Source of the DNA: Ulva prolifera
Taxonomy: Eukaryota > Chlorophyta > Ulvophyceae > Ulvales > Ulvaceae
DNA: 64,000 bases
Direction of reading: 5' to 3'
NCBI GenBank assembly: GCA_023078555.1
Contig: CM041197.1
Location: 9,332,842-9,396,841 of the forward strand
Below, piece after piece: positions 1-64,000 of this stretch. The stretch's first letter is position 1. Every line of letters starts with the position of its first letter. The notes under the pieces are model-generated. The model saw only the letters and a list, made by a program, of their open reading frames with translations, did not search any database and was not told the DNA's origin. Made by a program: the position numbers and the translations under genes.

Positions 1-180
1 GCTGAAGCCTCCGGTTGCACCCTCTGCGCGGGTCTGCGCCGGGCTGCAGGTCAGTGGATCGATCGTCCCGCGGTCTGCGCGCTGCAGCTTGCACAGGCGT
101 GCCCAGCTCTTCCCGCCAAACTGCAAAGCCTCCAGCAGCCCCAGGCGACCCTTGACAGCCGCAAAGACTCACTAAGTTGA
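1..180 (+). CDS. Possible 3'-terminal exon of a gene entering from the left (partial)
   Basis: Frame 1 is open from the window edge to a TGA at 178-180. Its last part reads as a Gln/Leu/Ala-rich helical segment. A TGCAG acceptor ending at 49 would start a short final exon in this frame. No domain is recognisable and nothing upstream is available, so this is only a candidate; chance openness at this GC content is a real alternative. Confidence 0.22.
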   Translation, partial: AEASGCTLCAGLRRAAGQWIDRPAVCALQLAQACPALPAKLQSLQQPQATLDSRKDSLS

Positions 181-649
181 TGTTTAAATTCGCACTTCAA
201 ACAGTTCAGAGCTGCGCCTGGGACGAAGGAGAGGGACGCAGCGCTGGTGGCACAGGATATATATCCGGAGCAGGTGAATGCGGCCACGCTCAACAGCGCA
301 GGATATCTGCTATAGCTAGTACTGCAGAATCGATACAAGGGAGGGCCTGTTGGACATCGTGGATGTGCACACGCAGAACGAGGCCCTCATGAAGGCGGAC
401 ACGTCTGGCAGCTCGACCGTGGGCTGGGGTGGCCCAAACAGCGCATGAAACGAGGCGGATAACGTGCTGCATGCATGTGGCCGGCGGCACCTGGGACGCG
501 TTGGAGTGTCGTCGGATGCTCATGCAACGACCTCGAGGCGGATCGCACTGATGTCGCGACACGTACGTCGATCGCTTTCGAGCCTGGAGGACGCGGTCCT
601 GCCGGACTGAGTTGTGAGTGTGGTTGTTGTGTTCGTGTGTGTGTGAGTG
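181..649. other. No gene recognised
   Basis: Several overlapping short frames on both strands, none with a recognisable domain or a convincing exon chain. The right part (about 610-650) is rich in GT dinucleotides and leads into the repeat tail at 650. Confidence 0.5.
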
Positions 650-718
650 TGTGTTGATGTTGATGCGGATGAGATTCGGTTTCAGTGTTTGTTTTCTCCC
701 GTTCACTCTTTTGTAAGT
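650..718 (+). mobile_element. Retroelement 3'-tail, family A (copy 1)
   Basis: This stretch carries the block GAGATTCGGTTTCAGTG, then TTTTCTCCCGTTCACTC, and ends TTTTGTAA. The same block recurs at 17423-17484 on the + strand and at 3092-3152 on the - strand. At 17423 it is flanked by a perfect target-site duplication, so the family moves by retrotransposition, either as a short SINE or as a severely 5'-truncated LINE end. No clear duplication flanks this copy, and a GT-rich run precedes it. Confidence 0.7.
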
Positions 719-1367
719 ACCAGCGCGCTGGACGCGACCGTTCAAACGCGCGTGCAGCTGTCGGCCCGTTGCGCACGCAGCACCGGCGGCAGCTCTTGGA
801 GCCCCTTCAGCTCTAGACGCGCATGTGCGTGCTGCATGCTGCGTGCCGTTGCTTCCACGAACAGCGTGCACTGGGTAACAATGATTCGCTGTCGCTGCGG
901 TGCGCAACGATTGTGATACAAGGATACAGGTGGCGCGCGCGAGGCGAGTAGCACCGCGACGCAACGATCCTGGAACGTCGCCGGCGCGCCTCGCGTGCCA
1001 CGTGGCGGAGCGTCGATTCGACGCCGCTCAAGATCCGTCGTGCGCACGATGCAGAAGAGGTCTTCAATCCCCCATGGCCAGCGATCGCCATCATGATCCG
1101 CGGTCCAGACCACGGATGGCGCCGGCCGGCGCGTGGTGGCGTGCATCGACGGGCCGTGGACAAGGTGCGCCCCTGGCCGGAGCTGCGCCTGCTGTAGCAT
1201 GCTATAAGTATGTACATGTATTACAGACATATGAATGGGCACAGGCATGCCGGCTGGCACCACACAAGATCTTTTCTAGAATTCTAGAAATCAGCTGCCA
1301 CACGCACGCTGTCAAGCCAGAGAACTTCTTGAAGGCACACACGTAGTCATACACAAGCTTACAAGCC
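719..1367. other. No gene recognised
   Basis: Open frames exist on both strands (the longest on the - strand at 742-1263) but show no known motif. They abut the family A tail and may be decayed retroelement sequence; this is inference only. Confidence 0.4.
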
Positions 1368-1420
1368 CCCTATAGCCCCCCCCTATAGCCCCCCCTATAG
1401 CCCCCAGTAGCTATAGCCCC
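1368..1420. repeat. Short C-rich minisatellite
   Basis: About four imperfect copies of a CCCCCTATAG unit, with a degenerate last copy (CCCCAGTAGCTATAG). Confidence 0.85.
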
Positions 1421-1703
1421 ATAGCCTGGCAGGATTGGGGTCTGCTATATTCATGTGTTTCATATGTACCCTGACATCATGTGGCAACGTAAGTATGCAT
1501 ACGCACACATACATGCGGGCCCTTCGCGCCCAGCAGGGTCGCCCGCGGGGCCGTTGCCTGCAGCTCCGCCGCCACCACCGGCCGCACGCGAGGCCGCGGC
1601 GCCGGCGGCGGGGGCTGCTCCAGCCGCCGTTGCCGCAACGGTCGGGCGGAGCACCCGTGTGGAGCGACCCGCGCCGGACGCCGTGCAGGCTGTGGCGCCG
1701 GAA

Positions 1704-1726
1704 GGGGGGGGGGGGGGGGGGGGGGG
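1704..1726. repeat. Poly(G) run of 23
   Basis: An uninterrupted run of G. A second run of the same length lies at 3620-3642, and shorter ones at 44312-44328, 54458-54468 and 55462-55472. Run lengths of this size are prone to sequencing error. Confidence 0.9.
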
Positions 1727-1843
1727 TGAGGTGGCCAGGGTGCTGCAGCGCCTGGGGTGCAGGCCACTGCCGCGCAAGAGGAGGGGCTGGAGGAGGTGCT
1801 CAGGGCGATGGCCTGGGAGAAGGTGGGGGACATCATGTTTGTG

Positions 1844-2306
1844 CCGCCTGATGACCCTCTGTGCATAGGGGATGTGTCGGTTGTGAACCCCTGTGCTGGT
1901 ACCTATTGCAGCGTGCCGGCTCGGGTCTGCTGCGGCGGTGCGGGATGTGCGAAAACGCAATGCATATCGTGCGTACGACCCTGATGCATGTTATGCCATT
2001 GTCGCATGAGACGCATGGTAGGATGGGGCGGCCTGCTATGGTACATTTGAATCAGCTGGAGGAGGTTGCGTCCCGGTGTGGTGTGGTGGACGATGGTGTG
2101 TTTCTGACGAATGCTTTGCGCCGGTCGGGCGTGGCGTTGTGCAAAGGGAATGCTTATGTGCTCCGTGCGGGGCTTCAATCTTTGACAGGTATTGCCGGTA
2201 GGGCTGCGGTGCGAGCTCGTGCCCGGCTTAGTGCCATGAATGAATGCGTGGATTTGCGGCCGGATGCCGAGAATTGGGTGCATGCCCGGCCTCTGTCCTT
2301 TGTAAG
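1844..2306 (+). mobile_element. LINE (non-LTR retrotransposon) 3' end, decayed copy
   Basis: Homologous along its length to 62798-63273. It encodes parts of the same C-terminal segment (SHETHGRMGRPAM, then a VASRCG and VALCKGN stretch), of the kind that follows the reverse transcriptase in algal LINE proteins. Here the frame shifts between the GDVSVVNPCAG part (1870-1980) and the SHETHGR part (from about 1990), so this copy is non-functional. It ends CTGTCCTTTGTAAG and is followed by two copies of TACATACACATGCG. The element may extend further 5' than the homology shows. No clean target-site duplication was found. Confidence 0.75.
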
Positions 2307-2307
2307 T

Positions 2308-2335
2308 ACATACACATGCGTACATACACATGCGT
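2308..2335. repeat. Two tandem copies of a 14-bp unit at a LINE tail
   Basis: TACATACACATGCG occurs twice in a row directly after the LINE end, followed by ACAC-rich sequence. The start of the unit also follows the related tail fragment at 3320. Confidence 0.9.
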
Positions 2336-3091
2336 ACACACACAGCACCTCCACTGAGCAGCTCCTTCAAAGCATTTCTTCTGTCGGAAGGTGTTCCCTT
2401 CACATGACATTTCGTCTCCTCTGCTGTGAGAAGAGTTCGCGACTGTGTCTGCGTGATCCCTTCTATTGTCAGCGGTCGCGCGGACTGGGTTCAGCAAAGC
2501 TTTTCATCTAGATTCATGTTTCAGTGGCGCAGCTACACCCTTGGATGGTGCCCTAGCGGATTCGAGATGGTCAAGGCTACAGCGGTTCCGCGCCCTGCTG
2601 CACTGCTGCGTACCAGTGTCGGGTCGTCAGGCCCGATCATATGTTACAATCCCGAATATTCGGGTCTAATTTCTGGGTGGCAGCCCTGGAAATGCTGCCA
2701 AGCGACCCAACACAGCTGCGTACACTCAATTCTGTCGGCACCCTGCTGCTGGATACAGATCGACAGTGCGGCAGTAAAGCACAGCAAATCTGATTTTGCC
2801 GAGCCGCATCCTATTGGACATTGACAACTCCGAGTTAACGGGACCACATATGCCAAAGGGGTAAGCCACCTGGAAACTGGCAGTGATGATTCCATGTGAG
2901 TGCGCTTCGGCACTCTGCTCTCTACGCGATGACGCCGCTGGAGGAGGTGCTTTCCTGCTGGCTGAGAGCAAGCGCTGTCTCCTGCACCGGCGTTGATTTT
3001 CATGAGACGATGGGCTGCGTGGTCGATGACTGGCTGCTACCTTGGGAACCTGTATGCCTGCGTTTTCTCAAATGTGTGAAGGCGCTTGTGT
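2336..3091. other. No gene recognised
   Basis: Lower-GC sequence than its flanks with overlapping short frames on both strands; nothing recognisable. Confidence 0.5.
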
Positions 3092-3152
3092 TTACAAAAG
3101 AGTGAACGGAAGAAGACACACACCGAAACCGAATCTCATACGAATCAACAGC
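3092..3152 (-). mobile_element. Retroelement 3'-tail, family A (copy 2, inverted)
   Basis: Read on the - strand this gives TTGATTCGTATGAGATTCGG, then CCGTTCACTCTTTTGTAA, matching copies at 650 and 17423. An (AC)n run lies at its 5' side, as the GT-rich run does for copy 1, so a dinucleotide-rich segment may belong to the longer element. Several mismatches make it older or a sub-family. Confidence 0.65.
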
Positions 3153-3289
3153 AACACACACACACACACGGCCACCAGACGCCAGACGCTTCTGTAGTGT
3201 CTCATGTGCAGTGCATTTGCCCCTTATGGGCGTGCACAGAAATGGTGACCGAATAGTCTCCTATAGACTTGCCTCCTGCGGCGGTATCT

Positions 3290-3320
3290 GCGGTCATGCG
3301 CGGCCTCTGTCCTTTGTAAC
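3290..3320 (+). mobile_element. Very short LINE tail fragment
   Basis: CGGCCTCTGTCCTTTGTAAC matches the last bases of the LINE copies at 1844 and 62798. It is followed by TACATACACATG, as in the first copy. It looks like an extreme 5' truncation of the same family. Confidence 0.6.
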
Positions 3321-4297
3321 TACATACACATGGACGTCCCAGCCGCCAGTAGCTACTTGCAATTGGAATCGTGCATGGTTGAGCGTGAAAGCCAGAACAA
3401 TATCTGCCATTGCGGCACCCTTCACATCATGATATACATGCACAGTATTAGTGGCTGTAGGACGTTTGAACTGCAGCGCTGAACATCGTACCTGGTGCCT
3501 GGTGCCCGGCGGCGTCGAGCTCGTCCTCTGCCAGCTCAGCGTAAACTATAGCCATGGTGATTGCCTCACAGCAGTCTGCGCAGCAGGCGCCTTGAAGCTG
3601 CTGTAACGCCCTCGAAGGCGGGGGGGGGGGGGGGGGGGGGGGTCGTGGAGACGCATTGCTGCGGGGACATTGCTGTGGTCATGGTACACCTGTAGATGGC
3701 CGGCTGTCATGAATGCTGTGGACATGCATGCTGTGGTCACGCATGCTGTGGTCATGCATGCGCCGGGAGCCTCGGTGCGGCCGCCGCCGCTGCGGGTGCG
3801 GCAGCAGAGCGGGCGGCGAACAGGATGCGTGACCGCATCCGGGACGTGCCTGATCATGCAGCCTCCAATGTGTTCTTGTCTGCCGTGGAATCGTGTGGAT
3901 ACATGGGAATGGCTGCTGTGCGGTCGATTGCCCAGCCGGGGGATGCGGGGGCCGCCGCGAGGGCTGCGGGCATGTGCCAAAGGGCGCGTTGGTGCAGGGG
4001 GTAACCCGCCTGCTGCCTGCGTCGTTGCGGCCATGTCATGCTGATTTTTCGGACCTCGGGGCTTGCATCTCGTGTGTGCAAGGGCTGTGCTATGAAGCGG
4101 TGCATGAGGCCGCAGTCCTGCCGCACTCATGGATGGGTGTGTGGCGCCGCTGCGGTGTGGACGTGTGTGCGTGGAGGCTTTCGCGAGAGTGGTCATGGTG
4201 CTGTGTTTGTGTGGACCCGGACACTCTGCTGTTATCAACATGTGGCAGCAGATGCTGCCATGCATCCGCGCACGTGCAAGGCACGGCGCAATGCCAC
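3321..4297. other. Open but unrecognised sequence with poly(G) run
   Basis: A run of 23 G lies at 3620-3642, followed by near-perfect CATGCTGTGGTCA-type short repeats (3700-3760). From 3770 to about 4290 several frames stay open on the + strand and lead into a family B retroelement tail. This arrangement fits a decayed retroelement body, but I recognise no domain. Confidence 0.35.
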
Positions 4298-4333
4298 GTG
4301 TAACAAGGACGAAGCCAGAGAGGCAGGCAGCAC
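4298..4333 (-). mobile_element. Retroelement 3'-tail, family B (inverted)
   Basis: On the - strand this reads GTGCTGCCTGCCTCTCTGGC followed by TTCGTCCTTGTTACAC. It matches tails at 4510, 4863, 54332 and 57005. Confidence 0.6.
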
Positions 4334-4509
4334 AGCAGGGCACAAACACACCCACGCAGCCACCAGAACTGCGAGGCACGTAACACAGACCAGCACACCT
4401 GCACCATGGCACACGCCAGCACCCCCCCCCCAACAGCCATACACCAACAGGCGCGGGTGCGTTGCACCTGGTTGCTGGGTGTGTTCTTACCTTGCTTGCT
4501 GCTTTCGCA

Positions 4510-4546
4510 GTGCTGCCCGCCTCGCCCCTTTTATCCTTGTCACACA
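4510..4546 (+). mobile_element. Retroelement 3'-tail, family B
   Basis: GTGCTGCCCGCCTCGCCCC followed by TTTTATCCTTGTCACAC. It lies in opposite orientation to the copy at 4298, so the two form an imperfect inverted pair. Confidence 0.55.
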
Positions 4547-4862
4547 CCACACAGGCGCCGGCACCTACACAAACCCACGCGGGGGGTTGTGCTGGGGGAG
4601 GCGGGGGCCTCCCCGGGCTGGGGGTTTGTTGCGGTCTAGCTGTTTGTTTGCTGGGCGGCCTTGGCTGCTTGTGCTTCCGGGGCTCGTGCGCCTTGCTGTT
4701 GGGCGGGGTTCGGGTGGGGATGGGCATGTTGGCATGGGCGTGTGTGTGGTTGTGTGGCCGTGTCGCTGTGTCCGGCGCGGGTGCTGCCGTTGCGTGGGTG
4801 TTTTGGTGTGCGCTTCGTGTGGCTTGCTGCGTGGTGTGCGTTTCCCCTGCTTCTTGCTTGCG

Positions 4863-4898
4863 GTGCTACCTGCCTCGCTTGCTTTGTCCTTGTAACAC
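4863..4898 (+). mobile_element. Retroelement 3'-tail, family B (best-kept copy)
   Basis: GTGCTACCTGCCTCGCTTGC followed by TTTGTCCTTGTAACAC. Upstream sequence (4550-4860) is G/T-rich and open in several frames and may be the body of the same insertion. Confidence 0.65.
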
Positions 4899-4949
4899 AA
4901 ACCCACGCACATCCCCGCCCCGGCACCATCGCCCCTGAGACACATGCAG

Positions 4950-5965
4950 CCCAACTTGTAGCACCGATGTCATATGAGCGCTGAACTGGAAGATAGGGTG
5001 ATCAAGACTCGGCGCAACATTGTGATGGTATGGAAGGAACGAGATTCATCAAAAGACGTTATGAGCTATATATGTGACTGGGGCATTGGTGTCGTGAACG
5101 GCGATTGGCGGCGAGTTTTTTAGGAGCTATAAAGAGACAATCGACGACCGGCTGTGGCCTCAATGCGAAATCAGGGAAGACTGTGGCGTTAGAAAGGTGA
5201 ACCAGTGTCGGGCCCTACGAGTGAAATGACCGCTACACCGCTGGACTGCAACAACCAGCATCCACAGGCAACGGGAACACCTCAGGCCGCAAATGGGCAT
5301 AGCTGCGACCATTGCTTCACGTGATTCAGTTTACAAATCTTTTGTATGACCGGAAGCCCTCGGTATGAACGGGGGGCGACAGCACAGCCCAAAGCGCAGA
5401 GAACTGACTAGTCTCGTACTTTGGTACTAAGGCTGGGCAAGCATCACTTTTGAACAGTGCTGCCCAGAAGACACGAACCTCTGGAGTTGAAAGCTTCAAG
5501 TACGCAACTATACGCAAAGCGACTCTCTGCTCCTGTGCAGATGTGAGGTACATAGCAGTGCGACAGCACATACAGGCAAACTCTAAATGGAGACCCACCG
5601 ATCCCAGGATGGAAGATGCCGTGAGCTGTATGTAGCGATTAGCAGCGCTTGCTCATGCGCCGGCATATCAGTCGATGCGTTGGTCGAGGAACAGGAGCTT
5701 GGTGATGCCGCATGGCTTCAAGTGTCCATTGTTCGGGACGCGACTTCTCAGCTGACTCGTCATCCAAACTGCTTCGGGCCTCAAATGCCCCATTATGGGG
5801 AGGTAGGCAACGTGCGTTATGATTTTAGCCGTTCACAGATATTGAGAAGCCGTCACGGCCGACCTCAGGTGATAACTTCAGGAAACAAGCGCCCTGTTGC
5901 GATCACAGCGCAGGAGCGTGCTAGCACACGCAGTTACCACACTTGGGAGCTAGATCGTTTGGAGT
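4950..5965. other. No gene recognised upstream of UTP11
   Basis: Average-GC sequence. A + strand frame at 5587-6006 overlaps the UTP11 start but in a different frame and has no recognisable content. The UTP11 promoter should lie here; no TATA-like element stands out near the start codon. Confidence 0.45.
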
Positions 5966-8900
5966 ATGGCGTCCCTGAAGAATTCCGTCAAGCGACGGGA
6001 GCATAAAGAGCGTTCGCAAACGTACGTTTCTGCTGGGGCGACACCACCAGGAACTAGTGGGACGCAATGCCCATTATGTCACATGAGCCACGTCCATAAC
6101 ATTCAAGAGCGGACCTGCCTCATCTTCTGCGCATGGAGCTGCCAACAGTCGCAGTATACATCTCTGGCGCACACCACAATGCAGCCGGAGCGATTTGCAG
6201 ATCCAATCGTAAAAAGTATGGCCTTCTTGAAAAGAAGAAAGACTATAAAAAGCGGGCTGAGGACTTTCACAGGAAACAACGCGCGATCAAGGTGTGCGGA
6301 CTGTCACTGCCCAATGTTTCAGCTGGTGCACGCCAGAGTGTGGCGTTGCCGTGCTCTTGCCACCGTCCCCAGAGGCGAGGTCCTATCCGGAGCAGAGGAT
6401 CCTCAAAGAAACGGTCTGGATGTGTAGCAACTGCAAGACAAAGCTGCAGAACGGAACCCCGATGAGTTCTACTTTGCAATGGAAAACTCAGCCACAAAAG
6501 ATGGTGTACACGTTGCCAGGTATGTCAGCCTGCTGTTGGCCGTGCCTGTGGAATAAGAGCACTGGTTCTGAGTGTGGAACAGCTGCTCACGCTGATGCTA
6601 AACCTGAGACATGCAAACACTAGCACACCTCATTCGGAATGCCTTCCTCATTGCTGCACAGTCCGTGGTGGGCCAGTCAGCGCTAGTGTGATCGTTCAAC
6701 AGAGTTCATGTCGCGCTCTCGTCTTTGATGAACTGGTCAGCATGCAGGTCGAGCCAGGTGAACAAGTACTCCAAGCAGGAGCTCGCAATGATGAGGACCC
6801 AGGACTCAGCCTATCTCCGTGGCAAGGCCCAGGCTCAGTCGCGGGTGCCCCTCGTCCGCTAGCCATGCCCTGTCCCCACGGCCATCCAGTCACGCCGCAA
6901 CCTGCACTGCAAGCAGCGCAACCATCATGATGCATTTCTGTTCAAAGCAACCCGACCATCACGCTATCTGCCTCACGCGTCACGGTGGTATTCCCCGCAG
7001 TCCTGTGTGCATGGCGCAACCGCCGGGCTCTCGCGCCTTGGGCGTGGTCTTGATAGACAGGCAGATATGCTAGCGGTGTGGTTCTGGGCTACGTCTGTGC
7101 CGGAAACCTCGCCGGAGCCTCGCGTTGTGCCGACAAGTGGCCTCGGCGTTGGTGTACCCTGACCCACCTGCCGATGTGGCAGGGGCGCACGCCCTGCTGT
7201 CACCCGCCCATACCGGAGCGGCGCGATACCATCAGGCAGGCCGCATCAGGCAGGCCGCATCAGGCAGGCCGTGTGCCAGATCTGTTAGTGCCCTTCGAAG
7301 GCGTGCACACCACCAGCCAAGCTGCACGGCCACGGCCACGGGCCATTGCACAAAACCCCATGCTCAAACCCCAAGGGCGCAAAGTCACACAACCACCGCA
7401 TTGACATCATCTGGGCGTGAAGCTCCCGAAACCCGTCCAGCACACTTGTGGCCACACGCTGACGGCCCGAGCCCACCACCACACTCACTCACTCCCGCAT
7501 TTCGCAGCTCCGACGTCGCAATGGGCACGGCTCTGCGACCATGCATGAATGCATACTTGGTGTGCAGAAGGAGGAGCGGCTGCAGAGCGAGCTGCACTGC
7601 CTCGGCACGACGGGCCCGCAGCAGCACACCGTCTTTGTCGACGGCGCCGCGGAGGCCGCCGCGTGGGAGCCTGCCGCGTACTTCGACACCGACGCCTCGC
7701 TGCTCAAGCGCACGTTCAACCGGCCACGCCGCGGCCAGGTCGGCCACCTCGAGGCCGCCGCCGGCGACCCCGCGCACGCCTCCAAGGTCTCCATGTGCGC
7801 CGCCGCCCACCCATCAGCGTGCATGGCTTGCATGCATGAACGGAAAGTAGGGTCTGTCAGCGGGGTGGGCAGCGATGGAATTGTGTGTGATGGGTGGTCA
7901 TTTATGCGCGCGTCTGTGGTCGCATGAGGGGTAACACGCTGTGCGACGGGGTGGCCACAACTGCACTCGTCTGAGTGTGCTGCATGCATTGTGCTCGAGA
8001 AGAACCGCGCGGCTCTGGCCGGGATGGCCTCTGCTGGCTCGGGCGCATGGCACGCTCGGCGCATCCAATGATCCCCAGCTGAACGCCGGATTGCAAGCGG
8101 CGTCCGCAGCCCGTCACCACCGGAGCCCCTCGTCACTGCAGCGCCAGCCAGGCTGCGCCCGCCGCCGCCACGGCGGTGTCGTGGCGCTCAAGCCGCACTC
8201 GGCGGCACTGACGCAGGAGCCGTGGTGCAGGAAGGTGCATGCCCGGTACAAGGAGCTGCTGCAGGTGAAGGAGCTCAAGGCGTCGCTGCTCACTGCGGCC
8301 CACGGCGTCGACCAGCAGCGCGCCCTCGCCGTGCGGATCCCCCCCCCCTTCCCTCAGCCTCTCCTGGCCAGCCTCCCAGTCTGGCAGTGTGTTCAGACCC
8401 CAGGGCGTTGCGGCCATGTGTGTTGGGCCCCCGCGCCGCGTGCGCCTCTGAACCGCTGCCCTCGTACAGCTGCACTCTGCGCCGCCGAGGTTTGTGGTGC
8501 GGGCATGGGCGGAGCTACGGGCCGCCCCATCGCCGGTGGGCAGAGCACCAGGTGGCCGCTGCGCGCACACGTCCGCCGCCTGCGTTTCCTCGGTTTCGTG
8601 GTCAAACGGACTGCCTGTGCTGCTCTCGTGGTCACACCATGTCCCTGCACCCCCCCTGCCCTCGGTTTGCAGGCATGAATACGCGATCATCATGCATGCA
8701 ACGTGTTGGAGCTCGGCAGGTTGTTCTGCCTGCCTAATGTTCAGGGTCTGTGGTGCATGTTGCGCACACCTGGGACGTGTGGCTCACGGCGGGCGCGCCT
8801 GGCCACGATTGGCCACAGCCGCTGTGCCCCTGGCCACAGCCGCTGTGCCCCCCGCCACAGCCGCTGTGCCCCCCGCCACAGCCGCTGTGCCCCCCGCCAC

Positions 8901-9332
8901 AGCCGCTGTGCCCCCCGCCACAGCCGCTGTGCCCCTGGCCACAGCCGCTGTGCCCCTGCCGCACCCCGGCGCAGCTTCAGAGTCTGTATAACCCTGCTGC
9001 TCCTCCGCTGGGCTGTGGAGATTGATCCGGCACAGACAAAGCAATCGCGCAAGCCCGGGCAGCGTGGGGATGAACTGTTGCGACTGCATGCTCGAGTCGC
9101 GGGGCGAGCTGCACTGAGGCATTCAGGGTCTCGAGTCGTGGGGAGCTGGGGGCTGCTGCACTGAGGCATCCTCCATTCAGATCTGCACCGCCCTGCCATT
9201 GTCGCCGCTGCCGCTCCATGTGGCCACAAGGTGACGTCTGTGCAGGGCAAGGGTGCTAAGAGGAAGGTGCAGCCGAAGGAGTCGGGCCTGCCAGAGCCGG
9301 TGTTCCGGTGGCGCACGGTGCGAAAGAAGTGA
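5966..9332 (+). CDS. UTP11: UTP11, U3 snoRNP / SSU-processome protein (7 exons, 276 aa)
   Basis: Exons 5966-6021, 6201-6291, 6428-6519, 6748-6844, 7568-7786, 8142-8330 and 9246-9332 join in phase to 277 codons. The product starts MASLKNSVKRREHKERSQT and continues KKYGLLEKKKDYKKRAEDFH, then AERNPDEFYFAMENSATKDG, LAMMRTQDSAYLRGKAQ, ERLQSELH, a FDTDASLLKRTFNRPR block and a basic C-terminus ending VFRWRTVRKK. These are the UTP11 landmarks in order, and the length is close to human UTP11 (253 aa). The family works in the nucleolus in the SSU processome, needed for 18S rRNA maturation from pre-rRNA. The start is the first ATG of the family N-terminus. The acceptor of exon 6 is the least certain: 8148, 8193 and 8217 also keep the frame. 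Intron 6 holds a 21-bp minisatellite. Confidence 0.93.
8813..8957. repeat. 21-bp minisatellite in UTP11 intron 6
   Basis: About seven tandem copies of CCACAGCCGCTGTGCCCC plus CCG or TGG. First and last units carry the TGG variant, the middle units CCG. Each unit holds the short palindrome CAGCCGCTG. Confidence 0.93.
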
Positions 9333-9673
9333 CCCGACTGCCCATGCATAGGCGGTGCCGCCGGCGCCTCGGGCGACCGAGCCACACGCGGCAGCCCTGC
9401 CGGGCGCGCGGCTGTGACCCGCACCTCAGTCCGCTGCCACCCCTCCTCAGGCATGCGTTGCACCTCCGTCGAAGACACACGTGATCTTGAGGAGTTCGGC
9501 CCCGGCGCTAGGGCCATGGTAGCTCGGATGCTGTTGCGCAGAATCCCCCCCGCCCTCTGTTCATCTGTGCACGCCAGATGCCGCAGCGCCTTCTGCAGTA
9601 CCGCTCGAGGCTCCTCTGCACTGCCGCTCCTTGGAGGCTGTTGTGATTCTTGCACCGGCAGCCACTGGATGCT
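9333..9673. other. UTP11 3' flank
   Basis: Probable 3' untranslated and intergenic sequence between the convergent UTP11 and the candidate gene at 9674. No independent gene seen. Confidence 0.5.
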
Positions 9674-10165
9674 TCACGGGGTGGGCTGTGGCGGGGGCGG
9701 TGAGGGAGCGGGGGCACCACAGCACCACCTGCGCTCTGCTGTCACCCGACCTATGGCCCTCATGGGCTCCCGGCGATGATGCTGGTGGATGGCATGGCTC
9801 CGCGTGTTAGAAGGGTCCGGTGGCTGAGCATCCAGCGCCATGATGCGGGAGAGCGGTCCGTGTTGAGCAAGTGGCTGGGGTGCTGAATCGCTGTTGATCT
9901 CATGGTGCATGCGTGAGAGGTGCACATAGCCGGTTTGATCCTGGCGCACGGGGACCACTGGCTGCTGGGTGTGGCTCCAGCTGTCAGTGTCAGTCGCTGT
10001 GCATCCAGTGTGAAGGCGCCCGGCATCACGTGCCCAGCTACGCTTGTAAATGGTTTGCAGCACAATGAGGGATGCACTCGTCACGATTGCATACGACTCA
10101 GCAGATCTGACACGTTGCAGCAAGTGGCTGAGTGCGCGACAACACAATAACGTGACGGCAGCCAT
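9674..10165 (-). CDS. Hypothetical small protein, possibly membrane-anchored (163 aa)
   Basis: A single open frame starts at ATG 10165 in a good context (GCACCATGG). The N-terminus reads MAAVTLLCCRALSHLLQRVR and has two short hydrophobic stretches, including YAIVTSASLIVLQTIY at about residues 25-40, then a polar His/Gln-rich part and a proline-rich end (SPPPPQPTP). No family is recognised. It converges with UTP11, ending 341 bp away. Because chance frames of this length occur at this base composition, it could be spurious or a fragment of a spliced gene. Confidence 0.35.
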   Translation of the reverse strand: MAAVTLLCCRALSHLLQRVRSAESYAIVTSASLIVLQTIYKRSWARDAGRLHTGCTATDTDSWSHTQQPVVPVRQDQTGYVHLSRMHHEINSDSAPQPLAQHGPLSRIMALDAQPPDPSNTRSHAIHQHHRREPMRAIGRVTAERRWCCGAPAPSPPPPQPTP

Positions 10166-10439
10166 GGTGCACGCAGTGATGTAGATTCTGGGAGCAATAG
10201 GCTGTATGCATTCCTTACATGCCAGAGGATGCTCCGGGCGGGCTGCTCTGTCCGGGCCAGGTCGTACGCCTTCAGGACACATGCATCACGAGCCATTGAC
10301 GACAGAGACAAGCTCCAGTCTGCCGCAAAGACACGTACAGAAGTCTGATTGTGCCACAGCGTTCTATGCACTCGCGTTGAACATGGCTAACCGCTATAGC
10401 GCGCTACGCTGAACCTGTGAACGCACGTCCGGGGACTCG

Positions 10440-10682
10440 TGAAGGGAGGTGGGCACTTCGGCCTCATGCACGTCCAGGGGGAACGCGAGCACCTCAGAAC
10501 GCTCTGGAAAGCGCTGGAAACGTCTATAAACTAATTGGAGTCTCCTAAATGCTACTGTACCCTTGTTATGTGGGGCTGGCCAAAATCGACCATTTCCGTC
10601 AAGATCGCATGCATGGCTGGGCAAAGAGCCCTTTTCTGCCCAGCGGGTGCCTGCAGGCGCCCAGCGCGGGCCCATCGCCCTC
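10440..10682 (-). repeat. Dispersed repeat R, left copy (inverted)
   Basis: Read on the - strand it contains GCGCTGGGCGCC, then CTCCAATTAGTTTATAGACG, CAGAGCGTTCTGAGG, TGCTCGCGTTCCC and GGACGTGCATGAGGCC. The same blocks, in the same order, lie on the + strand at 11868-12108. The class is unknown. Confidence 0.8.
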
Positions 10683-11867
10683 AGAACACCTTCATTTGTC
10701 GCTTGTACCTTGCTGGTACATTATTTTGTGTGTTTCGCGGTGCTGTGCGTGATTCAGTGCCTGTGGTGTCATGGATGGCTCGGATCTTGACACCAGTAGC
10801 CTCTCTGAAAGCAGTTCAGACCCCAAAAAAACTATATAAAATATTTTGGAACCTGGTACGTGTATTATTTTTGTATTTTGTGGTTCTGTGGGCGATCCGG
10901 TAATGGGTGTGGCATCTATTGCTTGCTGCAAGGCACCAGCAGCCGACCTGAAAGCTACACTGCACAAGAACGCGCTGTAGAAGCTTTTCAAGGGTTGAAC
11001 TGTGCTGGGGATTCACACTAGCGCTCCACGTAAGGTTGGCCTCAATGGCTCCAACAGCACAGTGCTGTAGGCAACCCGCTCATTATGTACACGAGTGATT
11101 ATTTACAGCTTCTCAATAGCCTTCTCATTTGCAGCAATCTGGGTGAATGAAGAGCTGATAGCTGTTCGGGTCAGAACCGGCTATGTCACTCAAATATCCT
11201 TCTCCATGCTGTATGCTCAGTAAGTTGATGCCATTTGGAGATGCTGGCATATACGTATAAGTCCTGTCAATTTTCCAAGCTGGTTCCATGTGAGTGCGGC
11301 GATGTTTTTTGGTAGCGAAATCAGATGTGAGTAGCTGACTAGCGTGCTGACGTGTTGGTGAACGCGCCCACGAGACAAACATTAAATATTTCAGGTGATA
11401 CAGATATGAACAGCAGCTATACTTAATGCCATGGTCTGGAAGACGAAAGCATACGCTTTGCAACGTTCTCATGTCATTCTGCACTGCATAACAACTCCAG
11501 AGACAAACGAGTCGGCCTCAACCTCAGGCTGTCCATCTTGTGGTTCAACCCGGTTACTTCGCGACCATTACTCAACTGCTCTTGACACGCTGGTCGAATC
11601 GTGATCGAACATGTCTGAAACGTTCGATGTCCTCATCCGCGTGTTCCGGTTTAAATGCACAGAATCGCTGCAAATCCGCGTGAAGTTGTCAGAGGTCAAT
11701 AAGCATCACTAATCGTAGACATCAACCACGTCGAGCTGGTCGCCTGCCGTTGCCACGGTCACGTCTCCGTGTCGGCTAGCCAAACGGACACACAACACCA
11801 GGTGACCGAACATTAAACATCAGTGACACATATTATAGTGTTTCTCGACTGATCTTGACCCACTGAG
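10683..11867. other. Spacer between inverted copies of repeat R; no gene recognised
   Basis: AT-richer than its surroundings, with only short frames. It could be the interior of a foldback element or simply unrelated sequence between two insertions. Confidence 0.4.
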
Positions 11868-12108
11868 CACGATGGGCATGCGCTGGGCGCCATTTGCGAC
11901 GCGCTGGGCAAAATGGCACTTTTCGTCAGAAAACCCCCTTTTCCCTGGGCATTTTCGACTGTTTCGCCCAGCACCCTTTAGGTCGATTCAGGAGGTTCCA
12001 ATTAGTCTATAGATGTGTAAATCGCATTCCAGAGCGTTCTGAGGTGCTCGCGTTCCCGCAGGACGTGCATGAGGCCCGAGTGCCAACCCCCCTACTCGTG
12101 ACCATGTG
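11868..12108 (+). repeat. Dispersed repeat R, right copy
   Basis: Partner of 10440-10682. It additionally shows a loose internal periodicity of CGCTGGGC / GCCCAGC blocks at 11880-11980. The two copies point away from each other. Confidence 0.8.
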
Positions 12109-12932
12109 TAATCCGCCTAGTCAACAATATCGGCTCTGCTTCAAGTGAAGAGTCGGAACTTACAACTGGAGTTGCGTTCTGAGAGATTTTTATATTGTGT
12201 CGGTTCATGGCCGTTCACTGTTCGAAGAGTGAGATGTGTAACACAGCTGGAGCCAGTCAGCTGACGACCTATTGAACAGCGCTTACGTGGACCGCCCTGT
12301 GTCTCTTTGAGCATCACCGTCACAGCATCCATCCTGCTCCATCAGAGAAGCAGTAGGCGCAGTGACTCTTGCGCCTACAGCCAGAGCAGGCACGCTGCAA
12401 CGCTGCAGATGACATGTGCACAACTTCCGCTTGCATATATGCATAGCTCATGAGCTGTGGAGTGTTTAAACATCTAAATGTTGGCGTCGACGAACACTGC
12501 ACCGGGCTCGCAGCTCTAAGCGAGCGCCGATTCACGTGCTACAGCGCAGCATGCTGACCCGCAAAGTGGCACAGTAGCTGGGTAGCCGTGCAGGCTCGCA
12601 CTGTTGGGCAGCATGCATGTGTGCACATCTAGCAACGTCGAACGTGGAAGCTCACAAGCGACCGCGTTATGCCGCTAAGCTAGCTCTCGTTCGCATCAAA
12701 TCTCGCGTTCTCGTGTAGTGAAGTGACGTGCAGCTATCGCCGTCTGCAGCGATAGGGCTGTCGGGAACAAGCGAAAGAGCATTTCATGTCATTGAGGCTG
12801 CCTAGTATGGAGATGCTGGGTCAGTGACTCTGTTAGTCAGGATGCACACGTGGCTGCCTCACCGCGCCCGGCATAAGTGCAGCATTTAAGTCTTGTTGCC
12901 TTATTCAAGGACGTAGTAACACCTTATCAGAT
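12109..12932. other. No gene recognised; upstream region of the DENN gene
   Basis: Low-GC intergenic sequence with only short frames; presumably includes the DENN gene promoter. Confidence 0.5.
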
Positions 12933-15900
12933 ATGATTGCTTCATCTGTGTCGCCTCCAGTTTTTGGAAGGCTCCGCTTCTTCGTAGCTGTGCGCAAAAC
13001 ACAGGCAGGACCAGGCGGGCCACCTTCCGTGTGTCTCGGATTTGACAGCACACAGCATGGGATTATTATTGACGACTTTATGGCATGGGCAGAGTCGGCG
13101 CGGCCATTCTGCTTTCCATTAGGCGAAGGCGGGAACGGCGAGAGCTCTGCAGAGCCGTTCCATTTTATGCCATTTGACGACAGCGGAACGCACGGATTTT
13201 GCAGAAAAATGTCTACGGTACGCAAACTCACTTTACCGCGCTGTTAAATGCTGCATGTACCCAGGGCGAGGCTTTGATGTGAGAGCGCTCGCGCCATCGT
13301 GGCACTGGTCAACGCAGGTCGGTGTAAAAACACATGAAAGACTCAAATTCACGAAAACAAATTTGCTAGCATCTACTGAAAGCATATTTGTTCGGCGTAT
13401 GCGGCCGTCAACTGTAGATCCACGTGCAACTGCGGAGACATGCCTAAGCGTGTATACATCACAACCAGGCCATAAGCAACGCGACGGGCTTGCGGTGCCG
13501 CAACCCGGCACACCTAGTTCTCCTCGACTATTGTCTCCTCTTTGCCTGCGCAGCTGAGCGTAGATCCGGAGACGTTTCGCTCACAACGAGGCCATAGCAG
13601 CGTGCATTGAACACACCGTCTTCAGCAGCTGCTGCTAGCACACGTGGACACACGTGGAAAGGGCGGGGGCTGGGCCAGGGATGCACAGCCTGGTGCGAGA
13701 AGGCCACACCAGGCTGGCCGTCCCGCAACATCGCATCAGTCACGGCCTTAACGTCATGTCAAATGGCCCGAAGTGACTGTTGAGAACATTTTTGCATCGC
13801 CGCCTCCATGCAGCCCTAGCTCACGATGCGCTGTTAACAACGTTGCCATCGAGGCAAGCGCAAGCTGGGCGCCAGATCCGTCGGGTGACCTGCATCACGT
13901 ATCAGTCTATAGCAGCGTGGAGGTACTCCCGCCCATGCTCAGGCCCTTGCGGGTGTCTGCTCTCCATGACCTGGTACTTGTGATTGCCCAGCCCCTTGTC
14001 ATCGGCGGACTCGGTGAACGGGTCCGACTCTAGTGATCACGCCACTTGCTGCTCCCAATTGTGTTGTGCACCTCTGCCTGGATTACGGCGCCTCACTCTT
14101 GCAACATCAGGCTATGGTGCCTGCTCTCTGCCTTGCCTCATGTGGCTCCTGCTCCAGCCAGCATGGTTGACACCACCATTACAACATCTGTCCTACGAGG
14201 GTGTTCCAAGACGATGTGGCGCAGTGAATCTAGGTTTACGTACTTTACACTTCTTGTGTTATTCGTACTGCGCTGCAGCCCCGCCGTGGCATGCCAGACG
14301 CGCCAGAGCCTCCACTCATACACTGCACCGTGCATGCACTCCGTGACAGCCGACTCCAGAGCTTCGTTACAGTGTAACGCTTTGGAATTCAGTGAGGCAT
14401 CCTGCCATGCTGCGATGCACGTCAAAGCAGGTGACTAGTCCAGCCACCCCCCCCCCCCGCCCGGACCCTTTGTCAGTCACTCAGCCTCACCACAGGTCTG
14501 CATGCAGGCTCCAGGGGAGCACGAGCTCATCGTGTGCCTCCTCGCCCCATCGCCCTGGTTCCAAGTCTTCCACCACGCCACAGACATCCTCGCCTTCCTG
14601 CTTCCGGCCGCCCTCGCTGCCACCGCCGGCGGCCCCCCACCCGCAGCCCTCCCGCCCTCCCAGGCGTACACATTCCTCTCATCCCTCCAGGCCGCCATCG
14701 CTGGCTGCCCGTCCCCAGGGTCCATCCTCCAGATCCCCCTGCCGCCTCGCGCGGATTACCCCTTTGCCGCGCCGGCGCCGATCGCGATCACCCCCGCGGC
14801 CCCCGGAGCCCCCAGCCCACGGCCCCTCCGCATCGGCACAGACTTCACAGAGGTTCAAGTCCCGCCGCAGTCCGCGACGCTTGGTAGGAGTGACCCGCGC
14901 CACATGGTCGCGCCGCTCGGCGTCCTGCTGCGCACCCTCCCCCCCGCTGCACTCGCGACCCTCGTCGCCGCGCTGCTCACAGAGCGCTCATGCGTGTTTG
15001 TCGCAGCGAGCCCGGCGCGCGCCGCGACGGCCGCCGCCGCCGCGAGCACCCTGACCGCCCCCCTCCACTGGCGCGCCGCGCTGCTGCCGCTCATTCCGGC
15101 CGCGCGGCTCGGGCTGCTGACGGATGCGCAGCCGGTGCTCGCCGGCCTGCCGGCGGCGCTGCGGCCTCTAGACGCAGTGCCGGGGTGCCTCGAGATTGAC
15201 GTGGACGCGGGCGCGCTGCGGCCGCCGGTCGGCAGTGCGGACTGCTGCAGCCGGCTGCTGCCGGGCTGGGCGCGCCTGTGCGATGACTTCACCGCCCTCA
15301 AGGTGTGCTTCGACCTGTATGCTGAGGCACGCTGTGGGCGTGCTGGCATGGGCTCGCGTGTGCTGGCGCGCGTGTGTGGTGCACCCCGCGCTGCACCGCA
15401 ACGCTCGCGCGTACACAGAACCTATGAGCTATGGTCGCAGGTCCTGTGTACGTTGCTGCATGCTTCGCAAGAATGCTGTGGGGAGTACACGTGTGCGGGC
15501 TGCTGGGAGTGTACAGTCTTCAGGGGCGCAAGGCGCGTGCCAGAGTTGACGGGTGCTGCGCGGTCGAGGCTGTGCCGCTCCGCGTGCTCCCCCACACGGA
15601 CAACGTTTGCGCCCGGCTGTTCACCTCTGCTGCACCTTGAGAGTTCATTAACGGGACAACGGGGGGGGATTGTGCACGGGCTGCAACCAAGCCTGGGTCT
15701 GTGTCGGGTGCGCAGGCGCCTGCACAAAGCAGCCTGACGTGGTTCAAGTGGGGCTACGTGTGGCCGATATTGTGCGGACTGGTGACGCCGCGGCCACACG
15801 TGGGCGTCGACTTCCACGACGCATATGCACGCGGGAACAACACAGGCGCAAAGGCGTTCACCGGTCATTTTTAGGTATACCTCGCTGAGGTCACGCCACC

Positions 15901-18900
15901 CCACGTGGGTGGGTGTGTCACGCGCATCTGACGACCGCGTGTAGGTGGATGTGACGTCTGCCACGAGCAGTCACCACCGGAAAGTGCAACTGCCCAGTAT
16001 TGCAACGTTAAAACGAACGACTGCTGTCTGCTGTTCCACTACAAGAAGCTTGAAGGGGATATCAAAACAGGCAGCGCTGCGATGCGTGCATGCCTGCGAT
16101 GTTGGCCAGAGCGGGCTGCAAAACAAAGTGCCTTTCGCCAGAAGCTTGTCTCTGCAAGCTGCCCTGACTGGCTTACAGCAGAGCAGAAATTTAACCTCTA
16201 ATTCAATGTTTTCGCGTTGTGTGGGCGTGCTTGCTTGCCAGCACTGTCTTGTCTTCGGATGTTGGCAGTAAACCACAGCTGAGACCTGCCCAGCTGTTGC
16301 GTAATAATCAGGGCTAAAGGCAAGGCAGACAAAAAACATTCGGAACCACATTGTTGAATGTCATAGCACTGCGGCGATGTTGTATTAGAGCGACGATCAG
16401 AATTGTCCCGCGCGGCCACTCGAGCAAATCAATTGCCGTTGCGGTGCAATTTCCGGCAGTTTCACTACAGTACAAGGAAGTGGTCAGCAATAAAACAACA
16501 GTGAATTTGTGGTTCATTTTAGTGTGTTGAGCGCTGCTGCAGAGCCGCGGGCGAGGTCAACATCAGTGTTAGCATCTGCAGAGCTTTTGCAACGCAAGCG
16601 CAGTTATAGACTGACCACCCAGCCAACATACAAATACTGGCATTGTTGTTTCTTCGCTGCAACGGAGCTGTGTTGCAGCAAACACGCGGCCTGGCCGAGG
16701 GGCACGGGCCACTGCATCAACACGGCAACACGGCAATCTCCCCGACACGGCAGCAACTGCATAAGCTCAACGATCAGCATGTATGGGAGTGGATCGGCTT
16801 CACTGTAGCAAGCACATTGTTCTAGATTTCAGCCAATTGGCAGGCCCCGCTGCAGGCTCGTGGGAGTCGAGTCGTGGCAACGTTGTCCTGCCCAACCAGG
16901 TCGCACAGCGCCTATCAATGTCCAGACAGCACAGTAAGAGACAACTTCAATGTGTACACGCTCAATGCTTTTTAATTAGTGGACCGCCGCGAGCGCCAGC
17001 GCAGCTGCAGTGCCACGGCAGTGCAACTGCATGGCATGGGACCCCGGTGGTCATGCTCGCTTCGTAAAGCACGAGGCATGACGGTGTCGGTCACGTGGGT
17101 CAGGCTGAGGGAGGTAACTTTAGAGAGGACCGCGTTCACCAGCAACACTCTGTAAGTATGCATGTATACTTGTCAGCTCCAGGCCTCGGGGACTGTGGTG
17201 CACCACATGCCATGGTGGGCGTGCCGCGCCAGGAACCCGAAGCGGGTAACACAACCTCAACATGCGCAACGCTGCACGTACATACACCACACGATTGAAC
17301 GGGCACAGACACACACAGCAAAAGGTTCTCCTCCGAATCCACAGCGGCACCATGATCTCGGCACCGGCGTCGACCCGTCGCATGCTGCTGCGGAATCAGC
17401 AATGCATTCATCAACATGCATGTTGGTGTTGATTCGGATGAGATTCGGTTTCAGTGGTTGTTTTCTCCCGTTCACTCTTTTGTAATCAACATGCATGATC
17501 ATGGCCACAGCGCACACCACCGAGTCATCGCAACTGCAAGCCTCTGTGTGTTCGTTTCGTCTTGCGCGCATCGGCGGCGTCAGTACCACAGCAGTATATC
17601 GTGTACACGCGCGCGTCCGCACGCTGGAGGCCACATCGGGTTGTGCCGCGCGCTCTTCGCTGTTCGTGTCGCCAAGAGCAGAATCTCAAGTGCGGTGGAC
17701 GCGGTCAGTTTAATTTTTAATCCCGGGGAAAGCGGGGTGCACACATCTGTTGTGCGCACAGGCGTGCACACGGCACCATGGTACGCTTCGAAGATACCAC
17801 TGACGAGTGAAAAGGGTCACACACACCCTGACGCCTTGATGATATCACACAGCCGCCACAGATAGCCACAGATCCTGCCAGATAGCCACAGATCGCCCCG
17901 GTCCGGCGGAGACAGGGGCCAGTTGCCTTTCGTCATATTGTAATCCTTGTTCATACGAGACCACAATCCTTGTTCATAAGAGACCACCAGGCCCGACTGA
18001 AATTGCATATGAGCTGCGGCTGGTGGCACCGGAGCCCACCCTGGCACACGCCACGCACACACCACGCACACGCCACGCCAGATGCACTGTTGCAGGCTCA
18101 TCCATCTCATATCTGAGCCCTTGGGCACACACGTTTCCCCCCCTTGCCTGCGGTGCAGTTGCTATTGCGCGGAAGGCCAGAGGAAGCGCACGACGCAGTG
18201 CCGCATGACACCATGGCCCCACAGCTCAGGCTTCACAGGCTGCAGCAGTCCATTCCATAGCACGCGCGTTCCACGCATTCAACGCACTGTACATATATGC
18301 TGGCCGCAGCGCACCCCCGCTGGTGCCTTTCTCCAGCTTCTTGTTTTACAAGGTCCGCTTGAGTGTTCTGCCATACATATCGGCCGCCGATGCATGCTAC
18401 GTCCGGGTGTGAACCTCAGGCTGCGGTGCCTGGAGTGCAGGCAAAGATATCCTCTGAGAATGACTACACAGCCAACGCCGCCATCACAGCCGCCATGCAC
18501 GGCTTCCTCGCGGCCACCATCGGCACCTACCATGACTACATCCGGCCCGCGCCGGAGCCGGAGCGCGCGGGCCCGGGCCAGACGTCCACCCTCAGCAAGG
18601 GCATCATGCGGGCCCTGTCGGCGCCGATCCGCTTCGCGAGCGGCATGTCTGGCCGCCTCAGCAGCAGCCGCCGCCGCGGGCCGCGCGCCGTGCCCGCCGC
18701 GGCGCCGCCGCCGGCGGTGTTTGTGCCGGAGGACAACATCATCTATGGTGAGGCCGGCTGGCGCTTCCACCACGATCTGTTTGCGGCGGCGCTCTCGACG
18801 CCAGCAGAGCAGGACTTTGCTGGAGCTCTGATGGAGACGGTGATGTGGACGGTACGCCGACAGCACTCGGCCGCTCTGGTGTCGCGGGCTGTGGCTTGCA

Positions 18901-20872
18901 CCAGAGGGAGGCCTGCGATTCTGTGACCTCGCACAGCTCCACTTCACACACTCGGCGACCAGCCTTCCGCTGCGGTGCACTCATGTTCCGCTCCGAGTCT
19001 GCATTCACCAGCTTGTAGATGTTTTGTTCTGTTTAGGCACCCGTCAACACGTGCGTGTGTCAAACTCTAGCGCCCCGCAGTAACCATTTCAGTGGTGTCT
19101 ACAAGACTCCAGTCAACCGCAGCCCCCCGGATGCTCCCGATCTGCTCCAATCATCATCTTTTCTAGTCGTATCAACATCCGCCGTGAGCATTCAACAAAG
19201 CCGGCGTGGACAGGGGTTGTGTGATGTGAGTTACACAGCCAACCATGCGGAGGCAGGGTGTGGCGTGTGTGCAGAAGTTCATTCAGGAGAGGCTGAGCCT
19301 CATGCGGCAGCCGGCCCGCTCCGGCCGCACCGACGCGTTCGAGTTGCGCGTGCTCGCCCACCTCAGCACGATGCGCGGCCGCCGCACGCGCGCGCGCGGC
19401 GCCGTCGCCGCAACGCAAACGAAGCGTGGCCGCCGTTTCATTGCTGGCGCTTCCTTCCGCTCATACGGTATGACCCTCGGATGCGGCAGCGGTGTCCGAT
19501 GCATGCATGGCTCGCGACGGGGGTTGTGCAGGGCCCGCCTCAAAGCCAAAACAGCACAAGCGGGGGAAGTGCGACAATCTGTATACATCGAACGGCATGC
19601 TGAAGTGGCAAGGGGAACCGATCGGTGCCCAAGTTGTTCGGGGCCCTGCAGCCTGCTGCCTACGCTGCGACAGCAGATCTGGGGCGTGCCTGCCGCCAGG
19701 ATCACGTTCGGTGATTGGATGCGATAGCTATCGCCTGGCGGCGTCATTGGCGGCGGCGTGCGTGCGTGATTGGCGTCTCCCCCCGCGGCAGATGGATGGC
19801 GAACGGCGTTGCTCATTTGTCACCTGTGCATTTGTATGACGTGCGTGCCGTGTGCTGATCTATGCGGCCTCCCACAGAGCACTCATGCCTGCTGCCCAGC
19901 GCGTGTAGGTACCGCGTGGTGGTCCGTGTGGTGATATACAATCCCATGCATAAGCCTCGCGGATCTGCGGCCTCACGCTGGTTGTGGCTGCAGGGGGGTC
20001 CTCAAAGTTCGACCCGTACGACCCGTTTGCGGAGGAGGAGGACGAAGACGAGTTTGACGAGGCGTCGGCGCCGCAGCCCGCCGCGACGGCGCCGCTGCGG
20101 GCACGCGCCGCCACCACCGGCCTCCTCGGCAGCACCTCCCGCCTCTCCGGCGGCAGCGCCGATGCGCCCGGCGGCGACACGGTGCGCCACCTCCCCCCCC
20201 TCCCGGCCAACACTCCGTTCACTGGAGACATTTGTGGGGCTGCGCCTGTGGGTTTGCTAAACGCAAGCCCCTCTTCAACCCTGCCCCAGCGACGCGGCAC
20301 CCCTGTGCTGCTCGGCCTTTCCCTGTGGTGTTGTTTGTGCGGGGTTCAGCACAGTGGTTGTTCCTGTGCTCATAAAATAGAGGGTACCATGGGCATGCGT
20401 GTCTCAATGCATGCTACGGGTGGAGACGTGCGCACGCATGCAATGCGTGATAGCCCGCCTACTTCTGACGATGTGTCAAGCGCCATCTCAGCTCGTCTGT
20501 GAGTACCCTGCGCATGTCCACAAGCCCCTGGACATGTACATGTACCGGCCTGCCTGTTCCAGAACTGCATGCATGAACTGTCTGCCCTTGCCCACCCCCC
20601 TGTAGCCTCCTCCGCTGTGACGTCGGTGCCGCGAGCCGCCGCAGATGCGCAAGCTGGGCGACATTTCGCGCGAGCACGCATGCTCAGCCCTGCGGCGCCG
20701 CCCGCAGCTGTACGTCGGCATGCAGACAGCGCAGGCCCCCCGTGAGGCCCCCTCTGAGCCCCCCACGCCCGCCGTCGGCACGGTGACCGGCGCGGGGGGC
20801 CTCGGCAAGAGCAGCTCCGTCAGCAGCATGCAGCGTGCCTTCACGCCCAGCGGCTCCCTCCCGGAGAGCTAG
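12933..20872 (+). CDS. DENN-domain protein, probable Rab guanine-nucleotide exchange factor (6 exons, about 699 aa)
   Basis: Exons 12933-13217, 14508-15302, 18441-18851, 19275-19467, 19994-20181 and 20645-20872 join in phase. Exon 1 gives a uDENN-like unit (RLRFFVAVRK, then FCFPLG and FDDSGTHGFCRKM). Exon 2 continues LIVCLLAPSPWFQVFHHATD and then the cDENN core (HMVAPLGVLLRTLPPAALA, LLTERSCVFVA, LHWRAALLPLIPA, VPGCLEIDVDAG). Exons 3 and 4 give a dDENN-like part (FLAATIGTYHDYI, then KFIQERLSLMRQ). The tail is acidic (FDPYDPFAEEEDEDEFDEA), then Ser/Gly-rich, ending in TAG. DENN modules activate Rab GTPases in membrane traffic; which Rab cannot be told. The donor of exon 5 is uncertain (20248 also keeps phase), and the 3.1-kb intron 3 might hide an extra exon. 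Confidence 0.85.
17410..17422. repeat. Target-site duplication, left
   Basis: ATCAACATGCATG, identical to 17485-17497, directly before the family A insertion. Confidence 0.93.
17423..17484 (+). mobile_element. 62-bp retro-insertion, family A (copy 3), in DENN intron 3
   Basis: Flanked by perfect 13-bp duplications. The insert begins TTGGTGTTGATTCGGATGAG, includes GTTTTCTCCCGTTCACTC and ends TTTTGTA just before the right duplication. A short insert with a duplication of this size and a constant 3' end fits target-primed reverse transcription, from either a SINE or a very truncated LINE. It sits in an intron in the same orientation as the gene. Confidence 0.88.
17485..17497. repeat. Target-site duplication, right
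   Basis: ATCAACATGCATG, identical to 17410-17422. Confidence 0.93.
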
Positions 20873-22684
20873 CCCCCCCCCTGCACCCGGCCATGAGGCC
20901 CTGTCCCTGGAGCAACATGTGGAACGTTCAGTCCGCGGCGACCCGCGCGACCGTTCATCTGCCCGCGGGCACCAGCTGGGAAAAAGTTCTGGGGAGGCTC
21001 AGAATATTGATGCGGGGAAGAATGTAGCTCGGGAGATTATGTTGATGATGGGCGAGGTTTGTAGTGTGCGCAGCGTGCAGCTTGTATCATATGTATGGAG
21101 CGCCATGGGCATGAGGTGCGGGGGGAGCGCTCCCGGCTGGCGTGCACGCATGGGTCTGCTTGACCTCGTGGCGGTGCAGAGCATGCCTGCGGCACTCCCG
21201 GCGAGCGGCTGCGGCCGGGCGGGTCCGGGCGGGAGGGACCCCCACACACTGTGACGCTGAGGCCACAACCATGATTGTGTATGAACCACAGCGGTGGCGT
21301 CGGTTGGCAAGTCATTGAGGCGTACGGGCAACGGAACACGTGATTTCTCGCTCGTGTATGATTGGCGTCACATGTTGCAGCAGGGTGCCAAGCAACACGA
21401 GCCACGCCGTCCAGCTGCGCAAGCGCCTCACTGCTTGCGTTCGGCGGCAGCAAACCCTACTCGCCACAGGAGCGTCAGCTTGGACGGGCATCACAGGGGC
21501 GGATTGGTAAGTCTGGGGCCCGACACCCATGCCCCTGCTAGCCACAGAGTGGAAGGCATGGGCTAGTCTCGTCGCAGAGCTTGCCGGGCTTGCACCGTTT
21601 GGAGATCGCATCCACGGTAGGGTTGGAGGTGCATCCGCTCGTGGGTCTGATTCCGATGTCGCTGCTCTGTCATGCATATCTGGGGCCGGCGATCCTTGGA
21701 CGCGCGGACACAGCCTGGCAGTTGCACCGTGCCGGCCGGAGCTCTGCGGCGGGCGTGCCTGGTGTGGTCTGCCGGTGTATGATGCAATCAGCCATGCCCG
21801 TGTAAAGTGTGCGGCACAGCGCATGCGTGTGCGTCGGCTGCGGCTGAGCCTCGGTGCTCTTCTGCCGACTGACCAAAGAGCGCTTGTGTGCTCCGGCCGC
21901 GGCCGCCTCGGGGCCCCACGATCACAGCCTCTGCTGACACTGCCCTGCACAGCACAGGCTAGAGGGCCGCCCACGCACAGCACAGCACAGCACTTGTGTC
22001 TAGCAGGTCACCCGCGGCGGATGGCTGCTGCTTCCCTGATACCTGCATGTCCTCAATATCCACACGTCACAGTGGAAAACAAAACTTCCAAATTCTGAGA
22101 TTCACAAAGGTCAGGGGTAGTAAGTACAAAGTCCAACACACAGTTGACGCTCATGCGGGGCCAGACGTGTGCCTTAGTGTGTTGGTCCATCTGTGTGCTT
22201 CTGTGTGTGTACCTCTGCATATGCCTTCAAGGCCGTTTTTTGACAGGGTTGTTCGACCTCATTGATCCTGTTTCAGCTGCATATGTCTTCAAGGCCGTTT
22301 TGTTACTTTTACCGGGTTGTTCGACCTCATTGATCCTGATTCAGCCGCGGACAAGAGTGCAGAGGCGTGGTGCAGCCGTGGTGTTGGAGCTCTCACTGAA
22401 CTTGAGGGCGGGGACGCAGGCGATCTTTGCACGACCCCAATCGCGCAAGCCGCTGTCATCGAAGCGTTCCAATTGCCTTTAAAGGCTGTGGAATGAGGGC
22501 CAGAATCCGGAGTCCTGCGCGGCGACGTTGCAAAGACGATCATGATCGTCAGGTCTGATGACAAAGGTCGCTTGCATGTCAACCTGGTTTGATTCTGGTA
22601 GGTCTCATGTATTTGAGGGCCCCGACGAATAGCATCATGTGGACAGCGATAACTTTAACGAACTTTTCCAAAGCCAGCGATAGC
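20873..22684. other. No gene recognised downstream of the DENN gene
   Basis: Contains the DENN 3' flank and several + strand open stretches (20835-21254, 21529-22098) without recognisable domains; the latter looks like decayed coding or transposon sequence. Confidence 0.4.
22217..22346. repeat. Tandem duplication of about 62-68 bp
   Basis: Two adjacent copies start GCATATG, continue CTTCAAGGCCGTTTT and end GTTGTTCGACCTCATTGATC plus CTG. The copies differ mainly in a short central stretch of different length. Confidence 0.92.
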
Positions 22685-23150
22685 TCAATTAAGCACACAG
22701 TGTCGGTTTGCGCACTGCGAGGCGCAGCCACGAGGCTCGTGTGTTGGTGTCGGGTGACGCATGCATGGCCTACTGGTGGCGTTGCCCTTGCAGATCATGC
22801 CTCGGCCCTCGGGCAGAGGCAGAGCACCGCTGGCGCCCGAGTCAAAAGCATATATATGCCGGTCTCTCAGTGCGGCCCGCCTCGCCGCCTTTGCCTCTGC
22901 AACTGACCGGCACGCTTCACAACGACGGCCTGTCGGACTCCCTCCCGAGCTCACACCTGTCGCCGCCGGCGCAACCCAGGCTCCACCGCTGTATGCTGCA
23001 CCACCCTGCCCCTTCCCCCATGGCTGAGGGAGGGGGCCCACCACCGCATTGGCCCCGCCAGCTGGATCCACTGCTCCGTCGGGTGCAGCGGCCGGGGCAT
23101 CCGCCGCCTGCGCCGCAGGCGCAGCAGCCCAAAGCCTGCGCCTGGTGCCC
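22685..23150 (-). CDS. Possible Ala/Gly-rich exon (uncertain)
   Basis: On the - strand a frame of about 155 codons stays open. It holds an Ala/Pro-rich start, a Gly-rich middle (GPLPQPWGKGQGGAAYSGG) and a basic patch RRCEACRSVAEAKAARRAAL. The composition resembles the low-complexity parts of real proteins here. However, the + strand is also open over much of the stretch, with a TGCAG acceptor before ATCATGCC at 22796. Neither reading ends in a recognisable domain, and no start codon or exon partners could be assigned. Confidence 0.22.
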
Positions 23151-24368
23151 TTGAATCATCACCGAGATGCTGCAGGGATGCGTGGGTGTGTCTGCGTGCC
23201 GCTTGCATGCATTGCTCGGACTTGGGAGTTGCGTGGGCTGCTATCTCCCGTACTGTGCGGCGTGATTGTTTCTGGCGTGACCGCCAGGTTTCGAACTGCA
23301 CTTCCGGCAGCCTCGCCCTCGAGGACAGCAATGCAGTTCCCCTGGGCATATTTCGGAATCTGTGTTCTGTTTCGATGTTGATTGCTTGACTATCGCACAC
23401 GATTGATGAGGACCTTTGGCAAGGTAGAACTAAGTGTTGATGTGGGTCCGTGATGGTCATGAAGCTAGCATCGTCACTGCACTCTACTTCAGATGGTAAA
23501 CTGCCGCGTTGTACGGAACGAGGCGCGCATCGTTCCATAACCGAGGCATCATCTGTGAGCTCTGAGGGACAAACTGCGAACGGGGGGGCTACAAGCTCGA
23601 TGGCCGAACGTTCATGCTGCGAGGCCACGCAACTACAGCTGCGAGCAGCCCTTCAAAACTCCTAGAGTGTCTATGTTTCTGGCACAGGCTTGGCGTCCGC
23701 GCAGCAGAGTGTACTGTCAACAACGCATGTACCGTCAGCACTGTTCTGCTGAAGGCTGTGGCCACATGTGCCTCTGTGCCCATTTCGTTTCCACGAGGCT
23801 GAAGCTGAGCCAGCAGCTACATCGGACCAGCGGCCCCTACCGACCATCGGTCAGTGGCGCTCATCTCTCCCCCTACCGACACATCATCCCCTGGCTGACT
23901 CACAGATCACCGAGTGTCAGTTTCGCATTTCAATGGAGGCTGTCTGTGCAGCTGTGTCTATTCTGTAGCTGCAGCCAGCCGCTCCAGCTGAGGCCACCCG
24001 GTGATCACGCGTGACTGTCATCCTTCCATTGACCTCGTGCCGTATGAACGGACCCAACCTTCGTCCAGATGATGTTAATTGTGGGTAAGCACTGCATCTG
24101 CTGGACTCTCCACTTCTGTCAGTGTTGGGTATCACAGAACATCACAGTTGAGTGCTTCACTCGAGCAAAGCAGTGTCAGATGCTGCCCCTTACATGCCTT
24201 TTTTAAGACCGGCATAGCTATGTATAGGTGGACGTTCAGGAAGCTGCTATTGTCTGGTCACTGAAGGGGAAATTGATGTGCTGCCAATCAGGCGGGAATT
24301 CGAGCAATCTCTGAAAGGAGCGAGTCACAGATTGTAGTCCAGCGCTATTCCCTAACTGCATCTTGGGA

Positions 24369-24401
<33 letters not shown>

Positions 24402-25158
24402 GGGCCTGTTCAAATCGCTCACCATGAAGAGCTGCTGCTGCATTGTGTACGTCACGTCATACAACGGAGACAAAGAGCATCCACACACGTATCAAAGGCT
24501 TACAGAAAACTAGCAGAGGAGAGACAAACCCTCGCCCCCCGAATCTGCAATTCTCACACACACAGCAAACCGCTACAGTGCACCCTGAATACGAAGAAAG
24601 ACATCAATACAAGTCCAGCAAAACCGGTGCCTGGGCAGCAGCCACACTCCAACTGCATGCTGCGGAACACGCCTGCCCTAGGCGAGACGTCTGCGCGCTG
24701 CAATGGTGACAACGGGCGGTGACAACCGATGCATGCTGCGCCTCAGGCACGTCCCCAGTTAGTCGTGATCAAAATCTCAAAAAACAGATACGATCACCGC
24801 ACGTGGCAGCAAACGAAACAATGGGACAGTACGGGAACGCATGGGGCACCAGGGGCATCTCTAGGCGACCCGGCGGGCCTCTCCGACGGCGCTGCGGGCA
24901 CGGCGCTGCCGACAGCCCCGGCACAAGCACCGGGGCCCCCGACACCTGGCCCACGTCCGCACTTATTCCCGCCCCAGCGCCCCTTATTCGAACACTCTGC
25001 TAGGTAGGCCATATATCTTCACGGGGGCCGGAGCGGCCCCATGACCGCCAGGGGGGCAGGCCTGCGGCCCGCACCCGTAGCCACATCCACACACGCAGCT
25101 GCAACACAGCAGCGGCGAAACCAGGGGGACTCCCACGTCAGCAACGCGGCCGTGCGGC
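23151..25158. other. No gene recognised
   Basis: Short overlapping frames on both strands, a CA microsatellite at 24371-24399, and the 3' flank of the giant receptor gene at the right end. No algal-type TGTAA signal was found close after that gene's stop. Confidence 0.45.
24371..24399. repeat. (CA)n microsatellite
   Basis: About 14.5 uninterrupted CA units. Confidence 0.97.
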
Positions 25159-26922
25159 CTACTTGGTGAGGTTCAGCGTTCGGATCCAGGAGGCGTGCAG
25201 CTCCTCCGCCGTCGGGCGCTCCGCAGGGTTGCGAGACAGGCACGCGAGCACGCTCGGCTTAAGCTGCTTGAGCTGCAGCAGGCGCTTGCGCTTTGTCGCC
25301 TCGTTCTCCCACGGCAGCATCGCGCGGCCGGTGATCTGGTCGCAGATGTCCTGCTGCGCCATGCCGGAGGGGAAGGCGCGTGAGCGGGTCAGCAACTCGT
25401 AGGCCACCATGCCGAGGGCCCAGACATCCTGGCTCGCCTCGACCTTCATCTGGGTCTTGCCGGCCTCCAGCGCGCGCACGATCTCCGGCGCCGCAAAGTC
25501 GAGGGACACGTTGGACAGCTCCGCCATGGTGCCTGCACGCATGACCACCGCTGTCAGCACGCACCCAGTGCTGCAACGATCGCCCATGCAGCCGCGGCTG
25601 ACCACAGAGCAGCCAGATCGTCATACATCAACCAAACAGGAGCTGGCATGATGCCTCTGCAGGGGAAAAATTGTCACATGCCGGGCTGGCAGCGGCAGCG
25701 GGGGCGTACCGGCGACGTCAGCGCAGCCAAAGTCGTCCAGCGACCAGGTCTGGTGCTTAGGGCGCCAGAGGATGCTCTCGGGGTTGAGGTTGCGGTGCAC
25801 GAGGCCTTGCGAGTGCAGGCCCTTGACCTGGCCGGCGACGTCGCGCAGCACGCGCACGGTCGCCGCAAAGCCGGGGTCACGCTTGTTGCGCGCCCACGTG
25901 TCAAGGCTCTCGCCGCGGTCAGTGATGATGAACGGCGGGAACACCCAGCCGTCCTCCGCGACGACCTCGCCGTCCTCGTTGGACCGAATCTCGGTGACGG
26001 GGGGCAGCGCGGCGCGGAGGTCGCGGTCGGCGTACATCGAGCGCTCGCGCTCGTACGCGGCGCGCGATGTGAAGAACTTGATCGCGTACTCGAGCCCGTC
26101 GGTCTTGCCACGGGCGCGCTGCACGACCGCAGTGTCGGTGAACTCGCGATGCTTCGAGTCGTAGAGTTCGTAGCGCTCGAGGAACGGCCGGGGGGAGCGG
26201 GCCGCGGCGTCAAGGGCCTTGGTGAGGAGCGGGGTGGACACGGTCGCGGACGCGCCGGGGGCGGCCGGGGTGGCTGGGAGCGTCGAGGTCGAGTCGTCGA
26301 CGGCGCGGGAGGAGGCGAGGGAGACGCCGGGGTGCGGCGCAAACACGACGTCGGACGCGGCGCCGGTGCCAGCCGTGCCGGAGGTGCCGCCGGTGGCAGA
26401 TGCGGGGTTGGTCGCGCTTGAGCCGGTCTTATCGCCTGAGGCTGCGGCGGCGCCGATGCCGGCGCCGGCCGCGAGGCCGGCCGCACCAGCCATGACGGCA
26501 GCAGGGACGCCGAGCGGGGATGGGCCGCCGAGAGGGTCAGCGTCGGCCATGGGGTCAGGGAGGTTGTCGGAGGGGAGCACGATGTTACGGTCAGAGGAGC
26601 CTCCGAAGGTCGGGGCGTCTAGCCCGCCGGCGCCGGCGATGCCTGCGCCGCCTTTGCTGGCACTGTAGTCTGCGCCGCCGAGGCCGGCGCCGCCGATGCT
26701 GCGGTCAGAAGCGTTGGCAGCTGCGCCACCGATGCCTGCGCCGGCGAGTGCGCCGCCGAGGCCAGCACCGGCGATGCCAACGCCGCCGTTGCCATTGCCG
26801 ACGCCAACGCCGCCGTTGAAGCCGCCAGGAGGTGCGTCGATGGAACCGAAAGCAGCGTCATGTACGCCAGGAGCAGACCCCCTTGCGGCGCTCTGCACAG
26901 AAGTTCCGCAATGTCAAGTCTG

Positions 26923-26970
<48 letters not shown>

Positions 26971-29900
26971 CCACTCTCGCACGAACACCCGCACAGCTGC
27001 ACGGGAGTGCATCGCATCAGAGACACGGAGGTGTACTTGCAGAAAACGCATTCAACTGCAGGGGCCGCACCACGTCCATCGGAGCAGCAGCAAGGTGGGG
27101 GGAGCCAGGCCCGCCGACACCGCCCGACATGGCAGACGAGGAAGCGATGTTGGCACTCGGCGAGGCGGCACCGAAGGCGCGTGGGGCGGCAGCGGCCGCG
27201 GCCGGAGCCGCAGCCAGACCGGCGCCAGGCACGCTCGACGAGAAGTCTGAGAAGTCGTCCGTCTCTTCGCCGAGGAACGGCGCCGCTGCGCCGACAGCCA
27301 CAAGCTCGTCTTCGTCGACGGCACCGGCATAGCCCGCACCGGCTCCAGCATAGCCGGCGCCAGCGTAGCCAGCCCCTCCGGCGTCTCCAGCCCCTCCAGC
27401 GTAGCTTGCGGCGGGCTCTCCGACCGCTCCGGCACGGCCGACGGCGCCGGCGGGTGGCACGGAACCCACCGCCTCAACGCCGCCGGCGCGGCCTGCGGGC
27501 TGCTGGGACACAACGGAGAAAGCTCCTGCCTGCACTCAGCAGCAACATCATCAGGCCCTGCCGGGCTGTCAAACAATAGATTGTTCTGCGAGGTTCCCAA
27601 CCTCAAGTTTGAGGCTGAAGCTTTGCACATGATGCTATCTATGCCAAATTAATGTGATGTGAGAGTTTGGATGCAATCAAGTGATAACTCAACTGATGAT
27701 GACATGATGATGATGACACGACTGCATGTATATCTGCAGTTCGAGCCCAGCTGGAGATGCGGGGCACAGGGAGGGCAAGGTCAGCGGGGAGGAGATTGGC
27801 TCCATTGAGATTCGGGAAAGGGTGCATTACATGGCAGAACATGAAGAGAGACTGCACGTCGCTGCAACCCAAGACACTCAGATCGATTACCATTCAGAAC
27901 AGGTGGGGAGGCCGCGCACCGGTGCGTCCCGTGTTGCGGCGGCACCCCCGAGGCCAGCGGTGCTGCTATGGCCACCCCGTGGTGTGGCAGCGTCGTCCTT
28001 GTGTCTGCGGGCATACCAGACCAGGAACCCGATAAGCGCGAGAGCCGCAAGGATACCGAAGAGGATGCCGAGAATCAGGCCAAGGTTTGCCTCGCTGGTG
28101 TCGCCGCCGTCGTCGTCAGCAGGGCCAGCCGTCTCGGCGTCGGGATTCTCCTCGAGAGTCGCTGGCTCGGTTTCGATGCCTCCGATGTCAAGCAGCTCGC
28201 CATCAGGCCCGAGGATCTCGCCTTCAGTGGTGGCGGTGGTGCCACGAGGGCCAACTGGCTCGTTTGTGGACAAGTTCCTCGGCACGCCATCGGGGCCGAC
28301 GACGATGCCCTCCGGCAACGCCTCAGGGTCCGGCACCTGGTCGCCGTTCGGCATGTACTGCGTGCCGTTGGGCGCGGTGATGAAGCCGTTCGGAGCGACG
28401 ACCGTGCCTGCGGGGCCGATCGGGTTGCCCTCCCGGTCCACGGGCTGGCCGTCGGGGCCGATGAAGATGCCGTCAGGGTTGGCGGTCGTGCCGCGCGCGC
28501 CAATCGCGTCACCAGAGGCGTTGTTGCGCGGCACGGCCTCCGGGGTGACACCGATGTCGACTGGTAGAACCTCGTCAGGGGGCAGCGGGAGGCCGTCCGG
28601 GCCGACGCGGGTGCCGTTGGCATCCACGAGGTACCCATCCGGCCCGAGGGTGGTGCCGGGCGGCAGCGGCGCGCCTGAGCGGTCGAGCGGGTCGCCGTCG
28701 GCGTCGAAGAACAGGCCGTCACCATTGGCAAAGCCGCCGCGGGGGACGATTGCGGTGCCGTTTGCGTCACGTGGGACCGCGTCGGGCTCGCTGACGGACG
28801 CATTGGGCGGCAGGGAGCTGTCGTCAGGGAAGGGCTGGCCGGTTGGGCCGACGCGCTCCGCGCCGGTCGCGGCGTCGCCGTTCACGATGAAGCCCTCGTC
28901 ATCAATCGTGGTGCCCTCCGGGAAGGGGTCCCCGGAGCGCAGCAGGGGGTTGCCGTCGGGGCCGATGAGGATACCGTCGGGGGAGATGCTGGTGCCGGGC
29001 GGGCCGACGCAGCCAGCCGTCGGGTAGCCGCAGGGTGTCGGCATGACGCCCTCTGCCGAGCGCGGCACGCCGTCAGGGCCGACGGTGATGTTGCCAGGGT
29101 AGGACTGCTCGTCGGGAAGCACGGAGCCGTCCGGTGCGAGTTCGTTGCCTTCACCGTCGGTGATGAAACCAGAGTCCTCGTTGATCGACGCGCCGGGAAT
29201 GGGCGCTCCGGTGCGGTCCAGCGGCGCGCCGCTCGGCGCGACAAACTGGCCAAATTCGTTGATCGTCGTGCCGTTCGGGCCGAGGGTGTCGCCGGCCGCG
29301 TTGAGCGGCTGGCCGGCGGCAGAGACTGTCTGGTTGGTGCCGTCTGGCATGACGCGGATCAGCGCACCCGGTGGCAGGTCGACGCCGGGGAGGGTCAGGT
29401 TGAAGTCGCGGTCGATCGCACCGGGGGGAATGATGTTGCCGTCGGCATCGTAGATCGTGCCATCGGGGCCGACGATGTTGCCGAACTGGTCGACGGACGT
29501 GCCGGGGGGCCCGATGGGGTTGCCCTCTGAGTCCAGAGGCGTCCCGTCAGGCGCGACGATGGTGCCATTCTCATCAACAGTCGTGCCTTCCGGGCCGAGG
29601 GGCGTGCCGTCCTGGCCGTACGGCGTGCCGTCGGGGCCGACGATGTTGCCGAACTCGTCGACGGCGGTACCGGGCGGACCGATCGGCTCTCCCGCGGGGG
29701 TGAACGGCCGTCCGTTGGGGCCGACGATGTTGCCGAACTCATCAACAGTTGTGCCAGCTGGGCCGATGGGGTTGCCGTCAGCATCGAGCGGTTGGCCGTT
29801 GGGGCCGATGGTGACACCCTCAGGGCCAATGGGGTTGCCCTCGGTGTCGTAGGCCTGGCCGTCGGGGCCGACGATGTTGCCGTTCTCATCGATGGTTGTG

Positions 29901-32900
29901 CCGGGGGGGCCAATCGGCGTACCCTCCGAGTCATACGGACGTCCATCTGGACCGACGATCACGCCAGCGTCGTTGACTGTCGTGCCGGGAGGACCGATCG
30001 GCTCACCGTCCGGACCGAAGGGCTGCCCGCCGGGGCCGACGACATTGCCGAAGGCATCCACGGCAGTGCCGGGCGGGCCGATCTCCGTGCCGTTGGTGGA
30101 GAACGGTGTACCCGTGGGAGACACGATGTTGCCGAACTCATCGACGGTCGTGCCGGGGGGCCCGATGGGGTTGCCTTCCGAGTCCAGGGGAGTATCGTCA
30201 GGAGTCGTGATCACGCCCTTTGGCCCGACGGTCGTGCCGGGGGGCCCGATTGGCTCACCTTCAGGGGAGTAGGGCTGACCGTTGGGTGCAACGATGTTGC
30301 CGTACTCGTCAACGCTGGTGCCATCGGGGCCGATCGGCTCGCCGGCGGGAGTCAGCGGCTGGCCGTCAGGGCCGATGATGTTGCCGAAGTCATCAAGGCG
30401 TGTGCCCTCAGGGCCGATAGGGTTGCCCTGACTGTCCAGCGGCTGGCCGGTGGTTGCGTTGATGGTGGTGCCGTTGGGGCCAATGGGCTCACCGTCGGCG
30501 TCAAGCGGGCGGCCGTTCGGGCCGACGAGGGTGCCGCCGGGCGCGATGGTGGTGCCCGGGGGTCCGATTGGGTTGCCCTCGGCGTCGAGCGGCTGGCCGT
30601 TCGGGCCAACGACGTTGCCGTTCGCATCGACCGTGGTGCCTTCTGGGCCGATCGGCTCGCCCGCAGCGTCAAGGGGCGTGCCGTTCGGATCAACGATGTT
30701 GCCAAACTCATCGACGATGGTGCCTGGCGGCCCAATCGGGCTGCCATCAGGGCCGAAGGGCTGGCCGGTGGTGGCATTCACGGTGACGCCCTCGGGGCCG
30801 ATCGGGTTGCCGTCGCTGTCCAGGGGCTGGCCGTTCGGACCCACGAGGGTGCCGTAAGGCGACACGCGGGTACCCTCGGGGCCGATCGGGTTGCCGAGGT
30901 CGTCCAGAGGCTGGCCGTCGGGGCCGACGATGTTGCCGTACGCATCGATGCGTGTGCCAGGGGGGCCGATGGGCTCGCCGTCTGGGCCGAGTGGCTCGCC
31001 GTTCGGGCCGACGGTCGTGCCAGGGGGGCCGATCGGGTTGCCCTGGTGGTCGAGAGGCGTGCCGTCCGGGGCGACGATGATGCCGCCGGGGCCGACGGTG
31101 GTGCCTGGGGGTCCGATGGGGTTGCCGTCAGTGTCGTACGGCGTGCCGTCAGGGGCGACGATGTTGCCGAACTCATCGATGGTCGTGCCGGGGGGGCCGA
31201 TCGGGTTGCCCTCATCATCCACTGGCTGGTTCGTTGGGGTGAGCCCGAAGCCGAATGGAAGTTCGCGCGTCATGATTACTGCAGAGAAGAACCCGTTTTT
31301 CTTACAGCTCTCACCACATGGTGTGCACTTTCATATAGCGGCAGCGAGGCCAGACATATGGCACAGCAGCTTGATTTTGTTTATTTTTTTTCAGCATACT
31401 ACACAGCGCCACTGAGACAGTGCTCTGCTATTCAATGCGCAACGGCTCCACTGAGCTGTGCTACAGATTTGCAATGCGGTCACTGTGCAGGCACAAACAC
31501 AAGATGCAGGGATTGGATCGTGGGAGCAGGCTGAAACACACTTGGACTCGCAGAGACAAAACATATCCGCGGATTCATTAGCAAACACGTGCTCTATGCA
31601 AAATATATCACAGCAGACAAGGTCGTGTGCACGTTGCAGGTACTAATGTGGGCGAAATTGTGTGGTGATCGTCAACACAACACTGCCACCCCGCACTCCG
31701 GCAATGCGGTGACGATCAATCATGTCTGGCCAACAGATGCTCAGACAAGGGTAGTATTGCCTCAAAATTAGCAGCCATGGCGCAGCAAAACACTGCAACT
31801 TCTCAGTCAAGGCGCTCGGGCATGAAGTATGCAGCACACACCAGGGGCCGGGGCCATGTCCGGGGAGACCGCGCCGGGCGCCAGGGGCAGCAGCGGCACA
31901 GCAGCGACGGGGGCGACCGGAGCCACAGCGGGGGCGACGACCGGGGCCACAGCCAGAGGTGCCACTGGCGCCACGGCAGGGGCGACCACCGGGGCAACCT
32001 CCACAGGCACAATAGCCGGGGCCAGGACTGCCGGAGCCAGCGCGGGGTCGACAGCGACAGGGGCCACAGCAACAGGCGCCACAGCGACAGGGGCCACAAG
32101 CGGCTCCACAGCTTCGAGCGGTCCTTCGACTGGAACGATGGCTGCAAGCAGACAAACCAGGGGGTGAGCAGAGAGACACAAGCACACGGCCACACCCAAC
32201 AGGCAGCGTGAATGCTGGTGCAGCAGAGGCAGGGGGCTATTGACAGGAGTCATGGCATCCAGGCGGCACGGACACGGGTACGGGGGGTACCTGGGAGCAC
32301 GACAGGAATCGGCGCAGCCGTTGGGCCAACGTCTGTGGGAGCAAGTGCAATGCTGGGTTCAAGTGCCTCAGGTGCAAGGATGTCAGCGACAGGGGCATTG
32401 CCAGGGGCAAGAACATCGTCTGCGGGCTGCGGGGCTGCGGTGTCTGGAAGGGGTGTGTCTGCATCAGGTGCATCTGCGTCGGGTGTGTCTGCAACAGGTG
32501 CTTCTGCGTCGGGTGTGTCTGCAAGAGGTGTGTCTGCAGGTGCGTCTGCGTCGGGTGTGTCTGCATCAGGGGTGTCAGCGGGGACGTCGGCGTCAGGCAC
32601 AGCGGCAGGGGTGGGAGTGGGAGTGGCTGGTGCGTCTGCGGGTGCCGCTGCATCGGGGGCAGCGGTTGCGGGAGTGACTGCAGCAGGGGAGGGTGTGGGT
32701 GTACCTGCGGGGGCATCCGCTGGGACTGGCACGCCAACAGCAACGCCGGCAGGTGACGGAGTCACTGTTTCGCTGTCAGCTGGTGCCTCACCTGTTGGCT
32801 GAGTGCCCACAGGGGCAAGGTCCCTGATGTCTTCTGGGGCTCCAGTCGGCGTAGGTGTGGCCGCGCCAGGCACAGCTGCGGCTGGAGCCTCTGGTGCCGG

Positions 32901-35900
32901 AGCACCCGGAGCTGGCGCATCCGGTGCTGGTGCATCGGGCGCTGGTGCATCCGAAGCTGGCGCGTCGGGTGCTGGCGCGTCGGGTGCTGGCGCGTCGGGT
33001 GCTGGCGCGTCGGGTGCTGGCGCGTCGGGTGCTGGCGCGTCGGGTGCTGGCGCGTCGGGTGCTGGCGCGTCGGGTGCTGGCGCGTCGGGAGCTGGCGCGT
33101 CGGGTGCTGGCGCGTCGGGTGCTGGCGCGTCCGGTGCTGGTGCATCAGGTGCGGGTGCGTCGGGAGCTGGCGCGTCGGGTGCTGGTGCATCAGGTGCGGG
33201 TGCGTCGGGAGCTGGCGCGTCGGGTGCTGGCGCGTCGGGTGCTGGCGCGTCGGGTGCTGGCGCGTCGGGTGCTGGCGCGTCGGGTGCTGGCGCGTCCGGT
33301 GCTGGTGCATCAGGTGCGGGTGCGTCGGGAGCTGGCGCGTCGGGTGCTGGCGCGTCGGGTGCTGGCGCGTCGGGTGCTGGCGCGTCGGGTGCTGGCGCGT
33401 CGGGTGCTGGCGCGTCCGGTGCTGGTGCATCAGGTGCGGGTGCGTCGGGAGCTGGCGCGTCGGGTGCTGGCGCGTCGGGTGCTGGCGCGTCGGGTGCTGG
33501 CGCGTCCGGTGCTGGTGCATCAGGTGCGGGTGCGTCGGGAGCTGGCGCGTCGGGTGCTGGCGCGTCCGGTGCTGGTGCATCAGGTGCGGGTGCGTCGGGA
33601 GCTGGCGCGTCGGGTGCTGGCGCGTCGGGTGCTGGCGCGTCCGGTGCTGGTGCATCAGGTGCGGGTGCGTCGGGGGCTGGCGCGTCGGGTGCTGGCGCGT
33701 CCGGTGCTGGCGCGTCCGGTGCTGGTGCATCAGGTGCGGGTGCGTCAGGTGCGGGTGCGTCGGGAGCTGGCGCGTCGGGTGCTGGCGCGTCGGGTGCTGG
33801 CGCGTCGGGTGCTGGCGCGTCGGGTGCTGGCGCGTCGGGAGCTGGCGCGTCGGGTGCTGGCGCGTCGGGTGCTGGCGCGTCCGGTGCTGGTGCATCAGGT
33901 GCGGGTGCGTCGGGAGCTGGCGCGTCGGGTGCTGGTGCATCAGGTGCGGGTGCGTCGGGAGCTGGCGCGTCGGGTGCTGGCGCGTCGGGTGCTGGCGCGT
34001 CGGGTGCTGGCGCGTCGGGTGCTGGCGCGTCGGGTGCTGGCGCGTCCGGTGCTGGTGCATCAGGTGCGGGTGCGTCGGGAGCTGGCGCGTCGGGTGCTGG
34101 CGCGTCGGGTGCTGGCGCGTCGGGTGCTGGCGCGTCCGGTGCTGGTGCATCAGGTGCGGGTGCGTCGGGAGCTGGCGCGTCGGGTGCTGGCGCGTCGGGT
34201 GCTGGCGCGTCCGGTGCTGGTGCATCAGGTGCGGGTGCGTCGGGAGCTGGCGCGTCGGGTGCTGGCGCGTCGGGTGCTGGCGCGTCGGGTGCTGGCGCGT
34301 CGGGTGCTGGCGCGTCCGGTGCTGGCGCGTCCGGTGCTGGTGCATCAGGTGCGGGTGCGTCAGGTGCTGGCACGTCTGGTGCCGGAGCATCCAGAGCTGG
34401 AGCATCAGGTGCCCCACCTGCAACAACAACGGCACCATCATCAGTATCTGCTGGTGGATCTGGTGCGTCACCTGCTCCATCGCCTGCAGATGCGTCTGGT
34501 GTGTCATCTTCAGCAGGTGTGTCTGGTGTTTCACGGTCTGCAGGTGTAGCTGGTGTTCCGCCATCGGTGGGTGTGTCTGGTGTTTCACCATCGGTGGGTG
34601 TGTCTGGTGTTTCGCCATCGGTTGGTGTGTCTGGTGTTTCGCCATCGGTGGGTGTGCCTGGTGTTTCACCATCGGTGGAGGCAGCAGGGCCATCGCCATC
34701 CCCATCTCCGTCGCCGGGGGCAGCAGGGCCATCGCCGTCGCCGTCTCCATCGCCGGGGGCAGCCGGGCCATCACCGTCTCCGTCGCCGGGGGCAGCCGCG
34801 CCATCGCCAGGAGCAGCAGGGCCATCGCCATCACCGTCTCCGTCGCCGGGGGCAGCAGGGCCATCGCCGTCTCCGTCGCCGGGGGCAGCAGGGCCATCAC
34901 CGTCTCCGTCACCGGGGGCAGCAGGGCCATCGCCAGGAGCAGCAGGGCCATCGCCATCACCATCTCCATCACCGGGGGCAGCAGGGCCATCGCCGTCGCC
35001 GTCTCCATCGCCGGGGGCAGCCGGGCCATCGCCATCTCCGTCGCCGGGGGCAGCAGGGCCATCACCGTCTCCGTCACCGGGGGCAGCAGGGCCATCGCCA
35101 GGAGCAGCAGGGCCATCGCCATCACCATCTCCATCGCCGGGGGCAGCAGGGCCATCGCCGTCGCCGTCTCCATCGCCGGGGGCAGCCGGGCCATCGCCAT
35201 CTCCGTCGCCGGGGGCAGCAGGGCCATCACCGTCTCCGTCACCGGGGGCAGCAGGGCCATCGCCAGGAGCAGCAGGGCCATCGCCATCACCATCTCCATC
35301 GCCGGGGGCAGCAGGGCCATCGCCGTCGCCGTCTCCATCGCCGGGGGCAGCCGGGCCATCACCGTCTCCGTCGCCGGGGGCAGAAGGGCCATCACCGTCT
35401 CCGTCACCGGGGGCAGCAGGGCCATCGCCGGGGGCAGCAGGGCCATCGCCAGGAGCAGCAGGGCCATCGCCATCACCATCTCCATCGCCGGGGGCAGCAG
35501 GGCCATCGCCGTCGCCGTCTCCATCGCCGGGGGCAGCCGGGCCATCACCGTCTCCGTCGCCGGGGGCAGCAGGGCCATCACCGTCTCCGTCACCGGGGGC
35601 AGCAGGGCCATCACCGTCTCCGTCACCGGGGGCAGCAGGGCCATCGCCGGGGGCAGCAGGGCCATCGCCAGGAGCAGCAGGGCCATCGCCATCACCATCT
35701 CCATCGCCGGGGGCAGCAGGGCCATCGCCGTCGCCGTCTCCATCGCCGGGGGCAGCCGGGCCATCGCCATCTCCGTCGCCGGGGGCAGCAGGGCCATCAC
35801 CGTCTCCGTCACCGGGGGCAGCAGGGCCATCGCCAGGAGCAGCAGGGCCATCGCCATCACCATCTCCATCGCCGGGGGCAGCAGGGCCATCGCCGTCGCC

Positions 35901-38900
35901 GTCTCCATCGCCGGGGGCAGCCGGGCCATCACCGTCTCCGTCGCCGGGGGCAGAAGGGCCATCACCGTCTCCGTCACCGGGGGCAGCAGGGCCATCGCCG
36001 GGGGCAGCAGGGCCATCGCCAGGAGCAGCAGGGCCATCGCCATCACCATCTCCATCGCCGGGGGCAGCAGGGCCATCGCCGTCGCCGTCTCCATCGCCGG
36101 GGGCAGCCGGGCCATCACCGTCTCCGTCGCCGGGGGCAGCAGGGCCATCACCGTCTCCGTCACCGGGGGCAGCAGGGCCATCGCCAGGAGCAGCAGGGCC
36201 ATCGCCATCACCATCTCCATCGCCGGGGGCAGCGGGGCCATCGCCATCACCATCTCCATCGCCGGGGGCAGCAGGGCCATCGCCGTCGCCGTCTCCATCG
36301 CCGGGGGCAGCCGGGCCATCACCGTCTCCGTCGCCGGGGGCAGCCGGGCCATCGCCAGGAGCAGCAGGGCCATCGCCATCGCCATCTCCGTCGCCGGGGG
36401 CAGCAGGGCCATCGCCGTCGCCGTCTCCATCGCCGGGGGCAGCCGGGCCATCACCGTCTCCGTCGCCGGGGGCAGAAGGGCCATCACCGTCTCCGTCACC
36501 GGGGGCAGCAGGGCCATCGCCGGGGGCAGCAGGGCCATCGCCAGGAGCAGCAGGGCCATCGCCATCACCATCTCCATCGCCGGGGGCAGCAGGGCCATCG
36601 CCGTCGCCGTCTCCATCGCCGGGGGCAGCCGGGCCATCACCGTCTCCGTCGCCGGGGGCAGAAGGGCCATCACCGTCTCCGTCACCGGGGGCAGCAGGGC
36701 CATCGCCAGGAGCAGCAGGGCCATCGCCATCACCATCTCCATCGCCGGGGGCAGCAGGGCCATCGCCGTCGCCGTCTCCATCGCCGGGGGCAGCCGGGCC
36801 ATCACCGTCTCCGTCGCCGGGGGCAGCAGGGCCATCACCGTCTCCGTCACCGGGGTCAGCAGGGCCATCGCCAGGAGCAGCAGGGCCATCGCCATCGCCG
36901 TCTCCGTCGCCGGGGGCAGCAGGGCCATCATCGGGGGTTGCCGGTGTGGCACCGCCTGAGGGTGTGTCTGGTTCATCGCCACCTGCGGGGCTATCTGGTG
37001 TGGCACCGCCTGAGGGTGTGTCTGGTTCATCGCCACCTGCGGGGCCGTCTGGTGTGGCACCGCCTGAGGGTGTGTCTGGTTCATCGCCACCTGCGGGGCT
37101 ATCTGGTGTGGCACCGCCTGAGGTTGTGTCTGGTTCATCGCCACCTGCGGGGCCGTCTGGTGTGGCACCGCCTGAGGGTGTGTCTGGTTCATCGCCACCT
37201 GCGGGGCTATCTGGTGTGGCACCGCCTGAGGGTGTGTCTGGTTCATCGCCACCTGCGGGTGTGTCTGGTGTGGCACCGCCTGAGGGTGTGTCTGGTTCAT
37301 CGCCACCTGCGGGGCTGTCTGGTGTGGCACCGCCTGAGGGTGTGTCTGGTTCATCGCCACCTGCGGGTGTGTCTGGTGTGGCACCGCCTGAGGGTGTGTC
37401 TGGTTCATCGCCGCCTGCGGGGCTGTCTGGTGTGGCACCGCCTGAGGGTGTGTCTGGTTCACCGCCACCTGCGGGGCTGTCTGGTGTGTCGCCGTCGCCG
37501 GTGGCAGCTGGTTCATTTCCGCCACCGGGGATTTCTGGGGTCACAATGACAACATCAACGTCAACATCGTCAGTGTCACCTGGACCGTCCGGTGCTACAA
37601 TGATGACATCAACGTCATCAGTGTCACCTGGACCGTCCAGTGTCCCACCTGCAGGTGTGTCTGGTGTGTCTGGTGTGTCACTGCCTGCGAGTGTTGATGG
37701 CGCATTGCCGCCGGTGGCGGTGGTGGGTGCATCGGTGCCTGTCGGGGTGTCTGACGGGCCACCATCGACGGGTGAGTCTGGAGTGTCTGTGTCTGCGGGA
37801 GGTTCACGTGCATCACCATCGGTGGGGGTGCCTGATGCATCGTCTACAATTCCGCAGGTGTATGGAGTCAGAATGGAGGCATCGGTGCAGCACGGACGTA
37901 CGAGGCCTCTCTGTGCAGCATGGTATTCAACATGGTATTCAAGAGGCCAATATGGCATGGAAACGAGGCCTGGATCACAGGCAACACTGCACAAGCAAGA
38001 ACAAGGAAGGCGACACGAGCTCTGTGATGGGTATGCAAATTTGCCGTGTGCCAAACTGCGTCAGCGTACTGCATATGATAGGTAAGTAGCACAAAACTTA
38101 GGAGGTCAACAGCATGTGCATGCTGATGGACACAATCGAGCACAGGGCATGCAGGCTCCCCATGCAGGCGCGTCGGGCATCACGTGGGGCAGTCAGCAAC
38201 AGCATGTAGCCGTATCAACACAAACGCCAGACGCACGCAGAGGCAAGGTGTTGCGGAATAAGTAACGTACGCGCAACGGCCTCCAGGTGTTCAACACAGG
38301 CATGTGACATCTTCAAGGCATTGGTGCATTGGTGCATACCGTCAGCAGGAGGGTCGGCCGTGGGCGTGGGCGTGGCTGGAGCGGCATCCCCCTCATCGCC
38401 CTCATTGCCTTCGTTCCCCTCATTGCCTTCATTGCCTTCGTTGCCCTCGTTTCCGTCATCTGGATTTGCGGCTGGGTCAACAGGCGGCTCATCAGCGCCC
38501 TCATCCCCCTCGTTACCCTCATTGCCCTCGTCGCCCTCGTCTCCTTCATCACCTTCATTTCCGTCGTTCCCCTCATCCCCTTCATCACCCTCGTCCCCTT
38601 CATTCCCCTCATCCCCATCATCGCCCTCATCACCCTCGTTCCCTTCATCACCCTCGTTGCCCTCGTCGCCATCATCGCCCTCATTCCCTTCATTGCCCTC
38701 ATCCCCTTCGTTCCCCTCATCGCCGTCATCCCCCTCATCTCCTTCATCCCCCTCATTCCCTTCATTCCCCTCATTCCCCTCATTGCCTTCATCGCCATTG
38801 TCATCGTCCGGAGACGGCCCAACAGGTTCAGCATCACCCTCATCACCCTCATTCCCCTCGTTGCCCTCGTTCCCTTCATTGCCCTCATCTCCATCATCTG

Positions 38901-40053
38901 GATCAGCGGCAAAGCCTACAGGTGTCGGGTCAGTCTGCTCTCCCTCATTCCCCTCGTTGCCCTCATCCCCTTCATTCCCATCGTTTTCAGGAGTCCCGAC
39001 GGCACCTTCATCGCCCTCGTTCCCCTCATTCCCTTCATCGCCTTCGTCGCCCTCATTGCCATCGGTGGCATCCTCAGCGAAATTAGGTGTGGTGTCCCCC
39101 TCGTTTCCTTCGTTGCCCTCGTTGCCCTCATTGCCTTCATCACCATCACCCGAGAGGTCGCCTTCATCCCCCTCATCTCCCTCGTTGCCCTCGTTGCCTT
39201 CGTTGCCCTCGTTGCCTTCGTTGCCATCACCCCCGGGAGTCGGATCACCGGGTTCGTCGACAATAGCGTCATCACGGCCTTCTCCTCCCTCGGAGCCGCC
39301 TTCGTTGCCTTCGTCACCCTCATCACCTTCATTCCCGTCGTTGTCTGGGGATGTTATGGGGGGCGAATCGCTGGACCCGGAGTCCTCGCCACCAGCAGCC
39401 TGCCCTTCCCTGCCTTCGAGAGTGCCCTCGTTGCCTTCGTTGCCTTCGTCACCATCGGATTCACTCTGGCGCAGCCTGCGGCCTGTGCTGCTGGCATCGA
39501 TGAAGCCTGCAGAAGCGTGTGAAGATGAGAAAGCGACGGTTTACACACAAGGTGTCGCTACACAGCACATGCCAACACCCAGCGACGGAGAGGAGGACAC
39601 TGCCAACATCAGCTTGAGTTTCGCACCAAGAGCAGACACCATGGAGATGCAGTGAACACATATAGCTGGAGGACAGTTGACTGAAACAAGATGCTGCACA
39701 TGCTACTCACATTACAGGGCAGCCTGGGAGGCTTACCTGCTCCAGTTACATCTGTCTCCCATTCTAGTTCCTGCACGCAAGAATGCAACCTCACTTTGTT
39801 TACAAAGGTTACTAGGTGCACTGTCACTGCAAGATTCTATCAACAGACCAGATGTGTAGAGGCATGACACAACCAACAATCACAGAAACATGCGCCAGCG
39901 TTTCAGCAGCAAGAGCCATACCGTGCGGCGTACTGGTCTGTTGGCAGCGGAAGACAGCGGCGCCAATCTGCCCTCAGTTGGTAGGCAGGCTTGAGTGGCG
40001 AAGACGGCGGCCAGCAGTGCCACCGCCACATGACACCAGCTTGGACGCATCAT
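25159..40053 (-). CDS. Giant receptor-like pseudokinase with about 3,400-residue repeat ectodomain (9 exons, 4,182 aa)
   Basis: Exons in transcription order: 40053-39934, 39770-39737 (34 bp), 39506-38340, 37843-32291, 32141-31842, 31278-27920, 27529-27071, 26892-25710 and 25532-25159. They join in phase to exactly 4,183 codons. The N-terminus is a signal peptide (MMRPSW, then hydrophobic VAVALLAAVFATQA). The ectodomain has successive repeat blocks: GDEGNEG, an 18-residue PDTPSGG unit, GDGDGDGP, TPTDGETPD, DAPAP, VAPVAV and a 28-residue GPPGTTVDEFGNIVGPDG unit. One membrane span covers residues 3457-3480, followed by basic ARRHK. After a Gly/Ala-rich linker comes a kinase fold: YAIK (Lys3936), VHRNLNPESIL, LDDFGC (4051-4053), AAPE, DVWALG. 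The HRD Asp is Asn4032, the Mg-binding Asn is Ser4037 and the glycine loop is lost, so catalysis is unlikely. Exon 1 may instead end at 39922, exon 4 may start at 37831. Confidence 0.85.
26924..26969. repeat. (CA)n microsatellite in the last-but-one kinase-side intron
   Basis: About 23 CA units, read as (GT)n on the coding strand. It lies 32 bases upstream of the acceptor of the exon starting at 26892, where a polypyrimidine tract would normally be. Confidence 0.97.
27960..31240 (-). repeat. 84-bp / 28-residue coding repeat array of the receptor ectodomain
   Basis: The unit is GNPIGPPGTTVDEFGNIV followed by GPDGTPLDSE. It recurs some 35-38 times across exon 31278-27920. Units near 29900-31240 are close to the consensus; toward the membrane side (28100-29400) they become degenerate with spacers. 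Variation is concentrated at a few positions (VDEFG / VGPNG / INATT), while the GP, GT, G-N and PDG positions are almost constant. I do not recognise the repeat as a named domain. Confidence 0.9.
28013..28084 (-). other. Transmembrane segment of the giant receptor
   Basis: Encodes LGLILGILFGILAALALIGF plus LVWY, an uninterrupted 24-residue hydrophobic stretch. It is preceded by acidic DDDGGDTSEAN and followed by ARRHKDD, which fits a single-pass protein with the repeats outside and the kinase-like domain inside. Confidence 0.9.
31842..32141 (-). repeat. Val/Ala/Pro-rich exon of the receptor ectodomain
   Basis: A 300-base exon encoding VAPVAVAPVAVAPVAV-like sequence, bounded by an acceptor TGCTTGCAG and a donor GTGTGT. 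It bridges the DAPAP exon and the 28-residue repeat exon in phase. Confidence 0.85.
32890..34395 (-). repeat. 15-bp array encoding about 100 DAPAP units
   Basis: The + strand unit is GGTGCTGGCGCGTCG with variants. The - strand codes Asp-Ala-Pro-Ala-Pro repeatedly. Nearly all visible unit differences fall on bases 3, 6, 9, 12 and 15, which are third codon positions in this frame. The synonymous variants recur in the same order as blocks, giving a higher-order repeat structure. Confidence 0.95.
34550..34682 (-). repeat. 27-bp array encoding TPTDGETPD
   Basis: About five copies of a nine-residue Thr/Pro/Asp unit between the DAPAP array and the GDGDGDGP array. Confidence 0.9.
34683..36935 (-). 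repeat. Array encoding AAPGDGDGDGP units
   Basis: About 2.2 kb of A-A-P-G-(D-G)n-P units in 15-, 27- and 33-base forms. The mixture of forms repeats in longer blocks of a few hundred bases, marked by synonymous changes and the occasional S for A. Confidence 0.95.
36940..37495 (-). repeat. 54-bp array encoding TPSGGATPDSPAGGDEPD
   Basis: About ten tandem 18-residue units. Neighbouring units alternate DSPAG, DTPAG and DGPAG. Confidence 0.95.
38390..39470 (-). repeat. 9-bp-based array encoding GDEGNEG
   Basis: An acidic Gly/Asp/Glu/Asn stretch of roughly 350 residues built on three-residue steps (GNE, GDE, GDD), broken by four spacers such as FAADPDDG and a GTPEND-containing one. The opposite strand reads as a long hydrophobic I-A-L-V frame without stops, a compositional shadow. 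Confidence 0.9.
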
Positions 40054-40180
40054 CCGAGATGCCGTCACGGACGCCCGGGTTGGCTAGATGGGGCCAGCGA
40101 TATGACAGCTGCATGCATATGAAGAAGCGTCGCGCCACAAAAACGTCGAGTGGCTGATTCGAAGTGACTCGTGTACGGCA
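40054..40180. promoter_or_regulatory. Putative bidirectional promoter
   Basis: Only 127 bases separate the start codon of the giant receptor (40053, - strand) from the ATG at 40181 (+ strand). No TATA box is visible. If both genes are real, their 5' untranslated regions and core promoters must share or overlap this stretch, unless non-coding upstream exons exist. Confidence 0.4.
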
Positions 40181-40518
40181 TGTTCTCTCGGATTGGAAAC
40201 TTTTGGACCTATGGCCCTCGACTGTGGGATCCAGTCTCAGCGAACAAGTTCAAGGCGTGGTGAAGCATCGGAAGCTTAGTACCCAAACACAGCGCAAGTT
40301 TCGCATCGGCTCTATCAGTCATATTGTTATATATATGACCGTGAGATTCCTGAACTGTGGATAATGGCGCCGAACCCTGCCTGACGTCTCCCCGAGGTAG
40401 AACCGACCACAGGCCACAGGTGGTGAAAGCAGCCGTGTACGCGGACGTGATACGAAGAGCGGCCGCGACATTCGGAGAGTCTGAAGGATTTCTTCGAAGA
40501 CTTTTTCGACCTTATTGA
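40181..40518 (+). CDS. Small unknown protein (2 exons, 61 aa)
   Basis: Exon 1 (40181-40260) encodes MFSRIGNFWTYGPRLWDPVS plus ANKFKAW. A GTGAAG donor and a GACCACAG acceptor join it in phase to exon 2 (40413-40518), which encodes PQVVKAAVYADVIRRAAATF, then GESEGFLRRLFRPY and TGA. The product is small, aromatic-rich and basic, like many mitochondrial or organellar membrane-complex accessory subunits, but I do not recognise the family. The neighbouring + strand frame beyond 40520 is open too, so the 3' end could differ. Confidence 0.42.
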
Positions 40519-43500
40519 CCTGCTATCCATGCTTCTGCGGCGAAAGCTCGGATGCCGTGATGAACGCGAAGTGCGCCGCAGCACGACTACACGTGGAACT
40601 AGGCTGAAACCGGGGGCTCACGATGAGGCGTGTGCTGTGAATAAGATGCGACGGCCAAGCGAGATAGCAAAACTAGAACCGGAACCTGCGGCTGATCCCG
40701 CTTCACATCGTAACACTGCGGCGGGCTTGAAAGTTCGCAATGGCACATAACCAGGTAGCCAGCGCGACAGCAACAAGGGCCGCCATGTCTGGTCGCACAG
40801 CATGCTCTCTCAAATGGCCTCCACACATTTTTCGTAACTCGGTGACCGATGAACTACCTCAAAGTCACAAATGCTGGTTTATGCCGGAACACCATGCCTT
40901 GTGCAACTTCCACATACCGCGCCGACGAAAACAAAAAATGCGCATCCTCAACTTCAAATGGAAGCAGCGTTGAGAAGCGCGTATGAGCCGGCGCTTGCCC
41001 GGCGCTCTGGCGCGTGTGTGCACTCGGCATGCACATGCCACAAGCTCAACCAGCTGCGACCGACAACCATGAAGGAAGTGCCAGAAAATCATAACACTCT
41101 ACGTCATGACAGTACAGAACTGCGGGGGACGTGGACCTGGCGAAAAACCGTTGGCAACGATGGACATCGCGACAACGACAGTGCTCATGTTGCCGAAACT
41201 TGAGCTAGTTCACCTATACCTCTCACGAGAATGACCTATGAACATCACAGTGACCCATACGTGCCGAAGTAGACACGTTTTCCCGTCGCCTTCGCGTGAT
41301 GGCCCCCGGCATCGTCGGGAGCCAGCACAGCGCATGTCGGTGATGCGCAGCTCCGATCAGTATCTGGCGATTATAAACATCAACATGCATTGATTTGTAT
41401 GTTATAGCTGCGATGGCTGTACACGGATCGGGCGAAAGCAGGACACCCAAGTACGCATCCCGGAAGAATACAGTGGAGCAACAGCCAATACATTGTGAAA
41501 GAAGCGATGCAAGTTCATGATCGTAAGTTTTTGGAGACCGGGGGACATACATGGCCCGGCCGCGACTTCGGGCGCATGGTTACACACCGTCCTGACGCAT
41601 GTAGCTTGAACGAAAGGAAGGCGCCAGAAAGCGCACCTTTTACGATTCAGCTTGCTCTTGAGAGTCTCCAGCTCGCTGTTCGAGCCGATGCGTCGCTTGA
41701 ATGTTTGCTGCGAGGGTGCTTCGGTTTACAAGGGTGTCCGTCGTGGCATCAGGCCACCCGGCGCGAGAACGAATTAATGAAATCGTGGTGATCTTTCATC
41801 GGAGTTGCCCGAATATGTTGCCCAGCAGCGCAGCCAAAGCATCGCAGATCATGGCCTTGCGATTGCTCATGTGCATGCATTTTGGCAGTTGCAACGCGTC
41901 AGTCAGCAATTCTGCGCCGGAAGCATGCACCAGCATGCGCACTGGCCCAGACAGAAAATGAAATGCCGAAACCTGCATAAATCCTTACGGCCTCTAATCA
42001 CCAGTCATGAGCGCGTACGCATTATGAAACAGCAAGGGCTGACGCTCACGTTCCTCAAGATTGGTCGTGGGAAGTTTTGCCTGCGTAAAAGCACCCTTTC
42101 AAAACAGCATACTGCTGTATCGAGTCTCCAGCCTCTGGTGGACACGTTAGATCGTTCCCGCTCGCAAGCATCACGACCACGCCGGCGGTGCGCAGCTTCG
42201 GAACAGGGCATGCAAACAATTACCATCGCATCACACTGCAGTCACATTGGCAATGTGCTCAATTGCATGCCGTACACGCCACAGCTGTGGCTGTAGCACA
42301 CCTTGTCCAACGCTGTTTCGTAGTTCCGCACTCCGCAGTTTCAGCCACATGTACATGCTTGCATTTTATGGACGGTCCCGCAGTCGCCATTTCCGACCCA
42401 TCTGTCCCGAATGGTAGTGCCTCACCTTTGCCATGGTGCAGATGTCGCGTTCTCCATGTCGTGGCACCCATTGCAGGCAGCAAGCTGCCAACCAAACGCA
42501 CACCAACAACTTGCCAGGCGCGACGCGAAGTGCACATCCATCAAAGTGCAATTTCGGTTCCTCAACCAGTTTGATACATCTTCTTCTCGCACACTTGACC
42601 TCAGAACTCCATGCGCATCAGAGCGTCCGTGTATTACCTGACAGAGCTTTGCTCGATTTTGGTGGCGAGCCATGATGCTGCCATCCCTTCACCGCTGGGC
42701 AACGGTGACCCATCTTCAACAACCACGAATATTGCACTATTTTGCGCCGGCTTCGAGAAGTTTGCCGGACACTGGGCTTGGCACCACATCCGCAACATGT
42801 ACCCAGAGTGGTGCCAAACACCGACCCTCATCCCTTCATCCCGAGTCCTGGGGCCTTGCGCAGGCCAAATCACAACATGTGTGATCTAAGGACCAAGTCG
42901 GCATCCTTAATGTCGCATGTTGGACGTGCGGCGTACGCCCACTGAGGTGCAGTGCATCATATCTGAAGGGACAGCAGCCCGCTGTACCTCCAAAGGATAT
43001 CCGTCCCTTCAATCCATGCTGACTGTTCAGACAGAAGGGCCTTGCATGGATGTTCGTGTACGCTCTCTGCTACGAGATCGACACAGACAAGTTGCTGCTG
43101 GTCTGGTGCACACGCAGTGGTCCAGGCTGGCTGGTGCGAAGATCCTTACAGGAGAAGGCTAGCGCACACCCAATCAGCCTTTGCGTCCGACTTGCGGTCC
43201 TGGCGAGGTACTGTGCCCTGCAGAGGCTCTAACCCGCGCCGCCCACTCTCTCACACCGCTGCTCCAGCCCTACCCTGCGCAGATCCGCGCAGCGCAGCGG
43301 TGCCACAGCCCCGCTCAACACCGCACTGCCACGATGTCAGCAAGAGATGCTTTCCCTCAAAAGCTCGCTCCGGCAGCGGTACAACCCTCGACCATCATGC
43401 ATCAGTCAGGCATCGACCCGCCCATGTGCACCCGGGGGCCGCAGGACCGGGTCTGGGGTGGGCTGGGCCTCAGCAAAAAGCAGCAGCGAGGCGCATCGTG

Positions 43501-46500
43501 CTGGCTGAGCAGAGCTCGTTCGGATTGTGCAATTCTGCAAGCACCACCAGGCAACACAGTCCCATGCATTGGCAGCTCCGGCACCGTTGATGTGGTGTAG
43601 CGGCTGCATCGCTGCACTGCCACAGGTGAACTTTGCCAGCGTCGCAGCGGTGCGGCAGTGACGCTGTCTGCACGGCAACATGACACACACACAAATACGT
43701 TGAACCGGCCCCACGGTATACAGAAGTTGGGCCGAAACACAACAAACAAGAAGGACGCTATGCGCGGCGCGCGTTTGGTTCTGGTGATATGGTCTGGTGA
43801 AATGGAGATGCTCAAGTCCGATAACGACATAGAATGCGACATCCAGATGTATTTGACATCTGGACAATTTGTATACTCATGACCTTTTCAGCACAAAACC
43901 TGTGCCGCGGGGTCCCGGTGCCGCGGGATGCCATATGGCTGTGCCTATAGGCCTCACCCCGGCCATTGAGAGGGGGTGCCGCAGAGGACGAGAATGACGT
44001 GGCAACCAAAGGGATGGTCGGCTGAAGAGCGCCGCCGCTGTGGGCGTACGCCGCGGCGCGCTCTGCAGCGGCCGCCGGCACGGCGCACATGGTGCTTTAC
44101 CGCTCCGCCACATGCACCCCGCCACGTACTCCTAGTTGTCAATGTTCTCTTATAGGAGGAGAGCAGGTCAATGGATTCAGAATCACTTGATTGTACTGTA
44201 TATGCATGAAGGGGCTCGACGCCTGCCGGCAGCAGGGTGCATGCGGTGCGGCATGCTGATGCCATGCGTGGACCTGCACCGCGCCATCAAAGGCGGCATC
44301 TGCGTGTGTGTGGGGGGGGGGGGGGGGGCAATCGTGTGTCTGAACAGTAAAGTAAAGCAAAGTAAATCTGAACAGTTCCATCGCCATTTGAGGTGTGGGT
44401 CACCCCGGCCCAGGAGCCACCTGCCATGCAGCCGCCAACATGTCGTTGGCAACCTGCGATAGGTCCGGTATGCCACTGACCCCTCGCACGGAGGTACACC
44501 CCCCTGCAGGATGGAAACCAGTGTACACCAGTGTCGGGTAAGTCTGGATTCGCTTGGCCACGTTCTTACTGGACATAGACAACTCTGGAGCACCCGGGAC
44601 ACATGCGCCGTGTGTGGCACGGGACTCACTCACAGCTTCACAGCCCCCTGATCTGCCACTGCACCTGCCTCGGTGCCTTACTGGGTAGGCACAGTGCCGC
44701 ACGTGCATGCACTGCATGCACGTGCTCGTCGGGTTTTGGGCCCTGTCTTTCAAGAGGTGCATGTCAACTGTTGACTATGCCCCAGCACAAGTGTACCATT
44801 TACTACAGAGCTCTGGATGACACAGGCCACAAGCTGGACATGGAGACCAGATTCATATGATCTGGAGGCGGAGTAGTCATGATTGGCACAGCTGAGAAGG
44901 CCGTGCACAGCCATGAGCATATAGTGCCACAGCTGAGAAGCACTGCTCCAGCGCAGTGTGCACAGTCTCCGGTCCGGGGCGCCCACAAGTGTTCTCAGCG
45001 ACTCAGCCGAACTCTCCCATTCATGCTTCCACTATCTCGCAGCTGCTTCAGCTGGGAGGTGCCTGCATACCCCTCAGCTGATCCCCAATCAGTAGGTTTA
45101 TGTGCGAGTACTGATCACCCGTTTGTTTTGTGGGTGAGGGGTCACAACTGTCAGGGGCGAATGACCCAGCCACGCCTGAGCCAGAACATCTGATTCACCA
45201 AACTGCATTGGTGGCCTTGACTAATTGTGGACAAAGATCGAGTGCTTGGCGGACAGGGCAGTGACAGTGCACTGCCAGCAGACACAGTGAGGAAGTGAGG
45301 CACACAGTTGGGCACCAGAGAAATCTGGGAGTGCCCTGAGCCGGGAGTTTACTGCATGCAGATTTGACATGCTGCCTTGCTGCCGTGATGATGCTGATGA
45401 GGCCTGGGAATGATGCTCACCTTCAAGACTCAGCTGAGTCTTGGTGGTGAGCGATGGTGGGCCATCCGTCGTGGCTCTGGCTTCGCAGAGACGGCATGCT
45501 TGGAAACATGACCGCGACTTGCAACGTAACATTTGACTAGATAACATTTGAGCACGCTCTTGAACCATCGCTCCGAGCAAAGCGGTCGGGATTTTGAAGT
45601 TGAATGAGGATCTGCACCGCAAGCAGCCTCATGTTGCTTTCTCTGGCAATCACGCCAGCTGAAATACCTGCATCAGCCGTTGTCATCGCGAGCGTGCTCA
45701 CGATTCTGCAGCCGGGCAAACTTCCAAGCCTTAGCCAATAGTAGCCAACGCTCCCGAGCCTAGCGCTCTTTCAGTCATGTAACGGCAATTGCACTAGTAC
45801 TGTCCCAGGCATGCGAGGCGTGGCACCAGGATCGGTGCAGCCATCTCGGCCGCCGAGGGATTAGCCGATACCGCGTTACCACGCCCGCCACGGCCATGGA
45901 TTTGCCTGTGACGTGCGGAAAGCATTAACACGGAGAGCGCATGCACGACTGCTGCGCTTGACCCCCACTAAGAGATTGTGCGCCCATGTACATGCAGGGG
46001 ATGCATGATTGACGTTTAGCTGCAGGAGTTCGCCGGTAGACCGAATTTATTCATGTACATGTGTAAACGCCTGTCTAAAGAGCTGCAGAGATTCGAGCCA
46101 CGATATCGATACGCTCACCGTACGGCAGCTCGTGCCTCTGCTGTGTGCAATTCGCGTCGACGCGGCCAGCGCTGGCCTTTCGACACGGCACGCCGAAGCT
46201 CTAGACTTCGCGAGGGTGTTTGCTGGATACCTGAAAATGCGTGTCCCGCGGGGCGCACACAAACGCTTGTGCCACAGCATTTGTAAGCATATCAGCGCTG
46301 CGTCGCCGCCAAGTTGCCGTTTGTGCGTGAATTTTGGAACGCTATCGAACATGCATGGGTACAGCGCTGGGCGTTGAACACCAAGGAGGGTGGGTGAAGA
46401 CTGGCTCACCCTGTGCTTTGCCGAAAGCTTGGAATCTATATGTGTGTCCGGAATCTGGGTTCCGCACGTGCATGCGCCAGTCAGCAGAGCACGGCGGCCA

Positions 46501-49500
46501 GCGCGCATGACAGCGATGCATGACTGTGCTGCAGCGTGCGGGAGCGCGGTCATGTATCGCTGCAGCGAAACACATGTGACCGCTCCTTGGAGCAGGGCAG
46601 TGGATGCTTCTTCACGCAGCAGGAGGTGTTTTCGATAGGTCGGCGCGACTGGGGCCACCGGTAGCCACATCGCAGGGTGCCAAACGTCTCAATCGCACCG
46701 CTTCGCGCAGTGGACCAGTACCAGGCAGCCACTAAGCGGGGCCTCCTCCAAAGCATGCACCTGAGGCATAGAGCCATGAGGGGCGCGCCACACGGTACCG
46801 GGCAATGGTTCTCAGCCCACTCGAGTGATCAAAACGTTCAGCTGCACTTTAGCCAGCCCATTTTGAAACTTCAGGCCAAGCGTGGAGTCGTGCAAGTGAC
46901 CAATCCCGCCCTCAAAGCTTATCAGTGCAGCACGTGCCCCACCCGAATGCCCCACCTAAACCGCGTGCTCCCCTGTCCAGCAAGCACCTGAGCTCAGCTG
47001 AGATGAGATGGATATCCATATGCCCCTGTGGCTATGGAACCCTATAACTGGCATCTATCAAGCCCTAGCATCAGCCCCCCTCTCCCATCATGGGATTGAT
47101 ACCATGCCACCCATTGGCATGCCAATGAAAGGGGATGCCATTTGGTCCGGTGCATATCATGTGGACATGTGCTCACTGGTGTCTGGAGTGGTCATGGTCT
47201 GACTAAGAACATGGCTACAGTCAAAGTGACTGTGCTCTGCATGCAGAGGGTGCTAGCAGGGTTTGCTGTGGGCCACCCTCTTGGCAGGGTGCCAGCCTCC
47301 AGGGACCGCCTCACCATCATCTACCTCATCATCATCTACGACTGTGACTGTGCCCCAGGTGTACACACTACATGTAGCCACACAGCCCGCTTGAGCCGGG
47401 GAGATCTCGAGCACCAGGGGTGTACTAGTAGTGACTGCTCAGATGTCAGACCACTGGTCAGATCCGCTTGCGCAAGCGCCACGTTCGTGGTGTATCCAGA
47501 TAGTTTACAGCACCTAGGCAGCTGGCATGACTGAAGAGTCAGCAGCACTGACATCCTGGCTCTGGCTCTCAAACCCAGACATACAAGATCTCCAAATTGC
47601 AGCTGATCTAGAGAAATGCGAATGTGAGGGCATTCAGATGTGACCGGAATGCACATGCCCAGCAGCCGACAGCATGCTGGAGGTCACATTGAGGATCATC
47701 ATGGCATGGACTGGCTGCGCAGCACATGGAGCTGCGGCTGGCTGGTCAATCCAGACCTCCACGTTGCCGGGGTCGCCTCTGGAGTCGGGCCATCGACTGC
47801 ATGCCCACTTGTTCATTTGACACGCAACGGCTCTCGCTCGCTAGAATAATGCCACAGAACATCAAGCGCTCGTGGTTCAGAGACACTGGCATGGCATCGG
47901 CAAGAGCTGACTCTGGTCCGCTTGGTCAAACGGACTTGGGCGCTGGAGTAGGCACACAATAAAGGACACCGACTGTAAGGCATTGCAAGCATACGCATCG
48001 ATCTGCAAATCCACGCAACGCACATGCTTAATCAGAGCAGTCAATTTCACACAGTGTCAGGGACAATCACGCTGTAGTCCATTAGGGCTGCTGGTTACAG
48101 TTACAGTTCTCAGAACCCAAATCAAACGTCATGATAAAATGTAGTTAAATCATTGGTCTTCTTCAAGTTGGAAACTCCAAGTTAACATGGTTTATGTTAC
48201 AATGAACAGCTTTTTCACGTTCAAATTAACACTTGATTAAGGAGTGCATCACCGCCTATAAATGATGACTGCGCTGTCAGCTGATCGGCATTTGCGCAAT
48301 CCTCTGATAGAGGCGTTGCCCATTGATGCTTGCAACACACTGCCTCTGCTTGTATGATAGCAACAGTCATGTGCAACAGTGCTGCAGCTGCTCTGTCGGC
48401 CTGGGCACTCCAGATGGGCAGCACTGTCATTGTGCATGCAGCAACGCCAGTGGTGAAGGTAAAATTATTTGCTTTCTCTAGCAGAGACCACAATTCGTGG
48501 CACGATCATGCCTGCTGCGAGCATGAATGCAGCTGCTTCGTAGATGCAGCCAGGCCGAGGTAGCACGCAGTGCCAGTAACATACTGCCTGAAAGCTGCAA
48601 GACACACAAGCTCCACCCTTTGCAGATTATCTGCAATGGTGCAGGTATATATACAACACAGGTACCAAACTTCAAACATTAGACACCTCACGAAAGAGAC
48701 CATGCAGCTGCTCTGTGAAGCCGAGTGCACATCTTGCATGCTGGATTCACACAATTGCAGAGCTGCGTATTAGCTGAGTCTAGCCGTGGTGATTTTTCAC
48801 TAATCATTTGCAAAGTACATCAGAGCAGAGCTGTGTCGGTGGCCATCCATGGGGCAGCCATATTCCCAATCAACTGCACTGCCACACGGCAACCCACATC
48901 ATGGCCTCGCAGCATAGAATATTGGTAGTACGTGATACTATAATGCACTATCAAGTGTTGCTGATCACAGTACTCTAGCCAGAGGGACACGGGCTGCTGG
49001 TACTCTGGAAAGCCAGCGCTTCGCTGGTACAAGTGTGTCGAGGCTGTGATGGCGCAAGTATCTAATGCACATAGGCTGTATAGCCACAGGTACTCATGAG
49101 TGATCACTGTAATGTAGCCCAAGGAGTGACGGAGGCCTTCAAGCCATATGCTGTACAACGCCAGGATAACAAGGCATATCCCATTGCAATGGGGAGCGGC
49201 CTGCAGAGTTGATGTGGCTCATAGACTGGACTGATTCATAGCTCAATACTCATTGTGCATCAGGTGCAGCAACTGCAATTGGACATGATGGAGATGGCTC
49301 AGTTTACAGCATGACCGTATCAAATCGATCATGCTGAAAGGCTACTATACTACTAGCGAAGCATGACGGGCACCAAAGCTGCATTATTGACTCTGAGGCG
49401 ACATTGGCCCTATGCTGATGTGCACATGGATCAACACCGCGTCAGTGGCAGCAAACAACAGTGTGTGGCATAGCATGCGCCAGCTCCAGGTTTGCTTTTT

Positions 49501-49773
49501 GCAGTGCATGCATGGCTGATGGATGGGCAAGGCTGCTGCCAAATTCAGACGTGGGGAGTGCTATGATGGAAGACAGTGGCTGACTGAAGGACACCAGTCC
49601 CCGAAAACATCACTTATGGCAGGTCACCTTTGTTAGCGAGCAGGACAACCATTTCCATCACCGCGTTCCCATCTTGGTTGAATCATGTTCAAGGTTTTAA
49701 TCGCAACACAGCGTTACGTTTATTGGATTTGGATTGATTTCGGATTTTGCAATTAACCTGTAATCACAACGGC
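40519..49773. other. Nine-kilobase stretch without a recognisable gene
   Basis: Many frames of 60-200 codons exist on both strands, but none shows a known motif or a convincing exon chain. The more protein-like ones are + strand at about 41410-41791 (with a GTAAGT donor at 41524), + strand at 46009-46377 and - strand at 48221-48493. GC drops toward 48000-49770. A G17 run lies at 44312-44328. Small spliced genes like the one at 40181 could be missed by eye here. Confidence 0.4.
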
Positions 49774-50097
49774 TTAATTGTCTTTAAGCTGCGCCTTAAA
49801 TTGGGTTAAGTGTAGTTCAGCAGCCCTAACGTCCACAGATGCCGCAAGCATAGTACAAAATGCCTGTGCCCCCTTGACAGCAGCATGCAGTGTTTGGGGC
49901 AGCAGCTCTTTCGAACGTGTACAGATCCCATCATGCAAGTTGCCTGCAGCCGCTGACGCTGTCTGCCAGATCCGACAGACTGTTGCAAGTGACGGCATTC
50001 AGGAGCTGGAGATGATTCCAGCTGCTCATGTGAACCAGACTGCTGCATCCTTTGAGGGTAGGGCATGTGAGCTGGCAGCAGCCTGGATGCCCGACAT
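49774..50097 (-). CDS. Possible small two-exon gene (about 81 aa)
   Basis: A possible first exon, 50097-50041, starts ATG and encodes MSGIQAAASSHALPSKDAA. A 78-bp intron (weak GTCTGG donor, CTGGCAG acceptor) joins it in phase to 49962-49774, encoding TASAAAGNLHDGI, KELLPQTLHAAVKGAQAF and a helical end RAAELHLTQFKAQLKDN before TAA. The second exon looks like an amphipathic helical tail. No family is recognised and the donor is poor. Confidence 0.27.
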
Positions 50098-51034
50098 GGC
50101 TGCACACGAGGTGGCATTACTTCCACAGCATCCTTGTCGCACCAGGTGTGAGATGTGGAGAAAACGCACCGGAATATGGTCATACTGTGGCATGTGCCGG
50201 CATAAGACGGGTGGATCTGCATGCCAGTTGCTATGTACACGCACCGTCTCGATGGTTTACATCTGCTGTGCGGCAAGCCGTCCGCACCTTCACAGAGCAT
50301 TCAGCTTCACTGCATGAGGCGTGTGTTCAGATCGCACAATGCCCCGCCGGAGCCGAGTCACATGCCGCAGCGTGTCACGTTTACACAGTAAAATTAGACA
50401 TTCATCCTTCACGCTGGCCACTGCTGCGGAGCTCCATGTGTACAGAAAGCCTGGGCTGTTGCCGTTGGCAGCGTGCGGAGCCGCCGAGGGGCCCCGCTCG
50501 GCAGCAGAGCTGTACATAACATCGCAAGAAGTCAAAAACTGGACCAGGCAGGACGGCCCATGCCCTGGCCGTCAATGCATCGGCCCAATGCATGTATGCA
50601 TTCCAATGCGGCATCGAGCCATCATCATGAGATGCCTGCGCCGCCATGCTTCCTAGCACATTCTATAATCATCCCCGGCCCTGCGCCGCCGCAGCCCCGG
50701 CCAGCAAACAACTCACAGCCACCTCGGCCGACAGCCACGAATTCGCCAACACATGGCTTCTCAGAATAGGCTGCGGTGCGACCCCACGCATGACGACACA
50801 GGATTGATAGCGGCAGTCATGGCTGCTCCACCTACAAACACGGCCGCTGCCAACCAGCCCGGTGGGGACGACGCTTGCGTGTCGGCTCACACGCCAGTCA
50901 GCACGCTGCAGCGGCTCGGTGGGCTATGGAACGGCAGCAATTGACGTGCCGACGCCGCACCTGCCCGCCACCTGCAAGCACCGCCTTGCGGCAGGAGGCG
51001 GCCGCGCGGCCGAGCCCGGCAGCGCCGCGGGTGC
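50098..51034. other. No gene recognised; 3' flank of the receptor kinase
   Basis: Short frames on both strands only. The right part should hold the 3' untranslated region of the kinase gene on the - strand. Confidence 0.45.
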
Positions 51035-54000
51035 TCACGCCTTGGGAGCCTCGACCGTGTCCACCGCCTGGCGGCCCGCGAGGTCATTCGTGTTTGCGCC
51101 GACGGCCCCGCTCCCGCTCGTGAACGTGTCAAACAGGCGGTTCCACGACCGCAGCAGCCGGTCCGCGGTCGGGCGGCCCTTGGGGTCACGCGACAGGCAC
51201 GCCAGCACCGTCCGCTTGAGGATGCGCAGCTGCTTCAGGCCCTCCATGCGGTGCTCGGGGTCCTCCCAGGGGAGGGGCGCGCGGCCGGCGATCTGGTCGC
51301 GGACCTCGGAGCGCGTGAGGCGCGCCGGGAAGACGCGGGCGCGGGTCAGGAGCTCAAACGCGATGACGCCGATGGCCCACATGTCGATGGCCGGGTCGGC
51401 GATGACCTGGCGCTCCTTGCGCTCGACGGCGTGGATGACCTCCGGGGGCGCGTACAGCAGGCTGAAGCTGAGGCCGACGGAGGAGCCTGCATGAGCGTGG
51501 AGGTCAGGCGATGCACAAGCCACATGCGTACGCAACTTCACACGTGAGCCCCGCAGTGAAGAGCGGAGCGAAGTACCGTACTAAACCAAGTCCATCGACA
51601 TGTAGCGCGTACCGCTGGGTTTTATAGGTACCGAGGTAGGTACATATAATTAGCAGTTTTCACGGTGGCTGGCCCACAAAAAAAACATATGATTTAATAG
51701 ACCTGGACCCCATGTAACACTGCCCTTTTGTCGATGCACTTAATTTAGTGCGGTACACCCAGGTATGTGCATAGGCGATGGAGTGGCACAACACGGCGCA
51801 GCAGGCATAGGCTTGGCAAGCATCCGTCCTGATCCAGAGATCTACCCAGCATCAAGGCGGAATCAAATCACCAGCGCACACGCCTCGGTGCTGGTGCGGC
51901 TTGTTTGCCCTTCAGTCTGACTGCACGCACTCTGGCCGGCCGCGCTTACATTGCAGAGCATCAAGAACCGCAAGAAAGCATTTCTGTCAGACGCATCAGA
52001 AAACTGATCACAGTGAAGCGGCTGTGCGGCGAGGGTGTGGAGCACAGCGAGCCGGCAGCAGGGCATATCCGGGACTGCCCTGACGCCCGGCCAGACTGCA
52101 AGAAGGTCCACTAGTGACAGCATCCGGTGAACAGCGCCTAGTCAACTCCAGATGCATGCTCTGTCGCAAAATCCGCGTCACTGTTCTGCTGCATGAGGAC
52201 GGTGGAGGAAAGGGGTGGACGAAGCACTTTTGAGTGTTCAGCGTGAGGACAGGCGTCGCAATGCGGTGAAAAACGACAGTGGTGTCGGCGTTGGCATGGG
52301 TCACCATGCCCCCGTTTGTCTCACCGTTGAGGCGAAGGCCGGGACAGCAGATGAGGCCAACATGCCTGGACCAGCGCGCCGTCTCTCCTTGCAATGGCTT
52401 GTATGCACGAGTATGCATGCATTGACACGGGCGTTGGCAGCAGGAAGTTGTGACACACCTGCAGCGGCGGCACAGCCAAAGTCGATGAGTGTCCAGGAGT
52501 GGTGTTGCGGGCGCCACAGGATGTTCCCCGGCTTAAGGTCCCGGTGCACGAAGCCGGCGGCGTGCAGCTGCTGCAAGCGGGTGGCGACATCGCACAGCAC
52601 CTGCACCCATCGTCGCCCCCTCAGCCACAGCTCCAGCTGTGCTATACAGCCTCGACCCTGCAGAGTGTGGCCCAAGGGCATGCTGTTGCCGCACCACAGC
52701 GGCGATGCAGCCCTGTGGACGTGCGACTACTGTTCGTTGCCGTTATAGCAGCACTGCCCGCCCGCTTCATCCCGCAGCACGAACGATTTGTGGCTCGCAA
52801 CGACACCTTGGAGCCAGCCAGACTGACGCAAAGCCTTGGCCGAGGCCACGACTGGGGCAGCCCGTAGCACCAAGGCATACAATGACGTGTCAAGGGGCGA
52901 CAGCGAATCGAGACGAGCTCATGCGTCAGCGACAGTGGGTCACAGACGCGGCAGAGGGCGAACGCCTGCTCAAAGGACACAAGAGAAACGCACGTTGAGA
53001 ATCGTCGGGAAGCCCGGCTCGATCCGCGTCGCCCACTCGTCCAGCGACTCCCCCTTTTCCACGACGATGCACGGCGGAAACACAAAGCCCGCGGGCGTCG
53101 CGTAGCGGCCGTCCGCGTTCGGCACGACGTCGATGACCGCCGGCATCATGCTGCGCAGGGCGGGCTTGTCGTAGAGCGCGCGCTCGCGCTCAAAGCCCGC
53201 GCGCCGCGTGAAAAACTTGATCGCGTACGACTCCTGCGTGCTCGCATCGCGCGCGAACTGCACGACACCCTGGCCGCCCATGCGTCGGTCCCCCGGGCCG
53301 GTGATGATGTAGCGGTCGAGGAACGGCGCGCGAGACTTTGCGTAGTAATCCAGGGCGAGGGCGAGTGTGCCTTCCGGCGCGGCCGCGACAGGCACGGCGC
53401 CGAGGGGGACGCCGACGGACGGCGCCGGCGACTCGCCCGGGTCCACCGCGAGGGGGGAGAACTGGTGGCCGCCGGAGGACGGCGGGGTGTGGACGCGGTG
53501 CGAGCGGCGGTCCGGCGCGTGGCCCGGCCGCAGCTCCGAGTCACTCGGCGTGCTCTGCACGCCGCTCGGGTCCGCGGGGGGCACGCGGAGCTTCGCGAGC
53601 GGCGGGGTCGGGCCGGAGAGGGGCGTCGCGGACGCGGTAGGGTCAACCGGGGTCGCGTAGCCGCTTCCCGGCGCATACGCGGGGTACGAGGCGGCGGATG
53701 CCGGCACATCTGATGCGGAGAGCGCGCTGCTGGCCGGGCCGCTGAGGCCGCTGCTGGCGGTGGCGTTGGGGTGCGGCCGGGGGGCGCGGGGGTCGTCGGC
53801 GAGGTCCGGCGGCGGCTTGAGCGTGATTGGGGGCGGCTGCGGAGCCACGCCGGCGTGCGGCGTGTGGAAGCCGGGCGGCTGCGGCGGCCACGGCTGCACG
53901 GACTGGGGGTTGTACGCGTGCACCTGCTCGGCGGCCGGCAGTGAGCCGGGCGGCCCATGGCTGTAGTACTCGCTGGTCGGCACCGTGGACTCGTGCAGGG

Positions 54001-57000
54001 TGTTGCTCTGCATGCATGCGGAGGGCTTAGACGCCAGCGATACCGAGGGGCCCGACGACACAGCGAGCAGACAGCGTCGGCGCGTGCAGCCCGCGATCTG
54101 CAGGTCGGGATGCACCATTGCTCCCTGCATCCACTGCACTGCTGCGCACGACGGGTAAGGGGCACAGTTGCTGTCTGCCTGCTTGTGGGCTACGCAGCTA
54201 CCGACCCCGCCCCCGGCTGCCGCGCATGACACGCGATGCCATGCATGCGCCAGCGAATCGCATCGCAGAATCAGGCATCAGCTGCGGAGCATGCCGCCTC
54301 ATGCATGTGTCCAGCGTCCAGGCGCTCCGCGGTGTGTGGCAAGGACGAAAGCAAGATGGCAGGTAGCAGTGCAGGAACAGCGCGCAATGACCCGAACACA
54401 ACCACCAATAGCGCACACCAGTGCATAGTGTGTGGCCAAAGAGACGTCGGGAACAGTGGGGGGGGGGGAGGCGCACGGTGGCGCCGTTGGCCTGGTGCGC
54501 CTTGTCCTCCTGCGGTGCCTGGCGCCGGCGCCGCAGCATGCGCGAGATGAGGACCCCCAGGACTCCGAGCAGGACGATGCCCAGCACGGCGGCGCACACC
54601 GCGAGTGCGATCTTGAGGCCGTCGCTGCTGGCCGTCGCCGCCCCGGAGATGGCGCCGGTGTCGACTGCGGCCCACTGCAGCTCCGCCGCCTGCACCATGC
54701 CGCAGCCATCATGTGCTGCTCTGGAGGAGCCGCGGGGGGCACCGCCGCAACGGTCTGCTTTGGAGATCTGCCATGCAATGGCTTGAGCCCATGTGATTCG
54801 CTCACCGCTATGTCGCCACACCAGCAAGCAGCCCAGGGAGGTCTGTGCTGACAAGGCGACGGCAGCCAGCAGCGGCACGCGTGACTGGTCACTGCTGTAC
54901 GCGTCTGCGTGTCTGTGCGTCTGCCACGTGTCTGTACGTGTCATGTGAGCTACATGTCACCGCTCATGCACATACAGCAACAGCAGCCCATGAAAACCCT
55001 GCACCCTGAGCAGTGGCCATGGTGACACTGTGGCCCCACTCATGCGATGTCGTCAGTGTCCCACATAAGACATAGCTAGTCAGATGACATGCTTTACACA
55101 CGTGCACACACAGGGCATGGTGCACAGGCAGGTTATTCTGCAGGATACGAATGAGAATTTCTGGCTGTGAGAGATGTAGGGCGGCCCATATGGCCCATGA
55201 ATGCAGCAGGGGTGCTGCCTTTCCATGCCTCCTGCAAACGTGTGATCGCCGAGACACCAAGGCGCGCCCGCGAAGCAAGCTGCGCTGGCGTGATTTCTGC
55301 GTCCTACTGACTGGGTCATCACGTCAGATGTATATGGCACGCCTCGCCACTGAGCATCGCAGCAGATGTATGTCCCCCCTCCCCCTCTGCCTTGCTCCCG
55401 ACCCACACCAAGCCCCTGGATGCGGTCGGGGAACGAAGGAGAGGGGAGGAGCAAGCAAGAAGGGGGGGGGGGAGCACCTCCTTGATGTCTAGTAGCCAAG
55501 GGTCGGTCGTTGAAAGAGGAGCGACATTCGGCACAGGGTCGCTCTGCTGGGGTGAGTGGGTGTCGAGGTCATACACCGTCGCCGCCTCCCCATCCACCAT
55601 GACTGCCGCCGACTGGTCCACTGCAAACCTGTACTCTACCGGCAGCTCGGCGCCCTGCAGCCACACGGCCGGTCAGCTTCGGCACAGCGGGCGCATCCCC
55701 TACGCTTGGCGTATGCATGGCCCACACTCCCGCCGTCAGTGGCTATGCGCTTCAGATGTTCGTCCGGAGCGAGGGGGACATGTAGCGCATAAGCAGGAGC
55801 TGCGGCCAGGGGGCGATCTGGCGGAGCAAGGGTTGGGCTGTGCCACCCGTTGTGTGACGCCAGAGGTGGTTGGTCGATCAAGCAGCCACGGGAATGGGGA
55901 TACGGCTGCCTGGCCGGGCACTGACCACCCGGTCAAAGGCATCTTGGAGGGCTCAGCGGCACGCGCTCGGCCAAGCGTACAGTCTGATGGACATTTGAAA
56001 GGCCCAAGCCTCGTGATGCATACATTGTGAATAAGGGATGGGCATGCGAGGGCGCAACATGAGCTGCCCTTTGCACTCAGTGTGATCGGGCGGGCAAGGT
56101 CACCAGGCGCCTGAGCCTCAGATGTGCTTGAAGTCGCACAACACGAGCACTCTCACGCCGCCTCATGCACACAGTGTGATGAGCATCGGCGGGGCCAGCA
56201 GGGGAGGGGGGCGCACGGCGGCGGTGAGGTTGGTGAAGGAACAGTCGGTGAAGTTGGCGAACGAGTCCTTGCGTAGCCGGGCGATCGCGCCGTTGGCATT
56301 TGGCCCGACTGCCTCGAGCAGGGAGTTGTCGTCAAAGAGGACGCCATGGAAGGAGGCGGAGGCGGAGGCGCTGAGCAGCAACGCGGCGCCGCCTGCCGTC
56401 TCGCGGAAGCCCCGCACCGCGCCGCCTGCACACATGTAGCCACACCTTCCGCATGTGCTGTGACTCTTACGCCTCTGCTGTGCTGGTTGCATGCAGAGCA
56501 TGCTGCTGTGGCATGCATTACGATGCTGTAAGAGTATGCATATGGGGCAGAGGCGGCGATCCTGATCTAATATAACATGGTACATATGCTTACAGCAATG
56601 TGCACGTGCTCAACTCGGGGGATCACTGGGGCTGCATCACACAGTGTTGACTAACGAAGGCTTGCAGTGCCACAGCAGGTTCTGCACCTGGGAGGCCAGA
56701 TAGATAGCACTGCTACGAGCGGACTGACCAAGAGTGCATGCTGGAGGATGCAGTGAGCACCCGGTGGCACGAACTGCCCAGGCCCGACAAGGCCAGAAGG
56801 AAAGAAGCGTGGGCAGCATGGTGGTGGTGGTGGTGGTGGAGGTGAGTGCATGCGCTAGTGGTTTGCACGCACCAGTGACACGCGCATAGCCAGCACATTA
56901 ACATGTTAGTCTGCGAGGGTGAGGGGCATTGCATCACATCAGGACGCGGGCGTGATGCAGCCGTACATGCCCTGGTACATCTCGGGACATGACACCTCTG

Positions 57001-58695
57001 CCACTGTGTTACAAGCACAAGGCGGAGAGGCAGGCAGCATCGCAACAAATCCACCACTGCGCCACACTCGCCCGCAGCAGCATAACGACCTGCTCCACTT
57101 GCATCGACTCGACATGTGCGGATGCGGCCACGGCAAAAGCAACAGCCTCGCACAGGACCTATGCCGATACAGTACATAAGCCGCATACATGGACTGAATT
57201 GTTTCCAGGAGACCTGCCAGATGGGCAAATGCCGTTGCCGGCAGGGGACCCCCAGAAGCAAGCAGAAGCGTCTGGGGACAGGGAGTCTGCGCACCTTGCA
57301 TGAGCATGCTGCGCTCGCGCTTCACGTCGAGCGCGCGCGCGGCATGCGCCGCGCCCCCGGCAGCCTCGAGCACGACGTCCGAGAGGTAGAGGGCGGTGCC
57401 GTTGCCGAGCACGGCGTCGGCGCGGCCGCCGGCAGGCACCGCCTCGATGGCCTCCTGCCGCAGGTGCAGCTGCGACAGCAGCAGGCGGCCGCCGTCGTTG
57501 TCCGACACGAGGCCCGCCGGCGGCTGCTGCGCGGCGAGGAGGTCCTCCTGGAAGAGCACTGTGCACGCGCTCTCGTGTACGCCCGGCGGTAGCGCCTTGC
57601 CACTGTTGTCACACCGCCCCTGCAAATAGTGCACGCTCGAGCTGGCTTGAAGCTGCACTGCAGGCCAACGACAGCAGTGCTCAAGCTGGCTTGAAGTTGG
57701 GCTGCAGGATACTCGCGGAAGTGGCGATGGGCTTGAATTGAGAGATGCTGACCGGCCATCGTGGAACGGGTTGCTCTTTTTTGGAACATGGAGTGAAGGT
57801 GTAACGCATGGACAGGCTGCACAGTGGGGTGCTGCATTGATGCTTTTCTTTGGGATTGCATGAACGCAATGGATTTGGGGAATTATACAGTGCCACACAG
57901 GCTCGGACCGTGTCTGTGGAAGTTGGCATTGGATTTGAAACATGGACGATGCAGATATTGGCATCAGATGTCATGCTGGGCTAGCAGTTACCTGTCTGCA
58001 TTGCAATACGAGGCTGCTACGCAAGACATCTGCACTTGACGTATGCTCTATGACTCGAGTGGCAAAAGTGTCTGTTTAGACCTGCTGTTGCCAACAGCCT
58101 CAGTCATGCTTGCTGGTACTCTCTGAAAGGGTCCATGTGCATGACTGGCTGCAACTGTGAGACTGAGGTGAACTAGGTTCAATACACCGAAGTGTATCGA
58201 AGATGCCTCTATGACGAGCTGAGGATGACTGTTGGTGAGGCTTTGCTGGAGACATATATTTTGCTGTGATGGAGTCGTCCAACTCCAAGCAGCGCCAGGT
58301 GCAAGCGAAGCAGATATAACAGCGCCACCTCCATAGCACGAGCGTGATACGAACAGATTGAGCGATGGAGAGACATGTCAGGAGTGGTCGTGGCCTACCT
58401 GAATGACAGAAGTCGTAGTGGCCTTGAGAACTCCGCAATTGGGCTCGGTCGTCGCCACTGGTAGCGTACGCATGTCGACATCATTTATAAGGAAGATAAA
58501 TCTGGTGCCTCTGCCAACAGCAAGTTGAAGATGCTCGGCTGTGGCCACGATTTCATACAGATCGATGAGCTGGTTCACACGTCCCGGACCATCAGGGACA
58601 AGGCACGTGCGGCGCTCATTGTAGAGCTGGGCTGTCACAAGGGAGCCACTCAAAGCTGCTTCAGCTAGTAGCAGGGCAGCCACGGCGGATCGCAT
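51035..58695 (-). CDS. Receptor-like protein kinase with intact catalytic residues (8 exons, 942 aa)
   Basis: Exons in transcription order: 58695-58399, 57619-57295, 56425-56217, 55654-55478, 54689-54477, 54007-52994, 52600-52459 and 51486-51035, all in phase. The start MRSAVAALLLAEAALSGS is a signal peptide. Exons 2-3 encode NGTALYLSDVVLEAAGGAA, then FHGVLFDDNSLLEA and FANFTDCSFTNLTA, resembling parallel beta-helix (Pmp-like) repeats with N-glycosylation sequons. The membrane span is about residues 363-384, followed by SRMLRRRR. A Pro-rich linker precedes the kinase: PFLDRY, loop MGGQGVVQFARD, YAIK (Lys671), VHRDLKPGNILW (Asp766, Asn771), DFG (785-787), APPE (805-808), DMWAIG and a C-terminal RPTADRLL. 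All catalytic residues are present, so an active Ser/Thr-type kinase is likely. The kinase region is paralogous to that of the gene at 25159, and the intron just after DFGCA is in the same phase 1 position in both. Confidence 0.9.
54332..54370 (-). mobile_element. Retroelement 3'-tail, family B, in an intron of the receptor kinase
   Basis: On the - strand this reads GCACTGCTACCTGCCATC, TTGC, then TTTCGTCCTTGCCACAC, matching the tail at 4863 with some changes. It lies in the intron 54008-54476, in the same orientation as the gene. Confidence 0.55.
57005..57040 (-). mobile_element. Retroelement 3'-tail, family B, in an intron of the receptor kinase
   Basis: On the - strand GATGCTGCCTGCCTCTCCGC then CTTGTGCTTGTAACAC, matching 4298 and 4863. 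It lies in intron 56426-57294. Confidence 0.55.
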
Positions 58696-60171
58696 GCTCA
58701 AACGATATGTGCACAGCGTAGGACGCCCAGGCGAGATGCCGAGCCGAAGCTGCACGACTGACGATAACAATTCAACAAGCCCTGCACAGCCAAACTACAC
58801 CACATTGGGCGACGCAATGACACTACCTGCCGCTGGGCCCGTAAACATAGCGTATTTGGACCGGCAACGACGTGCGCTTGAGCTGCGCCCAGCAATCATT
58901 ACATGTCAGGCAAACTTTGAGGAAACAGAAAAGCTATAGACCAGCGCTGCACTCAGTACAAGGAGTCATGCCTGTTGTTATGTAACGTCACGATGACAGC
59001 CCACTCTGCGCAGTCAGTTTCAGAGCAATGATCAAGGCTACCTTTCTGAGCTTACCTGATTCCCGTCCAGTTCGTCGGTCTCAGGGTGATGCGCAGGGAA
59101 TGGACTTGGCCGTACGTTCTCCGTGCAGACCCGGCTCTGATGTCCTCGTGCATATCGCAATCAAGCCCAGCAAGCCCTCGCCACCAGCAGTGCACAGGAG
59201 TTCGTCAACTCCATACCGAGGCTGCTGCGGATTACTAGCAGACTGCGGATGACCTTGGCCAGGCAGCTGTGAACAGCAATGTCATGCAAGTCTTGAACAC
59301 GGACTCGGTTGAGGACACCTTGCTACGCTTCGCGACAGATTGATGTAAACTGTGCCTCTGAAACTCTCCGAAGTGGCGTGCGTTGGGAGAGCAAAAAATT
59401 ATACACCGTTTGTCAAAAGCGAGACAAACGCAGTCAGCCGCTTATGGTTCCACCCAGCACGCCAAACATGCACGACGATTCATCCTTACTGTGTGACATC
59501 TCATGTCTCGAGCTTGGGGCAAGTGTCTAGGCGCTGTACGCTGCACCATGGCGCGCGCCGTGCATATGCCGGTGCACCTTTGCATGGACTCCCCAATGCA
59601 CTGAGAACTTCTGCACGGGCAAGGCATGCACCCGTTATATACACGGCCTTTGCAACTTACGTCACGTACACACATTCCCTCACATGTAGGCGTGATGATG
59701 TTGGCATGAAACCCCTTGGCAGTGGTATTCCTTGACAACGTCACGGAATGGTATTCCTTGTCAACGTGTGTCGGGTCTGGCGGTGTCCCCACTTTTGCGT
59801 GTAACGCAAGAAACTAGGTATTTGACACTTGATCATGGAGGCCAAAGTTTGTAGTTATCATGATGTTTTGCTGAGATACTCGGGTCCGTCTCCTGGTGCC
59901 ATGAGCCGACAATGTGACTGCCAAGAGCCTTCGCGCACACGATGTGCTGAAACCGACGATCACCTGATATTTGCTTCCCACAAGCCAGCTGTGCGTATAT
60001 TTTGGAAGCGGTCGCGTGACGAAAGCTGCTGCAGACTGAGGCCCAGCGGTGGTGACGATATGTTTTCCGGTCGTGCCTTGCGCATGCCGGTTGATGCAAG
60101 TGCCTGATGTATTGCGTTAACTCTGGCATGGCAGCTGTGTATTCACTTTCTGGCATAATACAAGGAAGTTG
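58696..60171. other. Divergent intergenic region between the receptor kinase and SENP8
   Basis: No recognisable gene. A 107-codon - strand frame (59833-60156) starts 15 bases from the SENP8 start but has no known content. A short direct repeat containing GGTATTCCTTG lies at about 59725 and 59750. Confidence 0.45.
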
Positions 60172-62329
60172 ATGTCTTCAGATTGTCTTCTGCTACGCGA
60201 CCAAGAGTGGCTGAACGATCAGGTGATGGCGTTCTACTTCGAGTACCTCAGGCAAGAGGCATTCGCAAACATCCGAGACGATCTCCTGCTGATAGATCCA
60301 TCCACTGCATTCATGTTGACGTCTCTTCCTGTAGAGAGTGCACCCCTGCTGCTACAGCCCCTGCAAGCCACCAGCAAGCTGATGGTGCGCCAAGCATGCC
60401 CTGGACGACTGTCAGGCCGGACAAATTCTCCATGAGACCGTAACACCTGTCGCGCCAGAAGAAGAGCCGTAGCCCGTGGCAGGTCGCCGTACCTCTAACG
60501 TTGCGCAGCAGCATGCACGCTGCACTCGCCAGCTGCAGAAGTGTGGGTCAGTGATCAACACGGCATCAGCCAATGCCACCATGGTCAACACATGCATGGC
60601 CACACCATCTGCCCCACATGAAACCCGAAAAGGCAATGTTACACAATCGTAAACGTGATTGCCAGCCATGTGTACAGCACAAGCACACAAGGGCCCTGAC
60701 GCCCTGCTCTGCAATTGGCCCGTGTCCACCACTGCACTACACCAGTGTCTGCGAATTCCTTCTAGCTCGTGCTTGCGCTGCTGAGCCCTGAGTCAGTCCT
60801 CCATGATGAGCACAGCTGCTTAGTTCAGCTGTGCACATGCTCCGCCTCCACTCACGGCCTATGCCAACGGTTCCCTCATTTCCCTCATTATGCACTCATC
60901 TCGCCCCGTGCAGGTGATCGGCATCCAATGAGTACATGCAAATTGAATCTGGACCCGCAGTGGCCCTGCATCCGAGTCTCAAACGCAGTCGATAGCGTGC
61001 TGTCCAAGCAGCGCCTCCAGCAGCCTCTGCAGAGGGCAGATTCTAAACATGCATGCCCAAGGGTACTACGCCCTCAGCACATCACAGCAAATCAGGAATG
61101 CCAACACTGCCGGCCCAACAGGCCCACCACAGCCATGACCTCCTATGCTGCACGACCTCTCACGTGCTAGCCACAGCACACAAGGGAAGTGTCTTTAATA
61201 AAGAAAAGAGGAACAACGCGCAGCAAGCACGCATGCCTCTGCAGGTTGTGGTTCCCATCAACAACAACACTGACGCGGCAGCTGCCGGGGGATCTCACTG
61301 GAGCCTCCTCTGCTACCTCCGCACCCCTCCGGCCCACGCCGCAGCCGCAGCAGCATCAGCCGCGGCCTTCTGTGGCCGTGGCCACTCCACAGACGACGCC
61401 ACTGCCGCTGCCAGTGCCGCGCCTGGGGAGCCGGGGCGGGAGGGTGATGTGCCGGGGGGTGTTGGAGAGAGGCCGGAGGAGGTGGCGGCGGTGTTTGTGC
61501 ATGTGGACAGCAGCAGGGGCAGCAACGATGCGGCGGTACAGCGCTTCCTGCCGGCCGTGCGCCACCTCATCGGTGCGGCGCTGTCTTGTCCTGCTTTGGC
61601 GCCAGTGCCTGAGGATCGCCGGGAGGTCTTACCCAGGCTGTGTAAGGTTTTGGCGTTATGCTGTGTGCTGCACGCTCTCAGGCGCCAGTGCTGCGACCGC
61701 GATCCTGTGGTGCTCCCAATGACTAGCTGCTGGGGCGTGCATACCGCATGCCAATGTCTGTACACATTGTACATACACAACGTAATCCATGTAATCGGCG
61801 CCACCAGCCCGTTGTGTTGCGAGGGGGCCCTGGTCCTCCTTGCGGCAGCGACCCTGTGCCTACTGTATACGTGATCCCAATGCAAAGATCGTTTCGTAAT
61901 CTTGGCGCCTGGCCGCTTGTTCTGTATTGAGGAACATTTCGGGGGCTGTGCTCTGGGCTTCTGCCAAACCATGGCCCATGCACGTGCAGATATGTGAGCC
62001 GCACGCTCCTTGCAGGGGATCTCAAAGCGCCGTTGCTCTCCGCCGCCACGCCACAGCAGCAGAACTGCTTCGACTGCGGGATGTTCGCTCTCGCCGCTGC
62101 GGAGCGCCTCTGCCACCTTGCCGCCGCCATCGTCGCCACCAGCCCGGCCGCCCCTCCGCCAGCTCAACACGCAGACGCCGCCGCAGCGCGCAGCGTGGGC
62201 GGGGGTGCCCTGCTGCGCGCTGTGGAGGCCGTGCTGGCCAGCACGAGCCAGGCGGCGGTGACGTCCAAGCGGCAGGACATCCTGGAGCTCGTGCGGCAGC
62301 GTGCCGACCCCTCCGCGCAGCTGCCGTAA
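60172..62329 (+). CDS. SENP8: SENP8/DEN1-like NEDD8-specific cysteine protease (3 exons, 284 aa)
   Basis: Exons 60172-60384, 61245-61572 and 62016-62329 join in phase to 285 codons. Exon 1 encodes SSDCLLLRDQEWLNDQVMAF and YFEYLRQEAF, the family's N-terminal WLND...FEYL block. Exon 2 holds GGSHWSLLCYL with the catalytic His89 and VFVHVDSSRGSN with Asp159. Exon 3 has PQQQNCFDCGMF with the oxyanion-hole Gln and nucleophile Cys201, so the C48-type triad is complete. SENP8/DEN1 (NEDP1) processes the NEDD8 precursor and removes NEDD8 from substrates in nucleus and cytosol. An Ala/Gly-rich insertion of about 50 residues separates the His and Asp strands, which in human SENP8 are only about a dozen residues apart. 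A SUMO-protease role is less likely given the small size and the match to SENP8. Confidence 0.94.
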
Positions 62330-62784
62330 TTTAGTAAGTTTTTAATTGTGTTTTACAGCTGGCGGGCGTTGTGTTGTGCGGGGGTTGTGGGGCTCCTGAA
62401 GCCGAACACAGGCAGCACTCACCTCTAAGCAAAGGCCTTGTTTACTTTTGCGTTAGCCTCTCAGAGTCGGCTTGTATAAAAGCCCTTCAGTTGCTGAGAA
62501 GTACGGCACTCGATGCTGTGCGGCACTCGGTGCTGTCTGCAGCTGTAGCGGCGCGCGCTGTCGACAGGCACAGCACCCTAATCGCCGCGAGGGGGCGGTG
62601 TCTTTGAGGAAAGATGGCACCACGATGGCATGCTCACTGCATGGTGAAGTAGAGAACGCGATGCCGTCGTACCACCCCGCAGTGCCGGCCGGAGGGTGGA
62701 GGCTGATACCACTACATCTGGTCTCAGGTCTCAGAGCTGTCACTGTCCAGATGACACCGCCTCGTTCCTGTAATCATGCATACA
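62330..62784. other. SENP8 3' flank; no gene recognised
   Basis: A + strand frame (62371-62607) encodes an Ala/Leu-rich helix-like stretch (IKALQLLRSTALDAVRH) of unknown meaning. A TATAAA-like motif lies at 62476. Nothing else stands out. Confidence 0.4.
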
Positions 62785-62797
62785 TACAAATATTCTG
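62785..62797. repeat. Target-site duplication, left
   Basis: TACAAATATTCTG, identical to 63274-63286. Confidence 0.95.
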
Positions 62798-63273
62798 CCG
62801 CCGGGTGACCCTTTGTGCATAGGAGATGTGTCGGTTGTGAACCCCTGTGCTGGTTCCTATTGCGGCCGTGCGGCCCGCGAGGACGGGGGTGCTGCGGAGA
62901 CGCGGGACGTGCAGAAACGCACTGCTTATTGTTTGTACGACCCTGATGCGTATAGTTTTGTGCCGTTGTCGCATGAGACGCATGGTCGATTGGGACGGCC
63001 TGCCATGAATCACTTGAATCGGCTGGCGGAGGTTGCGTCTCGGTGTGGCAAGGTGAACCGTGCTTTGTTTGTGACGAATGCTCTGCGCCGGTTGAGTGTG
63101 GCGTTGTGCAAGGGGAATGCTCCTGTGCTCCGTGCGGGGCTTCAATCTTTGGCTGGCATCACCGGCCGAGCTGTGGTACGTGCTCGTGCCCGGCCTAGTG
63201 CCATGACTGCGTGAGTGGATTTGCGTGTGTATTCCTGGCAACGGCTCGCTTCCCGGCCTCTGTCCTTTGTAAC
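62798..63273 (+). mobile_element. 5'-truncated LINE insertion with perfect 13-bp target-site duplications
   Basis: A 476-bp insert lies between exact copies of TACAAATATTCTG. It carries an uninterrupted frame (62813-63214) encoding GDVSVVNPCAG, then FVPLSHETHGRLGRPAMNHL, RALFVTNALRRLSVALCKGN and LRAGLQSLAGI, and ending in TGA. This is the C-terminal end of a non-LTR retrotransposon protein, after the reverse transcriptase, of a kind common in algal genomes. The 3' end is CTGTCCTTTGTAAC. The intact frame and exact duplications point to a recent insertion; the reverse transcriptase itself is absent, so the copy is dead on arrival. Confidence 0.88.
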
Positions 63274-63286
63274 TACAAATATTCTG
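63274..63286. repeat. Target-site duplication, right
   Basis: TACAAATATTCTG, identical to 62785-62797. Confidence 0.95.
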
Positions 63287-63305
63287 AGGGTCTGCATAGC
63301 CGCGA

Positions 63306-63599
63306 GTGCCATGGCTAGGGCTGCTAAGTTTCGTGCTTAAATCCTGGATTCGCACGCAATCAAGTGCAACCCAAACAATCGATTCTCTGTTAGTGGGCAC
63401 AGCGCTGATCACAGCGCGCCGGCGCATGAACCGGGTATGTCATGACGAGGATCTCAGTCTGCGTGGCCTGTGGACTGCTGCGGTGTGGTGCTCTGTAGGG
63501 GTCTCAACGCTCGTGGCAGTTCTGTCACATTGGAGATACGGCCTGCTACACCCTCTGGCGCCCGCGCCAGTGGCACTCATGGCGCAACATACGTGCTGA
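63306..63599 (+). CDS. Possible exon of an unknown membrane protein
   Basis: An open frame encodes a basic patch (TARRRMNRVCHDEDLSL), then a hydrophobic stretch LWTAAVWCSVGVSTLVAVLS, and ends LMAQHTC before TGA. A TTAG acceptor at about 63390-63393 could start it. If real it would be a final exon, and the LINE at 62798 would lie in its upstream intron or flank. No family is recognised. Confidence 0.25.
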   Translation: MPWLGLLSFVLKSWIRTQSSATQTIDSLLVGTALITARRRMNRVCHDEDLSLRGLWTAAVWCSVGVSTLVAVLSHWRYGLLHPLAPAPVALMAQHTC

Positions 63600-64000
63600 G
63601 ACCTTCATAATGCATTCATGCCACAGACATGTGGCAAGAGCGGATTTTGCTTTGTTTCCACCCGATGATCAGGTGTCCCAGCAACTCCCCCCCCCGGTGC
63701 TGTGCCTGGGTGCGCGGCCTTATGCTTTGTAGCCCGCTTCAAGGCTGCGGCTGTGCGGCCTGGAGGGGGGACTCCTTGCGGTGCCTGTGCCACGGGCTCG
63801 CCATGTTTCTTGCGGGAGCAGCTGCGACGTGCGGCGCGCATGCCATGCGCCGTACCCGGTGCGGGGGCCATCCAGGGGCCATCCGGGGGGTGCCGCCCGC
63901 GCAGCTTGGCCTGTGCCTCGAAGGACGGCACCCATTCATGAGTGCTTTGTGTTCAGTGGGCTGCCTGAGAGACCAAGTGGGCTGCAAAGCGCAAAGGTCA
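63600..64000. other. No gene recognised at the right edge
   Basis: GC-rich with frames open on both strands (63605-63931 minus, 63702-63941 plus). A C9 run lies at about 63687. Possibly part of a gene continuing beyond the window. Confidence 0.35.

Follow-up and report, generated by a model that had tools for sequence, protein, structure and literature searches.

Whether two neighbouring receptor-like kinase genes, one of which appears to have lost much of its catalytic machinery, constitute an active receptor and its dedicated partner is the question raised by the stretch of DNA analysed here, a window of 64,000 nucleotides (G000:C2:9332842-9396841, approximately 60% GC) that forms part of a eukaryotic genome assembled into 44 contigs (88.9 Mb). 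The genes, hereafter gene A (25159.., minus strand) and gene B (51035.., minus strand), lie on the same strand and are separated by approximately 11 kb. The original prediction, made from the window alone, had proposed that B is an active receptor and A its allosteric or scaffold partner, analogous to pairs known from ErbB receptors and plant receptor kinases.

Models of both genes were built on reading frames and splice signals, and minus-strand reading bore out the kinase domains and motifs previously placed in A and B, with GT-AG introns evident between the kinase exons. In gene B these exons are 54007-52994 (linker and kinase N-lobe, with the GGQGVVQF loop and YAIKFF), 52600-52459 (the HRDLKPGN catalytic loop at 52546-52523, followed by DFGCAAAAG), and 51486-51035 (the last exon, encoding the C-lobe with LLYAPPE and ELLTRARVFP); in gene A they are 26892-25710 (low-complexity linker, kinase N-lobe, HRN catalytic loop, and DFGCADVAG) and 25532-25159 (the last exon, encoding the C-lobe with GTMAELSN..FAAPE..NLTK and the stop, and entered through the phase-1 acceptor GTGCAG). 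A phase-1 intron directly after DFGCAxxAG is common to both genes, and B has one extra intron, upstream of the catalytic loop, relative to A. Each kinase is joined by an in-phase splice model to an exon with a single membrane span. In B, the span and stop-transfer sequence LKIALAVCAAVLGIVLLGVLGVLISRMLRRRR occupy 54477-54617 (exon end at 54477, start putative); in A, an exon at 27920-31273 (5' end putative) carries 28-residue, DUF3659-like GPPGT repeats and ends with one strongly hydrophobic span (LGLILGILFGILAALALIGFLVWYARR, 28084-28004) and a basic tail, and a phase-0 splice chain leads on to an exon for a low-complexity cytoplasmic linker (27071-27529). No second membrane span was found in the modelled parts of either gene. 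Signal-peptide-like starts, judged by eye, are present at 58695-58630 in B (MRSAVAALLLAEAALSGSLVTA) and at 40053-39988 in A (MMRPSWCHVAVALLAAVFATQA), and putative ectodomain exons extend over 55500-58695 (B) and 32250-40053 (A). Genes A and B thus look like putative single-span receptors; of the receptor layout initially proposed, the span, linker, and kinase stand in phase in both genes, the signal peptides are calls made by eye, and the ectodomain joins are putative.

The upstream exons of gene A (approximately 40 to 31 kb, of low complexity) are plausible, and the putative ectodomain that would follow the signal-peptide-like start consists of acidic GNEGDEG, GGDEPDTP, DGDGPAAPGDG, and DAPAP repeats. 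At the DNA level, positions 32911-37488 of the window hold long tandem repeats (a 15-base unit in approximately 98 copies, plus 33- and 54-base units), from which one minus-strand frame translates as DAPAP, DGDGPAAPGDG, and GGDEPDTP. The GPPGT repeats match Pfam DUF3659 (PF12396; 5.8e-19; window 28084-31230, minus strand). The pieces of the gene B ectodomain that were scanned have no Pfam match, which rules out their assignment to a Pfam family, and no Pfam LRR, lectin, or malectin domain was found in the ectodomain pieces scanned from either gene. When searched against the genome, a 142-residue piece of the gene A GPPGT repeats and a 181-residue piece of the gene B ectodomain each matched only themselves, so that sharing of either piece across the wider family is ruled out, in line with the earlier view that the putative ectodomains of A and B are unrelated.

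Of 284 aligned columns, 131 are identical between the two kinase domains (46%; pairwise E 2e-91), and the profile check confirms the kinase fold of both, at 75.1 bits (A) and 89.6 bits (B) against a curated Pfam Pkinase cut-off of 31.7. Gene B keeps the glycine loop (GGQGVV) and the Lys of AIK and, as anticipated, the Asp and Asn of HRDLKPGN and the DFG Asp, and from these residues it looks catalytically competent. In gene A, FTDTA replaces the glycine loop (FTDTAVVQRARG, 26107-26142, where the family has GGQGVVQF), and the catalytic loop at 25797-25774 reads HRNLNPES versus HRDLKPGN in B, that is, Asp to Asn (codon AAC at 25791-25789, in the context CACCGCAAC), Lys to Asn, and Asn to Ser, with AIK, DFG, and APE retained. 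All of this agrees with the features foreseen for gene A, and the loss of the catalytic-loop Lys goes beyond them. Given the loss of the canonical catalytic residues (glycine loop, Asp, Lys, and Asn), gene A looks like a pseudokinase, and we infer that its product is without catalytic activity; phosphorylation does occur in some HRD-less kinases. The very short activation segment that had been ascribed to both genes did not hold up, since the stretch from DFG to APE measures 25 residues in gene A and 24 residues in gene B, an ordinary length, the activation segment of PKA being 25 residues.

The setting of the two genes was established by searching the genome with B and then with A, which returned 149 and 139 matching pieces, respectively. 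Merged by hand, these give a receptor-like kinase family of at least 131 loci, a lower bound that leaves out two loci on contig C23 repeating C7 and that counts loci not proven to be genes, some of the matches having stops inside them. The 131 loci are distributed over C1-C10 and are strongly clustered (41 on C5, 29 on C2, and 23 on C4), and 81 of them have another member within 26 kb; expansion largely by local duplication forms part of the joint explanation that is considered probable below. Dense arrays occur at about C5:7.2-8.0 Mb and C4:6.3-6.7 Mb. Contig C23 (28 kb) carries its copies of the two C7 members (approximately 0.62-0.64 Mb) with identical scores and may be a duplicated contig or an alternative haplotype.

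An upstream membrane span recurs in this family. Fourteen loci had 1 kb or more of sequence read ahead of the N-lobe (1.5 kb was used); in 10 of them, B included, the kinase is preceded by a membrane span with basic residues after it, with scores of 2.38-2.93 versus a best score of 1.21 in the opposite-strand control. No span was found within 1.5 kb upstream at the other four (L017, L018, L030, and A); that of gene A lies beyond this distance and was found separately by the in-phase splice model. Of the 118 genome matches to Beta_helix (PF13229), just one by coordinate reading, at C1:7171709, shares the strand of a family kinase and is no more than 10 kb upstream of it, and Chlam_PMP gave none. 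By manual count, 55 of the 118 Beta_helix matches form a dense array with long open frames at C2:0.13-0.98 Mb.

The catalytic loop could be read at 113 of the 131 loci (17 of the remaining 18 lay outside the reading of that exon, and in one no loop was found), and all 113 carry a Trp just ahead of DFG or of the corresponding site. The signatures once regarded as unusual and shared by A and B in particular are found across the family, and their being peculiar to these two genes is ruled out. HRD, Asn, and DFG are all present at 100 of the 113 loci; the Asp is absent at nine (five HRN, two YYA, one HRA, and one HRG), three more keep the Asp and are without the Asn or an intact DFG, and one has HGD. 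Every HRN seen is encoded by CGC AAC, which a single CpG transition would produce from CGC GAC, the commonest codon pair in a count that includes overlapping locus copies. With three further catalytic features lost in gene A and HRN present at four other loci, a base error or lone oddity is ruled out as the source of its HRN. The two loci with YYA for HRD, L054 (C1:4369206) and L130 (C4:6061291), are on different chromosomes and perhaps have one inherited non-canonical loop.

Four of the nine Asp-less loci are included in a tree of 54 rows (55 rows minus one dropped for coverage), the other five lying outside it, and the four require four separate changes. A single origin of these rows was rejected (AU p 0.0157); as all four are long branches, the rejection provides moderate evidence for repeated, separate loss of the catalytic Asp in the family.

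The explanation that we consider probable is that A is a single-span receptor pseudokinase, one of several that arose separately in a locally expanded family of at least 131 loci, and that B is an intact-looking neighbour by chance. The long, disordered, acidic ectodomain of A would sense or anchor to the extracellular matrix, and its kinase-fold domain would, upon clustering, act without catalysis, either by binding an intact family kinase and positioning it in a hetero-complex or by competing for one. The partner could be any intact member, B among others, and nothing marks B as the partner of A.

The alternative that survives best, unlikely as it is, holds that A is a decaying gene heading for loss and that its motif losses are functionless. 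The long branch of A in the 54-row tree (1.22 changes per column versus 0.37 for B) is as decay would have it, as are the stops within matches at several family loci and the single CpG transition (CGCGAC to CGCAAC) by which HRN is reached. Nevertheless, the 287-residue kinase domain of A is free of stops and frameshifts, the splice signals are intact, and the C-lobe and DFG/APE are conserved, although neutral drift at such divergence should leave stops or frameshifts. In view of so long an open frame despite so long a branch, the kinase of gene A has probably been kept as coding sequence.

Quite unlikely, too, is the arrangement first proposed, in which the two genes would be inherited as a unit and form a dedicated receptor/pseudoreceptor pair, A serving B as an allosteric or scaffold partner. 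The common strand, the spacing, the 46% identity, and the shared phase-1 intron after DFG are all compatible with such a pair, and EFR/BAK1, in which a receptor kinase is activated non-catalytically by a partner kinase domain, is reported as a precedent (PMC11259431). The tree likewise gives no sign that the two kinase domains fall in distant clades, as the 54-row tree places both in one half, whose division from the other is weakly supported (59/74), and their sisterhood is neither established nor excluded by the tests (AU p 0.333 with 19 rows and 0.287 with 54 rows). However, at least ten other members are closer to B. In an identity ranking of the 35 of 55 rows with at least 200 of the 284 columns, gene A is outside B's ten nearest among the 34 ranked, and the two nearest are on other chromosomes (C1:4386394 at 64.5% and C8:2847984 at 59.4%, versus 46.5% for A over B's columns). 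Gene A is itself 48.2% identical to C8:2847984, with which it is grouped in the best 19-row tree, albeit with weak support (44/82).

Neighbourhood adds little to the case for a dedicated pair. A third member, at C2:9322432 (36 kb from A and approximately 10 kb outside the window), belongs to the other half of the 54-row tree, and most family loci (81 of 131) have a neighbour within 26 kb. An Asp-bearing member lies within 26 kb of five of the nine Asp-less loci and of 57 of the 104 Asp-bearing loci (Fisher p 1.0); the counts at 36 kb (6/9 versus 66/104) and 50 kb (6/9 versus 74/104) show no difference either, and preferential placement of Asp-less members beside Asp-bearing ones is ruled out. 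Because the family is clustered, finding a dead kinase next to a live one is expected anyway, and because the family to which both genes belong has at least 131 loci, their adjacency is no evidence of a working pair. The proposal of an active receptor with its own allosteric partner is accordingly not supported. A better sister pair than A and B is provided by L075 (C2:1328933, HRD) and L076 (C2:1364776, HRN), which are 36 kb apart and group with support of 98/92; the catalytic loop and DFG of L076 are intact apart from HRN.

It is highly improbable that A remains catalytically active by means of displaced residues. The beta-3 Lys is present, as are the DFG Asp and a further Asp adjoining it (LDDFG), but the loop Asp, Lys, and Asn and the glycine loop are lost together.

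As regards the type of kinase, both A and B have Pfam Pkinase scores above those of PK_Tyr_Ser-Thr. A family profile built from seven members gave STK17B, OSR1, B-Raf, CHK2, RSK, DAPK3, TAO3, and PAK6 among its top solved chains, and no plant RLK chain occurs in the best 60 of the 952 solved chains that match it. Fourteen NCBIfam models match far under their cut-offs (the best at 56.7 bits versus 650). No report of such a kinase family was recognised in the open-licence literature, where absence does not equate to being unpublished.

Known systems offer partial likenesses. ErbB3 with ErbB2 is a receptor pseudokinase beside an active family member, although ErbB and Eph receptors are animal tyrosine kinases with ectodomains unrelated to those of A and B; PSKH2, a human pseudokinase, is not a receptor. 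The Eph receptors EphA10 and EphB6 are described as further receptor pseudokinases beside active members, and PSKH2 has HRNLKPEN versus HRDLKPEN in its relative PSKH1 (PMC7586955). Gene A thus resembles PSKH2 in the change of HRD to HRN with DFG and AIK kept; unlike gene A, however, PSKH2 retains the Lys and Asn of its catalytic loop and a largely preserved glycine loop (GTGSFS), according to the same source (PMC7586955). Plant RLKs with pseudokinase members are similar in having a single span, a kinase fold, some dead members, and large families, e.g., BIR2, which is reported to act by competition for BAK1 (PMC10868138), and EFR, which is reported to act allosterically with BAK1, without catalysis (PMC11259431). 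They differ from A and B in the solved-chain search and in the LRR, lectin, and malectin domains missing from the pieces scanned here. An analogy of A and B with ErbB receptors or plant receptor kinases is no more than possible. Brown-algal LRR receptor kinases, which are said to have evolved independently, likewise form a lineage-specific receptor kinase set in an alga (PMC8307928), but in another lineage and with another ectodomain.

The A/B pair is ordinary in its setting, and the expansion of the family is more notable than the pair. In its tabulated part, a 2024 review gives one to four plant-type receptor-like kinases per listed chlorophyte (one for Ulva mutabilis and about four for Chlamydomonas reinhardtii), and a study cited therein found receptor-like kinases in only nine of 18 chlorophytes (PMC10868138). 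Set against one to four, at least 131 loci is an unexpected size, a comparison that is suggestive only, as the review counts plant-type RLKs (PMC10868138). If most of the 131 loci are expressed receptors, some green algae would have large receptor systems that have been missed by such counts because the kinases are of another type. More tentatively, it is possible that a non-RLK/Pelle receptor-kinase repertoire of at least 131 loci was built independently in a green alga, with fast-changing ectodomains and approximately 8% (9 of 113) repeatedly arising pseudokinases, several of them via one CpG change; if true, this would amount to a large cell-surface receptor system that is distinct from land-plant RLKs and has dead co-receptors of its own. 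The recurrent Asp losses would also supply natural replicates for how receptor pseudokinases arise and work.

Lastly, the host is likely to be a green alga. Light-harvesting proteins are encoded in the genome, and the one that was tested is of green LHCII type, being closest to LHCII chains, its top whole-sequence score being to a two-domain chain of 9vfj. The genome's actin is closest to 7ju4/8glv, which we take to be Chlamydomonas axoneme structures.
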